Shown in pieces: positions 1-64,000 of a DNA stretch of 64,000 bases (positions are counted from its first letter, which is position 1; each line of letters opens with the position of its first letter). The notes under the pieces were generated by a model. That model was not told the DNA's origin, searched no databases, and saw nothing but the letters and a program-made list of their open reading frames with translations. The DNA comes from Acinetobacter sp. NCu2D-2 (lineage in GTDB: Bacteria; Pseudomonadota; Gammaproteobacteria; Pseudomonadales; Moraxellaceae): contig NZ_CP015594.1 in NCBI RefSeq assembly GCF_001647675.1, positions 1,736,001-1,800,000 of the forward strand, in the 5' to 3' direction. A program made the translations under genes and the position numbers.

Positions 1-821
1 AAGCCATTTATGTCCATGAGGGTGATGTAGTACGTCAAGGTCAGGCGCTCGTTAAACTGCATAGCCCTGAAATTGAAGCCAAGAAGCAGCAAGCACTTGC
101 GGCTTTAGCATCTGCCAAAGCGCTACAGTCGACTGCGGAACGTGGCTCACAAGATGAAAATATCGCAAGCCTGTATGCCAATTGGCAAGCACTGAAAGCG
201 CAGCAAAATCTCGCACAGGTGTCTTATCAACGTGCAGCCAATCTCTATAAAGAAGGTGTGATTTCACGGCAACGTCGTGATGAATTGGCGGCAGCGTCAC
301 AGTCTGCGGTGCAAATGACCGAGGCAGCGTATCAACAATACAAACGTGCAGAGCGTGGTAGTACCCCGCAACAAAAAACCTCTGCCGATGCACAAGTTCA
401 AATTGCACAAGCCGCCTTAGATGAAGCCAATGCACTCGAAACAGAAACTGAGCTCCTTGCCCCTATCGATGGTGTGGTGTCTAAAACCTATGGCAATTTG
501 TCTGAATTGGTGGCAACTGCTGTCCCTGTAGTGAGTTTATTGTCAAGTGAACGTTGGGTCAGTCTCAATATCCGTGAAGACCAATATAGCGCAATCAAAG
601 AAGGTTCAACCCTGCAAGGCTTTATTCCTGCCCTGAATCAAACGGCAAACTTTAAAATTAAATCGATCAGTGCTGAGGGAGAATTTGCCACCATCAAAAC
701 TACACGTCAAACGGGTGGCTATGATGTACGTAGTTTTAAAGTTCAGCTCGTACCGCCACCTGAAATCTCGGAACTTAAAGTCGGTATGAGCGTGTTATTT
801 AAACTCAAAGAGCCCAAATAA
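1..821 (+). CDS. HlyD-family periplasmic adaptor subunit (5' end outside window)
   Basis: Membrane-fusion (adaptor) protein of an efflux or secretion system; it would link an inner-membrane transporter to an outer-membrane channel. The reading frame is open from the first bases (first full codon at base 3), so the N-terminal membrane anchor lies upstream of the window. Visible in order are the first half of the biotinyl-lipoyl motif (VHEGDVVRQGQALVKL, then HSPEIEAKKQ), an alanine- and glutamine-rich helical hairpin of about 100 residues, the returning half of the lipoyl domain (LLAPIDGVVSKTYGNLSELV) and a beta-barrel segment ending KVGMSVLFKLKEPK. The stop codon overlaps the start of the next gene by one base, so it is co-translated with the two ABC-2 permeases that follow. 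The family assignment is strong; the substrate cannot be read. Confidence 0.88.
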   Translation, partial: AIYVHEGDVVRQGQALVKLHSPEIEAKKQQALAALASAKALQSTAERGSQDENIASLYANWQALKAQQNLAQVSYQRAANLYKEGVISRQRRDELAAASQSAVQMTEAAYQQYKRAERGSTPQQKTSADAQVQIAQAALDEANALETETELLAPIDGVVSKTYGNLSELVATAVPVVSLLSSERWVSLNIREDQYSAIKEGSTLQGFIPALNQTANFKIKSISAEGEFATIKTTRQTGGYDVRSFKVQLVPPPEISELKVGMSVLFKLKEPK

Positions 822-1960
822 TGTCGCAGTTTTGGTCAGGAATTCAACGCGAGCTGAATTATCTCATACGTGAAAAATGGGATTTAGCTTTAGTGTTATT
901 GGCACCTTTATGCATTTTAGTACTGTTAGGCAGTATGTTTGCCCAAGGTAAGCCTGAGCATTTACCTATTGCGATTATTGATCAAGATCAGAGTCGGTTA
1001 AGCCATGCGGTGTATGAAAAAATGGCGTTAAACCATACTCTGCATATTAAAACGGTGTCCGATCAAAGTACGGAAGTCGAACACTTACTCAATCAAAATA
1101 AGATTTGGGGTTATATTCATATTCCTTATGGTGCTGAGCAGCGTTTTGTTGCTGCGCAAGATGCCGAGATCAGCATTGCCTATAACCAAAGTTATTTTAG
1201 TATTGGCAATACCATTTCATCCGCGATGTTAGTCAGTACTTTAGGTGGATTGGCTGAATTTAGTGGAAAACAATATTTGGGTACGGCACTTCCCTCTGTT
1301 GATGCTCCCACGCCCAATATCAAGATTTCACCTTTATATAATCCACAGCTGAATTATGAGTTCTATTTAGAACCTTATATGGTGCCTGCAATTTTGCATC
1401 TTTTGCTCTGCTGCTGTGTTGCTTTTGCCGTCGGGCAAGAAATTAAACGGCAGACTTTAATCACTTGGTTAGATAAACAAAGCTTATGGACTGCTTTACT
1501 GTCTAAAAATTTAGTTTACATCGCAATATTCTGCTGTTGGACGTGGGCTTGGATGTTTTGGCTTGTTGAAATTCGAGGATGGTTTGTTGCAGGCTCACTA
1601 TGGATCATTGTGCTAGGACAGATTTTCTTTTATAGCGCCTATGCCTTTTTAAGTTCAGCGGTGGTTCTAGCTACGCAAGACTTAACTAAGTCCTTTGGCT
1701 TTTTGGCCGTGTACGGTGGCTCATCCTTAAGTTTTGCAGGGGTGACTTTACCTTTAAATAACGCCCCGCTCTTTACGCAATTTTGGGCCAATATTATCCC
1801 GTTTACGCCTTATGCAAAACTTCAGACTGAACAATGGGTGATGGGCAGCCCCATCTCAATTTCATTACAGCCACTTTTAGTCTTGGTCATCTATACAGTT
1901 ATTTATGCACTTCTTGCTTATCTATTCCTTAAAAAAACGGCACATGGAGTCACCAAATGA
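821..1960 (+). CDS. ABC-2 type transporter permease (first of pair)
   Basis: Inner-membrane permease of the ABC-2 type, 379 residues. It has one N-terminal membrane segment (about residues 22-42), a large periplasmic domain (about 43-190, with the PIAIIDQDQSRLS pattern typical of this class), then five or six hydrophobic segments to the end. It begins inside the stop of the HlyD gene (taATG) and ends in a 4-bp ATGA overlap with the next permease, so the three genes form one tightly coupled operon. Known relatives (YhhJ-like proteins) work with an ATP-binding subunit and an HlyD partner. No ATPase gene is seen here; it may lie upstream of the window or be absent. Substrate unknown. Confidence 0.85.
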   Translation: MSQFWSGIQRELNYLIREKWDLALVLLAPLCILVLLGSMFAQGKPEHLPIAIIDQDQSRLSHAVYEKMALNHTLHIKTVSDQSTEVEHLLNQNKIWGYIHIPYGAEQRFVAAQDAEISIAYNQSYFSIGNTISSAMLVSTLGGLAEFSGKQYLGTALPSVDAPTPNIKISPLYNPQLNYEFYLEPYMVPAILHLLLCCCVAFAVGQEIKRQTLITWLDKQSLWTALLSKNLVYIAIFCCWTWAWMFWLVEIRGWFVAGSLWIIVLGQIFFYSAYAFLSSAVVLATQDLTKSFGFLAVYGGSSLSFAGVTLPLNNAPLFTQFWANIIPFTPYAKLQTEQWVMGSPISISLQPLLVLVIYTVIYALLAYLFLKKTAHGVTK

Positions 1961-3066
1961 AGACTGTTTGGCTCGCTTATGTAAAGACGTTTAAGGACAT
2001 AGTTTCAAATACGAGTATTTTTACCACCTTAATTCTTTCCGTCATTTTTTATAGCTTTTTCTATCCCACCGCTTATGAAGCTCAGCAGGCAGAAGCCCTC
2101 CCGATTATTATTGTCGATGAAGAACAGAGCGCGCTAACAGCCACCATTATCCAGCATGTGAGCCAAAGTCCGAATGTTGATATTAAAACTGTGACGGGAA
2201 ATTTTAGTGAAGCGAAAGCGCTGATCGAATCGCAGCAAGCCGATGGCATTTTATTATTACCATCCAATCTTTCTCAGTCGATTCGTCATGGGGAAAATGG
2301 GGGTATAGGCTTATATTTAAGTGCTGCAAACTTCTTGGTCACCAAACAAATTGGCTTAGGTCTAGTTGCCTCGATTGAAAATACCTTAAGCAATTATGCG
2401 GAACGTTTTAGTCAAATTTCGACGTTTTCACCTGCCATCTCAATTCATCAAATTCCCCTGTTTAATACGCTTTCGGGTTATGGCAGCTATGTTTTCCCTG
2501 CAGTTGCACCTTTAATTATTCATCAAACCATACTCCTCGGTTTAAGCATGTTGCTTGCGCTATATATGGAGCAGCAGCATAGAATCACTTTTCAACGTCT
2601 TGTTGGCATCTGTTTGGCTATTTTCACCATCGGTTGCTTAGGCTGTTTTTATTTATTTGGTTTTACTTTTTGGTGGTACGACTATCCACGAGGTGGAAAT
2701 TTTATTGGTATGCTGATGGCTGTCCCAATTTCAATGTTTTGTATTATCGGACTGACGACCTTATTGGCTAGTTTCTTAGATCTACCTGAGCGTGCAGGTC
2801 ATGTCATCGTGTTTACCTCTATTCCATTGTTTATGCTGTCAGGCGTTGCTTGGCCGCATGCTGCCATGCCGATTTGGATGCAATCTTTTGCCAATGTGCT
2901 TCCATCGACACAAATTATTCAGATGTTTATACAGCTCAATCAAATGGGCGTGCCGACTTCTATCGTGCTACCAAAATTAGTTTATCTTTTTAGCTTCGGT
3001 GCTCTATGCATGGCTATTGGATATTGGCGATTAACGAAAAAAAGCAAAGCTCAAGTGGTTCTATAA
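1957..3066 (+). CDS. ABC-2 type transporter permease (second of pair)
   Basis: A 369-residue paralogue of the preceding gene with the same plan: N-terminal membrane segment (about residues 20-38), periplasmic domain opening with PIIIVDEEQSALTATI, then a hydrophobic C-terminal half with about five membrane segments. The ATG lies within the stop region of the upstream permease (ATGA overlap). The two proteins probably form a heterodimeric membrane core with the HlyD adaptor. The gene ends 2 bp before the convergent lipoprotein gene, and no intrinsic terminator is visible between them, so converging transcription is likely. Identification as an ABC-2 family permease is solid; function is inferred. 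Confidence 0.85.
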   Translation: MKTVWLAYVKTFKDIVSNTSIFTTLILSVIFYSFFYPTAYEAQQAEALPIIIVDEEQSALTATIIQHVSQSPNVDIKTVTGNFSEAKALIESQQADGILLLPSNLSQSIRHGENGGIGLYLSAANFLVTKQIGLGLVASIENTLSNYAERFSQISTFSPAISIHQIPLFNTLSGYGSYVFPAVAPLIIHQTILLGLSMLLALYMEQQHRITFQRLVGICLAIFTIGCLGCFYLFGFTFWWYDYPRGGNFIGMLMAVPISMFCIIGLTTLLASFLDLPERAGHVIVFTSIPLFMLSGVAWPHAAMPIWMQSFANVLPSTQIIQMFIQLNQMGVPTSIVLPKLVYLFSFGALCMAIGYWRLTKKSKAQVVL

Positions 3067-3067
3067 A

Positions 3068-3487
3068 TTACGAACCACCAAAGACTTGGATATTAAAATT
3101 ACGAATTTTAGTGCTGCCATTTGGCTTATCAAAGCTGACATCGTATTGAACCAAATTTTTTGGATAGGCAATTTCATAGCTCACACGATACTGAACTGGT
3201 GACGAGGTACTTTTGGTAATTTCCTTGACCATTAAAGCTTTAGACTTGTACGCACCTTTTGGAATTTGATGTGAAAACTTTTTCATGATTTTTTCATTAT
3301 CTTGCAAATATGCCTGTAACTCAGGTTCAAGATGTTGCAAAAACTCAACAAATTTACCGTCGCGTAGATCGTTATACGCTACCTCAGCAGCTTTTTCTTG
3401 TGCTGAACTTGGGTTAGGAATATCTTTCATTGGATTACACGCTGCTAATGCCAATCCTGCCGCATAGATCCCGATTGTCTTATACAT
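3068..3487 (-). CDS. small predicted lipoprotein, unknown function
   Basis: Encodes about 139 residues with a type II signal peptide: a short positively charged start (MYKT), a hydrophobic stretch (IGIYAAGLALAA) and a lipobox cysteine (LAAC-N). Asn after the Cys (+2) gives no Asp-type inner-membrane retention signal, so an outer-membrane location is possible. The remainder is soluble, with a helical first half and a beta-rich end (YRVSYEIAYPKNLVQYDVSF). Three ATG codons occur in a row; the third (at 3487) is chosen because the AGGA at 3494-3497 then lies 6 bases upstream. It lies downstream of gyrA, separated by a hairpin terminator. No family recognised. Confidence 0.75.
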   Translation of the reverse strand: MYKTIGIYAAGLALAACNPMKDIPNPSSAQEKAAEVAYNDLRDGKFVEFLQHLEPELQAYLQDNEKIMKKFSHQIPKGAYKSKALMVKEITKSTSSPVQYRVSYEIAYPKNLVQYDVSFDKPNGSTKIRNFNIQVFGGS

Positions 3488-3520
3488 CATCATTCCTCAA
3501 AGCCTTATAAAAATATAAAA

Positions 3521-3540
3521 AAGGACGCCTAAGCGCCCTT
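3521..3540 (-). terminator. intrinsic terminator downstream of gyrA
   Basis: Read on the minus strand, an 8-bp stem with one G-U-type pair (AAGGGCGC / GCGTCCTT) and a TTAG loop is followed by a T-run. It follows gyrA and precedes the lipoprotein gene. Confidence 0.7.
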
Positions 3541-3557
3541 CTTATCTGCTTTAAATA

Positions 3558-6533
3558 TTACTCTTCAGTCGTATCATCCGCAGGTTGCGCATCAGTTTCA
3601 ACTGCATCTTGTGGCAATGTTTCATTTGTTGTCACTTCAGTGTCAACTTCTTCAACAAAGTCATCTTCTTCTACTGCTTCAATCGAAACCACACCCACAA
3701 GTAGCTCATCATTGCCTAAACGGATTAGACGAACACCTTGTGCATTACGACCGGTTTGCGCTACTTCTGCTGCACGAGTACGAACCAAAGTACCGCCATC
3801 AGAAATCAACATCAATTCTTTAGTCGCATCAATCGCAACAGCACCAACTAACTGACCATTACGTTCAGAAGTCTTAATGGCAATAACACCTTTACCGCCA
3901 CGTTTCTTGGTCGGGAAGTCATCCACAGGGGTACGTTTACCGTAACCATTTTCAGAAGCACACAGTACTTCACCAGTTTCAGGTACAACAACCAACGACA
4001 CGATACGGCTCACGATTGCTGAATCTGAACCATCTTCATCATCAGAATCTACATCGGTATCATCTTGATCTTCAGCTTGTGATGCACCAATGGTTACACG
4101 CATACCGCGTACACCTTTGGCAGAACGACCCATTGAACGAACGTCAGTTTCTGCGAAACGAATCGCTTTACCTTCGTTCGAGAACAACATAATTTGCTGT
4201 TCGCCATCGGTAATCGCCACACCAATTAAGGTATCGCCTTCAACCAATTCAAGTGCACGTAAACCATTTGAACGAACATTCGAGAATTGTTCAAGTTCTA
4301 CACGTTTGATCGTACCGTATTCGGTTGCCATAAACACATAGAAGTTTTTACGCACGGCTTCTGCTTGTTGCGCAAATTCATTGATGATGTCGTCATCTAA
4401 ATCTGTTGCATTAAGCGCCAAGCCAAGTTCTTTTAACTGAGCACGTAAAGCATCAGAAATATCATCTGCACCATCTTCAAGTTCAGCAAGCGCAGCTTGT
4501 AACTTGTCGAAATGCGAGCGGATCACTTCATTATTTTGTAGCGCTTCAGCATTGGCTTTCACAAATGCTTTGAAATCTGCCAAACGTTCAGTGAATTTCT
4601 TCGGTGCATCAATCACCGGTAAGATTGCTGTAATCGTTTCATTGTCTTCTAATGGCAATAAGTTCACCATCGGACGACCTTTAGCACCACGAGATGCTTG
4701 TGGAACCTCATATACTTTCAGACGGTAAACCTTACCGACATTGGTAAAGCACAGCACGGTCGCATGATTCGATGTTACAACCATATGTTGGATGTAATCA
4801 TCTTCTTTCATGCTTGTTGCGGATTTACCACGACCACCACGGCGCTGAGCGGCATAATCAGACAACGGTTGAGTTTTCGCATAACCTGTTTTCGAAACGG
4901 TCAAGACCATTTGCTCTTCAGGGATCAAGTCTTCACGAGAGAAGTCAATGCGTGACTCAACGATTTCTGTTTTACGGGCATCGCCATATTGCTGCAAGAT
5001 TAAAGCAAGTTCTTCTTTAATCACGTTCATCAATAAATTAAAGTCATTTAAGATGGCAGTATATTCAGCAATTTGACCTAAAATTTCAGAATATTCAGCT
5101 TGTAGCTTATCTTGTTCTAAACCGGTTAATCGGTGCAAACGAAGCTCAAGAATCGCACCCACTTGTGTCGGTGATAAACGATAGATGTCACCATCAATAC
5201 CGAATGGACGGCTTGGGTCTTCACCTTCAATCTCATCAGGGCGTACAGACACTGCACCCGCAGCTTCAAGCAATGCAGCCACACCACCTGCAGCCCATTC
5301 ACCTGCCTGTAAACGCTCACGTGCTTCTGCAGGGTTTGCCGAAGTTTTGATAGTCTCGATAATACGGTCGATGTTGGCAAGCGCAACGGTTAAACCTTCT
5401 AAGATGTGACCACGTTCACGCGCTTTGCGTAATTCGAACATGGTACGGCGTGTCACGACTTCTTGGCGGTGACGGATAAATGCCGCAATGATGTCTTTCA
5501 AGTTCATCAATTTTGGTTGACCATTGTCTAGGCAAACCATGTTGATGCTGAATGAGTTTTCAAGCTGTGTATTTAAGAACAGGTTGTTCACAATGACTTC
5601 CGCGTTTTCACCACGCTTCAAGTCAATCGCAATACGCATCCCTTCTTTATCTGATTCATCACGAAGTTCAGAAATCCCTTCGAGTTTTTTCTCTTTAACC
5701 AATTCAGCAATACGCTCAATGGTTTTTGCTTTATTGACTTGATAAGGAATTTCGGTGAAGACAATCGTGCTGCGACCTGATTTTTGATCTTCTTCGATAT
5801 GATATTTACCGCGTAAATGAATACGGCCTTTACCAGTACGGTACGCATCGACGATGCCTGATTTACCGTAAATAATACCGCCAGTCGGGAAATCTGGACC
5901 AGAGATATGTTCCATCAAGCCTTCAATACTGATATTCGGGTTGTTGGCATAGGCTAAACACGCATTAATGACCTCAGTCATATTATGTGGTGCCATATTG
6001 GTTGCCATACCTACTGCAATACCGGTCACACCGTTAATCAATAAGTTTGGAACACGAGTTGGCATGACTTGAGGGATACGCTCAGAGCCGTCGTAGTTGT
6101 CTTCCCATTCCACGGTGTCTTTTTCAAGATCGGCAAGTAGCTCATGAGTTAACTTACGCATACGAACTTCGGTATAACGCATTGCTGCTGCACTGTCGCC
6201 ATCGACAGAACCGAAGTTACCTTGACCGTCAACTAATTGATAACGCAAACTGAAATCTTGCGCCATACGAACAATGGTTTCGTAAACAGCAGAGTCACCA
6301 TGTGGGTGATATTTACCGATCACGTCACCGACTACACGAGCAGATTTTTTATATGCTTTGTTATAGTCATTGCCTAATTCGTGCATTGCGAAAAGCACAC
6401 GACGATGAACTGGTTTTAAACCATCTCGCACATCGGGCAATGCACGTGACACGATCACGCTCATTGCATAATCAAGATATGAGCTTTTAAGTTCATCCTC
6501 AATGGCAATCGGTCTAATTTCCGATACGCTCAT
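3558..6533 (-). CDS. gyrA: DNA gyrase subunit A with inserted segment in C-terminal domain
   Basis: The A subunit of type II topoisomerase, which with GyrB introduces negative supercoils. The N-terminal breakage-reunion domain is intact: catalytic Tyr120 ([11 protein letters not shown]) and the quinolone-resistance region GDSAVYE with Ser81 and Glu85, i.e. the usual susceptible residues for the genus. The GyrA box QRRGGRGK is present, followed by the C-terminal beta-pinwheel. At 991 residues it is much longer than E. coli GyrA (875). The excess is mainly an extra helical stretch at about residues 641-731 (bases 4341-4613), between ITAILPV and [14 protein letters not shown], which are directly joined or nearly so in familiar GyrA sequences. 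There is also an acidic Asp/Ser loop near 820-840 and an acidic tail. A single frame runs through with no frameshift. It is transcribed from its own promoter upstream. Confidence 0.97.
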
Positions 6534-6642
6534 GCATACTCCTTATTCTACAAACCACATCTGTTTGCATTTATATGTCGTAAAATTTGCTAAAAAATTT
6601 AACTCAAACGATGAGCTAAAAACTTAAAAAATAGATGGCAAA

Positions 6643-6669
6643 ATTATAGCACAAACAGCGTTTTAACGC
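6643..6669 (-). promoter_or_regulatory. gyrA promoter with palindrome in the -35 zone
   Basis: On the minus strand there is a perfect -10 hexamer TATAAT (6643-6648) preceded by TGC, making an extended -10. The -35 position is poor. Immediately upstream is a perfect 12-bp palindrome GCGTTTTAACGC (6658-6669), well placed for a repressor or activator, or for supercoiling-dependent melting. Promoter call from motif match; the role of the palindrome is inferred. Confidence 0.55.
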
Positions 6670-6885
6670 AGTTTTTTTATTAAAAAAAGGTGCTTTTCAT
6701 CCAAAAAAAAAGTTCATAAAATTCATAGAGTTATTTTGATTTTTAAACATCATTTATCATTGATTTCTATACTTTGAATTTTTCGCACAAAATATCCACT
6801 TTTTTGATGTGTTAACTTATTTTTGTATGAATAAAATATCACTTAGCATTTTATATTTAGATAGGTTCATCATTCTTAAGACATA

Positions 6886-6910
6886 AAAAAGCCTCTTTAA
6901 AAGAGGCTGT
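6886..6910 (-). terminator. intrinsic terminator
   Basis: Stem AGCCTCTTT / AAAGAGGCT with a run of T on the minus strand, at the 3' end of the membrane-protein gene starting at 7530. Confidence 0.8.
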
Positions 6911-6924
6911 AAAAAATTTTATTC

Positions 6925-7530
6925 TTAATCCTGCTGAGATCGGTCTTGCTGCATAAAGTGATACGCCACCAAGAACAAACCCACAATCAATGGAAATTCA
7001 TAGAGTTCTTCAAGTAAATCTTTGTAGTGGGTATCTAAAACAAAGAACATACTTAACATGCGCGTATGCTCAATGCTGTCCGAGATCACTAAACCAATTA
7101 GCGTTAATGCCATCGCCCATACAGGAACAGTCATGTGACGCGCTTTCTTCGCAATTTCCTGACGTAAAGCTTTAGAACCAAGCATAAACACCACAGGTGC
7201 TATCAAACAGACTGAAATGGCACGGAAATAAGGTTTAGGCACCTCAGGGAAATAATCACGTCCCCAACTAGTGCTGCGACCAAACAATAATACCCACCAC
7301 AGTACCGCCCATAACCAAAACTGTTTTTGACCTGATACACGCTGTAATGGTTGCATATACAAGTACGTAAATATTGCAAAAGCCAATAACATCAGTGCTT
7401 GTATCGCTTCCACACCTTTCACTAAATAACCATCAAACAGTGGAATGGTCATATAATTAAAGACAGGGAATAAAAAACACAATATCAACAAAATCAAGGC
7501 TGCACTTGGCATCCGGAGATCAAATGACAA
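6925..7530 (-). CDS. integral membrane protein, unknown function
   Basis: A 201-residue polytopic membrane protein with about six hydrophobic segments (near residues 10-28, 38-58, 72-88, 103-121, 135-155, 172-192). Charged residues near the membrane segments include Glu in GVEAIQALM, the cluster FGRSTSWGRDYFPE and the pair LLEELYEFPLI. The next gene upstream has the same ordering (Glu-rich segment, ..REWD.., ..EEST..LLP), so the two look like distant relatives arranged in tandem on the same strand. No enzyme motif is recognised. It has its own terminator, and the 92-bp gap to the upstream gene allows co-transcription. Confidence 0.75.
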   Translation of the reverse strand: MSFDLRMPSAALILLILCFLFPVFNYMTIPLFDGYLVKGVEAIQALMLLAFAIFTYLYMQPLQRVSGQKQFWLWAVLWWVLLFGRSTSWGRDYFPEVPKPYFRAISVCLIAPVVFMLGSKALRQEIAKKARHMTVPVWAMALTLIGLVISDSIEHTRMLSMFFVLDTHYKDLLEELYEFPLIVGLFLVAYHFMQQDRSQQD

Positions 7531-7622
7531 TTTGGGAGCTCCACCCAGTTAAATTTGGGAATCAACAAAAGTGGAATATTAACATATTTTATACAATTTA
7601 TTAAATTTGAAGATAAGTCTGC

Positions 7623-8291
7623 TTATCGATAATGCACAGGATTTTTCTTTCTCACACTATACATCATGAGTGCAATAATAAAGATTGCTGGCAGCAACAT
7701 TTCGGTACTTTCTTCCAATGCACGGATGATCAACTGTGTTTGCATCGGCAAATGATAGTGAAATAGCTCAATCATCTGCGATGAAGCCCGATCCAAAATT
7801 TTGCTCAGTACCAGTAAAACAAAAGCAAGGTTTAAATAACGAAATGCACTATTTACTTCTTTAGTATGTACACGTAATGCTTTGAAATATTGAACTAACA
7901 AATAGATCGCCAGATAGGCAATAACCAACAGGATTAGACCACCTACCACTTTATAGCTAATGGCAATATTTGGATCGGTATAAAACCGGGTTTTAATAAA
8001 ACTGACACCAAAGAGCTGCTTATGCATATCCCATTCACGTAATGCGAATAAAACAGCAGAGATAGCCATAACCAAACGTGTGGAGAGCTGAAAGTCGCAA
8101 TGTATTAAGCTTAAAATAGCCAAAATCATCCATAATAACGGACTTAGAGATTCGTAAGGACCAGCCTCACTAAACATAAAATTTTGAATAGAATTCGGTG
8201 TAAATAACACTAAATGTAAAGCAAATCCATAAAACATCAGAAGCAATACTGTTGTTATCATAGCGCTTTTATTATTGTCTTTAATCCACAT
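7623..8291 (-). CDS. integral membrane protein, unknown function (probable relative of its neighbour)
   Basis: 222 residues with about six membrane segments (near 12-30, 48-64, 69-84, 112-134, 150-166, 194-210). Conserved-looking polar positions include SEAGPYESLSPLLW, FALREWDMHKQLFG and IRALEESTEMLLPA, which parallel motifs in the downstream gene. The similarity was judged by eye and is weak at sequence level. It starts at an ATG with AGGGGGAGC a few bases upstream, a good ribosome binding site. No known function. It lies between the etfA terminator and its possible partner. Confidence 0.75.
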   Translation of the reverse strand: MWIKDNNKSAMITTVLLLMFYGFALHLVLFTPNSIQNFMFSEAGPYESLSPLLWMILAILSLIHCDFQLSTRLVMAISAVLFALREWDMHKQLFGVSFIKTRFYTDPNIAISYKVVGGLILLVIAYLAIYLLVQYFKALRVHTKEVNSAFRYLNLAFVLLVLSKILDRASSQMIELFHYHLPMQTQLIIRALEESTEMLLPAIFIIALMMYSVRKKNPVHYR

Positions 8292-8369
8292 AAGCTCCCC
8301 CTAAGTGTTTAAATTTTAACACCAATCAAGTTATTTTTTATACAAATTCAGACCATTTTTTATTAGTAA

Positions 8370-8434
8370 TAAAAAAAACGCCCTTGTACAAGCCATTAAG
8401 TTGAACTTAACAGCCTGCGCAAGAGCGCTTTTTT
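8370..8434 (-). terminator. long hairpin terminator after etfA
   Basis: A long imperfect stem: CGCTCTTG...CTGTTAAG pairs with CTTAA...TTGTACAAGGGCG around a short loop. A T-run follows on the minus strand and A-runs on the other side make it potentially bidirectional. Confidence 0.75.
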
Positions 8435-8450
8435 TAACTGAGTCTAGATA

Positions 8451-9383
8451 TTAGATTTTAGATACTAATTCTGGAACAACAGTATTTAAGTCACCTACTA
8501 ACCAGTAGTCAGCTACTGAGTTAATTGGTGCTTCTTCATCTTTGTTGATCGCAACGATCACTTTAGATTCTTTCATACCTGCCAAGTGCTGAATCGCACC
8601 AGAGATACCCACAGCGATGTATAGGTCAGGTGCAACGATTTTACCAGTTTGACCAACTTGCATATCGTTAGGAACGAAACCAGCATCAACTGCAGCACGT
8701 GATGCACCTTGTGCAGCACCCAATTTGTCAGCAAGTGGATCAAGTACAGTGTGGTAGTTTTCACCTGAACCAACACCACGACCACCAGATACAACGATAC
8801 GAGCAGCTGTTAACTCAGGACGTTCAGATTTAACGATTTCTTCGTTAATGAACTTAGAAATACCAGCATCACCAGCAGAAGCAGCAGCTTCAACAGTTGC
8901 AGAACCACCCTCAGCAGCAACAGCATCAAATGCAGTACCACGAACAGTTGCAACAACAACAGATTCAGAAGATTCTACAGTTGCAATTGCGTTACCTGCA
9001 TAGATTGGACGCTTGAATGTATTTGCAGAATCTACTGCAATCACGTCAGTAATCATGCTGACATCAAGAAGTGCAGCAGCACGAGGTAAAATGTTTTTAC
9101 CAGTTGTTGTAGAAGCAGCAAGGATATGTGAATAGCCTTTGCCTAGTTCAGCAACGAGTTTTGCTACGTTCTCAGCCAATTGGTTTGCATAAGCTGCATC
9201 ATCAGCAAGTAAAACTTTGCTTACGCCAGCAACTTTAGCAGCTTGATCAGCAACTGCTTGAGCGCCTGAACCTGCAACTAATACAGTGATATCACCACCG
9301 ATTTTTTGCGCCGCAGCAACAACGTTTAAAGTAGCAGCGTTTAATGCTTTGTTGTCGTGCTCAGCGATAACTAAAATACTCAT
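8451..9383 (-). CDS. etfA: electron transfer flavoprotein alpha subunit
   Basis: The alpha subunit of the ETF heterodimer. It binds FAD and passes electrons from acyl-CoA and other dehydrogenases to ETF:ubiquinone oxidoreductase. 310 residues, the usual size. The N-terminal alpha/beta domain begins MSILVIAEHDNKALNAATLN. The C-terminal FAD-binding domain shows GGRGVGSGENY, GASRAAVDAGF and the signature VGQTGKIVAPDLYIAVGISGAIQHLAGM. It lies 18 bp downstream of etfB in one operon, the usual order in this genus. Confidence 0.97.
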   Translation of the reverse strand: MSILVIAEHDNKALNAATLNVVAAAQKIGGDITVLVAGSGAQAVADQAAKVAGVSKVLLADDAAYANQLAENVAKLVAELGKGYSHILAASTTTGKNILPRAAALLDVSMITDVIAVDSANTFKRPIYAGNAIATVESSESVVVATVRGTAFDAVAAEGGSATVEAAASAGDAGISKFINEEIVKSERPELTAARIVVSGGRGVGSGENYHTVLDPLADKLGAAQGASRAAVDAGFVPNDMQVGQTGKIVAPDLYIAVGISGAIQHLAGMKESKVIVAINKDEEAPINSVADYWLVGDLNTVVPELVSKI

Positions 9384-9401
9384 GATTTTTATCCTTCTGT
9401 A

Positions 9402-10154
9402 TTAGATCACTTTCGCTTCGTTTTTCAATTTTTCAACAAGCTCGTCTACAGACTTCACTTGTACGCCAGCTTTACGTTCTGCAGGAGCTTCAACTTTAAC
9501 TGTTTTAAGTTTAGTTGCAGGAGAAACGCCATAGTCAGCAGGTGACTTAGTTTCAAGCGGTTTTTTACGCGCTTTCATGATGTTTGGAAGTGCAGCATAA
9601 CGCGGCTCATTCAAACGTAAGTCAGTTGTAATGATTGCTGGAAGTGCAAGTTCAACAGTTTGTAAACCACCGTCGATTTCACGAGTTACTTGTACTTTAT
9701 CGCCTTCTACTTTCACTTCAGACGCGAAAGTACCTTGGCCTGCACCAAGAAGCGCACCTAACATTTGACCCACTTGGTTAGAGTCATCGTCAATTGCTTG
9801 TTTACCAAGAAGGATCAATTGAGGCTGTTCAGCTTCAACCACACCTTTTAGAATTTTAGCAACTTCTAATGCACCTAGTTGGCTGTCATCAGCTTCAACT
9901 AAGATACCGCGGTCAGCACCAAGCGCCATAGAAGAACGAATTTGTTCTTGAGCTTCTTTAGGGCCAATAGAAACAACAACGATTTCTGAAACAGTTCCTT
10001 TCTCTTTTAAACGAACCGCTTCTTCCACTGCGATTTCACAGAATGGGTTGATTGACATTTTAACGTTAGTTAAGTCAACACCACTATTGTCCGGCTTAAC
10101 GCGAACCTTAACGTTGGCATCAACCACACGTTTTACAGCAACAAGAGCCTTCAT
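9402..10154 (-). CDS. etfB: electron transfer flavoprotein beta subunit
   Basis: The beta subunit of ETF, 250 residues. It carries the AMP-binding fold that supports the FAD of the alpha subunit. Recognisable motifs are [69 protein letters not shown] and the ADP-pyrophosphate-type signature [22 protein letters not shown] near residues 185-205. It is first gene of the etfBA operon; a long upstream region probably holds the promoter. Confidence 0.97.
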
Positions 10155-10653
10155 GTAATCCTCGGCTGTTTTAGCAAAGTAAATATGATGAAAAGTGAGT
10201 GTAACTCTTCACTTAAATTTTTTTAGGTGCCCTATCTTGCAATGTGTACGGCATTTCGGTCAAGTCACAATTGCGCTTAGAGCTGTAAAAAAGCGTAATT
10301 TTCCTTGAACGACCAGTTCACAAAAGGTGTTTTGACATTTTTAAAGTTTTTTTACCTAAAAATTATTTAAAAATTAACCATTGATTTTTATTATATTTTT
10401 ATCTTATTTAGCACATCAAAAGTTCTGATTGATCAAAATTAAATATATTTTTTGACACCTATTTTTGCTTACTATTAAGTCAATTTTTTTTGATCACTCA
10501 TGTCAATTTAGGCGAATTCGGTCGCATTTTAAAGAATAAAAAACCGACGAAATTCAGCCTTAAATTTGTGTCAGTGATCTTTGGTTTAAATTGTATAAAT
10601 CATGTACCAAAATAAAAGCGCATACCATCAAGATATACGCTTCAATTTCACAT
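10155..10653. other. long intergenic region upstream of etfB
   Basis: About 500 bp without a credible gene. It should hold the etfBA promoter. Two structures stand out: an interrupted palindrome GAACGACCAGTTC (10307-10319), and an imperfect inverted repeat pairing 10511-10524 with 10544-10559 around a loop of about 19 bases. The stretch 10330-10500 is AT-rich and otherwise featureless. The lysE terminator lies at 10614-10643. Confidence 0.55.
10614..10643 (-). terminator. probable intrinsic terminator after the LysE-family gene
   Basis: On the minus strand AAGCGTATA and TATGCGCTT form a 9-bp stem (one mismatch or wobble), followed by TTTATTTT. Confidence 0.6.
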
Positions 10654-11259
10654 TTAATTAGCAAATAACCAAACTGCTGCAGCAGCAAGTAATCCGCCTG
10701 ATGTACCATCAATCCACTTTTGTTTTTGCTCATCAATATGGGTCTTTTGACTAATTTTGGCAAAGACTAAACTTAATGTGCAATAAACCATAAATATGAG
10801 GCTAATGAAGATCGCCGATAAAATCAGACCCTGTGTCACAGTATTTTGGGTTTTATCAATAAATTGCGGCAATATTGCAAAATAAATCAACATGCCTTTC
10901 GGATTTAATAAGGCAGTCAAAAAACCTTTACGAATGGGATGTCGATCTGACTGACGCTCAACTTTAATTTGACTAGAATTAAATACCGAGCGCAGTAAAT
11001 GAAACGCTAAGTAAAGCAGATAGGCTATACCCAAATAGCGAATCGCATCAAACAGGAGCGGAAATGAAACAATAATCGCAGCAATCCCGAGCGCAACTAA
11101 AATAGAATGCACCAAATAGCCCGAGCAAATCCCTACAGTTGCCATCATGCCTGCTTTTGCATCTTTACCCATCACTTGTGACAGGATAAATAACATATCT
11201 GGTCCAGGTGTAAAAATTAGGGGAAGAACGGTCAGTGCAAAGAGTACAAATACAGACAT
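10654..11259 (-). CDS. LysE/RhtB-family amino acid exporter
   Basis: An inner-membrane exporter of the LysE superfamily, 201 residues with six predicted membrane segments. The N-terminus carries the family signature FTPGPDMLFILSQ, and the middle carries FLTALLNPKGMLIYFAILPQF, typical of RhtB-type homoserine/threonine or other amino acid exporters. It is divergently transcribed from an Lrp/AsnC regulator 113 bp away, a frequent arrangement in which the regulator senses the exported amino acid. The substrate cannot be told from sequence. Confidence 0.88.
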   Translation of the reverse strand: MSVFVLFALTVLPLIFTPGPDMLFILSQVMGKDAKAGMMATVGICSGYLVHSILVALGIAAIIVSFPLLFDAIRYLGIAYLLYLAFHLLRSVFNSSQIKVERQSDRHPIRKGFLTALLNPKGMLIYFAILPQFIDKTQNTVTQGLILSAIFISLIFMVYCTLSLVFAKISQKTHIDEQKQKWIDGTSGGLLAAAAVWLFAN

Positions 11260-11372
11260 TTTCTTATCCTTGTCTTATTTGAAAAGGTAAAAATATTATC
11301 TGCGTTTTTTTAACAAATAGGCTTTCAATTTATTTTATAATATACCTAATATTTCGAATTTAATTCTAATAT

Positions 11373-11867
11373 ATGAAAGTATCTTCAAAGCCTATACGCA
11401 TAAAACTTGACCGCATTGATAAAAATATCATTCGTCAATTACAAACCAATGGCCGTATCCAAAACAATGATCTCGCTCGTGAAATCGGCTTATCCCCTTC
11501 ATCTTGTTTACGCCGCGTCAAACTATTAGAAGATGCTGGAATTATTCAAAGTTATACTACCGTTGTCGATCAACAAAAAATCGGCTTTCAACTCATTTTA
11601 TTTTCACGTATTTGGTTAGTCGGTCAAGATGCTGAAACCATTGATACTTTTATTGAGGCAATGAAAGAGCTTCCTCAAGTGATGGAGTGCTATATTATTT
11701 TAGGCGAGTGTGATGCGATGCTTAAAGTGGTTGTGCCCGATTTAGAGAGCTATCGTCAATTCCAATCGACTCATTTAACCAAAAAGAATGGCATTACCAG
11801 TGTCAAAACAGATTTGCCGAGTCAAATTATTAAACAGAGCTTTGTATTACCGCTTGATGATCTCTAA
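11373..11867 (+). CDS. Lrp/AsnC-family transcriptional regulator
   Basis: 164 residues. The N-terminal helix-turn-helix lies at about residues 12-60 (LDRIDKNIIRQLQTNGRIQNNDLAREIGLSPSSCLRRVKLLEDAGII). The C-terminal RAM/AsnC ligand-binding domain contains MECYIILGECDAMLKVVVPDLESYRQF. The short extension before LDRID is usual. Divergent from the LysE-type exporter, which it probably controls in response to an amino acid. The intergenic region is AT-rich with A/T tracts, as expected for Lrp-type sites, but no exact operator is asserted. Confidence 0.9.
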   Translation: MKVSSKPIRIKLDRIDKNIIRQLQTNGRIQNNDLAREIGLSPSSCLRRVKLLEDAGIIQSYTTVVDQQKIGFQLILFSRIWLVGQDAETIDTFIEAMKELPQVMECYIILGECDAMLKVVVPDLESYRQFQSTHLTKKNGITSVKTDLPSQIIKQSFVLPLDDL

Positions 11868-11876
11868 TAAAAACAT

Positions 11877-11905
11877 AAAAAAGGACGATTGATTTCGTCC
11901 TTTTT
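11877..11905. terminator. bidirectional intrinsic terminator
   Basis: AAAAGGACGA, a 6-base loop, then TCGTCCTTTTT. A-run on one side and T-run on the other suit both the regulator gene and the convergent hypothetical gene. Confidence 0.85.
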
Positions 11906-11909
11906 ACTT

Positions 11910-12296
11910 TTATCGTTGCTCTAATTGTTCTAAAAAGTCACGATGCACATGGCTTAAATCAATTAATTCATACTGACTGAGCTCAAAAATCTCCCACACC
12001 GCAATCGCATCATCTTTTAAGTCAACAGCATCTTGCACTTTTGCACTTTCTTGCCACTGTAAGTCTGAAATCCAAATATAGTATTGCTGCGTATTTGAGT
12101 TAAATGCCTGAACTTTTCCATCAGCATTAATCCCTTGTACCTGTGCTCCTGCCGGCAAAGCTGCTTCAATTTTTGGCAAACTAATTTCAACAAAATGTTT
12201 GATTTGACGTAAACCATAGCCCGCAAAGATTTCTTGCTGAGCACTCGTCAATTGCGCATATTTTTGTTCTATATCGGGAATAATTACGGTGTCCAT
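11910..12296 (-). CDS. hypothetical protein
   Basis: 128 residues, soluble and acidic, with no signal peptide or membrane segment. The N-terminal third is helical (IEQKYAQLTSAQQEIFAGYGLRQIKHFVEI). The middle has beta-strand character (AQVQGINADGKVQAFNSNTQQYYIWISDLQW). No family recognised. It begins at an ATG preceded by a GGAAGTG-like site and shares a bidirectional terminator with the Lrp-type gene. Confidence 0.7.
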   Translation of the reverse strand: MDTVIIPDIEQKYAQLTSAQQEIFAGYGLRQIKHFVEISLPKIEAALPAGAQVQGINADGKVQAFNSNTQQYYIWISDLQWQESAKVQDAVDLKDDAIAVWEIFELSQYELIDLSHVHRDFLEQLEQR

Positions 12297-12510
12297 ATCA
12301 CTTCCAATTTATGTTGCCGAAACCTTGCTTAGCAACGTCATATGTTTATTTCTATATCAGTATTCTATTGTTATAACTTAATTTTCTCTAAAAACGTAGT
12401 GATACTTTAGTATTTCAGATCACTTAAAATTAAGTTTCGCCACTATCATAAACATAAATAAATGAAACTTTTATGCCATAAAAAACTTTATTTGTATTTT
12501 ATATGTCAAT

Positions 12511-13425
12511 CTAGGATTTACTTTGCGCTCGCGGATGCGCCTGATCATATATTTCAGCTAAGTGATCAAAGTCAACATGGGTATAAATTTGCGTTGTCGT
12601 TAAATTACTATGACCCAGCATTTCTTGTACGGCACGTAAATCACGACTGTTGGATAACATATGGCTAGCAAAACAATGTCTAAGTAAATGCGGATGCAAA
12701 TCGACATTTACCCCTGCGCGTTGGGCTTGTAATTTCACTCGATTTTCGATTTGTCGCGCACCTAAAGGATTACCCTTTTGCGTAATAAATACATTCGCTT
12801 CAGGTACAAAATCCCCATGCCAAAGTGGATACACCTGTAACCATGCCATCACACTCTCTTTGGCTATTGAACCAAAAGGTACAATTCGGGTTTTATTGCC
12901 CTTACCAGTAATTCGGAGTAACTGACGATTAAAGTCGAGATCTTTAATTCTCAGACTTTGTACTTCCGCCAAACGTAAACCACTCGAGTACAGCAATTCT
13001 AAAATAGCTTTATCACGCAACCACATTTGCTGCTGCACTTCACCCTCAGGTGCAGGCTGATCAAGGATTTGATTGACTGTTTCAATGTCAATCATGCCTG
13101 GCAAAGGACGTGACTGTCTTTTGAGTTGAAAATCATCCGCTGGATTGAATGCCATCACATTTGACTGCTCAGCCCATTTCATAAACTGACGCACTGCAGA
13201 TAACATACGTTGTAGACTACTTGGACTAAGCCCCTGTTGTTCTACTTTTTCAGTCATAAACTGACGCAAGTCTGTTGCTTCAACATCATTGAGTTGCATT
13301 TGCTGGCGATCACAGAAACTTAAAAAATCTGATACATCACGTTCATATGCTTGTAAGGTATGCGGTGATTGATTTTGAATTTCACGTTCTTTCAACCAAG
13401 TTTTTAAAAGTTCGTGTGTACTCAT
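12511..13425 (-). CDS. xerC: tyrosine recombinase XerC
   Basis: A site-specific recombinase that with XerD resolves chromosome dimers at dif. 304 residues. The N-terminal SAM-like core-binding domain lies at about 1-90. The catalytic domain has all expected residues: Arg in SSGLRLAEV, Lys in GKGNKTR, His-X-X-Arg in HPHLLRH, His in MLGHSNLTTTQ and the Tyr nucleophile in IYTHVDFDHL. XerC rather than XerD is supported by position next to dapF, as in E. coli (lptM-dapF-yigA-xerC). An intrinsic terminator separates it from dapF, so it may be expressed independently. Confidence 0.93.
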   Translation of the reverse strand: MSTHELLKTWLKEREIQNQSPHTLQAYERDVSDFLSFCDRQQMQLNDVEATDLRQFMTEKVEQQGLSPSSLQRMLSAVRQFMKWAEQSNVMAFNPADDFQLKRQSRPLPGMIDIETVNQILDQPAPEGEVQQQMWLRDKAILELLYSSGLRLAEVQSLRIKDLDFNRQLLRITGKGNKTRIVPFGSIAKESVMAWLQVYPLWHGDFVPEANVFITQKGNPLGARQIENRVKLQAQRAGVNVDLHPHLLRHCFASHMLSNSRDLRAVQEMLGHSNLTTTQIYTHVDFDHLAEIYDQAHPRAQSKS

Positions 13426-13490
13426 TAAGCTTCCGTTTTGCCTATCGTGATACTGATTATGAAATGAGGTCTAGTCTCATACTAACAAAA

Positions 13491-13516
13491 AAAGCCCTGA
13501 TCAATCAGGGCTTTTT
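13491..13516. terminator. intrinsic terminator between dapF and xerC
   Basis: Perfect stem AAAGCCCTGAT / ATCAGGGCTTT with a short loop and flanking A and T runs. It ends the lptM-lysA-dapF transcript on the minus strand. Confidence 0.85.
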
Positions 13517-13526
13517 CAACAAAGTC

Positions 13527-14372
13527 TTAAACTTGGAAATATCGTAGATCCAATCGACCTTCGTAAACGGTTGCAGTTGGACCTGTCATCCAAACCACTT
13601 CACCTTCTTTCCATTCGATTTGTAATTTACCACCTGCCAATTCAATTTCGACATTATTGGATAATAAACCACGACGCATGCCTGAAACTGCAGCAGCACA
13701 CGCACCTGTACCACATGCCAGTGTTTCACCTACACCACGTTCAAATACGCGTAAACGTGCATGCTTTTCATCAATGATTTGCATAAAACCAGCATTAACG
13801 CGTTGCGGGAAACGCTCATGTGATTCAACTTGCGGACCTAAACGAGCCACATCTGCAGTAATGACATTCGGTACAATCGTGACCGCATGGGGATTGCCCA
13901 TATTCACTACATCAATAGTGAGCTTTTCATCATCGGCAAGGTCAATATCGTATAAGTTTTCAGGTTCATCTGCCAAGAATGGGATTTCTTGTGGCAAGAA
14001 CTTTGGATAACCCATATTGACACGAACCCAACCATTCGCACCAAGTTCAGGCTCAACAATGCCTGCTTTGGTTTGTACTTTTATTTTAGTTTTCGTGGTC
14101 AATTGACGTTCATGTACAAAGCGAGCGAAACAGCGCACCCCATTGCCACACTGCTCAACCTCAGAACCGTCTGCATTAAAAATACGATATTTAAAATCTG
14201 CATTTGGTACATCAGGTGGTTCAACAATCAAAAGCTGATCAAAACCAATACCGAAATTACGGTTTGCCAAACGCTGAATGGTCATGGTATCGAGATAAGC
14301 ACGCTGGCTGATCATATCAACCACCATAAAGTCATTGCCTAGACCATGCATTTTGGTAAATTCTAATAACAT
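13527..14372 (-). CDS. dapF: diaminopimelate epimerase
   Basis: Converts LL- to meso-diaminopimelate in lysine and peptidoglycan biosynthesis. Two catalytic cysteines are seen in [13 protein letters not shown] and [12 protein letters not shown]. The N-terminal [12 protein letters not shown] and the substrate motif [10 protein letters not shown] are also present. About 281 residues. Of two possible ATG codons (14378 and 14372) the inner is preferred because GGAG then lies 9 bases upstream and the N-terminus is closer to the family. It lies 13 bp behind lysA, so lysA-dapF form one unit making meso-DAP and lysine. Confidence 0.96.
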
Positions 14373-14385
14373 CTTCATTTACTCC

Positions 14386-15630
14386 TTAAGGCAATAGACG
14401 CTCACGTTCCCATAAAGATTCGATTGTTTCACGCTCACGAATAAGATGCGCCTGATCACCAGCAACCATCACTTCAGCAGCACGCCCACGACTGTTGTAA
14501 TTTGAGCTCATCACAAATCCATAAGCACCTGCACCAAGCACAGCAAGGACATCATTTTCCTGAATCGCAAGCTCACGTTGCTTACCAAGGAAATCACCTG
14601 TTTCACAAATTGCACCAACGACATCCCATGCTTTTGTTTCAGCAGTTGGATTTGGTGTTACTTCCTGAATGTCCATCCAAGCTTCATATAAAGCCGGACG
14701 AATCAAATCATTCATTGCTGCGTCAATAATGGCAAAGTTACGGTGATTGGTTGGTTTAAGTAAATCCACTTTAGTCAGTAACACGCCTGCATTGGCTGAA
14801 ATACTACGACCTGGTTCCATATACACTTTTAGACCGAGCTTTTCTAAAGCTGGACGCATGGCATTAGCATATTCTTCAACTGAAGGTGGTGTTTCATCTT
14901 TATAAGTTACGCCTAAACCACCACCGATATCGATGTGTTTAAGCTGGATTCCCATTTCTTTAAGTTTCTCGATCATGACAATGACACGATCTAAAGCATC
15001 AACAAATGGTTGAGTTTCAGTGAGCTGTGAACCGATATGACAATCAATTCCCACCACATCTAAATTAGCTAACGATGCAGCATAGGCATAAGTTTCAAAT
15101 ACGGTATCTGAAGGAATACCAAATTTGTTTTCTTTTAAGCCTGTCGAAATATAAGGATGGGTTTTTGCATCTACATCTGGATTTACACGCAAAGAAATTG
15201 GTGCTTGAACACCGAGTTCAGCAGCGACTTTTTGAATACGATCCAATTCGGCATAAGATTCGACATTAAAACATGCAATGCCAACTTCCAATGCCTTTTT
15301 GATATCTGCTTCAGATTTGCCTAAACCTGAAAACACAATTTTAGAAGGTTCACCACCCGCTTTGAGTACACGTGCAAGTTCTCCACCTGTGACGATATCA
15401 AAACCTGCACCTTGTTTCGCCAATACATTCAATACCGCAAGATTTGAGTTTGACTTGACCGCAAAACAGATTTGATGATCGATAAAACTAAATGCGCGAT
15501 CCATATCTGAATAATGCTTTTCAAAAGTAGCTTTTGAATAAACATAAAGCGGTGTGCCAAATTGCTGTGCAAGCTGTTGTAATGAACATTGCTCTGCATG
15601 CAAAACCCCATCAATACGGGTGAAACTCAT
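14386..15630 (-). CDS. lysA: diaminopimelate decarboxylase
   Basis: PLP enzyme of fold type III that decarboxylates meso-DAP to L-lysine, the last step of the pathway. 414 residues. The PLP lysine is Lys59 in ICFAVKSNSN; the glycine-rich phosphate loop is HIDIGGGLGVTY; the substrate-binding block is YMEPGRSISANAG; and the second-subunit active-site cysteine is in GAICETGDFLG. It sits between lptM and dapF, an operon organisation that groups lysine synthesis with a lipoprotein needed for LPS transport. Confidence 0.97.
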   Translation of the reverse strand: MSFTRIDGVLHAEQCSLQQLAQQFGTPLYVYSKATFEKHYSDMDRAFSFIDHQICFAVKSNSNLAVLNVLAKQGAGFDIVTGGELARVLKAGGEPSKIVFSGLGKSEADIKKALEVGIACFNVESYAELDRIQKVAAELGVQAPISLRVNPDVDAKTHPYISTGLKENKFGIPSDTVFETYAYAASLANLDVVGIDCHIGSQLTETQPFVDALDRVIVMIEKLKEMGIQLKHIDIGGGLGVTYKDETPPSVEEYANAMRPALEKLGLKVYMEPGRSISANAGVLLTKVDLLKPTNHRNFAIIDAAMNDLIRPALYEAWMDIQEVTPNPTAETKAWDVVGAICETGDFLGKQRELAIQENDVLAVLGAGAYGFVMSSNYNSRGRAAEVMVAGDQAHLIRERETIESLWERERLLP

Positions 15631-15664
15631 GAATGTATCCTTCGTTTAAAGCGTAACGTGTGAA

Positions 15665-15883
15665 TTAATTAGTATTGGTCGGTGTTACAAACTGTTGTTT
15701 CACCGGTGCATCCTGTGCTTCATCGACATTCGGCTTAGCTTGCTCAGTATTTTTATAGAGCAAATATTTCGCACGCTTGTCGTAATTCGGATCATTTGGC
15801 ATGTGTAATGCGCCAGATTGACCACAACCGATCAACGTCATACCTGTAGCGAAGAGACTGATGTAGCAAATGGCTTTTAGCAT
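15665..15883 (-). CDS. lptM: LptM-like (YifL) small lipoprotein
   Basis: 72 residues. Signal peptide with lipobox (TGMTLIGC), then GQSGALHMPNDPNYDKRAKYLLY, which matches the short LptM/YifL pattern of Cys-Gly-X-X-Gly-X-Leu-X-X-Pro. In E. coli LptM assists disulfide maturation of the LPS translocon LptD, and its gene likewise precedes dapF. Assignment rests on the motif plus gene order. The C-terminal half is polar and probably disordered. Confidence 0.75.
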   Translation of the reverse strand: MLKAICYISLFATGMTLIGCGQSGALHMPNDPNYDKRAKYLLYKNTEQAKPNVDEAQDAPVKQQFVTPTNTN

Positions 15884-15971
15884 CTGATCACCTATGGACT
15901 ATTTTCGATGAAGTATAGCGCGATCAACAACATGACCAAAGCACTAAACGCTAGAGAGTATCTTTAGCAAA

Positions 15972-16005
15972 AAAAAAACGCCAGCAGATTGCTGACGTTT
16001 TTTTT
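15972..16005. terminator. intrinsic terminator after the cycA-like gene
   Basis: Stem AACGCCAGCA / TGCTGACGTT (one mismatch), with long A and T runs on either side, so potentially bidirectional. Confidence 0.8.
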
Positions 16006-16013
16006 GATATGGG

Positions 16014-17417
16014 TTATTTATGTTTCTGTTTATAAAAACCAAAATACCCAGCAATCAGAATTAAGAACCAAATTGGACTGACCATTAACGCGCGGCGTGT
16101 ATCTTCTTCTAGCGCTAAAACGCCAATCATTGCGACAAAGAAAATAATCACGATCCAGCACGTAATAAGTCCACCTGGAAGTTTAAATACTGACTTAGCA
16201 TGTAACTCAGGACGAGTTTTGTAGTAAATGATATAGCTCCAAATAATCATGAGCCATACACAGATAAACAAAATCGTAGACAGCGTTGTTGCCAAAGTAA
16301 ATGCTTCAACGGCATTCGGTACAAAGTATTGCAAGGCTGCACCTAAAATCAGGCAAACCGCAGAGAAATACAATGCATTCGCAGGAACAGCACGTGCATT
16401 TAAGCGACCAAAGGCTTGTGGTGCTTGTTCTTCACGAGATAGACCAAAAAGCATACGCGATGTCGAGAATACACCGCTGTTCATTGATGACATCACCGAT
16501 GAAAGCACAACTAAGTTCATAATAATCGCTGCTGCTGCAATACCTGCTTGACTAAACAAGTTTACGAATGGCGAAACATGCGGATCAATCTGATCCCAAG
16601 GTGTCACTGACATTACAATTAAGAGTGCCAATACATAAAAAATAATAATACGCACTGGAATTGAGTTGACTGCTTTCGGTAGATTCTTTTCAGGATCTTT
16701 AGTTTCAGCCGCGGTGGTACCGACAAGCTCGACGCCGACAAAAGCAAAGATCGCAATTTGGAAGCCAGCTAAGAAGCCCATTGCACCTGTCGGGAAGATC
16801 CCACCATGATCCCAAATATGACTAAAGGATGCGACCGTACCTGCATCTGATGTAAAACCAGTAAATACCATCCATAAACCGACTGAAATCAGTACAACAA
16901 TGGCAATAATTTTGACCAGTGCAAACCAAAATTCCATTTCACCAAACAGTTTGACCGTCACAAGGTTCAAACCAATGATGAAAATAATGGCGGCGACACT
17001 GATCATCACCCCTTCTTCAGGTGTAAATGGAAGACCATTATTAAAGAACTGTAAGTAGTAGATAATTGCGGATAAATCGGCAATCCCTATAGTGATCCAA
17101 CACAACCAATAGGTCCAACCAACAAAATAACCCGCCCATGGGCCAATCAGGTCCGTGGCAAAGTCAATAAATGATTTATAACGTAAATTCGAAAGTAAAA
17201 GTTCTCCCAAAGCACGCATGACCAAAAAGACCATAAAACCAATGATCATATAAATCACTAAAATTGAAGGTCCAGCCAAACTAATGGTTTTACCTGACCC
17301 CATAAACAGCCCTGTACCAATCGCACCACCAATGGCAATTAATTGCAGATGACGATTGGATAAACTGCGCTGTAAATCACCACTTTCTTGTGATGAATTT
17401 AAATGCTGCTCTGACAT
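16014..17417 (-). CDS. cycA: D-serine/D-alanine/glycine transporter-like amino acid permease
   Basis: An APC-superfamily proton symporter with 12 predicted membrane segments. The sequence follows E. coli CycA closely over its whole length: SNRHLQLIAIGGAIGTGLFMGSG at the start of TM1, the block FAFVGVELVGTTAAETKDPE, and SSMNSGVFSTSRMLFGLS. That supports a glycine/alanine/D-serine substrate rather than just 'amino acid permease'. The ATG at 17417 (MSEQHLN) is preferred to the TTG at 17429. Divergent from an alanine/glycine symporter, so two importers for small neutral amino acids share one control region. Confidence 0.85.
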   Translation of the reverse strand: MSEQHLNSSQESGDLQRSLSNRHLQLIAIGGAIGTGLFMGSGKTISLAGPSILVIYMIIGFMVFLVMRALGELLLSNLRYKSFIDFATDLIGPWAGYFVGWTYWLCWITIGIADLSAIIYYLQFFNNGLPFTPEEGVMISVAAIIFIIGLNLVTVKLFGEMEFWFALVKIIAIVVLISVGLWMVFTGFTSDAGTVASFSHIWDHGGIFPTGAMGFLAGFQIAIFAFVGVELVGTTAAETKDPEKNLPKAVNSIPVRIIIFYVLALLIVMSVTPWDQIDPHVSPFVNLFSQAGIAAAAIIMNLVVLSSVMSSMNSGVFSTSRMLFGLSREEQAPQAFGRLNARAVPANALYFSAVCLILGAALQYFVPNAVEAFTLATTLSTILFICVWLMIIWSYIIYYKTRPELHAKSVFKLPGGLITCWIVIIFFVAMIGVLALEEDTRRALMVSPIWFLILIAGYFGFYKQKHK

Positions 17418-17740
17418 TATAAAAATCAACTTCGATGTCTAATCGCGACAAATTAACGTAAAAATCAGTGAATACAAAAAGAAAACTGTCATTATTTGTA
17501 TTTCCTCACTTATCGGCAATGTTAATTTATTTTTCTTATATAAAAAATCAGTTCTGTTTTAGGACATTTTAAAAGTGCAAGTTTTAAACAAATGCATTGT
17601 AAAAAACTAAAATATATGTAAAAAATGAAGCGGTATAGAACACCTCAATTATTGAACAATTGATAAAATGGCACATGAATTGCTTAAGGATGAATAAGCA
17701 ATCGAAATTTTAGACTTAGGACGAACAAGAAGAACGACTC
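17418..17740. other. divergent control region between two amino-acid importer genes
   Basis: A stretch of 323 bp with no gene. It is AT-rich, with promoters expected for both directions. No single promoter pair was strong enough to assign. Confidence 0.5.
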
Positions 17741-19093
17741 ATGCAGAATTTACAAAGTATTATGGAAACACTCAGTGGCTGGGTATGGGGACCTTATATG
17801 TTGGTCCTCATCGTCGGCACAGGTATTTTCCTCACCTTCCGCTTACTGTTTTGGCAATTTAGAATGTTGCCTTTGGCCTTTAAACAGGTTTTCGGCAAAC
17901 ACCCCAATCATGCAGACTCAGGCGATATTTCTCAATTTGCCTCATTAATGACGGCACTTTCTGCCACCATTGGTACTGGTAACATTGCAGGCGTAGCAAC
18001 CGCATGTGTACTCGGCGGTCCAGGTGCCGTGTTCTGGATGTGGATGACTGCATTATTTGGTATGGCGACGAAATACGGCGAAGGTGTATTAGCAGTCAAA
18101 TATCGTGTTAAAAATGCCAAAGGTGAAATGTCGGGCGGTCCGATGTATTACATCGAACGTGGTCTTAAGCTCAAATGGCTTGCACTGATCTTCGCATTAT
18201 TAGGTACCTTGGCTTCTTTCGGGATCGGCAGCTCTGTTCAATCCAACACAGTTGCACTTGCAGTAGAAAATAGCTTAGGTCTGAGCACATGGATCACAGC
18301 GATTATTATTACTGCTTTTTCTGCACTGGTCATTTTAGGTGGGATTAAGTCTATCTCTAAAGCATCATCTGTGATTGTACCGATTATGGCGATCTGCTAT
18401 ATCGCAGGCGGTTTAGTAATTATTTTAAATAACCTGAATCTAGTACTGCCTGCACTTAAGATGATCATTAGCTATGCATTTACAGGTGAGGCTGCGGTCG
18501 GTGGTGCAATCGGTGCTGCGATCCGTTACGGTGTGGCGCGTGGTGTATTCTCAAACGAAGCCGGTATGGGTTCTGCCCCAATTGCTGCTGCTGCTGCAAA
18601 AACAGATCATCCTGCACGTCAAGGTTTGGTTTCTATGACAGGTACGTTTATTGACACTATTATTGTGTGTTCAATTACAGGTATCGTATTGGTCATGGGC
18701 TATATTATGGCGGGTAACAATTTCGGCGACCAAACAGGTGCGGTATTAACCATCAGCGTGTTTGATAAGTTATTACCAGGTGTTGGTGGTTGGGTCGTGA
18801 CTTTCGGTATTATTTTCTTCGCCTACTCTACTATTCTAGGTTGGAGTTATTATGGCGAGAAATGCGCAACTTACCTACTCGGTGAAAAGTTCATCTTGCC
18901 TTACCGCATTATTTATATCGCAACCGTATTTATTGGCTGTGTGGCAACGCTAGATATGGTGTGGCTGTTCGCGGACACATTCAATGGCTTAATGGCTGTA
19001 CCAAACTTAATCGCGCTGTTGTTATTATCGGGTGTGATTGCGAAGGAATCGAAAGATTTTATTACTCGTCGTAAGTCAGGTGAACTGTATTAA
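17741..19093 (+). CDS. alanine/glycine:cation symporter (AGCS family)
   Basis: Sodium- or proton-coupled importer of alanine or glycine. 450 residues with about 11 membrane segments. Family signatures are LSATIGTGNIAGVATACVLGGPGAVFWMW near residues 70-100, MSGGPMYYIERGL, and the conserved block GVFSNEAGMGSAPIAAAAAKTDHPARQGL. It starts at the ATG at 17741, preceded by an AG-rich tract (GGACGAACAAGAAGAACG). It ends with a good terminator. Confidence 0.93.
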   Translation: MQNLQSIMETLSGWVWGPYMLVLIVGTGIFLTFRLLFWQFRMLPLAFKQVFGKHPNHADSGDISQFASLMTALSATIGTGNIAGVATACVLGGPGAVFWMWMTALFGMATKYGEGVLAVKYRVKNAKGEMSGGPMYYIERGLKLKWLALIFALLGTLASFGIGSSVQSNTVALAVENSLGLSTWITAIIITAFSALVILGGIKSISKASSVIVPIMAICYIAGGLVIILNNLNLVLPALKMIISYAFTGEAAVGGAIGAAIRYGVARGVFSNEAGMGSAPIAAAAAKTDHPARQGLVSMTGTFIDTIIVCSITGIVLVMGYIMAGNNFGDQTGAVLTISVFDKLLPGVGGWVVTFGIIFFAYSTILGWSYYGEKCATYLLGEKFILPYRIIYIATVFIGCVATLDMVWLFADTFNGLMAVPNLIALLLLSGVIAKESKDFITRRKSGELY

Positions 19094-19111
19094 GTAGCCA
19101 ATTTATTTAAT

Positions 19112-19139
19112 AAAAAAGCCACATTAATGTGGCTTTTTT
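19112..19139. terminator. bidirectional intrinsic terminator
   Basis: AAAAAAGCCACAT TA ATGTGGCTTTTTT, lying between convergent genes (symporter and the hypothetical acidic protein). Confidence 0.88.
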
Positions 19140-19164
19140 ATTTTAGGACACTAATGTCATCATA

Positions 19165-19644
19165 TTATGACGGAACGCCATTCCATTGATCATCATCAGT
19201 ATTATTTAAGTCGTCACGATCATCACTATCGTCATATTCTTCATCATCGCCAAAACCATGTTCAAATTCAGCCTGACGATCTGCTTCAAGCTCAAGTGCC
19301 AACTCATGTGACAAGGTAAAGAAAAGAACGCCTGGGATTTTCATTTCCCCATCTTCATCTTCCAAATGTTCACTGAGTTTTACAAATAATGGATTTGCGA
19401 TATCGAACGGAACATCGATATATAAATCGCCCATATAGCTTTCTATCACGCTTTCTTCTTCAAGCCCCATACATTCTTTGTATGGAATACCATGCTGATC
19501 AAGCCAATTGATTAAGTCTTTTCGATTTGAACATTCAGCACCCTGTTCATAATCTTCAAAATGAACAAATAACACATCACGTTCTTTTTCACGTGCAATC
19601 GCATCGATATGTTGAATGACTTGTGGCATGGTGAAATGTTCCAT
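19165..19644 (-). CDS. hypothetical acidic protein
   Basis: 159 residues, soluble. The first 120 residues look like a compact alpha/beta domain (VLFVHFEDYEQ, WLDQHGIPYKEC, YMGDLYIDVPFD). The last 35 residues are strongly acidic (DDEEYDDSDDRDDLNNTDDDQW) and probably disordered. Family not recognised. It stands alone, divergent from radA, with about 170 bp between the two starts. Confidence 0.72.
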   Translation of the reverse strand: MEHFTMPQVIQHIDAIAREKERDVLFVHFEDYEQGAECSNRKDLINWLDQHGIPYKECMGLEEESVIESYMGDLYIDVPFDIANPLFVKLSEHLEDEDGEMKIPGVLFFTLSHELALELEADRQAEFEHGFGDDEEYDDSDDRDDLNNTDDDQWNGVPS

Positions 19645-19815
19645 TTTGAAATAATCAGAAGTGCATTATAGAGCCTAAATCTACAAAGTCTAAAAACCCG
19701 CTTCATAAAGCGACATAGATTGACATCGAAAATCATTTTTTGGCTTGCATGTCATAGATTTGAACACAAATCATAGTTATGCTGTTGAACGATTTTGAGC
19801 AAGATTCAAGTGACT

Positions 19816-21195
19816 ATGGCAAAGGCAAAAAGTGTTTATCGTTGCGAACAATGTGGTGCAGATCATCCCAAATGGTCAGGTCAATGTGCTGAATGTGGGG
19901 AATGGAACAGCTTATTAGAAGTCACTGTTGCCCCTGCTGTGACGCATCGTGCACAGCCTAAAGTTGGCGGTTATGCGGGTCAAGCCTCAGCAATCACTAC
20001 ATTGAATCAGGTTTCGATTTCACAAGAATCACGCTTACCAACGGGTATCAGTGAATTTGACCGTGTGCTGGGCGGTGGCTTAGTCACAGGTTCAGTGGTA
20101 CTTATTGGCGGTGACCCGGGTATTGGTAAATCGACAATCCTGCTACAGACTGCCACCTATATGGCCTCACAGCACAGTCCAGCGCTGTACATTACAGGTG
20201 AAGAATCACTTTCTCAAGTGGCTTTACGTGCGCAGCGTTTAGAGTTACCCACTGACCAACTAAAAGTCATGGCAGAAACCTGCGTTGAACGAATTTGTGA
20301 AGTGCTGGCACAACAGCGTCCTGCCGTTGCGATTCTTGATTCCATTCAAACGCTTTATACTGAAACACTGCAATCTGCACCAGGTGGTGTGTCTCAAATT
20401 CGTGAGTCTGCTGCACTCTTAACACGCTTTGCTAAAAATAGCGGTACATCACTGTTCATCGTGGGTCATGTCACCAAAGAAGGTGCTTTGGCAGGTCCAC
20501 GTGTTTTAGAACATATGGTCGATTGTGTCCTGTATTTTGAAGGTCAGTCAGATTCACGTTACCGCATGATTCGGGCGGTGAAAAACCGTTTTGGCGCAGT
20601 AAATGAGTTGGGTGTCTTTGGCATGACCGATAAAGGTTTACGCGAAGTTGCTAACCCATCTGCAATTTTCCTTAGTCGTTATGATGAAGCGATTCCGGGT
20701 TCAATTGTCATGATCAGCCGTGAAGGCACACGTCCGTTGTTGGTTGAAGTCCAAGCGCTGGTCGATGATGCTCATGGACAGCCGCGCCGAGTGGCATTAG
20801 GTCTTGAACAAAACCGTCTTAATATGCTGCTTGCTGTCATGCACCGTCATGGTGGCGTACAAACATCTGGACAAGATGTATATGTCAATATTGTTGGTGG
20901 TTTAAAAATTACCGAAACGGGTTCAGATTTAGCCGTACTACTTGCCTGTGCTTCAAGTATCCGTGGTAAAGCACTGCCACAACAATTGGCTGTTTTTGGT
21001 GAAGTAGGCCTTTCGGGTGAAATTCGCCCTGTGCCGAACGGTCAAGAGCGTCTTAAAGAAGCCATTAAACATGGATTTAAATACATCATCGTGCCGCGCG
21101 GCAATGCGCCTCAAAAGAAAATACCCGGTGTAGAAATTATTGCGGTCGCTCGCCTACATGAAGCATTAACAGAAGCCATGAATCTCGATGATTAA
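19816..21195 (+). CDS. radA: DNA repair protein RadA (Sms)
   Basis: A hexameric RecA-like helicase that helps branch migration in homologous recombination and natural transformation. 459 residues. N-terminal C4 zinc finger (YRCEQCGADHPKWSGQ and CAECGEWNS), Walker A GGDPGIGKST, Walker B with AILDSIQTL, the RadA signature KNRFGAVNELGVF, and a C-terminal Lon-protease-like domain. The ATG at 19816 (MAKAKS) matches the usual RadA start. An in-frame TTG at 19795 would add seven residues and is considered unlikely. Confidence 0.96.
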   Translation: MAKAKSVYRCEQCGADHPKWSGQCAECGEWNSLLEVTVAPAVTHRAQPKVGGYAGQASAITTLNQVSISQESRLPTGISEFDRVLGGGLVTGSVVLIGGDPGIGKSTILLQTATYMASQHSPALYITGEESLSQVALRAQRLELPTDQLKVMAETCVERICEVLAQQRPAVAILDSIQTLYTETLQSAPGGVSQIRESAALLTRFAKNSGTSLFIVGHVTKEGALAGPRVLEHMVDCVLYFEGQSDSRYRMIRAVKNRFGAVNELGVFGMTDKGLREVANPSAIFLSRYDEAIPGSIVMISREGTRPLLVEVQALVDDAHGQPRRVALGLEQNRLNMLLAVMHRHGGVQTSGQDVYVNIVGGLKITETGSDLAVLLACASSIRGKALPQQLAVFGEVGLSGEIRPVPNGQERLKEAIKHGFKYIIVPRGNAPQKKIPGVEIIAVARLHEALTEAMNLDD

Positions 21196-21331
21196 TCAGT
21201 CAATACCATTTAATTATGGCTAAACTATTGATGAACTATGAAGAAAAAAATACAGATTTTTAATTGAAATTCTGTGTAAAGGCTATATAACTATAAGGTC
21301 TAAATAGATTTTATTTACATAGGAAAATTGA

Positions 21332-22309
21332 ATGGAAGTTCGACAGCGTGGTCTGATTGCAGGTTTTCTAACAGCAGCACTTTTGGTTGCACCGTTAGCT
21401 GCTGAAGCAAAACGTGCAGGTGGCGGTAAAAGCCATGGTATGCAACGTTCTGCTGCACCAACCCAATCTTATCAACAACCTCGTCAAACAGCGCCTGTTC
21501 AGCAAGCTCCAGCTGCTGGTGCACCTGCTAAATCAGGTCCAGGTGTTGGCGGTATGGTTGCTGCGGGTGTTGCTGGTGCCGCAATTGGTGCTGTTGCAGC
21601 AAATGCGCTTGCAGATGATAACAACGCAGCTGCTTCTCAAGCTCAAGCTGAACAAGCTCAGCAGCAAGAAGAGAAAGGCGGTATTCCGGGCTGGATCTGG
21701 ATTTTGCTTGCAGCAGCTGTTGCCTTCTTCATTTTCCGTAAGATGGGCGCAAAAAAAAAAGTAGCACCTAATCCATACGCACCAAATAGCGGTGCTGCTT
21801 CATCAGCACCGTTTGGTCAAACTCCTGCACCTAGCCGTGGTGGTGATAACACCAATATCTTTGGTCAAAATGTAGGTGGTCAATCTGCAGCGTCGAATGC
21901 GCCTTTCGGTGCAGCATATACGCAAAGTGGCAATCAACTTCCTGATGGTACTGAACCTGCTGCTTTCTTACGTGTTGCACGTCAGCGTTTTAACCATATT
22001 CAATCGATGAATACGGCGAGCAATATTTCTGAGATTCAACGTTACTTAACGCCTGACCTTTACCAATCGATGTATAACGACATCATGGCAAATCAGGATC
22101 AAGACGTTGCTGAATTCTCTAACTTAAATGCTATGGTCGTTGATTCAACCAATGAAAATGGTCAATACGTTGTCAGTGTACGTTTCACAGGTACTGTTAG
22201 CGAAGACTTAAACAGCTTGCCACAGCCTTTTGCAGAAGTTTGGCATTTCGTTAAACCTGCAGGTTCAAGCCAAGATTGGGTAGTTGCTGGCATTCAACAG
22301 GAACAGTAA
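21332..22309 (+). CDS. Tim44-like domain membrane protein
   Basis: 325 residues. N-terminal signal-like segment (LIAGFLTAALLVAPLAAEA), a Gln/Ala/Pro-rich low-complexity linker (about 30-110), a membrane segment GWIWILLAAAVAFFIFRKMG near residue 130, another Gly/Ser/Asn-rich linker, then a C-terminal Tim44/MRPL45-like domain from about residue 205 (FLRVARQRFNHIQSMN...VSVRFTGTVSED...FAEVWHFVKP). Family members in bacteria are poorly characterised. It has its own terminator. Function unknown beyond domain class. Confidence 0.85.
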   Translation: MEVRQRGLIAGFLTAALLVAPLAAEAKRAGGGKSHGMQRSAAPTQSYQQPRQTAPVQQAPAAGAPAKSGPGVGGMVAAGVAGAAIGAVAANALADDNNAAASQAQAEQAQQQEEKGGIPGWIWILLAAAVAFFIFRKMGAKKKVAPNPYAPNSGAASSAPFGQTPAPSRGGDNTNIFGQNVGGQSAASNAPFGAAYTQSGNQLPDGTEPAAFLRVARQRFNHIQSMNTASNISEIQRYLTPDLYQSMYNDIMANQDQDVAEFSNLNAMVVDSTNENGQYVVSVRFTGTVSEDLNSLPQPFAEVWHFVKPAGSSQDWVVAGIQQEQ

Positions 22310-22327
22310 ACCTTTCTTTTAAAAAAT

Positions 22328-22352
22328 AGCGGCTCTATGCCGCTGTTTTTTT
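22328..22352 (+). terminator. intrinsic terminator
   Basis: Stem AGCGGC / GCCGCT, loop TCTAT, followed by G and seven T, directly after the Tim44-like gene. Confidence 0.85.
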
Positions 22353-22447
22353 GTCTTCACTTTTTTATCTTGCAATGATTTTCCCCATTCATTCGCTTTT
22401 CTGCTTGAAAGCTTTAAACTATATCTATTGATTTTTGAGATCTTGAT

Positions 22448-22972
22448 ATGACCAAGCGTATTTCTCCCCCTGCTGCTCTTTCGAATCGTGCACTTGCTGG
22501 CAATGCAGAAGCACAATTTGAACTTGCTGAACTGTATATGCAAAGCGAGCATGATGATGACATCATTTTGGCAGAAGAATGGGCTCTAAAAGCTGCCAAC
22601 GGCGGTTTGGTTGATGCCATGTATTGGTTGGGTGAAGGCTACACCGTTTATGCCAAAGAACTGGCTGAAGAAGATCCTGAAGAATCTAAAGCTCACTTTG
22701 AGTTAGCCTATTACTGGTTAAGCAAAGCCAATATCGAAAAGCATCCTGCTGCAACTTTAGAATTGGCTGGTTTCTACCGCCGTGGTGACGTAATTGAAAA
22801 AGATGTCGAAAAATCTATTTCCCTCGTCAAACAAGCTGCTGAATGGGGTGAATATCAAGCGATGCGTGATCTTGCCTTTATTTATGAAAATGGTTTAGGT
22901 ATAGACGCTAATGAAGAAAAAGCTGCATATTGGACTGAAAAAGCCGATGCACTAGAACAAGAAAATAGTTAA
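22448..22972 (+). CDS. Sel1-repeat (TPR-like) protein
   Basis: 174 residues, no signal peptide. It contains about four Sel1-like helical repeats of the A-x-A-x-x-x-L-A-x-x-Y type: GNAEAQFELAELYMQ, GLVDAMYWLGEGY, PAATLELAGFYRRGD and GEYQAMRDLAFIYENGLG. Such solenoids act as protein-interaction scaffolds. The target is unknown. It stands between terminators as a single-gene unit. Confidence 0.87.
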   Translation: MTKRISPPAALSNRALAGNAEAQFELAELYMQSEHDDDIILAEEWALKAANGGLVDAMYWLGEGYTVYAKELAEEDPEESKAHFELAYYWLSKANIEKHPAATLELAGFYRRGDVIEKDVEKSISLVKQAAEWGEYQAMRDLAFIYENGLGIDANEEKAAYWTEKADALEQENS

Positions 22973-22977
22973 AAAAG

Positions 22978-23003
22978 AAAAGCCCATCCTTTGATGGGCT
23001 TTT
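22978..23003. terminator. intrinsic terminator
   Basis: AAAAGCCCATC / GATGGGCTTTT hairpin between the Sel1 gene and the convergent DUF3592 gene; usable from both sides. Confidence 0.85.
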
Positions 23004-23030
23004 ACTTAAAGCACTATCTATATATTTGCG

Positions 23031-23624
23031 CTAACCAAATTTAGTTTGATCATCCTGTTTATCAATACGTTCTGCATTATCACTCAGCCCCCATACAGTA
23101 TATTTTTTATCAGATTTAATACGTTGCAATATAGGTTTTAGTTTCCATGTAATTACGATCAACACAAAAAGACCAAAAGCATTTGAAAACATTTCAGATG
23201 TAAAGCCGCCCCCGCCACTTTGTAAAATACTAAAACTATCAATAGCCAAATAAAGACCTAAAATCATAAAGGGTATGCTCAATCCAAAGCAAATCAGCAT
23301 GATTAAACTACGTCCGTGAATATCAAACTCCGCACAGACCATGCTTGGACGTAGAGGATTAAAAATCATGGTGCAAAATGAACCAATTTGCTGTCTATTA
23401 ATATGCAGATCATATTCTGCTTCGTGCTGCCACGTTTGCCCCTGAAACATATATTCAATTACAGGTCTATGAACAGTCGAATTTTTATAACGACGTTTGC
23501 GTATTTCTACTACTCTACCCTGAACTTTAATAACATCATTTGTAAAATACTGACTTTGCTTAAGAAGTGCATAAGCCAAAAAGAATGCACCTAACCCTGT
23601 GAAAAAAAATACCAAGCCAAACAT
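23031..23624 (-). CDS. DUF3592-family membrane protein
   Basis: 197 residues. N-terminal membrane segment (LVFFFTGLGAFFLAYALL), then a beta-rich soluble part with the DUF3592 pattern (VQGRVVEIRKRRYKNSTVHRPVIEYMFQGQTW, IGSFCTMIFNPLRPSMVCAEF). Two further membrane segments lie near residues 108-128 and 140-160. The role of this family is unknown. Starts just after an AGGAAG ribosome binding site on the minus strand. Confidence 0.8.
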   Translation of the reverse strand: MFGLVFFFTGLGAFFLAYALLKQSQYFTNDVIKVQGRVVEIRKRRYKNSTVHRPVIEYMFQGQTWQHEAEYDLHINRQQIGSFCTMIFNPLRPSMVCAEFDIHGRSLIMLICFGLSIPFMILGLYLAIDSFSILQSGGGGFTSEMFSNAFGLFVLIVITWKLKPILQRIKSDKKYTVWGLSDNAERIDKQDDQTKFG

Positions 23625-23910
23625 GATGTCTTCCTTGTTTTTATAATTTCATTTTTAATCTTTTCTACACTAATGTATCTGTTTAAAAATCCCTAAAATT
23701 CGATTCTATTTTAAAAACTACAGATCATATTAATACAGAATATTTCTATTGCTACATATATGAGAAAAATCACTTATTTTTAGAATGAATTAAAAAAAAT
23801 TCTGATTCAGATGTAGATTTTCTAATTAATCATCAGTTTTATTTATAAAAAATATAATTTATTCAGTGCGTCATACAGGTAAGTTCACTCAAAACTTAAA
23901 CAATTTCGGA

Positions 23911-23939
23911 TTGGAACAAAGGTTAAATCCAAGTAGAAT
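23911..23939 (+). promoter_or_regulatory. sigma-70 promoter for ahcY
   Basis: TTGGAA (23911-23916) and TAGAAT (23934-23939) are separated by exactly 17 bases. The predicted start falls at the first base pairs of the riboswitch. Confidence 0.7.
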
Positions 23940-23948
23940 GATTCGCTA

Positions 23949-24050
23949 GTCGAGGGATGCTGCGACTTTTTCACAAACTCATGTATGTGAAACAAGCCAG
24001 GCTCGACGATCGGTTGTACTTATTCAAGTCTAACCAACAACGGCATCCGC
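23949..24050 (+). promoter_or_regulatory. probable S-adenosylhomocysteine (SAH) riboswitch
   Basis: Directly upstream of ahcY. GTCGAG (23949-23954) pairs with CTCGAC (24002-24007) to make the core helix. GGATGC (23955-23960) pairs with GCATCC (24043-24048) to make the pseudoknot. Between them are the conserved-looking runs GCTGCGAC and GCCAGGCTCGAC, and an extra hairpin TTCACA...TGTGAA. This order, and the ahcY location, fit the SAH riboswitch class of beta- and gammaproteobacteria, which turns on SAH hydrolase when SAH accumulates. Called by eye from helices and gene context. Confidence 0.82.
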
Positions 24051-24091
24051 GAACTGAATGATCAATTTTTGTTTTTTATAAGGAGATCGTG

Positions 24092-25474
24092 ATGAGCGCG
24101 GTTAATGCATCATTTACGGATTACAAAGTAGCAGATATCACTTTAGCGGACTTCGGTCGCAAAGAAATCAAACTTGCTGAAGCTGAAATGCCAGCCCTTA
24201 TCGGTCTGCGTAAACGCTATGCTGCTGCGAAACCACTTGCTGGCGCAAAAATTTTGGGTTGTATCCACATGACAATCCAGACAGCTGTTCTTATCGAAAC
24301 TTTGGTAGAGCTTGGCGCAGAAGTTCGCTGGACATCTTGCAACATCTTCTCAACTCAAGACCATGCTGCTGCTGCCATTGCTGCTCGCGGTATTCCTGTA
24401 TTTGCTTGGAAAGGCGAAACTGAAGAAGAATATAACTGGTGTTTAGAACAACAAATTAATGTCAATGGCACACCTTGGGATGCCAACATGATTCTGGATG
24501 ATGGCGGTGACTTAACTGCACTTGTTCACCAAAAATATCCAGAAGTACTTGCAAAAATCCACGGTATTACTGAAGAAACTACGACTGGTGTCGCACGTCT
24601 TCTTGAAATGTGGAAAGACGGCTCATTAAAAGTGCCTGCGATCAACGTTAACGATTCAGTGACTAAGTCCAAAAACGACAACAAATACGGTTGCCGTCAC
24701 TCTCTAAACGATGCTATCAAACGTGCAACAGATATGTTGTTATCTGGTCGTCGTGCACTTGTGATTGGTTACGGTGACGTAGGTAAAGGTTCTGCACAAT
24801 CACTTCGTCAAGAAGGCATGATCGTACGTGTTTCTGAAATCGACCCAATCTGTGCAATGCAAGCCTGCATGGATGGTTACGAAGTCGTATCTCCATACAA
24901 AAATGGCGTACAAACTGGTAAAAAAGAAGACGTAAATGCTGACCTTCTTTTAAACACTGACTTAATCGTTACTACAACAGGTAACTACCATGTATGTGAC
25001 GCTGCAATGCTTGATACCTTAAAAGCAGGTGCTGTAGTTTGTAACATCGGTCACTTCGATACAGAAATCGATACCAACTACTTACGTGGTTACAAGTGGG
25101 TTGAAGTGAAACCTCAAGTACACCAAGTGTATCGTTCAGAAAACGAAAACGATTACCTGATTCTTCTTTCTGAAGGTCGCCTTGTAAACCTTGGTAACGC
25201 AACAGGTCACCCATCACGCGTGATGGATGGTTCATTCGCCAACCAAGTTTTAGGTCAAATGCATTTATTCGCTGAGAAATTTGCGGATCTTCCTGAAGAC
25301 CAAAAACAAGCCGCAATTCGCGTTGAACTTCTTCCTAAAAAATTAGATGAAGAAGTCGCAGCAGCAATGGTTGCTGGTTTTGGTGGTGTTCTGACTCAAT
25401 TGACTCAAGAACAAGCCGACTACCTTGGCGTAGCTGTTGAAGGTCCATTTAAATCGGATGCTTATAAATACTAA
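24092..25474 (+). CDS. ahcY: adenosylhomocysteinase (SAH hydrolase)
   Basis: An NAD-dependent cytosolic enzyme that cleaves S-adenosylhomocysteine to adenosine and homocysteine, relieving product inhibition of methyltransferases. 460 residues. Motifs: [53 protein letters not shown] (the cofactor lysine region), the NAD fold [10 protein letters not shown], and the C-terminal KSDAYKY tail. The ATG at 24092 is chosen over the adjacent GTG because AGGAG (24081-24085) then sits 6 bases upstream. Followed by metF, completing two steps of the methyl cycle. Confidence 0.98.
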
Positions 25475-25485
25475 GTTTTAGTTTT

Positions 25486-25632
25486 ATCCTCATCCCAACC
25501 TTCTCCCTGAGCCATATATGGCGCAAGAGAAGGGGCTTCGCACTTAAATAATTTTAGGAGGAAGTTCCCTCTCCTGAGCAAACTTTAAGCACTGCTTTAA
25601 AGTGAAGCGCAAGAGAGGGTTGGGGGAGAGGT
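25486..25632. repeat. double-hairpin palindromic repeat (REP/MITE-like) between ahcY and metF
   Basis: Two hairpins of the same type lie in tandem. Hairpin 1 (25499-25533) pairs CCTTCTC with GAGAAGG and contains GCCATATATGGC. Hairpin 2 (25568-25619) pairs CCCTCTC with GAGAGGG and contains an inner stem CTTTAAGCA / TGCTTTAAAG. Both share the edges CTCC-TGAGC and GCGCAAGAGA. Outside them CATCCCAACC is matched by GGGTTGGGGGAGAGG, so the block as a whole is also an inverted repeat. This looks like a dispersed intergenic palindrome. Other copies would be needed to prove it mobile. Confidence 0.7.
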
Positions 25633-25666
25633 CAAATCATACAAGTATTTATAACTAGGATTTAAA

Positions 25667-26503
25667 ATGTCAAAACAGATTCCCATTTCATTCGAGTTTT
25701 TCCCCACCAAAACAGATGTTGGTGCAGAAAAACTGATTACCGTTCATCAAGAACTACAGAAACTTAATCCTGAGTTTTTCTCCGTGACTTATGGCGCAGG
25801 TGGTTCAACACGCGAACGTACGCTGAAAACCTTAGATGACTTTAATGGTAAAGGCACACCAGTTGCCCCTCACCTATCGTGTATCGGTGACAGCAAAGCG
25901 CGTATTGCTGAATTGCTTGATTTGTACAAATCACAAGGCATCAACCGTATTGTTGCACTGCGCGGAGATTTACCATCAGGTCAGGTGGGTCTTGGTGAAC
26001 TGCCTTATGCAACCGATTTAGTACGTTTCATTCGTGAGCATTCAGGCGATCATTTCCATATTGAAGTCGCAGCTTATCCTGAAATGCATCCACAAGCTGA
26101 AAGCTTTGATAAAGACATTCAACGTTTTTGCGACAAAGCCAATGCTGGTGCCAATGCTGCACTGACACAATTCTTCTTTAATCCAGATGCCTACTTTTAT
26201 TTTGTAGAACGCATTCAAAAAGAAGGTGTGAATATTCCTGTTGCCCCAGGCATTATGCCGATTACCAATGCAAGTAACTTAATTCGCTTTGCTGATGGTA
26301 CAGGTGCGGAAATTCCACGTTGGATTCGCAAGCAATTGGCAGATTATGGTGATGACACCGCTTCAATCAAAGCTTTTGGTCATGAAGTAGTCGTTAAGCT
26401 ATGTGAACGTCTGATTGCGGGTGGTGCACCTAGCTTGCATTTCTATACAATGAACACCACAGATCCTACCCGTCAACTTGTGCTTGATTTGGGTTTAGCA
26501 TAA
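25667..26503 (+). CDS. metF: 5,10-methylenetetrahydrofolate reductase
   Basis: A flavoenzyme (TIM barrel) that makes 5-methyl-THF for methionine synthesis. 278 residues, slightly shorter than E. coli MetF. Motifs: SFEFFPTKT at the N-terminus, FFSVTYGAGGSTRERT, PHLSCIG, NRIVALRGDLPSG, AAYPEMHPQAE, LTQFFFNPDAYFYFVERI and the C-terminal HFYTMN. It lies 192 bp behind ahcY, past the palindromic repeat, and is followed at 30 bp by rsmE. Confidence 0.97.
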   Translation: MSKQIPISFEFFPTKTDVGAEKLITVHQELQKLNPEFFSVTYGAGGSTRERTLKTLDDFNGKGTPVAPHLSCIGDSKARIAELLDLYKSQGINRIVALRGDLPSGQVGLGELPYATDLVRFIREHSGDHFHIEVAAYPEMHPQAESFDKDIQRFCDKANAGANAALTQFFFNPDAYFYFVERIQKEGVNIPVAPGIMPITNASNLIRFADGTGAEIPRWIRKQLADYGDDTASIKAFGHEVVVKLCERLIAGGAPSLHFYTMNTTDPTRQLVLDLGLA

Positions 26504-26533
26504 GTTCGATTTGCCTATTTGAGAGTAAGCCCT

Positions 26534-27247
26534 ATGCCACGTTTTTATATGGAAACTGATTTAGCAGTAAATCAGACTGTTGAATTGACGGAAACCGTAT
26601 TTCATCATTGGGTTAAGGTCTTACGCGCTCAAGTAGGTGAAACAGCCACATTGTTTAATGGACAAGGTGGTGAATATCAAGCTGAACTTGTAGAAGTCAA
26701 TAAAAAATCAGCTTCTGTTCGAATTGATCATTTTAACCCGAGCAATCGAACGCCAAAATTTAAAGCCTTACTCGGTCAAGTGATGAGTAAAGGCGATCGT
26801 ATGGATTATGCGATTCAAAAGGCTGTAGAGCTTGGTGTATCCGAGATTCAGCTTTTGACCTCAGAACGCTGTGAAATGCGCTTAAAGTACGATCGAGATC
26901 AAAAGAAACTCGACCATTGGCAAGGTGTCGCGATTGCTGCATGTGAGCAATGTGGTTTAAATATTGTCCCTAAAATTCTCAATCCCCTTCCCCTTGAAAA
27001 ATGGTTAGATACATCTTTACCTGCAACAAAACTTGTATTGGCACCAAATAAAGATGAAACCGATGTTTTAAATCAGGCCAATTCAGAACTAGCGCTACTC
27101 ATTGGCCCTGAAGGTGGTTTAAGCGAAGAAGAAATTAACCTCGCAAATACCAAAGGTTTTGCCAATTGGTGTATCGGTGAACGCGTTTTAAGAACTGAAA
27201 CTGCACCTGTGGTTGCGCTTTCAATTTTGAACTATAAATTTATGTAA
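26534..27247 (+). CDS. rsmE: 16S rRNA (uracil-1498-N3)-methyltransferase
   Basis: A SPOUT-class SAM-dependent methyltransferase that modifies U1498 of 16S rRNA. 237 residues from the ATG at 26534 (MPRFYMETDL); an upstream in-frame TTG at 26519 is rejected because GAGAGTAAG then serves as ribosome binding site. N-terminal PUA-like domain (HHWVKVLRAQVGETATLFNGQGGEYQAEL), then the knotted SAM site with LLIGPEGGLSEEEI and IGERVLRTETAPVVALS. It uses SAM, so placement behind ahcY-metF is thematically sensible. Confidence 0.95.
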   Translation: MPRFYMETDLAVNQTVELTETVFHHWVKVLRAQVGETATLFNGQGGEYQAELVEVNKKSASVRIDHFNPSNRTPKFKALLGQVMSKGDRMDYAIQKAVELGVSEIQLLTSERCEMRLKYDRDQKKLDHWQGVAIAACEQCGLNIVPKILNPLPLEKWLDTSLPATKLVLAPNKDETDVLNQANSELALLIGPEGGLSEEEINLANTKGFANWCIGERVLRTETAPVVALSILNYKFM

Positions 27248-27423
27248 TCCGATTATTGGTAAAATTTGTAACATTTTTGATTGATTTTTACACTTAAGCA
27301 ATTTAGTCTTAACCTAATAAAAATTAATGATTATTTTCTAAATAACGCTTGTGTAAGGACAACCAAAATAACAATGCAATATAAGACTATAATCCATTTA
27401 GGACGCAGATAAGGCATTCAGGC

Positions 27424-30300
27424 ATGGTTCATCATCAGGATGATTTTATTCAGCACCATCTTAATAGTGCTCAAATAGCGAATACGCTTCGTCATAGTCG
27501 CTATTTCTTGATTAGTATTTTAATCATTTGCCTCTATATTTTTTGCCTGTATTTGTTGCAATACGGATCTTCAGATCTTTATTTTAATTTATGGTTTCTC
27601 CTGACTGAAATTATTGTCAGTAGCTGTTTACTCATTAATTCAATTTACTTCAAACCTAATCACTACCAACCGCAAAATGCGGATCGTTGGCTCAATATTC
27701 AGTGTTTGATTGTTGGTATCTGTATTTCTATTGGTATTTATACCATCTATACCTATTTACCTCAGGTCAATGCGAACTTTTCAAATATTGAAGCACTGAC
27801 TTTATCTGCATTACTTCTCATTGTGACCCAAGCCTTTGGATTGACCTTTTTAACGCAAAAATTAGCTTATTTTTGTTTGGTCTTTATTCCGGCTTTAGTG
27901 CCCTTTTTTCTATCGCAATTAATTAATCAAAACCACAACAACGCATTTTTAGGATTATCACTAAATTTTGCGATTATTGTGATTTTACTCTGCGCATCAA
28001 GTACCTACAGAATTCATAAACGAACTTCTCGTTTATACGCACAAAATAGCCTTTTAGTATCTGAAGCAAAGCAACAAATTGCATGGACAGATGAACTCTG
28101 CCAACAGCTGAAAAATGAAGTCGATAAATCCAAAGATATTGAATTACAACTACAACTGAATAATCAGCTTTTAGAACAAAAAGTCCGTGAACGTACTTAT
28201 GACATCAACCAAATTAATAACGATCTACAAAAGCAGCATCAAAACTTAGAACTTGCTCATGAGATTGCCGGCATTCGACCGTGGGATTGGAATATTAAAG
28301 ATCGTGTCATCACGCTTACCACCAATAATCATGAAAAAGTGGTTCGTCATTCCAAAGAACATCATGCACAGCTGCAACATATCATCCACCCCGATGATGT
28401 CGATTATTTTAAAACCAATATGAAACAGCACTTGCGTGGACAAGCTGAGCGCTACGAAGCGACCTATCGTATTCAGCAATCCAAAGGTGTATGGAGTTGG
28501 GTGCATGATATTGGGCGTGTCATTAGCCGTGATCCAAAAACCAATAAACCACTGCGCATGGTAGGTATTCGGCGTGATATACAAAATGAACGTATGTCAG
28601 AAGAACGGCTAAAACTGGCTGCCAGCGTTCTGGAGCAAGCGGCTGAAGGCATCTTTATCCTTAATGAAGATTTACGTTATATCGATGCCAATCCGTTCTT
28701 TGAGCAGTTGTCTGGTTTCGCACGCGGAGAGATCATTGGGAAACACCTATTTGATATCACTGCCAACTATCGTTCTCAACAGCGTAGCGCTCATTCGAAA
28801 ATCATTAAGCATGTGATGAAGAATGGCTCTTATGATGGCGAACTAAATGAAAAGTTCCTTTCCGGCAAAGAATTAGCACTTTGGCTGCACATTAATGCCA
28901 TTACCGATGATGAAGGTCGTGTCACTCACTATATTGGTATAGTTTCGGACTTAACCGAACGCAAACACAATGAACAACGCCTCAATTATTTGGAAAATTA
29001 CGATACACTGACCGATCTGCCAAACCGTTTTTATTACAACTATCAATTACACCAGTACTTAGTCACACAAAAAGATTCTATTAAACAAATGGCCGTGATT
29101 CGACTCAATATCGACCGTTTCCGTCCATTAAATGAATATTTAAGTAATAACGGCGGTGATGAACTACTTCGTCAAGTCGCACAGCGTTTACGTATTACCA
29201 ATGCTGAAGCACTTTTTGTTGCGCATTTAAATGGTGATGATTTCGCTATTTTGTACGAGATTTCACATATCCGCCCTTCTGTTCAGGAACAATGTGATCG
29301 TATTTCGAAAGCATTTGCACAGCCATTTAATATTGTTGGTCAAGACTATGTGATCACTATTTCGATGGGTGTCGCGTTCTATCCTGACCATGGGCGTCAA
29401 TTGGATTACCTGAATAACTGTGCTGAACAAGCCCTATCTGAAGCTAAAGCCTTGGGCGGAAACACGACACGTTTCTATTCAAATGAAAATACGGCATTGC
29501 TTGAACAAGGGATTTTCATTGAACGTGACTTACGTAAAGCCATTCAAAATGGTGAATTGGTAGTGTATTACCAACCTAAAATCAACTTTGTTGATCAAAG
29601 TATTTACGGTTTTGAAGCCTTAATTCGTTGGGATCACCCTGAAAAAGGCATTATTCCACCCGGTATGTTTATTCCACTTGCTGAACAAACCAGTTTGATT
29701 TCTGAAATTGGTCGCTTAGTCATTCAACAAACTGCGAAACAAATACGTCAATGGAATGATCGCGGTTTTAACGATATCTGTGTGTCGGTGAATATCGTGG
29801 CGCAGCAACTCCGTCGTGGACAATTACTCAATGATCTTGACGAAGCAATCGAAATTAACCGAATTTCTGGTTCAAGTTTAGAACTCGAAATTACCGAATC
29901 TTCATTGGTTGAAAACTCAGATTCAGTCAAAAATTTGTTAAATCAAATTAAAGAACGCGATATCTGTATTTCATTAGATGACTTCGGTACAGGATATTCT
30001 TCGCTGTCTTATCTTGCTGACTTCCCGATTGATATTTTAAAAATTGACCGCAGTTTCGTGTCTAAAATTGGTGAAGAAAAACAAGATGCCATTGTCAGTG
30101 CAATGGTGGCAATGGGTAAAGCCATGGGCATGATCGTGGTTGCAGAAGGGATTGAGAATAAATTACAGCTCGATTATTTACGTGATTTGAAATGTGATAT
30201 TGCTCAAGGCTACATTTTCTCCAAACCGTTACCCGTTCAGGAAGCCACACAATATCTAGAACAAAACCGAGAAAATGTCTCATATAGCTATCAAGTCTAA
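27424..30300 (+). CDS. membrane-bound PAS-GGDEF-EAL cyclic-di-GMP signalling protein
   Basis: 958 residues. About six N-terminal membrane segments (residues 25-200), a coiled coil (205-270), two PAS domains (about 280-395 and 398-515, the latter ending GIVSDLTERKHNEQ), a GGDEF domain (520-690) and an EAL domain (about 700-945). The cyclase signature is degenerate: NGDDF near residue 603 in place of GGDEF, so synthase activity is doubtful. The EAL domain looks complete: FEALIRW (730-736), LEITESSLVEN, DDFGTGYSSLSYL, KIDRSFV and VVAEGIEN. The protein is therefore more likely a c-di-GMP phosphodiesterase, with GGDEF perhaps acting as a GTP sensor. Monocistronic. Confidence 0.93.
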   Translation: MVHHQDDFIQHHLNSAQIANTLRHSRYFLISILIICLYIFCLYLLQYGSSDLYFNLWFLLTEIIVSSCLLINSIYFKPNHYQPQNADRWLNIQCLIVGICISIGIYTIYTYLPQVNANFSNIEALTLSALLLIVTQAFGLTFLTQKLAYFCLVFIPALVPFFLSQLINQNHNNAFLGLSLNFAIIVILLCASSTYRIHKRTSRLYAQNSLLVSEAKQQIAWTDELCQQLKNEVDKSKDIELQLQLNNQLLEQKVRERTYDINQINNDLQKQHQNLELAHEIAGIRPWDWNIKDRVITLTTNNHEKVVRHSKEHHAQLQHIIHPDDVDYFKTNMKQHLRGQAERYEATYRIQQSKGVWSWVHDIGRVISRDPKTNKPLRMVGIRRDIQNERMSEERLKLAASVLEQAAEGIFILNEDLRYIDANPFFEQLSGFARGEIIGKHLFDITANYRSQQRSAHSKIIKHVMKNGSYDGELNEKFLSGKELALWLHINAITDDEGRVTHYIGIVSDLTERKHNEQRLNYLENYDTLTDLPNRFYYNYQLHQYLVTQKDSIKQMAVIRLNIDRFRPLNEYLSNNGGDELLRQVAQRLRITNAEALFVAHLNGDDFAILYEISHIRPSVQEQCDRISKAFAQPFNIVGQDYVITISMGVAFYPDHGRQLDYLNNCAEQALSEAKALGGNTTRFYSNENTALLEQGIFIERDLRKAIQNGELVVYYQPKINFVDQSIYGFEALIRWDHPEKGIIPPGMFIPLAEQTSLISEIGRLVIQQTAKQIRQWNDRGFNDICVSVNIVAQQLRRGQLLNDLDEAIEINRISGSSLELEITESSLVENSDSVKNLLNQIKERDICISLDDFGTGYSSLSYLADFPIDILKIDRSFVSKIGEEKQDAIVSAMVAMGKAMGMIVVAEGIENKLQLDYLRDLKCDIAQGYIFSKPLPVQEATQYLEQNRENVSYSYQV

Positions 30301-30440
30301 GTTAATTATTCTTATCGATAAGATTGTTTGAAAATCGAGCTTCTTTGTCTGTGATATCACGACAACAAGTGTTATATTCGGGTATACAAATTAAACTGTT
30401 ACCCATGTAAAGGGTAATCTCTGCAACGATCGAGATACAG

Positions 30441-32720
30441 ATGGACGAACAATCTTTAAAGCAACAAGCACTTTATTATCATGAATTTCCAACTCCCGGC
30501 AAAATCAGCGTTACTCCTAGTAAACAACTCGTAAACCAACGTGATTTAGCACTGGCATACTCACCTGGTGTTGCTGCACCATGTTTAGAAATCGAACGTG
30601 ACCCATCGACTGCTGCACTTTATACAGCACGTGGCAACTTGGTTGCGGTGGTCAGTAACGGTACTGCTGTATTGGGTTTAGGGAATATCGGTCCATTGGC
30701 ATCTAAGCCAGTTATGGAAGGTAAAGGTGTTCTGTTCAAAAAGTTTGCTGGCGTTGACGTATTCGATATCGAAATCGCAGAAAATGATCCAGATAAAATC
30801 GTTGATATCGTTGCTGCATTAGAACCAACTTTTGGTGGTATTAACCTTGAAGATATCAAGGCACCAGAATGTTTCTATATTGAGCAGAAACTTCGAGAAC
30901 GCATGAACATTCCTGTGTTCCATGATGACCAACACGGTACTTCAATTATTGTGGGTTCAGCATTACTCAATGCACTTAAACTAAACGGCAAAAAAATCGA
31001 AGAGATTAAAATTGTCGCTTCAGGTGCGGGTGCTGCTGCCCTTTCTTGCCTCAATCTGCTTTGTGCATTGGGTGCGAAAAAAGAAAATATCATCGTTGCT
31101 GACTCACGCGGTCTACTCACAACCAAACGTGAAGGTTTGGACGAATCTAAGAAAGCATATGTACAAGACATCGAAGGCACACAGCTTGCTGACGTGATGG
31201 ACGGTGCAGATATGTTCCTTGGTCTATCTGCTGCAGGTATTCTGACTCAGGATATGGTGAAACAGATGGCCAAAGATCCGATCATCTTTGCTTTAGCAAA
31301 CCCGGATCCTGAAATTCTGCCTGAACTTGCACATACGGCACGTCCTGACGTGATTATGGCGACTGGTCGTTCTGACTATCCAAACCAAGTGAATAACGCT
31401 CTTTGCTTCCCTTATATCTTCCGTGGTGCACTTGATGTTGGCGCAACAACGATTAATGAAGAGATGAAGATTGCCTGTGTGCATGCGATTGCGCGTATGG
31501 CTCACGTTGAAGCAGATGCAGCATCATATGGTGAAAAATCTGCATCATTTGGTCGTGACTACTTAATTCCACGTCCACTTGATCAACGTTTAATTCTTGA
31601 AATTGCGCCTGCAATTGCACAAGCAGCGATGGATTCAGGTGTTGCGACTCGTCCAATTAAAGACTTCTCGCATTACCGTCAACGTTTGTCTGAGTTTGTG
31701 TATAACTCAGCATTCATCATGAAGCCAATTTTCGCTCAAGCGAAAACGGATCCTAAGCGTATTGCATATGCTGAAGGTGAAGATTTACGCGTACTTCGTG
31801 CGGTTCAGATTGCAGTAGATGAAGGTTTAGCTAAACCTATTCTTGTAGGTCGCCCTGCGGTGATTGAAGCAAACATTAAAAAACTCGGTCTTCGTCTTCA
31901 AGACGGCGTGAATATCACTATCGTTGACCAAGAGAAGAACCCGAACTACGAAATGTTTGCTGATGATTACTACAGCATCATGCAACGTAAAGGCGTGACA
32001 CCTGAATATGCACAACGTGAAACACGTCGTCGTTCTACCCTGATTGCTTCTATGTTGGTAAAACATGGTTTGGCTGACGGTATGCTTTGTGGTACTTACT
32101 CAAGCTATGACATCCACTTAGACTTCGTAAGTAATATCATTGGTAAGCAAGAAGGTCACAATACATTCTTCACGCTCAATGCATTGATGCTTGAAGATCG
32201 TAATATTTTCATTGCAGATACTTACATCAACCGTAACCCTACTGCTGAACAGCTTGCGGAAATGACCATTTTGGCTGCTGAAGAAGTACGTCGTTTCGGC
32301 ATGACACCACGTGTTGCATTATTGTCGCATTCTAGCTTCGGTTCAGATCAAACAGATCCATCAGCACAAAAAATGCGTAAAGTGTTTGATATCTTGACTG
32401 AAATTGCACCCGAACTTGAAGTTGAAGGTGAAATGCATGCCGATGCTGCACTTGATGAAAATATCCGTGGTTTCGCATTCCCGAACTCACGCTTCAAAGG
32501 TTCTGCAAATCTCTTGATTATGCCTAACCTTGATGCAGCGAATATTTCATTCAACTTGTTGAAATCAACTTCTGGTAATAATGTGACTATTGGCCCTATC
32601 CTTTTAGGTGCGGCTAAACCGGTTCACATCTTGACACCTACTGCAACTACACGTCGTCTTGTCAACATGACTGCGTTAACGGTTGCTGAAATTCAAGAAG
32701 CTGAGAAAAACGCGCTCTAA
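30441..32720 (+). CDS. maeB: NADP-dependent malic enzyme (MaeB type)
   Basis: Oxidatively decarboxylates malate to pyruvate, supplying NADPH. 759 residues, the length of the two-domain MaeB type. Malic domain (about 1-160: [26 protein letters not shown]-type motif [21 protein letters not shown]). NAD(P) domain (160-410: [26 protein letters not shown]). C-terminal phosphotransacetylase-like domain (about 430-755: [35 protein letters not shown]), which regulates activity by acyl-CoA binding in relatives. Its transcript probably ends at the hairpin that abuts cca. Confidence 0.96.
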
Positions 32721-32752
32721 TAGGCATGTAAGGTCACATTTTGTGACTTGAG

Positions 32753-32800
32753 AAAACCTCTATTCTGTAGCATGATGCTTGTAAGAATAGAGGTTTTTTC
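32753..32800 (+). terminator. terminator hairpin abutting the cca start codon
   Basis: A perfect 14-bp stem AAAACCTCTATTCT (32753-32766) / AGAATAGAGGTTTT (32784-32797) with a 17-base loop. The T-run ends two bases before the cca ATG. The only plausible ribosome binding site for cca (AGAGG, 32789-32793) lies in the 3' arm. The hairpin can therefore both end maeB transcription and mask cca translation. Confidence 0.75.
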
Positions 32801-34036
32801 ATGCAAGTTTATTTAGTAGGCGGTGCAGTTCGGGATCACTTACTCGGACACCCCTATCACGAAAGAGATTATGTCGTGGTCGGTGCTACACCCGACCAAT
32901 TACTTTCCGCTGGCTATCAACCTGTTGGAAAAGATTTCCCCGTATTTCTACACCCTGAAACAAAAGAAGAATATGCATTAGCACGTACCGAACGTAAGTC
33001 TGGTACGGGTTATCATGGGTTTGCGTTCTATACCGATGTCAGTGTGACCTTGGAAGAAGATCTGATTCGTCGCGATCTCACCATCAATGCCATGGCAATG
33101 GATGATGACGGCAACATTTATGACCCTTACGGCGGGCAACGAGATTTACAAGATCGTATGTTGCGCCATGTATCTGAAGCCTTCATTGAAGATCCTTTAC
33201 GTGTTTTGCGTATCGCACGCTTTGCAGCGCGCTATCATCAGTTAGGTTTTAAAGTTGCTCCTGAAACTTTGCAGCTGATGCAACAACTCACTGAATCAGG
33301 TGAACTCCACGCCCTCACCCCTGAACGGGTTTGGAAAGAAACCTCACGTGCACTGATGGAACGTGATGCGGATGTGTATTTTGAAGTCCTTCGTTCATGC
33401 GGTGCACTAAAAGTATTATTCCCTGAAATTGATGCACTGTTTGGTATTCCGCAACGTCCTGAATATCATCCTGAAATTGACTGCGGTATTCATACACTCA
33501 TGTCCTTACAGCAAGCATGTCGCCAAAATTACAGTTTGGATGTTCGTTTTGCAGTGTTATTGCATGACTTAGGTAAAGCACTGACACCTAAAGAAGAATT
33601 GCCACGTCATATTATGCATGAGGAACGTGGTGTTCAGCCTGTGACTGAAGTGTGTGACCGTTTAAAAGTACCGACCAATACCAAACAATTGGCCATTGCG
33701 GTATGTAAAGAACATTTAAAATGTCATCAGGCGTTTAACCTCAAGCCTGGTACATTGTGGCGTCTATTACAACGTTTAGATGTATTACGTCGTCCTGAGC
33801 GCGTGGAAGCCTTTGTTCAGGCTTGTGAATGTGATTCCCGTGGTCGTTTAGGACTTGAGGATCGAGAATATCCGCAATCACAATATGTTCTCGATGCGAT
33901 GCAAGTTGTACGTGGCATTAAAGCACAAGATTTACCACCTGATGTTAAAGGCGCGGACATTGGTGAAATGTTGATTGAACGGCGTATTCTTGCCCTCGGT
34001 GCACTGAAAGAACAGCATCAGCGTGAAATTGCTTAA
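32801..34036 (+). CDS. cca: CCA-adding multifunctional tRNA nucleotidyltransferase
   Basis: Adds or repairs the 3' CCA of tRNA. 411 residues, the E. coli length. N-terminal nucleotidyltransferase head YLVGGAVRDHLLG, the metal-binding Asp pair in the ERDYVVVG strand, the RRDLTINAMAMD motif and RIARFAARY. The C-terminal HD domain begins near residue 225 (YHPEIDCGIHTLMSLQQA, AVLLHDLGKAL), so phosphatase/phosphodiesterase activities are expected. Translation starts immediately after a hairpin T-run, with its ribosome binding site inside the stem. The tRNA genes in this window already encode CCA, so the role here would be repair. Confidence 0.95.
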   Translation: MQVYLVGGAVRDHLLGHPYHERDYVVVGATPDQLLSAGYQPVGKDFPVFLHPETKEEYALARTERKSGTGYHGFAFYTDVSVTLEEDLIRRDLTINAMAMDDDGNIYDPYGGQRDLQDRMLRHVSEAFIEDPLRVLRIARFAARYHQLGFKVAPETLQLMQQLTESGELHALTPERVWKETSRALMERDADVYFEVLRSCGALKVLFPEIDALFGIPQRPEYHPEIDCGIHTLMSLQQACRQNYSLDVRFAVLLHDLGKALTPKEELPRHIMHEERGVQPVTEVCDRLKVPTNTKQLAIAVCKEHLKCHQAFNLKPGTLWRLLQRLDVLRRPERVEAFVQACECDSRGRLGLEDREYPQSQYVLDAMQVVRGIKAQDLPPDVKGADIGEMLIERRILALGALKEQHQREIA

Positions 34037-34051
34037 AAATAGCGATTATAG

Positions 34052-34076
34052 AAAGCACCTTCGGGTGCTTTTTTTA
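34052..34076 (+). terminator. intrinsic terminator after cca
   Basis: AAAGCACC / GGGTGCTTT stem, TTC loop, seven T. Confidence 0.85.
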
Positions 34077-34208
34077 TCAGTATCTATTGGCTATATCTCA
34101 GCTATCGCTATCGATTGCAGAAAGACATCGAAGTAATGATTCCAAAACAATATTTGTCATCAAGATATTTGATTAAAATTCTTAAAAATTAATCGTTTTG
34201 AATCCTCT

Positions 34209-34661
34209 ATGTCTTTTATTATTCGCCCATTAAATTTAGACACCGATTTACTTGAGATCCATCAACTGACAACGCAACTCGGTTATCCAACTTCTATTGC
34301 AAATATAAAAAACCGTTTACAACGCATCCATCAACATGATCATTATCAAACCTTAGTGATTGAAGCACAGCATAAAGTAGTTGGTTATGCGGGGTATATT
34401 GAGCAATATACATGGGAATTTGATGAGGGCTATTTTCGTATTCAAGCCTTGGTCATTAATGATCAATATCGGGGTCAAGGTTTAGGAAAAGCACTCATTC
34501 AAGCCATTCAAAACTTAGCCCAACAACGTGGCTTAAAAAGATTGTTAGTCAACAGTGGAAATCGACCTGAGCGTTACCCTGCACATGCCTTTTATAAAAA
34601 TCTAGGATTTGAAGAATACAGTCTGGGCTTCACTAAATATCTGAATGATCAGCCTGAATAG
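34209..34661 (+). CDS. GNAT-family N-acetyltransferase
   Basis: 150 residues spanning a single GNAT fold. Acetyl-CoA site: IQALVINDQYRGQGLGKALIQAIQNLAQQRG (motif A, with the Q/R-x-x-G-x-G/A loop RGQGLG). Motif B region: YPAHAFYKNLGFEEYS. The N-terminal region before residue 20 is short. The substrate is not predictable. It is followed by a convergent gene, epmA, 32 bp away, with no clear terminator. Confidence 0.88.
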   Translation: MSFIIRPLNLDTDLLEIHQLTTQLGYPTSIANIKNRLQRIHQHDHYQTLVIEAQHKVVGYAGYIEQYTWEFDEGYFRIQALVINDQYRGQGLGKALIQAIQNLAQQRGLKRLLVNSGNRPERYPAHAFYKNLGFEEYSLGFTKYLNDQPE

Positions 34662-34693
34662 CACCAAGCTGATCATTTCTATTTTTCGTGTAA

Positions 34694-35668
34694 TTAAGAA
34701 ATATCTGCAGGGAACGTAATCACTTTCTCAAGCTTCATTTGGTTAGTTGCAACCATTAATAAACGATCAATCCCTAGTGCAATGCCTGAACATTCACTCA
34801 TATGGGGTAATGCTGCTAGTAAATATTCATCAATCGGCATGATGTGTAGACCTTGCTCGGCACGTTCAGCATTATCCGCTTCAAAACGTGAACGCAGCAC
34901 GTCTGCATCAATTAATTCATCATATGCATTGGCAAGCTCTAAACCTTCAATATACAGTTCAAAACGCGCTGCGACGAGTTCACCATCTTCATCCAATTTA
35001 GTTTTAGCAAGCGATGCCATTTCTGGTGGAAAATCGGTTAAGAATACTGGCGTATCAAAACCTAGGCTTGGTTCAACCATATGTGAGAACAATAAATCGA
35101 TATAAGCTAAACGGTCATCGCCCAAATCGAGACTTAAACCGACACGGCGACAGCAATCTTTTAAATCTTTTAAGCTAGCCTGTAGAGGATTGAGCTCCAA
35201 ACGATCCATAAACGCATGTTTATAGCTGAGTATGGTCGGACGAATTTCACCAAAACGTGCTTTTAACGTCACATTGAGTAAATCTGTCACTTCAAACATC
35301 AAATTTTTTAAACTGAAATCTGGACGATACCATTCCAACATAGTGAATTCACTGTTGTGTTTGCGTCCATGTTCATCATCACGAAAGACTTTACAAATTT
35401 GATAGATTGGACCACTGCCGCTCGCAAGTAAGCGCTTCATGGCAAATTCAGGCGAGGTTTGCAAATAATGGGTTTGCTTTTGTCCGAGTACATGACGCTG
35501 TGCCTGTATCGATGCTAAATGAACATCGGTTACACCAGCTTGTGACAAAATTGGCGTTTCAACTTCTAAAACCTCACGTTCAGCAAAAAAAGTGCGTAAT
35601 TGAGCATATAAACGTGCCCGTGCTTGTATAGCGGCAAGATCACAGGTCGGTTGGTAATGGATACTCAC
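34694..35668 (-). CDS. epmA: elongation factor P beta-lysylation enzyme (EpmA/PoxA/GenX)
   Basis: A short class II lysyl-tRNA synthetase homologue that attaches beta-lysine to elongation factor P, which relieves ribosome stalling at polyproline. 324 residues, consistent with a catalytic domain lacking the anticodon-binding domain. Motif 1 region VLEVETPILSQAGVTDVHL; motif 2 YQICKVFRDDEHGRKHNSEFTMLEWYRP; motif 3 ECSGIALGIDRLLMVATN. The start overlaps the pdxB stop by 4 bp, so the two are translationally coupled. Confidence 0.95.
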   Translation of the reverse strand: MSIHYQPTCDLAAIQARARLYAQLRTFFAEREVLEVETPILSQAGVTDVHLASIQAQRHVLGQKQTHYLQTSPEFAMKRLLASGSGPIYQICKVFRDDEHGRKHNSEFTMLEWYRPDFSLKNLMFEVTDLLNVTLKARFGEIRPTILSYKHAFMDRLELNPLQASLKDLKDCCRRVGLSLDLGDDRLAYIDLLFSHMVEPSLGFDTPVFLTDFPPEMASLAKTKLDEDGELVAARFELYIEGLELANAYDELIDADVLRSRFEADNAERAEQGLHIMPIDEYLLAALPHMSECSGIALGIDRLLMVATNQMKLEKVITFPADIS

Positions 35669-36732
35669 GCTTTAGGCCCTCCGTGTGCTGCCCATTCACG
35701 GCGTAATGGATAGGTTTTACGTAAATAATCAAAAGCCTTTTGATCCACGATGCCCTCTTTTACACAGGCACGTAGATTCGCATCATCACGCTCAATATCG
35801 TAAATCGAATGTAAATGCTTTTTTAATGCAGTTTTTAAATCTTGCTCTGCAAAATATTGTTTACACGCTGGCAATTGAGTTTCAAACTGTTTATTCGCGC
35901 TAAAGCCAAAATGCTGGCAAAACGCGTTGTAGATCATTTGCGTGCCACGAGCCTTACCTTCCAAGCTATAGCCTGCAATATGTGGTGTCACCAATGCCAT
36001 TAAATTAAGAACTTCTTCTTTGATCACCGGTTCATGTTCAAACACATCAAGTACTACTTGGCGCTTCGTTTTTTGAATATCTTCAACTAAGGCCTGTTCT
36101 TCAACCACTGGACCACGAGCCGAGTTAATTAATATTGCTTTTGGTTTCATCTCAGCCAAGGCATCGGCATTGAGTAAATGATAGGTCGGATGTTCACCCG
36201 TTTTGGTTAATGGTACATGGATACTGATGGCATCCGCATTTTGTAATAGTGCTGCAAATTCGACTTGCTCAATCTGTTCACGTTGTACAAAAGGATCACA
36301 GCCAATCACGTTCCAACCGAGCAATTTTGCCATATACGCTAAACGAGAACCGACATTCCCCAATCCCACAATACCTAAGGTAAATGTCTCATTGGCATCA
36401 AGCAGCTCAGGACGTAGCTTTAATAATGCAGTAATTACATATTCTGCTACCGCTTGCGCATTACAACCTGCAGCATTACTCCATGTGATGTTGAGTTTTT
36501 CAAGTGCTGGGATATCGAGGTGATCGGTTCCAATCGTTGCACTTCCAACAAATTCAACTTGGCTATCCTGAATTAAGGCCTCATTAACCTTTGTAACTGA
36601 ACGAACCAAAAGTGCTTGAGCATCTTGAACATCTTCAGCTTTCAGCGTTCGACCCGCACGTGAATCAATCTCGCCAAATTCAGCAAAAAAATAATCGGTA
36701 AAAGCCAGATTTTCATCTGCGATAATTTTCAT
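35665..36732 (-). CDS. pdxB: 4-phosphoerythronate dehydrogenase
   Basis: A D-2-hydroxyacid dehydrogenase-family enzyme for step two of the DXP-dependent pyridoxal phosphate pathway. About 355 residues. NAD fold LGIVGLGNVGSRLAYMAKLLGWNVIGCDP; catalytic arginine in LINSARGPVVEEQALVED; glutamate and histidine in VFEHEPVI and TPHIAGYSLEGKARG. The C-terminal dimerisation domain specific to PdxB is present (LPACKQYFAEQDLK...TYPLRREWAAHGG). Start at 36732 (MKIIADEN) is preferred by family comparison; an ATG at 36744 is possible. Upstream of epmA in a two-gene unit. Confidence 0.95.
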   Translation of the reverse strand: MKIIADENLAFTDYFFAEFGEIDSRAGRTLKAEDVQDAQALLVRSVTKVNEALIQDSQVEFVGSATIGTDHLDIPALEKLNITWSNAAGCNAQAVAEYVITALLKLRPELLDANETFTLGIVGLGNVGSRLAYMAKLLGWNVIGCDPFVQREQIEQVEFAALLQNADAISIHVPLTKTGEHPTYHLLNADALAEMKPKAILINSARGPVVEEQALVEDIQKTKRQVVLDVFEHEPVIKEEVLNLMALVTPHIAGYSLEGKARGTQMIYNAFCQHFGFSANKQFETQLPACKQYFAEQDLKTALKKHLHSIYDIERDDANLRACVKEGIVDQKAFDYLRKTYPLRREWAAHGGPKA

Positions 36733-36833
36733 TTCATGGTCCATTCAATACGAAACAGTATTTTAACCTGTTGTAGCCATCGACTCTATTGTTGTCATCA
36801 GCATTTGCTTTACAGAGTGCAAAGACAGAAAAT

Positions 36834-36864
36834 AAAAAACCCCAATCATTGATTGGGGTTTTTT
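36834..36864 (-). terminator. intrinsic terminator after first-listed tRNA-Ser
   Basis: Near-perfect AAAAAACCCCAATC / GATTGGGGTTTTTT stem with a very small loop. Ends the tRNA-Ser transcript on the minus strand. Confidence 0.85.
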
Positions 36865-36869
36865 GAATT

Positions 36870-36960
36870 TGGCGGAAGCGGTGAGATTCGAACTCACGGA
36901 GGGGTATAAGCCCTCGTCGGTTTTCAAGACCGGTGCATTAAACCGCTCTGCCACGCTTCC
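36870..36960 (-). tRNA. tRNA-Ser(UGA)
   Basis: 91 nt including an encoded CCA. Acceptor stem GGAAGCG / CGCTTCC, anticodon loop CTTGAAA (anticodon TGA), a long variable arm as expected for tRNA-Ser, and T loop GTTCGAATC. Essentially identical to a second copy 314 bp upstream on the same strand. Confidence 0.97.
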
Positions 36961-36969
36961 ATGGGCGTC

Positions 36970-36998
36970 ATCATATAAATATTTATTCAACTTGGCAA
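36970..36998 (-). promoter_or_regulatory. tRNA-Ser promoter (copy 1)
   Basis: On the minus strand TTGCCA (36993-36998), a 17-base spacer and TATGAT (36970-36975), followed by a GC-rich discriminator (GACGCCC), a stable-RNA promoter pattern. Confidence 0.7.
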
Positions 36999-37144
36999 TC
37001 AAAAAAATTAAAACACTGCAAAAAAACAGTTCAATCAGTCAAAAAATATTCTAAGTATTTCAATATTGATGACTTTTTCAACGACCTTAAGTTTTTAAAC
37101 TTTTCAAGATTTCGATGCCAAAATAAAAACCAACTTTAAAACAT

Positions 37145-37178
37145 AAAAAAAGCCCCAATCTCATGATCAGGGCTTTTT
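37145..37178 (-). terminator. intrinsic terminator after second tRNA-Ser copy
   Basis: AAAAAGCCC / GGGCTTTTT outer stem around a 14-base partly paired loop, located immediately 3' of the tRNA. Confidence 0.75.
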
Positions 37179-37183
37179 GAATT

Positions 37184-37274
37184 TGGCGGAAGCGGTGAGA
37201 TTCGAACTCACGGAGGGGTATAAGCCCTCGTCGGTTTTCAAGACCGGTGCATTAAACCGCTCTGCCACGCTTCC
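37184..37274 (-). tRNA. tRNA-Ser(UGA), second copy
   Basis: Same sequence as the copy at 36870-36960: acceptor GGAAGCG, anticodon TGA, long variable arm, encoded CCA. The duplication extends a few bases 3' (GAATT) and about 25 bases into the 5' promoter. Each copy has its own promoter and terminator. Confidence 0.97.
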
Positions 37275-37283
37275 ATGGGCGCC

Positions 37284-37312
37284 ATCATATAAATATTTAT
37301 GCGACTTGGCAA
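37284..37312 (-). promoter_or_regulatory. tRNA-Ser promoter (copy 2)
   Basis: TTGCCA (37307-37312), 17-base spacer, TATGAT (37284-37289) and discriminator GGCGCCC. A duplicate of the promoter of the other copy. Confidence 0.7.
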
Positions 37313-37353
37313 ATCATTTTGTAAATTTACCGCATCAATTGAACAAAATAGAA

Positions 37354-37857
37354 TCAATTGGTTGAATCTAATGAATTTCCATGAGTTTCATAGCGAATTG
37401 CATTGATATACCAAGTTTTCTTTCCTGATGGCGTAAAAACTTCGGCTTCATCATCTACTTGTTTACCAAGTAATGCTTTGGCCATGGGTGAGTCAATCGA
37501 AATATGCTGCGGATGATGGTCGTAAATTTCATCGACGCCAACGATACGTATAGTTTTTTGTTCACCATCATCATTTTCAATATCCACCCATGCGCCAAAG
37601 TAAACTTTTCCGGCTTGTTCTGGTGAATAGTCGATAATACGAAGTTCTTCGAGTCGTTTACCGAGGTAGCGAACCCGTCGATCAATCTTACGTAATAGTT
37701 GCTTGTTGTATTGATAATCTGCATTTTCCGAGCGATCACCGAGACTCGCAGCCCAGTTTACTTTTTTGGTAATTTCAGGTCGTTCATCATGCCAAAGGTG
37801 CTTGAGTTCAGCCACCAATTTGTCATGTCCACCCCGTGTAATTAAGTTTGATTTCAT
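37354..37857 (-). CDS. greB: transcription elongation factor GreB
   Basis: Rescues backtracked RNA polymerase by stimulating transcript cleavage. 167 residues. N-terminal coiled coil with the acidic tip (ASLGDRSENADYQYNKQLLRKIDRRVRYLGKRL: the D/E pair in DRSENADY is the functional tip). C-terminal FKBP-like domain (VYFGAWVDIENDDGEQKTIRIVGVDE, SIDSPMAKALLGKQVDDEAEV). GreB rather than GreA is favoured by the basic patch around KIDRRVRYLGKR and the ITRGG start. Confidence 0.93.
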   Translation of the reverse strand: MKSNLITRGGHDKLVAELKHLWHDERPEITKKVNWAASLGDRSENADYQYNKQLLRKIDRRVRYLGKRLEELRIIDYSPEQAGKVYFGAWVDIENDDGEQKTIRIVGVDEIYDHHPQHISIDSPMAKALLGKQVDDEAEVFTPSGKKTWYINAIRYETHGNSLDSTN

Positions 37858-38222
37858 GGTTACAGCTTAGCGAATACACTAAATTTTCCTTATAGATTTC
37901 GGTATTTTATGCTGAAAAAGTACACTTAGATAGTATTTCAAAATATTTCATTAAATATTTTAAATACTTACGTTACATTTCAGAAATATTTTATGTACAA
38001 AATTTGACAATCTTTTTTTTGATCTTTAATATGCGCTCATCTTTTAGTCTTGTTTATTTTTTAACCTATGTAGATTTTCTACATTTTTTCTTTTAATCCC
38101 ATGTCATTTTGAATGACGTCATGACTGCCCAACCCTTATTGAATTTATCAAACTTTTTGAAAGTTTAAGGTCGAATTTTGCCATAACTTTCTGGGGCATA
38201 AATTACTTGTAGCGGAGACAAC
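37858..38222. other. divergent intergenic region between greB and a lytic transglycosylase gene
   Basis: 365 bp, AT-rich, no gene. Small inverted repeats: TGTAGATTTTCTACA, GTCATTTTGAATGAC (38103-38117) and the overlapping palindrome ATGACGTCAT (38113-38122). Any of these could be an operator; none matches a site I can name. A good ribosome binding site (GGAG) precedes 38223. Confidence 0.5.
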
Positions 38223-39338
38223 ATGCACAGTAGTTCAACGTCTGGGTCGAGGCTTTGCCTTCACTCTTTTTTCTCTTCTCTCACCATCAAAGCCCTTGCA
38301 CTAAGCACCGTATTTATTCCCTTCCATAGTATTAATGCGAGTAAGGCAATTCACCAATTTGACCGCGTTGTAAACAGTAATAAATTGGTTGTGGTATCGG
38401 TAAAAAATCCGAGCACAGTATTTCAGGAAGGAACACATCAACACGGGTTTGGTTATGACTTGGTACGTAACTATGCCAACAGTTTAAATGTACAACTCGA
38501 ATTTAAAACCGTGAAAGACAATGCAACTGCACTGAAGTGGGTTGCTGATGGTAAAGCCAGTTTTGCAATGACGACTGCCGACCTAAAAATGGTCGAAGCC
38601 AAACATTTGACCACCTTTTCAGCAAGCTGTGGTGCAGATCATATCTTACAAAGCAATGGATTAAATCCTAATTTGAATTGGGTATTTAAATCTGCAGATG
38701 ATCCATTAAGTCAAACCGCGAGCAATTTTATCTGTGGTGGCAAGCAAAGTGGCTCGCTTAAGCAATTGGCCTCTTTTTATAATCGTAATGTGGTCAAGCA
38801 GGAATCTTGGGATAGCATTCAGCGTGATTTAAGCACTCGCCTTCCAATTTACCAAGCGAGTTTTAAACGAACTGCAAAGCAGTACGATTTGGATTGGCAT
38901 CTATTGGCAGCCATTGGTTATCAGGAATCCTATTTAAAACCCAATTCGGTTTCACCAACGGGTGTGCGTGGTTTAATGATGTTGACCAATTCAACTGCGA
39001 AAGCAATGGGTGTTAATAATCGCACTGATCCTAATCAAAGCATTCAAGGCGGTGCGAAGTATTATGACCAGATGCTGAATCGTTATGCCCATATTCCACT
39101 CCCCGACCGCAATTGGTATGCCTTGGTGGCTTATAACATGGGACCCAATGCGGTAGAGCAAGTGCAGAAGCGTATTCGTGCGCAAGGGAAAAACCCAAAC
39201 AACTGGGTGAATCTATATAGCTATTTAGAGCGTAATAAAGCCTCTAATTCACGCTATGGTCAAGCGGTAAAATATGTCACTCGTATTCGTTCTTATTTAG
39301 AACATATTAAATCTTCACCGGATTTAGTGAATATTTAA
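38223..39338 (+). CDS. MltF-like membrane-associated lytic transglycosylase
   Basis: 371 residues. N-terminal hydrophobic segment (TIKALALSTVFIPFHSINA), then a shortened extracellular solute-binding (SBP_bac_3) domain (about 45-200: LVVVSVKNPSTVF, GFGYDLVRNYANSLN, FAMTTADLKMVEAKHL), then a C-terminal SLT domain (about 220-360). In the SLT domain the catalytic Glu is in AAIGYQESYLKPNSVSPTGVRGLMMLT, followed by the ALVAYNMGPNAVEQ motif. E. coli MltF is 518 residues; this version is shorter in the binding domain. Acts on peptidoglycan in the periplasm. Confidence 0.87.
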   Translation: MHSSSTSGSRLCLHSFFSSLTIKALALSTVFIPFHSINASKAIHQFDRVVNSNKLVVVSVKNPSTVFQEGTHQHGFGYDLVRNYANSLNVQLEFKTVKDNATALKWVADGKASFAMTTADLKMVEAKHLTTFSASCGADHILQSNGLNPNLNWVFKSADDPLSQTASNFICGGKQSGSLKQLASFYNRNVVKQESWDSIQRDLSTRLPIYQASFKRTAKQYDLDWHLLAAIGYQESYLKPNSVSPTGVRGLMMLTNSTAKAMGVNNRTDPNQSIQGGAKYYDQMLNRYAHIPLPDRNWYALVAYNMGPNAVEQVQKRIRAQGKNPNNWVNLYSYLERNKASNSRYGQAVKYVTRIRSYLEHIKSSPDLVNI

Positions 39339-39360
39339 TCTGAAAGCAAATTTCAGGTAT

Positions 39361-39391
39361 AAAAAAGGCTAACCAAAGGTTAGCCTTTTTT
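39361..39391. terminator. bidirectional intrinsic terminator
   Basis: AAAAAAGGCTAACC / GGTTAGCCTTTTTT with an AAA loop between convergent genes. It has the same architecture as the two terminators invaded by the IS4 elements but is intact. Confidence 0.9.
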
Positions 39392-39403
39392 AATTCAAAA
39401 AAT

Positions 39404-39787
39404 TTAAGCAGTTTGCTCAAGTACTTTTTTGAATAAATCTTTTTGTTCTTGGCTTGGTTTCGCAGTTTGCAATGCCATCAACTGAGACATATCCCCTTGA
39501 ACTTTGATTTTGCCTGTCATGAAAGCTTGCATTGCAGCAGCCATATCAAACTCTAGGAATACTTTACGTAGAGTTTCCGCATCCATATTCAAAGTTGTTT
39601 TAGCATTCGAAGACAAGCCTTTTTTGATTGCTCCGCCATCTAAAGACAACTCAGTATTACCTGCAGCATCAGCAACAACCAAGTTAATCGCAAGATTTGC
39701 CAAAGCAGGTGGCAAGTTCAAATCACCAGCTTGCGCTGTTAAAGTTTCTACAGTTGAAAACCAATCATCAGTTAAAAAAGCAGGCAT
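39404..39787 (-). CDS. SCP2 sterol-binding domain protein
   Basis: 127 residues, one SCP2-like lipid-binding fold: LNLPPALANLAINLVVADAAGNTELSLDGGAIKKGLSSNAKTTLNMDAETLRKVF, then MQAFMTGKIKVQGDMSQLMAL, the characteristic G-K-I-K-V-x-G-D-M block. No signal peptide. Bacterial members are thought to bind lipids or acyl chains; the physiological role is unknown. Ribosome binding site GGAAAG just upstream of the ATG. Confidence 0.88.
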   Translation of the reverse strand: MPAFLTDDWFSTVETLTAQAGDLNLPPALANLAINLVVADAAGNTELSLDGGAIKKGLSSNAKTTLNMDAETLRKVFLEFDMAAAMQAFMTGKIKVQGDMSQLMALQTAKPSQEQKDLFKKVLEQTA

Positions 39788-39864
39788 GATCTTTCCTCAA
39801 TTATTTGTTCATTCGTGTCGTCAATCCTGACCACATCATGGTGAAGCTATTTTGCTTGAAGGTT

Positions 39865-39895
39865 GTTATAGCATGTTCATTTAGCCATTGGCTAA
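39865..39895 (-). promoter_or_regulatory. probable promoter and operator of the SCP2 gene
   Basis: On the minus strand an extended -10 TGC-TATAAC (39865-39873), with a perfect interrupted palindrome TTAGCCATTGGCTAA (39881-39895) just upstream, overlapping the spacer/-35 zone. Confidence 0.5.
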
Positions 39896-39953
39896 CGAAT
39901 TTTGTACGCGGCGTTCAATTTTTGACAGACTAAAGATATTGTACCGACATAAA

Positions 39954-39986
39954 AAAACAGGCAAGACGCTCCGCCCTGCCTGTTTT
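39954..39986 (-). terminator. intrinsic terminator after ttcA
   Basis: Perfect 10-bp stem AAAACAGGCA / TGCCTGTTTT with a 13-base GC-rich loop and a T-run on the minus strand. Confidence 0.85.
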
Positions 39987-40006
39987 ATCAAACTTAATTG
40001 ATCGGC

Positions 40007-40936
40007 TTAGTCTGCAGCAAAACCAAGGTTGACCATGTTAATGCGCTTACTTTCACCTTCTACAGCTTCTTCTGTTGAGCAGCTTTGACCTTTAAAATCA
40101 AAAATACGTTCACTGTCTAAAGCTTCAAAATCGAATAATTCACGGTCAGCCAATTGTGACGGCGATACATTTTGAATCGCACCGAAAATACTGTGTAAAC
40201 GTTTTGGATGTGCTTTATCCCAATCACGTAACATGTCATTAATAATGGCACGTTGTAAGTTTTCCTGAGAACCACACAGGTTACATGGAATAATTGGGAA
40301 TTTACGCATTTCAGCATATTTGATGATGTCTTTTTCTTCCACGTAAGCGAGTGGACGAATCAACATATTCTTTTTGTCAGATGACAACAGTTTTGGTGGC
40401 ATCGCTTTTAAGCTACCGCCATGGAACAAGTTCAGGAAGAACGTTGCCAAAATATCATCACGATGGTGACCTAAAGCCACTTTTGTCGCGCCAATTTCTT
40501 GCGCAAAGCCATAGAGCGAACCACGACGTAAACGCGAACACACAGCACAGTAAGTTTTACCTTCAGGCGTTAAACGTTTGGTAATGCTGTAGGTATCTTT
40601 TTCAAGGATGTAATACGGGATGTTATTTTCTTCCAAATAACGCGGTAACACATCTTCAGGGAAACCTGGTTGTTTTTGGTCCAAGTTCACTGCCACAACA
40701 TCGAAGTTGATAGGGGCAATGCGTTTGAACTGCAACATGATATCAAGCAAGGTATAACTGTCTTTACCACCAGAAATACAGACCATGACTTTATCGCCCT
40801 CTTCAAGCATTTTAAAGTCACGAATTGCGTGCCCGACTTGACGGCGAAGCTTTTTCAACAAACGATAATAAGCAGAGCTTGTTGGTAATTCTGGTTTGAA
40901 ATTAAATCCTTGCTCGGATTCAACTGGTGAGTACAT
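40007..40936 (-). CDS. ttcA: tRNA 2-thiocytidine(32) synthetase TtcA
   Basis: An iron-sulfur enzyme that thiolates cytidine 32 of certain tRNAs, using ATP. 309 residues. PP-loop [15 protein letters not shown], the CxxC pair in [12 protein letters not shown], the second pair in [13 protein letters not shown], and [19 protein letters not shown]. Start at 40936 (MYSPVES) preferred; an ATG at 40972 would add 12 unusual residues. It stands alone, with the DnaA-box region behind it. Confidence 0.95.
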
Positions 40937-41437
40937 AGACGAGAATAACCCATAAATAAAAATACCGCGCAATTTTAGCCGATTCGCAGTTTTCTCGCAT
41001 CAAAAGATTTTACTTTCCTGTAATCGATTCAATCGTTCTGAATATTCATGACTTATACCTAAAAAAATGAACGTTAAAGTTCACTTTTTAGCCAACATGC
41101 TTATCTTTTGGACTTTTCCACAGTTTTCCACAAAACCTGTGGATAACTTTGTGGATTTAAAAGCACTTGACAAGCCTATTGCCCCAAACTTTAAGGCTTT
41201 AGTTTAAATTGATCATTTTTTGATCAATTTATTTATTATTTAAAATCAATACCTTATATGTGTCAAGCAATGCGAAATAAAAAAAAATAAATATTTTTTT
41301 TGGTTAGTTCATCAGCATTTAGGGCTTGCATTTACAAACTTGTTTATAAATCCAACGACCAATGCTTTTCATTCAGTTATTTTTTGTTAAACTCGTACTC
41401 ACAAGCGAATAGCTCTACTTTTTTTAAATTATAAACA
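40937..41437. other. intergenic region between ttcA and a lytic transglycosylase gene
   Basis: About 500 bp without a gene. It contains the DnaA-box-like cluster (41115-41159), then a very AT-rich block (41210-41310) with two GATC sites in TTGATCATTTTTTGATCAA. That combination resembles a replication-initiator binding and unwinding region. Promoters for both flanking genes are also expected here. Confidence 0.55.
41115..41159. promoter_or_regulatory. cluster of four DnaA-box-like sites
   Basis: TTTTCCACA at 41115-41123 and again at 41125-41133; TGTGGATAA at 41139-41147, the exact reverse complement of the consensus box TTATCCACA; and TGTGGATTT at 41151-41159. Four 9-mers in 45 bp, two in each orientation. 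Confidence 0.6.
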
Positions 41438-42328
41438 ATGAAAATAATGTCACATTTTCTGGGGTCTCATTTCATCAGTGCTGTCCTATTTTTCAGCTGC
41501 TGTAACCCCACTTATGCTGGACAAACCATTTATCAACTCCGTGATAGCAATGGCAGTACCCTACTGACCAACAAACAAAGTCGTTATAGCCATTTAAAGG
41601 TCGAAAAGAAAACTTATTATCCTGACAGTAATATTCACAGCTATAGCAACTGGGGTTCGAATGAATCTGCAGTTTTGCCAAGTTACAGTAAGAACAAAAA
41701 TGCATTTGACAGTATCATCCGACAAGCATCTCAGCAACATGGTGTTCCCGAAGGTTTAATCAAAGCAGTGATGCATACCGAATCTGGTTTTAATGTGCAT
41801 GCCCGATCACCTGTTGGTGCACAAGGTCTCATGCAGCTAATGCCTGCAACGGCACGTCGCTTTAATGTGTTAAATGCTTATGATCCATATCAAAACATCA
41901 TGGCAGGGGCTAAATATTTGGCATGGTTGATGAATCGTTTCAATGGAAATTTAAGATTTGCTTTGGCTGGATATAATGCTGGCGAAGGAAATGTTGCAAA
42001 ATATGGAGATGTGCCCCCTTTTCGTGAAACAAAAGACTATGTTGAACGTGTATTGAATCGCTACAAAAATCTTTATGCCAATGGTTTAGGACATACAGCC
42101 TCAACAAGTAATCTTGTGACGCATCAAGCTTCGTCAAACTCAAACGCACGAATTATTGCGAGTTCGGAGTCTTATCCTGCCGATAGCACCCCAACACTAA
42201 CTGCAAGTCAACCAAAACCACAGCGCAAAATTATTATGACTGCAGATGGTCACTTTACCGATGCCCCGATGGGTTCTTACGCTACAGCCAATGCATCCGC
42301 TTCGGCAAAAATTTATTTCAACGAATAA
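41438..42328 (+). CDS. secreted lytic transglycosylase (SLT domain)
   Basis: 296 residues. Signal peptide (FISAVLFFSCCNPTYAG), an N-terminal part with a DUF4124-like start (TIYQLRDSNGSTLLTNKQS), then an SLT domain at about 90-210. In it the catalytic Glu is in AVMHTESGFNVHARSPVGAQGLMQLMPATARRF, with the usual NIMAGAKYLAWLMNRFNGNLRFALAGYNAGEGNVAKYG. The C-terminal 80 residues are Ser/Thr-rich and low complexity. Cleaves peptidoglycan glycan strands in the periplasm. Two close ATG codons (41438, 41447) are both possible. Confidence 0.9.
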   Translation: MKIMSHFLGSHFISAVLFFSCCNPTYAGQTIYQLRDSNGSTLLTNKQSRYSHLKVEKKTYYPDSNIHSYSNWGSNESAVLPSYSKNKNAFDSIIRQASQQHGVPEGLIKAVMHTESGFNVHARSPVGAQGLMQLMPATARRFNVLNAYDPYQNIMAGAKYLAWLMNRFNGNLRFALAGYNAGEGNVAKYGDVPPFRETKDYVERVLNRYKNLYANGLGHTASTSNLVTHQASSNSNARIIASSESYPADSTPTLTASQPKPQRKIIMTADGHFTDAPMGSYATANASASAKIYFNE

Positions 42329-42491
42329 AACTTTATGGGCTAAATGTGAATTTGGCTTTACATTTTTATTTATAAATATTCCGGTTGAAATCGCAATTCA
42401 TGCTTGAATTTTTAGGATTTTCACCGCATATTGATTTCAATGATTCTAATTTTCAAATCAGATTAATTTTATATTTTAAGAGGATTTCTCA

Positions 42492-43397
42492 ATGATGCGG
42501 ATTGGTTTGTTCTTGCTAACCAACCTCGCGGTACTGGTGGTTGCAGGTATTATCCTGTCGATCTTCGGTGTCGGTAGTTACCATGGTGCAGGCGGCCTAA
42601 ATATTGGCAACCTTCTCGTGATCTGTTTTGTGTTTGGTATGGTAGGTTCGTTGATCTCTCTATTCATGTCAAAATGGATGGCGAAAAAAACCACGGGTAC
42701 TGAACTGATTGACCCAAATGCACCGCGTAATCAAGCTGAAGCATGGTTACTTCAAGAGGTTGCTCAATTAGCGCAACGCTCTGGTATCAAAATGCCTGAA
42801 GTTGGTATTTTCCCATCATACCAATCAAATGCTTTCGCGACTGGCTGGAACAAAAACGATGCTTTAGTGGCTGTTTCTACAGGTTTGCTTGAGCGTATGA
42901 ATAAAGATGAACTCCGCGCTGTACTTGCTCATGAAATTGGTCACGTGGCCAATGGCGATATGGTGACATTAGCGCTGGTACAAGGTGTCGTCAACGCCTT
43001 TGTAATGTTCTTTGCGCGTATTGTCGGTGATTTTATCGATCGTAACGTATTTGGTCGTGAAGAAGGTGAAGCCCCAGGTATAGGTTACTTCTTGATCACC
43101 ATCGTGCTTGATATTGTGTTCGGTATTTTAGCTTCTGCTATCGTAATGTGGTTCTCTCGCTACCGTGAATACCGCGCGGATGAAGCAGGCGCACGTCTTG
43201 CAGGCAAACAAGCCATGATTTCTGCGCTGCTACGTTTGCAACAAGAATCTCAAATGCCAGATGCAATGCCTAAAGAAATGAAAGCATTCGCCATTTCAGC
43301 GGGTCAAGAGCAAGGTTTTAGCTTAGCTGCTTTGTTCCAAACGCATCCGACCATTGAACAACGTGTTGCTGCATTACAACAGCTTGATTGCCCATAA
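42492..43397 (+). CDS. htpX: membrane zinc metalloprotease HtpX
   Basis: An inner-membrane protease of M48B for quality control of membrane proteins. 301 residues. Two N-terminal membrane segments (about 5-25, 38-58), zinc motif [12 protein letters not shown], then two more membrane segments and the third ligand region [16 protein letters not shown]. Ribosome binding site AGAGGA upstream of the MMRIG start. The terminator behind it has been split by an IS4-family insertion. Confidence 0.96.
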
Positions 43398-43416
43398 TTG
43401 AGTCCAGTACTCAATC

Positions 43417-43436
43417 AAAAAAGCCTCCAATAGGAG
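43417..43436 (+). terminator. left half of a bidirectional terminator split by the IS4 element (copy 1)
   Basis: AAAAAAGC followed by the left target duplication CTCCAATAGGAG (43425-43436). Joined to the right flank (GCTTTTTATTT), the pre-insertion site would read AAGCCTCC-AATA-GGAGGCTT with A and T runs, an intrinsic terminator between htpX and the convergent gene. Confidence 0.85.
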
Positions 43437-43475
43437 TAATGCCAGTCAGTTAAGCAAAAAAAGTTAAAATACTGT

Positions 43476-43507
43476 AAAAAGAGCGTATGTAAATACGCTC
43501 TTTTTTT
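43476..43507 (+). terminator. hairpin inside the IS4 element, touching the transposase start
   Basis: AAAAAGAGCGTAT, loop GTAA, ATACGCTCTTTTTTT: a 13-bp stem whose T-run runs directly into the transposase ATG at 43508. It should stop or attenuate transcripts entering from outside. No separate ribosome binding site lies between hairpin and ATG. The same structure is in copy 2 at 59465-59496. Confidence 0.8.
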
Positions 43508-44812
43508 ATGAATTTATCTCAGAATTTAGATTTAACATTAAAACAAACCCTACCTTCACTTTCACAATTCAGTGAATTGATTGATTTAAACTGGATTGAA
43601 GATTGCTTAAACCAAACAGGTAAAGCATCAATTCGAAAAAGAAAACTGCCTGCTGAACATGTTGTTTGGCTGGTAATCGGACTTGCTCTATTTCGAAATC
43701 AACCGATTTGGTATGTGGTTCAACAATTGCAACTTGTTTTCGGTACGGCAGAATACTGTGTACCGAGTGCATCCGTACAAGCAAGACAGCGCTTAGGCTT
43801 AGAGCCCATGAGTGCTTTATTTTCGACATTAAGTCAGGCATGGTTTAAAGACTCACAACAACAATATAGCAACTTTCACGGTCTATGCGTTTGTGCTGTA
43901 GATGGTGTGGTTTGGTCTATGCCTCATACAGAAGAAAACTTTAAGCACTTTGGTTCATCCAAAGGCAAAACAGCAGCTGCCCCTTACCCACAAGTCAGAG
44001 CGACTTGCCTGGTGAATACCAATACACATGAAATGATTGATGCCCAAATTGGCAGTATGGATCAAGGTGAATTAACCTTAGCCAGTCAATTAAAAGCACC
44101 AGTTCGCAGTATTACCCTATTTGATCGTGCTTACTTCTCTGCTGATTTTTTAGTGAGTTGGCAATCTCAGGCAGAAGAGAGTCATTGGTTGATGCGAGCA
44201 AAGGACAACCTGCGTTATGAAGTGATTCATCATAATGCGGCCCATGACTTTCAGATCAAAATGCCTGTTTCAGCAAGAGCAAAAAAGATAAATCCGTCAT
44301 TGGGTGACTATTGGGAAGCACGTTTAATTGAAGTTGAATATGCAGGAAAAATAAGACGTTACATTACATCATTAACAGATTCTGAAGTTTATCCATTCAA
44401 AGACCTTGCAATGCTTTATATCCAGCGTTGGGAAATAGAAATGTGTTATCGGGAAATTAAAAGTGATTTACAGGATGCAAGAATTTTAAGAAGCAAACAA
44501 CCTGATTTGGTCTATCAAGAATTGTGGGGGGTATTTATTGCTTATAATATCTTAAGAAGACAGATGAGGTTTATCGCTGAACATGCAAAGGTGAGTCCTT
44601 TAAGGATCAGTTTCCATATTGCATCTATGAGTATTATCAATATCTTAAGGCACACACCTTTAGAATCAGCAGGAAATCTACCCAAACATTTAGCACAATT
44701 ATTTGAACAATCTAAAATATTTGTATTACCTGAAAAAAGGCAAAGGCAATGTCCGCGAGTAGTGAAAATTAAAGCACAAAAATATCCAAGAAAATGCCAG
44801 TCAATTTCTTAA
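43508..44812 (+). CDS. IS4-family transposase (copy 1)
   Basis: 434 residues. An N-terminal IS4-type domain (about 1-110), then an RNase H-like DDE core: first Asp in CVCAVDGVVWSMPHTEENF, second in SITLFDRAYFSADFLVSWQ, and Glu in the Y-(2)-R-(3)-E-(6)-K signature MCYREIKSDLQDARILRSK, typical of IS4. The gene is intact. It stops 13 bp before the right end of the element, inside the right inverted repeat. Confidence 0.95.
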   Translation: MNLSQNLDLTLKQTLPSLSQFSELIDLNWIEDCLNQTGKASIRKRKLPAEHVVWLVIGLALFRNQPIWYVVQQLQLVFGTAEYCVPSASVQARQRLGLEPMSALFSTLSQAWFKDSQQQYSNFHGLCVCAVDGVVWSMPHTEENFKHFGSSKGKTAAAPYPQVRATCLVNTNTHEMIDAQIGSMDQGELTLASQLKAPVRSITLFDRAYFSADFLVSWQSQAEESHWLMRAKDNLRYEVIHHNAAHDFQIKMPVSARAKKINPSLGDYWEARLIEVEYAGKIRRYITSLTDSEVYPFKDLAMLYIQRWEIEMCYREIKSDLQDARILRSKQPDLVYQELWGVFIAYNILRRQMRFIAEHAKVSPLRISFHIASMSIINILRHTPLESAGNLPKHLAQLFEQSKIFVLPEKRQRQCPRVVKIKAQKYPRKCQSIS

Positions 44813-44825
44813 CTGACTGGCATTA

Positions 44826-44847
44826 CTCCAATAGGAGGCTTTTTATT
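44826..44847 (+). terminator. right half of the split terminator (copy 1)
   Basis: Right target duplication CTCCAATAGGAG followed by GCTTTTTATT. The duplication alone can still form a 4-bp stem (CTCC/GGAG), so weak terminator activity may survive on this side. Confidence 0.7.
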
Positions 44848-45299
44848 TATGACTTAAATGTCGTTTGTTCGGTCTCTATAAGTATGCTTACAAATTTGTG
44901 TAAGATCACGATGAAGTGCATAGCTTGAAGTGATCTCATCGAATTCATCGTAATTACTAAAGAAACCTTTAGTAAATTCTTCATTACGATAGAACTCATT
45001 TTTTAAATTATTATTTTTAGTAAAATCCTTCTGACATTTTAAATAATAATGCTCATATTCAACTGTTCCCTTTTTAATTACAGATCTTGCTAATTGTATA
45101 TTTTTAAGATATTTCGTCATGTACATTACGCCAAGATTACCATTTGGCTCAACACTATCAATAACATAAGCACCTATTATGTCATTATTTTTTCTGACTA
45201 CCCGATATTTATCTGCAGACCATACATGATCATGATAGTTATAGGATTTTCCATTAATATATTCAATTGTATTTAATTGTATTATTTTTTCGTTATTAC

Positions 45300-46338
45300 G
45301 GCTTTGTTGCACAAACCTATCTGTAAAGGCTTTTTCAGCGATATAATTTTCAAATGAATAAGCCTACACAGAAAATCTACCGCACAACCAATTGGCCCGC
45401 ATATAACCGAGCACTCATGAGTCGCGGAAATATTGCCATTTGGTTTGATCCTGCTACGCAATGGTATGCGCCATCAAAAGGCAAACAAGGGCGAAATCAA
45501 ACCTACTCCGACGCAGCCATCCAATGCTGCTTAATGATTAAATCCTTATTCCGTCTATCTTTACGTATGGTCACTGGCTTTGTGCAAAGTCTGATTAAAC
45601 TTTGCGGATTAAATTGGACCGCACCAGATTACAGTACGCTTTGTAGAAGACAAAAGCATATTGATATTGCAATCAGCTACCAAAAAAGTAGCGATGGGCT
45701 GCATCTACTCGTAGACTCTACAGGCATGAAGTTTCTAGGTGAGGGCGAATGGAAACGCAAGAAACATGGAGCTGAATATCGTCGCCAATGGCGTAAACTA
45801 CATATTGGTATAGATGCCAAAACCCTACAAATACGCGCTATTCAGCTCACAACCAATAATGTCAGTGATTCACAGGTGCTTGGTGATTTACTTAATCAGA
45901 TTCCACAAGATGAGCAGATTGACTCTGTTTATACCGATGGAGCTTATGACACCAAGCAATGCCGTCAGGTTATTGCAGATCGGCAAGCACATGCGGTGAT
46001 TCCACCTAGAAAAAATGCGAAACCATGGAAAGATACAAAAAGTAGCTCGCTAGAGCGAAATGAATTACTTCGAACAGTTAAACGTTTAGGCAGGACATTA
46101 TGGAAAAAATGGTCAGGCTATCATCGCCGCAGTTTGGTGGAAACCAAGATGCATTGCATCAAATTATTAGGCGATAAATTAATGGCAAGAAGCTTTCCTA
46201 GTCAGGTGAATGAAATTCATGCACGTGTAGCAGTCCTCAACAGATTTACGGAATTAGGTCGACCACTTACCCAAGTTACGCCTTAAATTTGGCTCAATTA
46301 GGGGCGCTTTGCATTTCAAATCTTTGTGCAACAAAGCC
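45300..46338 (+). mobile_element. IS5-family (IS903 group) insertion sequence, 1039 bp
   Basis: Ends in inverted repeats beginning GGCTTTGTTGCACAAA (45300-45315 and complement 46323-46338). Flanked by a perfect 9-bp target duplication CGTTATTAC (45291-45299 and 46339-46347); a 9-bp duplication is characteristic of the IS903 group. One intact transposase gene. It interrupts a small secreted-protein gene. Confidence 0.96.
45354..46286 (+). CDS. IS5-family transposase
   Basis: 310 residues, intact. DDE residues: Asp in LHLLVDSTGMKF, Asp in SVYTDGAYDTKQC, and Glu in YHRRSLVETKMHCIKLLGDKL, the IS5/IS903 signature. N-terminal region YRTTNWPAYNRALMSRGNIAIWFD is typical of the IS903 group. Confidence 0.96.
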   Translation: MNKPTQKIYRTTNWPAYNRALMSRGNIAIWFDPATQWYAPSKGKQGRNQTYSDAAIQCCLMIKSLFRLSLRMVTGFVQSLIKLCGLNWTAPDYSTLCRRQKHIDIAISYQKSSDGLHLLVDSTGMKFLGEGEWKRKKHGAEYRRQWRKLHIGIDAKTLQIRAIQLTTNNVSDSQVLGDLLNQIPQDEQIDSVYTDGAYDTKQCRQVIADRQAHAVIPPRKNAKPWKDTKSSSLERNELLRTVKRLGRTLWKKWSGYHRRSLVETKMHCIKLLGDKLMARSFPSQVNEIHARVAVLNRFTELGRPLTQVTP

Positions 46339-46520
46339 CGTTATTACCAATAATACTATTTTTCTGATTTGCAGCTTTAGCGCCTGTTCCCGCAACAAGA
46401 AATAAAAACATACTTAAAAAAATAGTTTTTTTCATTTTAATAAATTAACCCTATAAGATAAAAAAATAAATTATCAATTATTTTATATATTTACAATTAA
46501 TACCTAAGTCTTATTTAAAG

Positions 46521-47090
46521 TTAAATACGTTGATAAATTTCTATAAATCCCCAACATATCGCAAGTACAAAAAGTACTAAGAAAATTGTCCCTAAAATAT
46601 CTGGTATATGTAGCCAAATCCATGCGACGACTGGATTACGCCAAAAAGCGGATTGTTGCTGCTTACGTTCTAACTGTTCATGCAAAAATGGATGGACAAC
46701 ATGATCATCCGTCCGAATCTGATATTCCTCTCGAATATGCTGATGAACGACATCCAATGCTTTACGACTTGGGCGCATAAATACATCAAAAACCGTTCCC
46801 ACTACAGGCACAAAACCAACGACGGCATCCATAGCAGCCAGTTTTAAAACAGGTTTGAGTTTTTCTGTTGGCACACCAATCTGGCGTGCTTTATAAATTG
46901 CAAAACACGTTAGGACAAAACCTGCGACATCACCGGCAACTGGCACTGTGCTCAGTGCTGCATCTGCGCCTACCCCTTGCTTGGTAAAAGGAATTCGTAC
47001 CACCGAATCCATCATATTGGCAAATTTGGCAAGATCTCTTTCCAAACGTACCACTTCGTCTTGGCTAAGTTTTTGTTTTTGCTCAAGCAT
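46521..47090 (-). CDS. DUF4112-domain membrane protein
   Basis: 189 residues. A DUF4112 core: LAKFANMMDSVVRIPFTKQGVGADAALSTVPVAGDVAGFVLTCFAIYKARQIGVP and MDAVVGFVPVVGTVFDVFMRPSRKALDVV. A C-terminal membrane segment follows (ILGTIFLVLFVLAICWGFIEI). Function unknown. It lies just beyond the promoter side of the IS-disrupted secreted gene. Confidence 0.85.
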   Translation of the reverse strand: MLEQKQKLSQDEVVRLERDLAKFANMMDSVVRIPFTKQGVGADAALSTVPVAGDVAGFVLTCFAIYKARQIGVPTEKLKPVLKLAAMDAVVGFVPVVGTVFDVFMRPSRKALDVVHQHIREEYQIRTDDHVVHPFLHEQLERKQQQSAFWRNPVVAWIWLHIPDILGTIFLVLFVLAICWGFIEIYQRI

Positions 47091-47183
47091 ATGTGAACGA
47101 TTTCATTTAAAAATAATATGCAGCATAACTGATTCTTAGATTAAAAATCTGTCGTCATTTGATTAACTTAGCATTCTCAAAAA

Positions 47184-48524
47184 TTAAAATATTAACTGTG
47201 ATGCCACAAACAAATAGACCACTACTCCTGTCGCATCACAAATTGAAGTGACTAAAGGTGATGAAGCACTGGCAGGATCCAGCTTAAGCTGATTTAAGAT
47301 GAACGGTAGACTCATCCCAATCAGACACCCCAACAGTACAATACTAGTCATACTGATCGCGAGCACTAAAGCCACCATTTCATCGCCACGGATATAACCT
47401 AGAATAGATACGGCAACCGCCATGGTGATCCCTAAACAGAGCGCAACCAACGTTTCACGACCAATTAAGCGAAACCAGTCTTTTAGCTCAACATCCCCAG
47501 TTGCTAAAGCACGTACCATTAAAGTTGCCGATTGTGAACCCGCATTACCACCACTGCCCACCAAGAGTGGTAAAAAGAATACCAAGACAATATTCTGCTC
47601 GATAATATCTTCATACTTGGCAATGCCAAAACTTGATAAAAGACTGCCAAAGACCAAGATCACTAGCCAAAAAACGCGGTTACGATAGAGAGAGAAAATC
47701 GGTACGGTTTTAATACTTTGTTTTTCAAAAGGTGCAATTGCCCCAGCTTTTAAAAAGTCCTCAGTCCCTTCTTGTTCGAAAATATCCATCGCATCATCAT
47801 AGGTAACTATCCCTAAAAGGCGTTTATGCTGGTCGGTAATCGGTAATGCAATAAAATCATAATGTGCCAGCAATCGTGCGACATCTTCCTGATCATCCTC
47901 TACACATGCGTGAATCACATCAGTAGTCATCACATCTCGAATACGTGCATTTGGTTCTGCTTGTATGATTTGGCGCAGGGAAATCACACCCATTAACTGC
48001 TCTGCTGCATCTACGATATAAATCAAATACAAAGTATCTTGGTGATGTGCCAGTTGTCTTAACGCTTCAATCGCTTCATTCATATTCAGCTCAGGTGACA
48101 AAGTCACATAATCTGAACTCATCAAGCTCCCTGCTGTACTTTCAGGATAAATAGACAGTAGTTCTAATTTTTTCCTTGAAGCCAGTGACAATTGTGCTAA
48201 CAGCGCCTGCTGTAAAGTCATGCTAAATGTATTAAATAAATCAATCAGATCATCTGAATGCATGGCGTCCAAAATCTGAGCAATTTCGTACTCGTGTAAT
48301 CGCGTAATTAAGTCGTGTTGCTGATCTAAAGGCATAAATTCCAAAACATCAGCAGGATGAATAAGCAAACGAAATAAGGTGAGTTGCTCATCCGGATGAA
48401 ATTGCTGAATCAGACTGGCCTGATCGGCCATATTCATTTGCCCAAGTAAAACTGCAATGTCTTCGAGTTCATTGCATTTGAGATGTTTTTGAATATATTG
48501 AATCTGTTGATTTAAATTAAGCAT
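47184..48524 (-). CDS. mgtE: magnesium transporter MgtE
   Basis: Mg2+-gated magnesium channel of the inner membrane. 446 residues. Cytosolic N domain of helical repeats (1-120), two CBS domains (about 130-255, with GSLMSSDYVTLSPELNMNEAIEAL and IRDVMTTDVIHACVEDDQ), a plug helix, then five membrane segments from about residue 285. These include the pore region LPLLVGSGGNAGSQSATLMVRALATGD and LDPASASSPLVTSICDATGVVVYL. A gap of 67 bp from the RND pump gene upstream. Confidence 0.95.
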   Translation of the reverse strand: MLNLNQQIQYIQKHLKCNELEDIAVLLGQMNMADQASLIQQFHPDEQLTLFRLLIHPADVLEFMPLDQQHDLITRLHEYEIAQILDAMHSDDLIDLFNTFSMTLQQALLAQLSLASRKKLELLSIYPESTAGSLMSSDYVTLSPELNMNEAIEALRQLAHHQDTLYLIYIVDAAEQLMGVISLRQIIQAEPNARIRDVMTTDVIHACVEDDQEDVARLLAHYDFIALPITDQHKRLLGIVTYDDAMDIFEQEGTEDFLKAGAIAPFEKQSIKTVPIFSLYRNRVFWLVILVFGSLLSSFGIAKYEDIIEQNIVLVFFLPLLVGSGGNAGSQSATLMVRALATGDVELKDWFRLIGRETLVALCLGITMAVAVSILGYIRGDEMVALVLAISMTSIVLLGCLIGMSLPFILNQLKLDPASASSPLVTSICDATGVVVYLFVASQLIF

Positions 48525-48591
48525 GCTTCATCTCTAGCAAGCAAGTCAGCACCAATTGTGGCACTGACTCATATTTCATTGTTCTTAGTGA

Positions 48592-51500
48592 TCAGCTTTC
48601 GGATTTTACTGATTTATTAAAGATTCCTCGTATCATTACATACATAAATGGGATAAAGATCAGTACGAGAACTGTACCAAAGATCACGCCACCCAAAACG
48701 CTGACACCAATTTCCTGTCGACTAACCGCCCCGGCACCAAATGCGAAGACTAAGGGCAACACACCTGCACCAAACGCTAATGATGTCATTAAAATAGGAC
48801 GTAAACGTAGAGCAGCGCCTTCTAATGCAGCAGCTAAAACCGCTTTACCTTTTTGCTCTGCCATTGCCGCAAATTCAACAATCAAAATCGCATTTTTACA
48901 TGACAAACCAATGGTGGTTAATAATGCAATTTGGAAATAGATATCGTTTGGGAACCCTGCAATATAACTAAATAAAATATTGCCTCCGATACCCAACGGA
49001 ATCGCGGTCATCACAGCGGTTGGAATGCTCCAACTTTCATACAAAGCAGCTAAACACAGGAAAATAAAACCAATTGAGACCAAATATAATAGTAAAGTCT
49101 GACTTGAGTTCTTTTGTTCTTCATAAGCCAATCCGCTCCACGCAACATCTACACCTGAGGTTTGATCGACTAAATTAGTCAAATCTTGCATGGCTTGACC
49201 AGAACTCACTGACTCACTTTTGTCTGCATCTAATTGAATCGCACTGTAACCATTAAAGCGATTGACCATTTCAGGCCCGCCTGACCATTTCACTTGAGAG
49301 AAAGTACTAAATGGCACCATTTCATTATTGCGATTACGTACCGACCAATATTGTAAGTCTTCAGGTTTTGCGCGGTATTCAGCATCACCTTGCATCATGA
49401 CGCGTTTAATTTTTCCACGATCTATAAAGTCATTGATATATTTACCGCCAAGTGCCGCAGAGAGCGTTGAATTAATATCAGTTAATGCCAAGTTTGAGGC
49501 TAAAGCCGCTTGTTGATTAATCTCCACTTCAATATTAGCCTTAGACGGCGCTGTACGTTTTTCTAAAGACTCAAAAGAATTGTATTGATCAGCATTGGCT
49601 TTAATTTCATCAAAGCGCTGCGATAAAACATCACGGCCCATGCCATCAATATCACGTAGCCATAAGCTGATGCCATTGGTATCCCCAAGTCCATTGACCA
49701 CAGGTGGCATAGACAACATGATTTTGGCATTTTTATCTTTGCTAAAATAACGTGTTGCACGTTCCTTAATGGCATCGGCGGTATTTTCCTTGCCTGAGCG
49801 CTCATCCCAATGTTTGAGTTTGACAAAACCTTGTGCCACATGTTGCCCACTACCGGTACGGTTTTGTCCATAACGCAACATGACTAAATCGACATTATCC
49901 GCTTCATGCTTAAGGAAATATTCACGAATCGACTCACCTACTTTTATGGTTTGAGTCATCGGTGCATTATCTTGCAGCGTCACTTGCACGCTGAGCGTTC
50001 CCTGATCTTCATTTGGCAAATAACTGGTCGGCAATGCTCGATAATATAAACCAAAGACAATGAGTAAGGCTGCTGCAATAATTAAAGTCACAGACTTATT
50101 TTGAATGGTTGCTTGTGACAGCTTTAAATATCGCTGTTTGATATTTTCAATAAAATGATTAAATCGGTTTGCCCAACCGTAACGCTTTTGCTGCGGTTTT
50201 AAAATAATGGCACAAAGTGCGGGGGTTAGAATTAACGCCACCAATAATGAAATTGCCATAGCAGTGACCAATGTCAGCGAAAACTGGCGATAAATCACAC
50301 CTGTTGATCCACCAAAGAAAGCCATTGGAATAAATACTGCGGTCAGAACTAGCGTAATCCCGACCAATGCTCCACTGATTTCCTGCATCGATTCAATAGA
50401 GGCTTGCTTGGCTGACATCTGCTGTTCATGCATCAGACGTTCAACGTTTTCCACCACAACAATTGCATCATCCACCAATAGGCCAATCGCCAAGACTAGG
50501 GCAAACAGGGTCAATGTGTTGATACTTAATCCCAAGACATACAGCACCGCCATCGTACCCAAAATAACGACAGGGACTGTAATGGTTGGAATTAAGGTCG
50601 CTCGCCAATTTTGCAAGAAGATAAACATTACGATAATCACAAGAATGATCGCTTCAAATAATGTTTTCACCACTTCTTGAATCGAGGCCTGTACAAATGG
50701 CGTGTTATCTCGTGGATAAACCAGTTTATAGCCTTCAGGTAAACGCTTACTTAAATGCGTGACCATTTCATCAATATTGGCTGATGTGGAAATGGCATTC
50801 GCACCAGACGCCAATGAAATCGCCATACCTGAAGATGGATAACCATTAATGGTGTTGTAAGCTTGATAATTTTCAGCACCGAGTTCTACGCGCGCAACAT
50901 CTTTTAAGTAGATGTAACTGCCATCCGGTGCAGATTTGACAATAATATTTTGGAATTGCTCAACGGTACGTAATTTACTGCCTGAAGTGACTTTGGCATT
51001 TAAATATTGCTCTTGTGCAACCGGTAACTCACCCACGGCACCTGCAGCAACTTGTGTATTTTGTGACTCAACCGCCTGCTGAATATCACTTGGCATCAAT
51101 TTATATTGTTTGAGCTTATTCGGATCAAGCCAAATACGCATGGCAAATTTTGAACCAAAGACATCAACTTCACCCACGCCATCCACACGGGCAATTTCAC
51201 TTTCTAAATGGGTAAGTAAGTAATCCGCCAATTCAATATTGCTGCTTTTCCCCGATTCATCATACAGTCCAATGACCATATGCGTATCACCCAACGACTT
51301 ATTAACATTCACACCTTGGCGTTGAACATCTTGAGGTAAACGGCTAATCACGCCGTTAATGGCATTTTGTACTTGGACTTGTGCGGTATCAGGATCTGTA
51401 CCATTTTCAAAACTAATATTAATACGGCTACGACCTGAGGAATCACTGCTGGAACTAAAATACAGTAAGCGATCAATGCCTTTAATTTGCTGTTCTAAAA

Positions 51501-51693
51501 TTTGCGTTACGCTTTCTTCAACCGTTTCTGCTGATGCGCCTGAATAACTGGTCGACACACTAATTCTCGGTGGTGCAATGTCAGGATAGCGTTCTACGGG
51601 TAAGTTCAATATTGCGAACATCCCGACCACCATCACGACAATTGCCAATACACCTGCAAATATAGGTCGCTCAATGAAAAATTTAGACAGCAT
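48592..51693 (-). CDS. RND-family (HAE1/AcrB-like) multidrug efflux permease
   Basis: A proton-driven inner-membrane pump, 1033 residues. Twelve membrane segments in two halves with large periplasmic loops. N-terminus MLSKFFIERPIFAGVLAIVVMVVG; proton-relay aspartates in LAIGLLVDDAIVVVENVERLM; the paired lysine in LLTTIGLSCKNAILIVEFA. No adaptor (MFP) or outer-membrane channel gene is adjacent, so it must borrow partners or act alone. It differs clearly from the familiar AdeB and AdeJ N-termini. Substrates cannot be read. Confidence 0.93.
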   Translation of the reverse strand: MLSKFFIERPIFAGVLAIVVMVVGMFAILNLPVERYPDIAPPRISVSTSYSGASAETVEESVTQILEQQIKGIDRLLYFSSSSDSSGRSRINISFENGTDPDTAQVQVQNAINGVISRLPQDVQRQGVNVNKSLGDTHMVIGLYDESGKSSNIELADYLLTHLESEIARVDGVGEVDVFGSKFAMRIWLDPNKLKQYKLMPSDIQQAVESQNTQVAAGAVGELPVAQEQYLNAKVTSGSKLRTVEQFQNIIVKSAPDGSYIYLKDVARVELGAENYQAYNTINGYPSSGMAISLASGANAISTSANIDEMVTHLSKRLPEGYKLVYPRDNTPFVQASIQEVVKTLFEAIILVIIVMFIFLQNWRATLIPTITVPVVILGTMAVLYVLGLSINTLTLFALVLAIGLLVDDAIVVVENVERLMHEQQMSAKQASIESMQEISGALVGITLVLTAVFIPMAFFGGSTGVIYRQFSLTLVTAMAISLLVALILTPALCAIILKPQQKRYGWANRFNHFIENIKQRYLKLSQATIQNKSVTLIIAAALLIVFGLYYRALPTSYLPNEDQGTLSVQVTLQDNAPMTQTIKVGESIREYFLKHEADNVDLVMLRYGQNRTGSGQHVAQGFVKLKHWDERSGKENTADAIKERATRYFSKDKNAKIMLSMPPVVNGLGDTNGISLWLRDIDGMGRDVLSQRFDEIKANADQYNSFESLEKRTAPSKANIEVEINQQAALASNLALTDINSTLSAALGGKYINDFIDRGKIKRVMMQGDAEYRAKPEDLQYWSVRNRNNEMVPFSTFSQVKWSGGPEMVNRFNGYSAIQLDADKSESVSSGQAMQDLTNLVDQTSGVDVAWSGLAYEEQKNSSQTLLLYLVSIGFIFLCLAALYESWSIPTAVMTAIPLGIGGNILFSYIAGFPNDIYFQIALLTTIGLSCKNAILIVEFAAMAEQKGKAVLAAALEGAALRLRPILMTSLAFGAGVLPLVFAFGAGAVSRQEIGVSVLGGVIFGTVLVLIFIPFMYVMIRGIFNKSVKSES

Positions 51694-51948
51694 AAGCTCT
51701 GTTCACTTTGTATTTAATAATGATGAGTTCAGGTTATAACGATATTTCAGTTGCTAAAAATAATCGATGACTGACGCTGAGAATGCAAGTCATTATCACA
51801 TAAAGCAAAGCTAAAGTGCTCATTATGAAGGAAATATGAAGGACTTACTGTCGTTCAGCTTGACAGGATTTCTGCACTATTTATGCATATTTTTCATATG
51901 AAACGTGTTGTCATTTTTTGATAGCGTCTAGTACTTTTAATAAGCCAT

Positions 51949-51976
51949 AAAAAAACCCTGCTTACGCAGGGTTTTT
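51949..51976 (-). terminator. intrinsic terminator after aceA
   Basis: AAAAAACCCTGC / GCAGGGTTTTTT with a TTAC loop; symmetric A and T runs. Confidence 0.9.
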
Positions 51977-51993
51977 TCGAATCAGTTCGGGAC

Positions 51994-53598
51994 TTAGTGA
52001 GCCGCGAATTGGTTCATTGTGTTTTTCGCATCGTCACCCGCTTTAAGCGCGTTGTCACCAGCGAAGATTTCTTTGTGGTCATCACCGATGTCAGAACCCG
52101 CCATTGCTTGGTGTTTCACGCAAGCGATACCGCCACGGATTTCTTTACGTTGTACGCCAGCAACATAAGCCAACATACCTTCTTCACCGAAGTAACCTTG
52201 AGCAAGTTCGTGAGTAGAAAGTGCTGCAGTGTGGTAAGTCGGAAGTGTGATCAAGTGGTGGAATACACCTGCTTCACGAGAAGCATCTGCTTGGAATGTA
52301 CGGATCTTCGCATCAGCATCAGCTGCAAGCTCAGTGTTGTCGTACTCAGCGCTCATTAATTTAGCGCGGTCGTATGCAGATACGTCTTTACCTTCAGCAA
52401 CCCAACGGTCGTATGCTTGTTGACGGAAGTTTAATGTCCAGTTGAATGATGGAGAGTTGTTGTAAACAAGTTTCGCATTTGGCACAACTTCACGTACACG
52501 GTTGACCATGTGAGCGATTTCTTCAACGTTTGGCGTTGCAGTTTCGATCCAAAGAAGGTCAGCACCGTTTTGAAGGCTAGTAATACAGTCAAGTACAACA
52601 CGGTCAATTTGAGTACCTTCACGGAATTGGTACAAGCCAGAAGCAAGACGTTTTGGACGGTGAAGTTTACCATCACGTTTGATTAGGATTTCGTCTTCAG
52701 TTGCTTCAGAGATGTCAATTTCTTGAGTGTCTAAGTAGCTGATGTATTGAGAAGCAATGTCGCCTGGCTCTTTAACCACTGGGATTTTTTGAGTCAAGTC
52801 AGCGCCTTCAGAGTCAGTACGTGCAACGATGATACCGTCGTCAAGACCCATTTCTAAGAATGCATAGCGAAGTGCGTGGATTTTCGCGATGAAGTCTTCA
52901 TGCGGAACAGTTACTTTACCTGCTTGGTGACCACATTGTTTCGCATCAGATACTTGGTTTTCGATTTGAAGTGCACAAGCACCCGCTTCGATCATTTTCT
53001 TAGCTAGTAAGTAAGTTGCTTCTTCGTTACCGAAACCAGCGTCGATGTCCGCAATAATTGGCACAACGTGAGTTTGGAAGTTGTCGATTTGTGAAGTGAT
53101 TTCAGTAACTTTCGCAGAATCACCCGCTTCTTGTGCTTTTTTAAGTGCGCGGAAAAGATCGTTTAATTCTTTTGCGTCAGCTTGACGTAAGAATGTGTAG
53201 ATTTCTTCAATCAATGCAGGAACAGATGTTTTTTCGTGCATAGATTGGTCAGGAAGTGGACCGAACTCAGAACGAAGTGCTGCAACCATCCAGCCAGAAA
53301 GGTAGATGTAGCGACGTTCAGTTGTACCGAAGTACTTTTTGTTCGCAATCATTTTTTGTTGTGCGATGAAACCGTGCCAGCAACCCAAAGATTGAGTGTA
53401 TTTGCTAGAGTCAGCATCATAAGCAGCCATATCACGACGCATAATAGCAGCTGTGTATTTCGCGATGTCTAAACCAGTTTTGAAACGGTTTTGCAGTTGC
53501 ATACGCGCAGCATCTTCAGGAGAGATGTCTGCCCATGTGTTGCCGAATTTTGCTTTTAATTCGCGGATTGCATCAATCGCTGTTTGGTATGTAGTCAT
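51994..53598 (-). CDS. aceA: isocitrate lyase (long form)
   Basis: Splits isocitrate to glyoxylate and succinate, the first step of the glyoxylate shunt needed for growth on acetate or fatty acids. 534 residues from the ATG at 53598 (MTTYQTAI), chosen because AGGAAA lies upstream; an in-frame earlier ATG would add 12 odd residues. The catalytic cysteine is in SDAKQCGHQAGKVTVP (K-Q-C-G-H). Other motifs are GWMVAALRSEFGPLPDQSMHEKTSVP, DIDAGFGNEEATYLLAKKMIEAGACALQIENQ and LVYNNSPSFNW. The length and K-Q-CGH motif mark the larger isocitrate lyase subfamily. Malate synthase is not in the window. Confidence 0.97.
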   Translation of the reverse strand: MTTYQTAIDAIRELKAKFGNTWADISPEDAARMQLQNRFKTGLDIAKYTAAIMRRDMAAYDADSSKYTQSLGCWHGFIAQQKMIANKKYFGTTERRYIYLSGWMVAALRSEFGPLPDQSMHEKTSVPALIEEIYTFLRQADAKELNDLFRALKKAQEAGDSAKVTEITSQIDNFQTHVVPIIADIDAGFGNEEATYLLAKKMIEAGACALQIENQVSDAKQCGHQAGKVTVPHEDFIAKIHALRYAFLEMGLDDGIIVARTDSEGADLTQKIPVVKEPGDIASQYISYLDTQEIDISEATEDEILIKRDGKLHRPKRLASGLYQFREGTQIDRVVLDCITSLQNGADLLWIETATPNVEEIAHMVNRVREVVPNAKLVYNNSPSFNWTLNFRQQAYDRWVAEGKDVSAYDRAKLMSAEYDNTELAADADAKIRTFQADASREAGVFHHLITLPTYHTAALSTHELAQGYFGEEGMLAYVAGVQRKEIRGGIACVKHQAMAGSDIGDDHKEIFAGDNALKAGDDAKNTMNQFAAH

Positions 53599-54271
53599 GA
53601 TATTTTCCTGTAATAATAATAGGATTTTATTCAACGAAATCTTAAAATCTTACCCTCGGAGTTTTGCTTAGATTTTAGACGCTTCGTTGCGATGAATAGA
53701 GATTAGATGCAATAAAAAAATTAATCCAATATTATGAGAGAATCTTCATTATTTATTTAAAAAATATGTAGATTAAAGTCTTATGATATAGAAATTAATA
53801 TTAACCATATTATTGATTTTATTAAATAAAATAAATTTTAAAAATTAAAAATATGCATAATTTTTAAACAAATTTTTTAAAAATTCGATCTTATACTTAA
53901 GTCTTTTAGACTTTGGTCTTTGACTAAAATGCCCTATTTTTTGAACAAAAATGCCAATCCAAAAATAATTAAAAATTTCAAAAAATAGATTATTCACGTG
54001 TTTAGTCTTGTATTTTTCTCGCTTAGAACTTACCCCTTATATTTTACGTTTTAATTCTACATTTGGGGTTGAAATTAACCAAATTAAAAAACTAGCAAAT
54101 GCTTTAAAAATCTAGGATGTTCTCGATCTTTAATCCGAGTAATTGTAGGCATAACCCGGTTGCATTTATACTAAAAATTAGCGAGTTTTTTTTCATCATT
54201 TTCTTACCCATCCCCACATGGATATGGCATAATCACTATAATTTCATGGTTTTATTTTCGGTATTTTCTTT
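53599..54271. other. long AT-rich intergenic region between aceA and a LysR gene
   Basis: 673 bp between divergent genes, with no convincing small gene. It must hold the aceA promoter (catabolite or acetate control would act here) and a promoter for the LysR gene; a TATAAT lies at 54237-54242, upstream of the latter. Nothing else is distinct within the A/T-rich middle (53690-54100). Confidence 0.55.
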
Positions 54272-55261
54272 ATGAATTTGGAGCGGGTCGATCTCAATCT
54301 ATTAATTTATCTAGATGTACTCCTTCGCGAAAAAAACGTCACACGTGCTGCTGAACAACTCGGTGTCACCCAACCCGCGATGAGTAACATTTTACGTCGT
54401 CTACGTAATTTATTTAATGATCCCCTCCTGATTCGTTCTTCTGAAGGCATGACACCGACTGAGCGTGCTTTAGAATTGCAGCCACGTATTCGTGATGCCC
54501 TTTCTGATCTTTCCATGATTTTGGAACCACGTACTGAGTTTCGACCATATACCTCAAATCGTGTTTTCCGCATTATGACTTCAGACTATGCAGAAGCGAC
54601 TTTAGTGCCACGTTTAGTCAAAGCGTTACGCTCTGAAGCACCCAATGTGGTTCTCGACTTTTTAACGCCAAGTGATGTGTCATACCGAGACATGGAACAA
54701 GGTAAAGTCGACCTTGCGATTAACCGCTTTAATGAAATTCCACAAAGTTTTCACCAAGTCTTGGTTTGGCGTGACAGTTTCTCTTGTCTACTGAATCAAA
54801 AACACCCTGCATCAACCAACTTAAACCTAAAAAGCTACCTCGATGCACAGCATATTTGGGTGTCTAAAACAGGTATGGGTGTAGGCTTTGGTGTGAATCC
54901 TGAAAAACAAGCTGGACTCGGCTGGATTGATCAGGCTCTAGAGCGTATTGGTCAAAAACGTAAGATTTCAGTATTTACTCGTCATTATCAAATGCCAGGT
55001 TTATTGGCATCTAATGTTGACTTGATTGCGACATTGCCTACACGTATTGCACGTTTACAGGCTAAAAATCAAAATCTACTGATTAAAGATCCACCGTTTT
55101 ATATTCCTGAGTTCGAACTTAAAATGGCTTGGTGTCCTTTATTGCATCATCATCCAGCACATCGCTGGTTACGTCAGTTGATTTTGTATGTTGCACGTCA
55201 AATGATTGAAGAAGAGAACCGTGAATTTTTAAACAATAATTCACAGTTTTCACATTATTAA
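54272..55261 (+). CDS. LysR-family transcriptional regulator
   Basis: 329 residues. N-terminal winged helix-turn-helix (about 5-65: VDLNLLIYLDVLLREKNVTRAAEQLGVTQPAMSNILRRLRNLFNDPLLIRSSEGMTPT), then a substrate-binding effector domain (about 95-305). The start of the HTH resembles the NahR/NodD-like subgroup. Divergent from aceA at a long intergenic distance, so control of the glyoxylate shunt is possible but not shown. Own terminator downstream. Confidence 0.93.
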   Translation: MNLERVDLNLLIYLDVLLREKNVTRAAEQLGVTQPAMSNILRRLRNLFNDPLLIRSSEGMTPTERALELQPRIRDALSDLSMILEPRTEFRPYTSNRVFRIMTSDYAEATLVPRLVKALRSEAPNVVLDFLTPSDVSYRDMEQGKVDLAINRFNEIPQSFHQVLVWRDSFSCLLNQKHPASTNLNLKSYLDAQHIWVSKTGMGVGFGVNPEKQAGLGWIDQALERIGQKRKISVFTRHYQMPGLLASNVDLIATLPTRIARLQAKNQNLLIKDPPFYIPEFELKMAWCPLLHHHPAHRWLRQLILYVARQMIEEENREFLNNNSQFSHY

Positions 55262-55304
55262 TTTGTAATTTTTGCTAAATTCTTATTTTCTAAGCTTATA
55301 ATCT

Positions 55305-55346
55305 AAGGACTTAAGATGCATTTTTTGCACTCAAGTCCTTTTTTTA
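55305..55346 (+). terminator. intrinsic terminator after the LysR gene
   Basis: AAGGACTT ... AAGTCCTT outer stem with an inner TGCA pair and seven T, before the CNNM gene. Confidence 0.8.
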
Positions 55347-55389
55347 TGTTAAAAATATCAATAGATCATCTTTATCCACAGGTGGATTC

Positions 55390-56712
55390 GTGAGCCTCTT
55401 TCAAAATATCGTGATTATTTTAATACTCATCGCGGGGGCTGGTTTTTTATCCTTAACAGAAATCGCGCTTGCCGGTGCTCGTAAAGTCAAACTGAAAATT
55501 TTGGCAGAATCTGGCGATGCACGCGCGCAGAAAGTATTAGATCTACAAGCCAATTCTGCTGACTTCTTTGCAGCATCTCAAATTGGCTTAAATGCTGTCG
55601 CTATTCTAGGCGGTATCTTGGGTGAAGGTGCTTTTCGCCCGTATTTCATTAACTTTGTAAATCAGTTCTATCATGGGCCTTGGGCAGAAACCATTGGTTT
55701 TACCCTATCCTTTACCATGGTCACCTCCCTGTTTATTTTATTTGCCGATCTTATGCCTAAACGCTTGGCCATGATCGCGCCAGAAAAAATTGCAGTTTCT
55801 GTGATTGATCCTATTCAGGTTTTTATCACTGTTTGTAAACCATTGGCCTGGTTTATTAATGCCATTGCGAACTTGCTGTTCCGTCTATTTAAAGTGAATA
55901 CCACACGTGATGACAATATCACCTTTGATGATATTTCAGCGGTGATGGATGCAGGTGCACAAGCAGGCGTACTACAAAAGCAAGAACACCACTTTATTGA
56001 AAACGTGTTCGAGCTTGAAGAACGTAACGTACCTTCAAGTATGACCACGCGTGAAAACGTCGTATATTTCACACTAAAAGAATCAGAAGAAAGTATTCGT
56101 CAGAAATTGGCTGAATTCCCCTACTCTAAATTTTTGGTGTGTAGCGAAAATATTGATGACGTGATTGGTTATGTCGACTCTAAAGATATTTTGGTGCGTA
56201 TTCTGAATAATCAGTCTTTATTGCAACTCAATGAAAATACCATTCGTAATGTACTGACCATCCCAGATACATTAACTTTGTCTGAATTGCTCGATCGCTT
56301 CCGCTCAACTAAAGAAAAGTTTGCTGTCGTAATTAACGAGTATGCGTTGGTGGTTGGGGTTATTACCCTCTCTGACATTATGATTACCGTGATGGGCGAT
56401 TGGGTGACACCGATTGAAGCCGATCAGCAAATCATTAAACGTGACTCTAATTCATGGCTGATTGATGGGAGTACACCGATTGAAGATCTTAAACATGCGC
56501 TTGAAATCGATGCAATGCCCGATGAAGAAAACTATGAAACCTTGGCAGGTTTTATGATGTTCAAGCTGCGTAAAATTCCTCGCCCTGCCGATACGGTTTT
56601 ACACGCGGGATATAAATTTGAAGTCGTCGATGTCGATCATTTTAAAATTGACCAATTATTGGTAACGCGCATCGATTTACCGCCTGAAAACAAAATCTTG
56701 GAAGAATCCTAA
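55390..56712 (+). CDS. CNNM/CBS-domain transporter-like protein (CorC/HlyC family)
   Basis: 440 residues starting at a GTG with AGGTGG upstream. CNNM (DUF21) membrane domain (about 1-185, with LSLTEIALAGARKVKLKIL and ASQIGLNAVAILGGILGEG), a CBS pair (about 210-335), then a CorC_HlyC C-terminal domain (from about 350: DSNSWLIDGSTPIEDLKHAL, YETLAGFMMFKLRKIPRPADT). Family members are linked to Mg2+ or Co2+ efflux. A small membrane protein gene follows at 27 bp. Confidence 0.92.
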   Translation: MSLFQNIVIILILIAGAGFLSLTEIALAGARKVKLKILAESGDARAQKVLDLQANSADFFAASQIGLNAVAILGGILGEGAFRPYFINFVNQFYHGPWAETIGFTLSFTMVTSLFILFADLMPKRLAMIAPEKIAVSVIDPIQVFITVCKPLAWFINAIANLLFRLFKVNTTRDDNITFDDISAVMDAGAQAGVLQKQEHHFIENVFELEERNVPSSMTTRENVVYFTLKESEESIRQKLAEFPYSKFLVCSENIDDVIGYVDSKDILVRILNNQSLLQLNENTIRNVLTIPDTLTLSELLDRFRSTKEKFAVVINEYALVVGVITLSDIMITVMGDWVTPIEADQQIIKRDSNSWLIDGSTPIEDLKHALEIDAMPDEENYETLAGFMMFKLRKIPRPADTVLHAGYKFEVVDVDHFKIDQLLVTRIDLPPENKILEES

Positions 56713-56739
56713 AAATAGATGATTTAAGGCAGAATAAAG

Positions 56740-57018
56740 ATGTCAGTCTCAGCGCTTCTTGCATGTACGAGTTTTTATTCTGCACTTTATCTTGTTTATT
56801 ATTTCTTTATTAAAGTCCAAAACCCACTGTTTTTATTTTTAGCAGTGGGTTTGTTAATTTTTGCCTGCATCATTACCCCTTATGGTTATGAGCGACAACG
56901 TTCAAGTTACGACCGCACCATGAGTTTTGGTCAATATCTTGCTGTTCCATTGATCTTGTGGGGAAGACTGTTCATCCTTCCCATTAGCCTGATTCTAAGT
57001 TGGCTATATTCCAATTAA
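56740..57018 (+). CDS. small membrane protein, unknown
   Basis: 92 residues with three hydrophobic segments (about 5-22, 30-48, 65-88) and little else (YGYERQRSSYDRTMSFGQYL between the last two). Directly downstream of the CNNM gene and before a terminator, so probably co-transcribed. No family recognised. Confidence 0.65.
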   Translation: MSVSALLACTSFYSALYLVYYFFIKVQNPLFLFLAVGLLIFACIITPYGYERQRSSYDRTMSFGQYLAVPLILWGRLFILPISLILSWLYSN

Positions 57019-57043
57019 AAAAAGCACCCAAAGGTGCTTTTTT
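57017..57043. terminator. bidirectional intrinsic terminator
   Basis: AAAAAAAGCACC / GGTGCTTTTTT with a CAAA loop between convergent genes. Confidence 0.88.
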
Positions 57044-57055
57044 CATGCTCGAAAT

Positions 57056-57565
57056 TTAGTGTACTTTAGTCAGTAAAGTATCTAATACAGCCTGATAGTG
57101 AATGCGAATATCATCTTCTAAGATTTTATAGGCATTATCAAACTGAACCATTGGCCAGCCTTCTTTCCAGAATGGGAAGATATTGTGTAAGTCGTGGGTC
57201 ACGATAGCATCTTCACGTACAATTGCTTGTGCAATTTGCGCAAGAACCTGCGCTGTTTCAGCACCATCAATGGCTAAGTAATCAATACCGCGTGCTTTTA
57301 GAATACGGATACGGTCTTTTTTATAACGAATTTTTTTAATTTGCGCTTCATTTAAACCTAAAGCCAAAGACACCGCTTCAACAAATTTACTTTCAAATGA
57401 CTGATTCAACTCAACAAGCGCTTGTTTATAGCCTTCCTGACGACCTGCTTTACCCGCACTACGAATCGCAAGCTCAGCTTCAGTGTTCAGCACATCGTTT
57501 TTCATACTTTGAAGAATGTCGATAATTTCGATGTCGCTTAATGTCGTAGGAGATTGATCAGTCAT
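57056..57565 (-). CDS. hypothetical protein
   Basis: 169 residues, soluble, mainly helical (SDIEIIDILQSMKNDVLNTEAELAIRSAGKAGRQEGYKQALVELNQSFESKFVEAVSLALGLNEAQIKKIR), then a more mixed C-terminal part (ARGIDYLAIDGAETAQVLAQIAQAI, HDLHNIFPFWKEGWPMVQFDNAYKILEDDIRIHY). No signal peptide or recognised family. Stand-alone. Confidence 0.7.
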   Translation of the reverse strand: MTDQSPTTLSDIEIIDILQSMKNDVLNTEAELAIRSAGKAGRQEGYKQALVELNQSFESKFVEAVSLALGLNEAQIKKIRYKKDRIRILKARGIDYLAIDGAETAQVLAQIAQAIVREDAIVTHDLHNIFPFWKEGWPMVQFDNAYKILEDDIRIHYQAVLDTLLTKVH

Positions 57566-57728
57566 GAACTGTCCTTAAAAAATATTCAATGTGCTATTTT
57601 CGCATAATTTACTCTGAAATACCCATAATCTTCATCAACAACTGTGCGTCTATTCTGATAGAGAGCAGCCTTTTATTGCTAAATCCTCTATAGTAAAGAT
57701 GATATTTTTTGCTGCTGTCACATCTTAC

Positions 57729-58454
57729 ATGGAAAAAATCAACGTCCCATTACTGCTACAAGCATTAGAAAAGCAATATCCAGCAGCATTTAAACAAAAT
57801 TATTTGTTTTACGGACAAATTAAAACCAAAGGTATTTGGGACGATCGTCGTGAGTTTATTCCGTGGGTTTTAGGCTTGATGATTTTTGTTCCGAGCGCAC
57901 TTGCGTTACGTGACTTGCTCTTGCATACGCTGTTATCGAATACATTTCTCGCGCAAGCCTATGCAATTTTGGCAGTCATGTTATTTTTAATGTTGGTCAA
58001 TCCCCTGATTATTAAACAGATTCGACATTCATCTCATTCACTTTATCAATTACTGCAGCATAGCCCTGTCAAACTCACCATCATTATTGTGCTGGAAGCA
58101 ATCAATCTGATATTTCTACAAAATACTTTCGTCATGTGGGTCGGCTTATTACTAGCCATTAATTTTGGTTTTGTGCGCTTCTATAAAGAAAATTTATTTC
58201 GTGAACAGGCCCAAGATCAGGATTACTATCAATTACAACAGTTAAGATGCGCCTGTTTTTGGACATATAAACAAACTCTTAAACTCCGTATGCAACTTAT
58301 TTTTATGTCCAAGGAAAGTTTGAAATACCGTAATGCGAAACAACAGTTAAACCGCTTTGCGGATCTATACCGTCAACTGTTCGCAACTGAACATCAATAT
58401 TGTAAAAAGATTAAGCATATCAATATCGACACCTATTTGGATGAAATGCTCTAA
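57729..58454 (+). CDS. four-TM membrane protein, paralogue of the gene after tRNA-Leu
   Basis: About 241 residues. An N-terminal cytosolic piece LLLQALEKQYPAAF, four membrane segments (roughly residues 40-60, 72-92, 115-135, 137-155 of this start), and a long basic cytosolic tail (QLQQLRCACFWTYKQTLKLRMQ ... HQYCKKIKHINIDTYLDEML). The gene beyond tRNA-Leu has the same plan and endings. Start uncertain: an in-frame ATG at 57699 would add 10 residues; 57729 is chosen because the paralogue aligns from there. Function unknown. Confidence 0.7.
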   Translation: MEKINVPLLLQALEKQYPAAFKQNYLFYGQIKTKGIWDDRREFIPWVLGLMIFVPSALALRDLLLHTLLSNTFLAQAYAILAVMLFLMLVNPLIIKQIRHSSHSLYQLLQHSPVKLTIIIVLEAINLIFLQNTFVMWVGLLLAINFGFVRFYKENLFREQAQDQDYYQLQQLRCACFWTYKQTLKLRMQLIFMSKESLKYRNAKQQLNRFADLYRQLFATEHQYCKKIKHINIDTYLDEML

Positions 58455-58529
58455 GACAAAGATAGTTTGCATTTTTTAAACATAAACGACTGAATTGATT
58501 GAAAAGAAAGCAATTAGTACGAAATAAAC

Positions 58530-58558
58530 TTGCCAAGATAAATTTCCTACTCTATTAT
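58530..58558 (+). promoter_or_regulatory. tRNA-Leu promoter
   Basis: TTGCCA (58530-58535), 17-base spacer, TATTAT (58553-58558), then TGCGCACA before the tRNA. Same -35 hexamer and spacing as the two tRNA-Ser promoters. Confidence 0.7.
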
Positions 58559-58567
58559 TGCGCACAT

Positions 58568-58653
58568 GCCCGAGTGGTGAAATCGGTAGACACAGGGGAT
58601 TTAAAATCCCCCGCCCACAAAGCGTGCCAGTTCGAGTCTGGCCTCGGGCACCA
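58568..58653 (+). tRNA. tRNA-Leu(UAA)
   Basis: 86 nt including encoded CCA. Acceptor GCCCGAG / CTCGGGC, anticodon stem GGGGA / TCCCC with anticodon TAA, long variable arm (GCCCACAAAGCGT), T loop GTTCGAGTC. Confidence 0.97.
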
Positions 58654-58683
58654 TTTTCAATTTAGAAGATGGTGCAATAAAAG

Positions 58684-58708
58684 AACCCAGCGATAAGCTG
58701 GTTTTTTT
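58684..58708 (+). terminator. intrinsic terminator after tRNA-Leu
   Basis: CCAGC-GATAA-GCTGG followed by seven T. Confidence 0.8.
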
Positions 58709-58741
58709 ATGCCTATAATTTATAAAATGCGAACCTCACTC

Positions 58742-59407
58742 ATGTCCGCTGAACCCGAATTTAATCTGCAACAATTACAACGCCAGTACCCTGAAGCTTT
58801 TTTCTGTCGTCTTGGTTATAGCCGTTATAAATTGCCTGTCTTTTACAAAAGTTTTGCTTTTATCACACCACTCATCAGTTTTATTTTAATTACGTATTTA
58901 TGTTCGGTACTCATCGCCCTTCCTTTGCATCAATTTTATTTTGCATCTATTTCTGATGCACTCGATGTCAGCACAATTATTTTAATGGGTATGGGTTACC
59001 CCTATCTTATTTACATACATTATCAAGCCAAATATAGCTCTTATCATTTTGCTCAGCGTATACAGCATGCACTCTATGCGTTGACGATTTTATGTCTTGT
59101 TTTACTCATCAACTTTTTATTTATTCATATCGAATTGATCAGTCTAATGGGTTTAATTACCTTTGCCAGTTTAAGCCTAGGCACGGTATTCATTGAAGTT
59201 AATTTTAAGCCTCATTGCCGTGCGCTTGACCACATCAAATTACAAAAAATCAGGCAATTGGCGTATTGGACATTTCGCCAAAGTCAACGTCATAAAAATC
59301 GTCAGCAGGAATATCTTGACGTACATCATTTATGTCTAAAACAAGAACATAAACTGTTATTAGAAATTAAATATATCAACTTAAAAGATAGTTTTGCTGA
59401 GCATTAA
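58742..59407 (+). CDS. four-TM membrane protein, paralogue of the gene before tRNA-Leu
   Basis: About 221 residues. N-terminal LQQLQRQYPEAF, four membrane segments, and a basic cytosolic tail (LQKIRQLAYWTFRQSQRHKNRQQ ... EHKLLLEIKYINLKDSFAEH) that parallels the tail of the gene at 57729. Start chosen at 58742 (MSAEPEF) because the alternative ATG at 58709 directly abuts the tRNA terminator T-run and leaves no ribosome binding site. Its terminator has been split by the second IS4 copy. Function unknown. Confidence 0.7.
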   Translation: MSAEPEFNLQQLQRQYPEAFFCRLGYSRYKLPVFYKSFAFITPLISFILITYLCSVLIALPLHQFYFASISDALDVSTIILMGMGYPYLIYIHYQAKYSSYHFAQRIQHALYALTILCLVLLINFLFIHIELISLMGLITFASLSLGTVFIEVNFKPHCRALDHIKLQKIRQLAYWTFRQSQRHKNRQQEYLDVHHLCLKQEHKLLLEIKYINLKDSFAEH

Positions 59408-59425
59408 AAAAGCCCTGACAGACAG
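59406..59425 (+). terminator. left half of a bidirectional terminator split by the IS4 element (copy 2)
   Basis: AAAAAAGCC then the left target duplication CTGACAGACAG (59415-59425). The pre-insertion site would be AAAGCCCTG-ACAGA-CAGGGCTTT with A and T runs, between two convergent genes. Confidence 0.85.
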
Positions 59426-60814
59426 TAATGCCAGTCAGTTAAGCAAAAAAAGTTAAAATACTGTAAAAAGAGCGTATGTAAATACGCTCTTTTTTTATGA
59501 ATTTATCTCAGAATTTAGATTTAACATTAAAACAAACCCTACCTTCACTTTCACAATTCAGTGAATTGATTGATTTAAACTGGATTGAAGATTGCTTAAA
59601 CCAAACAGGTAAAGCATCAATTCGAAAAAGAAAACTGCCTGCTGAACATGTTGTTTGGCTGGTAATCGGACTTGCTCTATTTCGAAATCAACCGATTTGG
59701 TATGTGGTTCAACAATTGCAACTTGTTTTCGGTACGGCAGAATACTGTGTACCGAGTGCATCCGTACAAGCAAGACAGCGCTTAGGCTTAGAGCCCATGA
59801 GTGCTTTATTTTCGACATTAAGTCAGGCATGGTTTAAAGACTCACAACAACAATATAGCAACTTTCACGGTCTATGCGTTTGTGCTGTAGATGGTGTGGT
59901 TTGGTCTATGCCTCATACAGAAGAAAACTTTAAGCACTTTGGTTCATCCAAAGGCAAAACAGCAGCTACCCCTTACCCACAAGTCAGAGCGACTTGCCTG
60001 GTGAATACCAATACACATGAAATGATTGATGCCCAAATTGGCAGTATGGATCAAGGTGAATTAACCTTAGCCAGTCAATTAAAAGCACCAGTTCGCAGTA
60101 TTACCCTATTTGATCGTGCTTACTTCTCTGCTGATTTTTTAGTGAGTTGGCAATCTCAGGCAGAAGAGAGTCATTGGTTGATGCGAGCAAAGGACAACCT
60201 GCGTTATGAAGTGATTCATCATAATGCGGCCCATGACTTTCAGATCAAAATGCCTGTTTCAGCAAGAGCAAAAAAGATAAATCCGTCATTGGGTGACTAT
60301 TGGGAAGCACGTTTAATTGAAGTTGAATATGCAGGAAAAATAAGACGTTACATTACATCATTAACAGATTCTGAAGTTTATCCATTCAAAGACCTTGCAA
60401 TGCTTTATATCCAGCGTTGGGAAATAGAAATGTGTTATCGGGAAATTAAAAGTGATTTACAGGATGCAAGAATTTTAAGAAGCAAACAACCTGATTTGGT
60501 CTATCAAGAATTGTGGGGGGTATTTATTGCTTATAATATCTTAAGAAGACAGATGAGGTTTATCGCTGAACATGCAAAGGTGAGTCCTTTAAGGATCAGT
60601 TTCCATATTGCATCTATGAGTATTATCAATATCTTAAGGCACACACCTTTAGAATCAGCAGGAAATCTACCCAAACATTTAGCACAATTATTTGAACAAT
60701 CTAAAATATTTGTATTACCTGAAAAAAGGCAAAGGCAATGTCCGCGAGTAGTGAAAATTAAAGCACAAAAATATCCAAGAAAATGCCAGTCAATTTCTTA
60801 ACTGACTGGCATTA
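59426..60814 (+). mobile_element. IS4-family insertion sequence, copy 2 (1389 bp)
   Basis: Same element as at 43437-44825, with the same perfect 18-bp inverted repeats. Flanked by an 11-bp target duplication CTGACAGACAG (59415-59425 and 60815-60825). Because each copy has its own matching duplication, the two inserted independently. One base differs between the transposase genes; comparison by eye found no other change. Confidence 0.95.
59497..60801 (+). CDS. IS4-family transposase (copy 2)
   Basis: 434 residues, identical to copy 1 except Thr for Ala in KTAA(T/A)PYPQ near residue 158. DDE residues and the Y-(2)-R-(3)-E-(6)-K block are intact. The start codon directly follows the hairpin T-run. 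Confidence 0.95.
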   Translation: MNLSQNLDLTLKQTLPSLSQFSELIDLNWIEDCLNQTGKASIRKRKLPAEHVVWLVIGLALFRNQPIWYVVQQLQLVFGTAEYCVPSASVQARQRLGLEPMSALFSTLSQAWFKDSQQQYSNFHGLCVCAVDGVVWSMPHTEENFKHFGSSKGKTAATPYPQVRATCLVNTNTHEMIDAQIGSMDQGELTLASQLKAPVRSITLFDRAYFSADFLVSWQSQAEESHWLMRAKDNLRYEVIHHNAAHDFQIKMPVSARAKKINPSLGDYWEARLIEVEYAGKIRRYITSLTDSEVYPFKDLAMLYIQRWEIEMCYREIKSDLQDARILRSKQPDLVYQELWGVFIAYNILRRQMRFIAEHAKVSPLRISFHIASMSIINILRHTPLESAGNLPKHLAQLFEQSKIFVLPEKRQRQCPRVVKIKAQKYPRKCQSIS

Positions 60815-60834
60815 CTGACAGACAGGGCTTTTTG
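60815..60834 (+). terminator. right half of the split terminator (copy 2)
   Basis: CTGACAGACAG followed by GGCTTTTTG. It lies 3' of the hypothetical gene on the minus strand, which now lacks its full hairpin. Confidence 0.7.
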
Positions 60835-60835
60835 T

Positions 60836-61150
60836 TTACCACTCACGTGTGGTAATTAATTCTTCCATTTCGATATCGAAGTAACCGTGTTCTTGCACCA
60901 CCATCATCATGGCTTCAGCAATATAGTCGGCTGCAGTATCATCCAAAGAAGAATCTAAGTCTTCAAACTGTGGCTTCATTTCATTAATGTCAGCAACAGT
61001 GAGTTGAGCAAACTGATAAATATCCTGTTCAGATAAACCTGCTTTTTCAACTTTTTTAGCAAAGCGTTCGATATGCTGCTTTACTTCAGCAACTAGAATA
61101 TCTGGATAATATTCATCATCGAACATCGGGAGAAGTAAATCTGCAAACAT
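60836..61150 (-). CDS. small hypothetical protein (DUF5713-like)
   Basis: 104 residues, acidic, mostly helical. Begins MFADLLLPMFDDEYYPDILVAEVKQHIERFAKKVEKAG, then DINEMKPQFEDLDSSLDDTAADYIAEAMMMVV and a C-terminal FDIEMEELITTREW. The D-E-Y-Y-P-D-I-L-V start resembles DUF5713 proteins; this is recalled, not searched. Stop codon lies two bases from the split terminator. Confidence 0.7.
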   Translation of the reverse strand: MFADLLLPMFDDEYYPDILVAEVKQHIERFAKKVEKAGLSEQDIYQFAQLTVADINEMKPQFEDLDSSLDDTAADYIAEAMMMVVQEHGYFDIEMEELITTREW

Positions 61151-61243
61151 ACAGGTACTCTATAAATCACAAAACAATTTAAGCGTGCCTATATAACATA
61201 TTGCTGATTAAAAGCCAAACAATGCGGTATCGAAGCTGAAAAA

Positions 61244-62095
61244 TTAAGCCTGAGACATCGCTTTCCAAACTTTGATTGCATCCGCTGTCGCTTTAACATC
61301 ATGTGCACGTACCATACACGCGCCTTGCTGAATACTGATTAAATGCGCAGCCACCGAACCCACTGCACGTTCTAAGGCATCTGCACCGCCTAATGCTTCA
61401 CCAATAAAACGTTTACGTGACAATGCCGATAAAATCGGATAACCCAGTTCATTGAGCTTATAAAACTCATTCAACAATTTTAGATTTTGCTGAGCGTTTT
61501 TCGCGAATCCAAAGCCTGGATCAATCATGATATGTTCTGGTTTTACTCCAGTATTCAAAGCATCTTGAACACGTTGAGATAACTCAGTCATGACATCTAG
61601 GGTGACATCATCATATTGATCCAAATGATTCATTGTGGTTGGCTCACCACGCATATGCATAATAATTACAGGAATATCAAGTACTGCTGCAGTTTCTAGC
61701 GCATTGGGACGTGTTAAAGCACGAACGTCATTCCAAATGTGTGCTCCTGCTTTGACTGCTGCACGAATGACTTCAGGTTGTGATGTATCAATAGAAATAA
61801 TCACATCATGCTTGGCAAGTTCTTCAACAACTGGGATTACACGTCGTATTTCTTCTTCAACGTCTACCGCTGACGCACTAGGACGAGTCGACTCGCCACC
61901 GACATCAATAACTGTAGCACCTTCAGCCATCATTTCGAGCGCACGTGCAATTGCAGCATCTTTACCATTATGACGACCACCATCACTAAATGAATCTGGT
62001 GTCACATTTAAGATTCCCATCACATGCGGCTGCGATAAATCCAAAGATAATCGACCAAAGCGCCAGATTTTTTGTGGCAATGGCATTAACTGCAT
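61244..62095 (-). CDS. folP: dihydropteroate synthase
   Basis: Condenses p-aminobenzoate with dihydropterin pyrophosphate in folate synthesis; the sulfonamide target. 283 residues, TIM barrel. Motifs: VMGILNVTPDSFSDGGRH, ATVIDVGGESTRPSAS, SIDTSQPEVI, IWNDVRALT, IIMHMRGEPTTMN, MIDPGFGFAKNAQQNL, ALSRKRFIGEALGG and the C-terminal VRAHDVKATADAIKVW. Chromosomal-type sequence, not a mobile sul gene. Ribosome binding site AAAGGAG, preceded by a hairpin. Confidence 0.97.
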   Translation of the reverse strand: MQLMPLPQKIWRFGRLSLDLSQPHVMGILNVTPDSFSDGGRHNGKDAAIARALEMMAEGATVIDVGGESTRPSASAVDVEEEIRRVIPVVEELAKHDVIISIDTSQPEVIRAAVKAGAHIWNDVRALTRPNALETAAVLDIPVIIMHMRGEPTTMNHLDQYDDVTLDVMTELSQRVQDALNTGVKPEHIMIDPGFGFAKNAQQNLKLLNEFYKLNELGYPILSALSRKRFIGEALGGADALERAVGSVAAHLISIQQGACMVRAHDVKATADAIKVWKAMSQA

Positions 62096-62114
62096 GTGTA
62101 CTCACTCCTTTATG

Positions 62115-62139
62115 ATCATGGTTGCATTGTCCATGATCT
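62115..62139 (-). promoter_or_regulatory. perfect inverted repeat in the folP leader
   Basis: GATCATGG (62115-62122), 9-base spacer, CCATGATC (62132-62139), located six bases upstream of the folP ribosome binding site. It could be an operator or an mRNA hairpin affecting translation. Confidence 0.5.
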
Positions 62140-62196
62140 CGCAGCTAAAGCAAGTCAGATGACTAATCAAACAAAGGTTGTAACCTATGTTAAATA

Positions 62197-63170
62197 ACCC
62201 GAATCCTGCTTAAGCCGATGATTCCTTAATTTGAATTGTTGGCTTATTTCGATGGGTTAATTGATATGCACATAGTGAGGCGTAAATTCCACTCAGAAAT
62301 CCATGAAGACTACGTGCTTTACTCGTCACTAAATTGTATTGCCCCTTCAATAAGCTGAATAATGTTTCTATTTTATTGCGTTGTCTTAGGTGATATTCAT
62401 CTGATGCACAGAGTTAAATAGCCTGCATATTCTTCCGATGATAAGTAATTAAATCAATACCTTGATCTTTCAATCTAATTTTTAATTCTTGGCTGATGTA
62501 GCCCCGATCCCCGTAAAGTTTTGCTTCTATACCAGCAACCAATTGCTCAACCATTTTTATGTCAGCAACATGTCCATTCGATAAAGCAGAACAGGCAATT
62601 TCACCAAATTGATTCATTGCAATATGTAATTTACAGCCATAAAACCAGCCCATTGAGCTTCTACCACGTGATGCAATTTGGATTAATGATTTATGACGCT
62701 GAATACGTTGATTTTTACAAACTGGCAGAGTTGTTGAATCAATCCATAAATATTGTGTACCTTGGCCTTTCATCAGTGCCACATGTAAAGCGTGTAGGGC
62801 TAATTCATGCATATTGATCAGATGAATCATCCTTTGATAGCAAGGCAAGTACTTAAATAAATGGCTTTTATCTTCTTTTAACCAGCTGAAAAAGGCTTTG
62901 AAATTATTGAAATGAGAGCATTTGTACCAAATGGCAATAAAGCAGATTTCTGAAATTGTAAGTTGAGCAGTTCTGATTCTTAAGGAACCACGGTTTTGTT
63001 TGAGAAACTCCCAATAAGTTGATTCAAATTTAAGAAAAAAATCATCAATTAAGCAAAATAATTCGGTACTATTAAACATCGGGACTAGAGTTTTAAGTTT
63101 TGTGTGGTAACTCAACTGATGGCTCTAGTCCTCTTATTTTTCAAGTCAATTTCTTATCCGCGATTCGGGT
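62197..63170 (-). mobile_element. IS982-family insertion sequence (974 bp), transposase inactivated
   Basis: Ends ACCCGAATC (62197-62205) and GATTCGGGT (63162-63170), flanked by a 6-bp duplication TAAATA (62191-62196 and 63171-63176). The exact boundary could shift by one base. One transposase gene with an internal stop. Located between folP and the YitT-family gene. Confidence 0.88.
62210..63115 (-). pseudogene. IS982-family transposase, nonsense mutation
   Basis: The frame is 302 codons with a TAA at codon 234 (62414-62416); the same frame continues LCASDEYHLRQRNKIETLFSLLK to a natural stop at 62210. First DDE Asp in QYLWIDSTTLPVC, second in KLYGDRGYIS; the catalytic Glu (RNKIETLFSLLK) lies after the premature stop, so the product should be inactive. 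The most economical cause is a single change of CAA to TAA. Confidence 0.9.
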
Positions 63171-63265
63171 TAAATATTTTATGTCATCCCTTAATCTATA
63201 TTTAACTGTCTTTCAGCAAACAAAGCTCTACTGATATTCAGAATTTAAAATAAGCTCAAGTTTGC

Positions 63266-63928
63266 TTATCTATTAGTTGTAGATTGACCTTGATAACGCC
63301 CCGGACGATGGTTGAGTGCCAAGAACACACCCATGATCACAGCCGCCAAGATTGACCATAAGACTTGTTGATAAGGCATGATACTAAACGCCAATGCGAC
63401 TACAACGCAGTCAATCAACATCTGCACTTTACCTGCGCTCATCCCCACCTTTTCTTGTAGATATAGCGAGATGATCGTAGCACCGCCCAAACTTGATTGA
63501 TGTCTGGCCAAAAACAGTACTCCTGTGCCCAACATCAAACCACCCGCAATGGCTGCAAACATCGGATGTAAATAACTTATCTTTAAATAATGCGGCACCA
63601 CATAGGTTAGCAAAGACAATAAGGCGACTGAAATAAAGGTTTTGATGGTAAAAGCTCGACCGAGTTGAGTCCAAGCAAACCAATAGAAAGGTAAGTTAAT
63701 GACAAAATAAACCAGACTAAATGACCAACCTGTTGCATAGTGAATGACGAATGCAATCCCCGCTGTACTGCCCGTCAGTAAACCTGCTTGTTCATACAAA
63801 ATCAGGGTAATTCCGACAAATAAAGTGCCAGAAAATAAGGCAAGACTGTCATCCATATAACTATGTCGAAGTGGATGTACCCGATCTACATGCTGTGCTT
63901 TGACCATCATTTGAAATAGATTCTTCAT
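63266..63928 (-). CDS. YitT-family membrane protein
   Basis: 220 residues with five or six membrane segments; DUF161/YitT pattern: LYEQAGLLTGSTAGIAFVIHYATGWSFSLVYFVINLPFYWFAW, then MFAAIAGGLMLGTGVLFLARHQSSLGGATIISLYLQEKVGMSAGKVQMLIDCVVV. It lacks the C-terminal DUF2179 domain of Bacillus YitT, so belongs to the short proteobacterial form. Function unknown; a transport role is assumed. Ribosome binding site AGGA upstream of the ATG. Confidence 0.88.
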   Translation of the reverse strand: MKNLFQMMVKAQHVDRVHPLRHSYMDDSLALFSGTLFVGITLILYEQAGLLTGSTAGIAFVIHYATGWSFSLVYFVINLPFYWFAWTQLGRAFTIKTFISVALLSLLTYVVPHYLKISYLHPMFAAIAGGLMLGTGVLFLARHQSSLGGATIISLYLQEKVGMSAGKVQMLIDCVVVALAFSIMPYQQVLWSILAAVIMGVFLALNHRPGRYQGQSTTNR

Positions 63929-64000
63929 GTATTGAATCCTATATTCACCCTTTTACTTGTGGTATGTGGTGAAATTGCAATTCGACGCTTTTGACGTCAT

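Follow-up and report, generated by a model that had tools for sequence, protein, structure and literature searches.

Group IIC introns insert next to intrinsic terminators; they are retroelements that lie beside the stem, whereas the DDE transposase considered here splits the hairpin at its centre. For IS4, Mayaux in 1984 reportedly described an insertion in the pheST attenuator and an AAA-N20-TTT consensus. For the IS4 subgroup, specificity for both target arms, left and right, is already in print in the main text of De Palmenaer et al. 2008 (PMC2266710), and the element studied here resembles E. coli IS4 and the subgroup as presented there in its transposase domains, motifs and ends and in the 10-13 bp duplications. 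The word "terminator" is absent from that main text, relative to which the hairpin core, the phasing and the element-borne hairpin are additions of the present analysis. In a search of openly available papers, judged mostly by titles and the beginnings of abstracts, we found none that names terminators as the IS4-subgroup target.

Insertion into palindromes is also shared with the REP-targeting ISs (ISPsy8, ISRm22 of the IS4 family, and others). In the sections of PMC1525189 on these elements, ISPsy8 inserts at the symmetry axis of the hairpin, the copies of ISRm22 all lie in REPs, and IS4 is placed at 3 of 11 REPs in one S. flexneri genome. REPs as treated there are one repeated sequence, whereas the present targets are unrelated terminators with a common layout. 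Finally, the part of PMC8171923 on ISs of S. aureus subsp. anaerobius presents a bidirectional terminator in the IS 5' region, reporter-tested in that work; that part describes no terminator targeting, and the likeness noted here concerns the terminator.

Two IS4-subgroup copies split terminators between convergent genes

The window, that is, the whole stretch of DNA analysed, comprises 64,000 nt of Acinetobacter sp. NCu2D-2 (GCF_001647675.1, NZ_CP015594.1 positions 1,736,001-1,800,000, forward strand). It holds two copies of one element on the plus strand. Copy 1 (43437-44825, 1389 bp, ends TAATGCCAGTCAGTTAAG) is flanked by the target duplication CTCCAATAGGAG at 43425-43436 and 44826-44837 and encodes a transposase of 434 aa at 43508..44812 (+) with the domains Nterm_IS4 and DDE_Tnp_1. 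Copy 2 (59426-60814, 1389 bp) differs from it by 1 base, has the target duplication CTGACAGACAG at 59415-59425 and 60815-60825, and carries its 434-aa transposase gene at 59497..60801 (+).

Within the IS4 family, both copies fall into the IS4 subgroup. The motifs defined for the family in the main text of PMC2266710 can be read off the protein: D(60-110)D(100-150)E at D132, D206 and E311, with spacings of 73 and 104, and Y(2)R(3)E(6)K at Y304, R307, E311 and K318. The transposase is 36% identical to that of E. coli IS4 over 447 columns and scores above the cut-off of NCBIfam transpos_IS4_1. The element ends, TAATGCC, fit the subgroup form -AATR---, the duplications in its own genome are 10-12 bp (10-13 bp in the subgroup; 9-14 bp over all sampled sites), and the length of 1389 bp is just under the typical subgroup range of 1400-1650 bp given in that main text. 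Two other assignments were rejected: ends in the IS231 subgroup begin with CAT and those of this element with TAATG, and a REP-targeting IS would have one repeated palindrome as its every target, whereas the 14 targets in the host genome differ in sequence.

An earlier note on this DNA had claimed that both copies split bidirectional terminators between convergent genes, and the analysis bore this out. With the element and one duplication removed, the copy 1 site reads AAAAAAGCCTCC-AATA-GGAGGCTTTTT and folds at -16.6 kcal/mol; that of copy 2 reads AAAAAAGCCCTG-ACAGA-CAGGGCTTTTT and folds at -15.9 kcal/mol. The left half of the copy 1 terminator (43417..43436; halves and hairpins are given without strand) consists of the A-run, the stem base and the left duplication, and the right half (44826..44844) of the right duplication, the stem base and the T-run. 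For copy 2, the left half (59406..59425) includes the duplication at 59415-59425, and the right half (60815..60833) again comprises right duplication, stem base and T-run. The flanking ORFs converge at both places: 42492-43397 (+) and 44854-45312 (-) around copy 1, 58709-59407 (+) and 60836-61150 (-) around copy 2.

Related copies are mostly centred on terminator hairpins

We gathered relatives by homology search of genome contigs, which gave 80 loci. Fifty were examined and the other 30 excluded by hand, because a contig end cut the element, the match was partial or the genome was already sampled; ends were not locatable for L177 and L208. A site with a stem (6 pairs or more) on the axis counted as two-sided if runs stood on both sides and as one-sided with one run. 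Among 274 sampled genomes of the class, only the host's own matched at E <= 1e-40, and one scan of viral contigs with one relative as query found no element.

The host genome has 14 copies, and each of the 14 empty sites is a hairpin flanked by A and T runs. Every stem counts 6 or more pairs on the axis, and the 10-12 bp duplication is always centred within 1 nt of that axis; 13 of the 14 are two-sided by the scoring rule. By contrast, only 192 of 40,000 random positions in the same genome (0.48%) are two-sided and 3.8% have one run, which rules out chance for insertion at terminator centres (binomial p about 1e-29). The sites fit the sequence definition of an intrinsic terminator, a G/C-rich hairpin and then a T-run just after a gene: each of the 14 lies shortly after the end of at least one ORF, and 10 are placed between convergent ORFs. 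An unrelated control IS in the same genome was two-sided in 0/14 copies and one-sided in 1/14.

The same pattern extends beyond this genome. In other Acinetobacter, 52/54 full copies flanked by a duplication score alike (48/54 two-sided), as do 43/47 duplication-bearing sites of other genera (31/47 two-sided) and 12/15 distinct E. coli IS4 sites (9/15 two-sided), six E. coli sites being counted in both of the last two sets; insertions that share a genome, like E. coli sites that recur, are only partly independent of one another. Orthologous places in related species carry the terminators uninterrupted. The earlier note had named as its refuting outcome that most other copies would not be centred on an inverted repeat; the counts show the opposite and support its claim that the transposase selects terminator hairpins. 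Hairpin-less or weak sites were found at L149, L313 and L314 in E. coli, at L198, L202, L210, L113 and L126, and at the interrupted copy L036.

Runs and hairpin both characterise the sites

The note had further held that the sites share structure and not sequence, which proved half right. At -7..-4 on the outer side of each cut, A is nearly invariant in Acinetobacter (frequencies of 0.96-0.99) and reaches 0.77-0.96 in other genera. Most sites that lack a hairpin retain the runs, and the hairpin-less E. coli insertions (the K-12 site, yicI and an oxidoreductase gene) retain short A/T arms. Nevertheless, the hairpin adds to the A/T arms. Among places with A4..T4 arms, 58/68 Acinetobacter sites passed a strict hairpin test compared to 56/130 intergenic A4-N14..20-T4 places (Fisher 5e-9). 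In the Acinetobacter core, mirror partners match more often than column composition predicts (z 4.5-8.7 at -3..+3), and in other genera 16/47 sites lack runs of four on both sides, most of these 16 being hairpins. Spacing was measured from the runs alone, since stems continue into the A/T runs and confound a whole-stem measure; in the targets it is mostly 14-19 nt. Duplication parity tracks this spacing at 83/110 sites, with 58 expected and a maximum of 75 in 10,000 permutations. Duplication length follows it in Acinetobacter (Spearman 0.64); outside Acinetobacter the two are not clearly linked (Spearman 0.23, p 0.17).

Taken as a whole, the data are very probably best explained by an IS4-subgroup transposase that selects the DNA of intrinsic terminators. 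The enzyme would read a two-fold symmetric layout, with an A-run lying 4-7 nt beyond one cut and the matching T-run beyond the other, around a G/C-rich palindromic core, the runs being 14-19 nt apart in most sites. Cuts fall mostly 2-3 nt inside each run, and the duplicated 9-14 bp, as read from the letters, correspond to the loop and usually 3-4 stem pairs per side.

How the layout is read admits several alternatives. It is conceivable, if somewhat doubtful, that the transposase recognises an extruded hairpin or cruciform, or an equivalent single-stranded fold that arises as the DNA is transcribed or replicated, and that the runs aid extrusion. The variable duplication of 9 to 14 bp with its link to run spacing in Acinetobacter, the parity and the coincidence of duplication centre and hairpin axis all speak for such recognition. 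However, duplex reading would equally give a run phase tied to the cuts, some sites have no hairpin, and run-less hairpins are rarely used in Acinetobacter although they are common at random (among 40,000 positions, 4,328 have a stem of 6 pairs or longer, of which 192 are two-sided).

Less probably still, the duplex sequence alone is read: two runs, one of A and one of T, suitably spaced and in phase with the cuts. Terminators would then simply be the commonest harmless places of this kind. In agreement with such reading, no feature is as constant as the A at -7..-4, arms are present at the hairpin-less L149, L313, L314 and L202, and De Palmenaer et al. (PMC2266710) report arm specificity in their main text; the hairpin excess among armed Acinetobacter sites, the pairing of core columns and the hairpins in other genera that lack two-sided runs of four argue against it.

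Near-random insertion with survival of only the terminator copies, other places being harmful, is highly improbable. It fits the finding that none of the 14 own copies interrupts an ORF of at least 70 aa, but centring to a base exceeds what survival can give, and the counts at random positions and for the control IS, which faces equal selection, rule it out as a sufficient explanation. From the precision and the controls, site choice most likely lies with the transposase; selection may still influence which terminators retain an insertion.

A terminator hairpin within the element

Insertion splits the terminator and, by folding, leaves weak folds at both junctions. For the target terminators, the best fold falls from about -16 kcal/mol to -4.7 to -6.1 kcal/mol at the junctions. 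The element has hairpins of its own. A bidirectional terminator hairpin lies at 43476..43505 in copy 1 (13 pairs, loop 4) and at 59465..59494 in copy 2, and right-end hairpins, formed in copy 1 by the right terminal repeat and its inverted copy inside the element, at 44793..44824 and 60782..60813. A terminator hairpin of this kind stands beside the transposase start in 36/36 elements read, with a run spacing of 20-27 nt where measurable (28/32). In the four over-length copies, the interruption falls inside the transposase gene and not in the element's hairpin.

The element brings a terminator hairpin near its left end and a hairpin at its right end, and these most likely separate the neighbouring transcripts and block read-through into the transposase gene. 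It is plausible, as the earlier note proposed, that terminators are near-neutral landing sites, and terminator targeting together with the element's own hairpin may be how it spreads without much harm. A more speculative scheme is a terminator swap, in which homing to a fold, a duplication length set by the hairpin and an over-long bidirectional replacement terminator are combined, and the length of the latter (20-27 versus mostly 14-19 nt) hides it from its own transposase as a self-avoidance code; we consider this scheme tentative. No displayed site resembles the element's own hairpin, which is little proof of self-avoidance because few such sites are expected.

These data offer a simple landing rule for a classic IS group and a candidate reason for the variable duplication length and the known arm specificity of the IS4 subgroup, with terminators as a predictable map of landing sites. 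They also open two questions to experiment: which of DNA sequence, DNA shape and an extruded hairpin a DDE transposase recognises, and whether replacement terminators carried by mobile elements keep insertions harmless.

Among MITEs with a duplication, only 11/16 fit the target pattern. The G076 MITEs are located in a different repeat.

Insertion at the centre of terminator hairpins

Two copies of one insertion sequence (IS), each 1389 bp long, lie in the window, at 43437-44825 (copy 1) and 59426-60814 (copy 2); they differ at a single base. The 434-aa transposase has Nterm_IS4 and DDE_Tnp_1 domains, matches the NCBI IS4 family model and is 36% identical to that of E. coli IS4; its DDE and YREK spacings, from residues read off the sequence, fit the values given for the family by De Palmenaer et al. 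(PMC2266710). When the element and one target duplication are removed, each empty site reads A-run, hairpin, T-run between convergent ORFs, and the placement of both copies at the centre of terminator hairpins, proposed in an earlier note, is right to the base. Beside copy 1, a different DDE element (45300-46338; ends GGCTTTGTTGCACAAA, DDE_Tnp_1_5 domain, 9-bp duplication) probably truncates the ORF at 44854-45312.

The 18-base IS end occurs 14 times in each orientation in the NCu2D-2 genome, giving 14 copies. All have exact target duplications of 10-12 bp, and every empty site has a hairpin with A- and T-runs of at least 4 and an axis no more than 1 nt from the duplication centre. Sites were scored by a fixed criterion: a stem with 6 or more pairs lying no further than 2 nt from the axis, and a run, counted as present when a 6-nt arm window contains 4 or more A or T. 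All 14 sites combine a stem with at least one run, and so score as terminators; 13 carry runs on both sides (two-sided). With ORFs defined as 70 aa or longer, 10 copies lie in convergent and 4 in tandem contexts, and none of the 14 is in a divergent context or inside an ORF. For comparison, of 40,000 positions drawn at random from 400 kb of this genome, 1,530 (3.8%) score with at least one run and 192 (0.48%) with both, and among 14 usable copies of an unrelated DDE element in the genome one site scored and none was two-sided.

Comparison with related species revealed uninterrupted terminators at both places. Matches occur in 148 and 159 of 175 genomes for the two places (NCu2D-2 included); the loci read are the best of these, and at each the longest stem within 150 nt was taken. 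An A/T-flanked hairpin is present in 13 of 14 loci orthologous to copy 1, the hairpin of the fourteenth (L300) being imperfect, and in 10 of 14 orthologous to copy 2. The remaining four match in the right-hand gene only and contain a different stem.

Copies in other genomes

The IS end is present, with at most one mismatch, in 67 of 175 Acinetobacter genomes. Copies sampled from some of these gave 99 deduplicated end pairs, NCu2D-2 included: 72 full-length (14 from NCu2D-2, 58 from others), 23 short MITE-like and 4 interrupted. A duplication was found by rule in 54 of the 58, and most Acinetobacter sites score as terminators (14/14 in NCu2D-2, 52/54 elsewhere, 48 of the 54 two-sided); the two weak sites, L113 and L126, each keep both runs. 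Four full copies lacked a duplication by rule and were excluded (L032, L038, L056 and L110). L110 is flanked by an imperfect 13-bp repeat (one mismatch). In L032 and in L038 the left and right flanks resemble, by eye, halves of two different terminators, which is what recombination between copies would produce. Three of the four interrupted copies score as terminators. In these copies (L036, L106, L123 and L131; 2.4-3.9 kb) other DNA carrying putative transposase-like ORFs interrupts the transposase gene.

When species genomes were scanned using an alignment of relatives, 80 loci emerged; 50 of them were examined, along with 8 more on plasmids or on chromosomes of E. coli. The ends of most resemble YAATGCC-NN-TCAGTTAAG. 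Outside Acinetobacter, 47 of 54 loci examined have a duplication; 43 of the 47 score as terminators and 31 are two-sided, the weak sites being L198, L202, L210 and L149. Acidovorax temperans supplies 12 of the 54, from more than one contig, and these share history because all come from one species.

For E. coli IS4, 24 loci yielded 15 distinct sites with a duplication, 6 of them also counted among the 47; 7 repeated sites, one damaged end and one locus without a direct duplication were left out. A hairpin is present in 12 of the 15 and 9 are two-sided; of the three without one, two lie within genes and the third is the K-12 site. The 15 are not fully independent, since terminators after bamD (L151, L317, L321, L323) and beside adhE (L324, L326, L328) are each occupied in several strains. 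These insertions differ in duplication length or orientation, and the recurrence may reflect hot spots or shared descent. At L328 the flanking target copies are mutually inverted, the reverse complement of the left 15 nt differing from the right 15 nt by no more than one base, as if the hairpin loop had flipped; L176, which has no score in the script, has similar flanks by eye. IS4 has reportedly inserted in the pheST attenuator, an insertion our literature search did not find.

Runs and palindrome in the target

When half-sites are aligned at the cuts, positions -7 to -4 are A in 96-99% of the 142 from Acinetobacter and in 77-96% of the 94 from elsewhere. The core is rich in C and G; position +3 is C in 65% of the former and 84% of the latter, and mirror partners in the core match more often than column composition predicts. 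A strict unbulged hairpin is found at 58 of 68 insertion sites (full and interrupted Acinetobacter copies with such arms, out of 72) versus 56 of 130 intergenic A4-N14..20-T4 places. These sequence comparisons suggest that both runs and palindrome count in target choice, and the runs look the more constant feature.

The nearest runs of three are 14-23 nt apart in 110 of 118 sites (mode 16; at most 19 nt in 105 of the 110), and most cuts lie 2-3 nt within a run. Taken by itself, spacing is weak evidence for target choice, because natural two-run hairpins of the NCu2D-2 genome are mostly spaced 14-18 too; spacings of at least 20 are nevertheless under-used (1/68 insertion sites vs 11/76 natural hairpins; Fisher 0.005). 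Duplication parity tracks spacing in 83 of 110 sites against 58 expected. Duplication length correlates with spacing in Acinetobacter (Spearman 0.64, n=71), partly by construction as spacing contains the duplication, with no clear correlation elsewhere (0.23, n=38, p 0.17).

ISs located in REP palindromes, one an IS4-family member, are in print (PMC1525189), so palindrome targeting is a known kind of behaviour. The word "terminator" is absent from the main text of De Palmenaer et al. (PMC2266710), and the literature searched yielded neither terminator choice across the IS4 subgroup, nor phased runs with a palindromic core as its target, nor a conserved hairpin borne by its elements.

A terminator hairpin carried by the element

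Each copy in the window has its own terminator hairpin near the transposase start (43476-43505 and 59465-59494). Among 36 elements read (37 chosen; L206 was not extractable), 33 have a stem of 13-16 pairs adjoining that start, and in L146, L172 and L173 folding reveals the hairpin with an enlarged loop or a single mismatch. Of 34 distinct elements, 32 have 13 or more stem pairs without a break, compared with 1 of 1,700 single-base shuffles and none of 34 windows within the transposase gene. Counting stem positions outward from the loop, all four Watson-Crick pairs are found across elements at 1-7, 9 and 10, and 12-13 are almost always A-T: structure is conserved while sequence is free. AAA/TTT blocks flank 28 of 32 distinct hairpins at a run spacing of 20-27 nt, defined slightly differently from that of target sites. 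The other four (L148, L150, L197 and L211; E. coli IS4 and kin of three others) may act in one direction only, because their A side is shorter.

The element hairpin has fold energies of -16.5 (plus) and -15.6 (minus) kcal/mol, the two empty sites -16.6 and -15.9, and the junctions after insertion -4.7 to -6.1. On the simplest reading of these predicted folds, the element would break one terminator and supply another. Some ISs shield their transposase gene from outside transcription, a role compatible with this hairpin. S. aureus ISs likewise hold a bidirectional terminator in their 5' region (PMC8171923).

MITE-like elements with the same ends

Of the 23 MITE-like elements, 16 have a duplication and 11 of these score as terminators. 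Those in genomes G043 (L057-L060, L064) and G103 (L070, L078, L086, L090, L098, L136-L138) are about 176-350 bp long and probably mobilised by the IS transposase; many of them sit in terminators. Others with the same ends, L069, L077, L085, L089 and L097 in G076 and L061-L063 in G017 (133-147 bp and 289-375 bp), have no clear terminator at the site; the former adjoin a CCTCCC/GGGAGG repeat and the latter are without a duplication.
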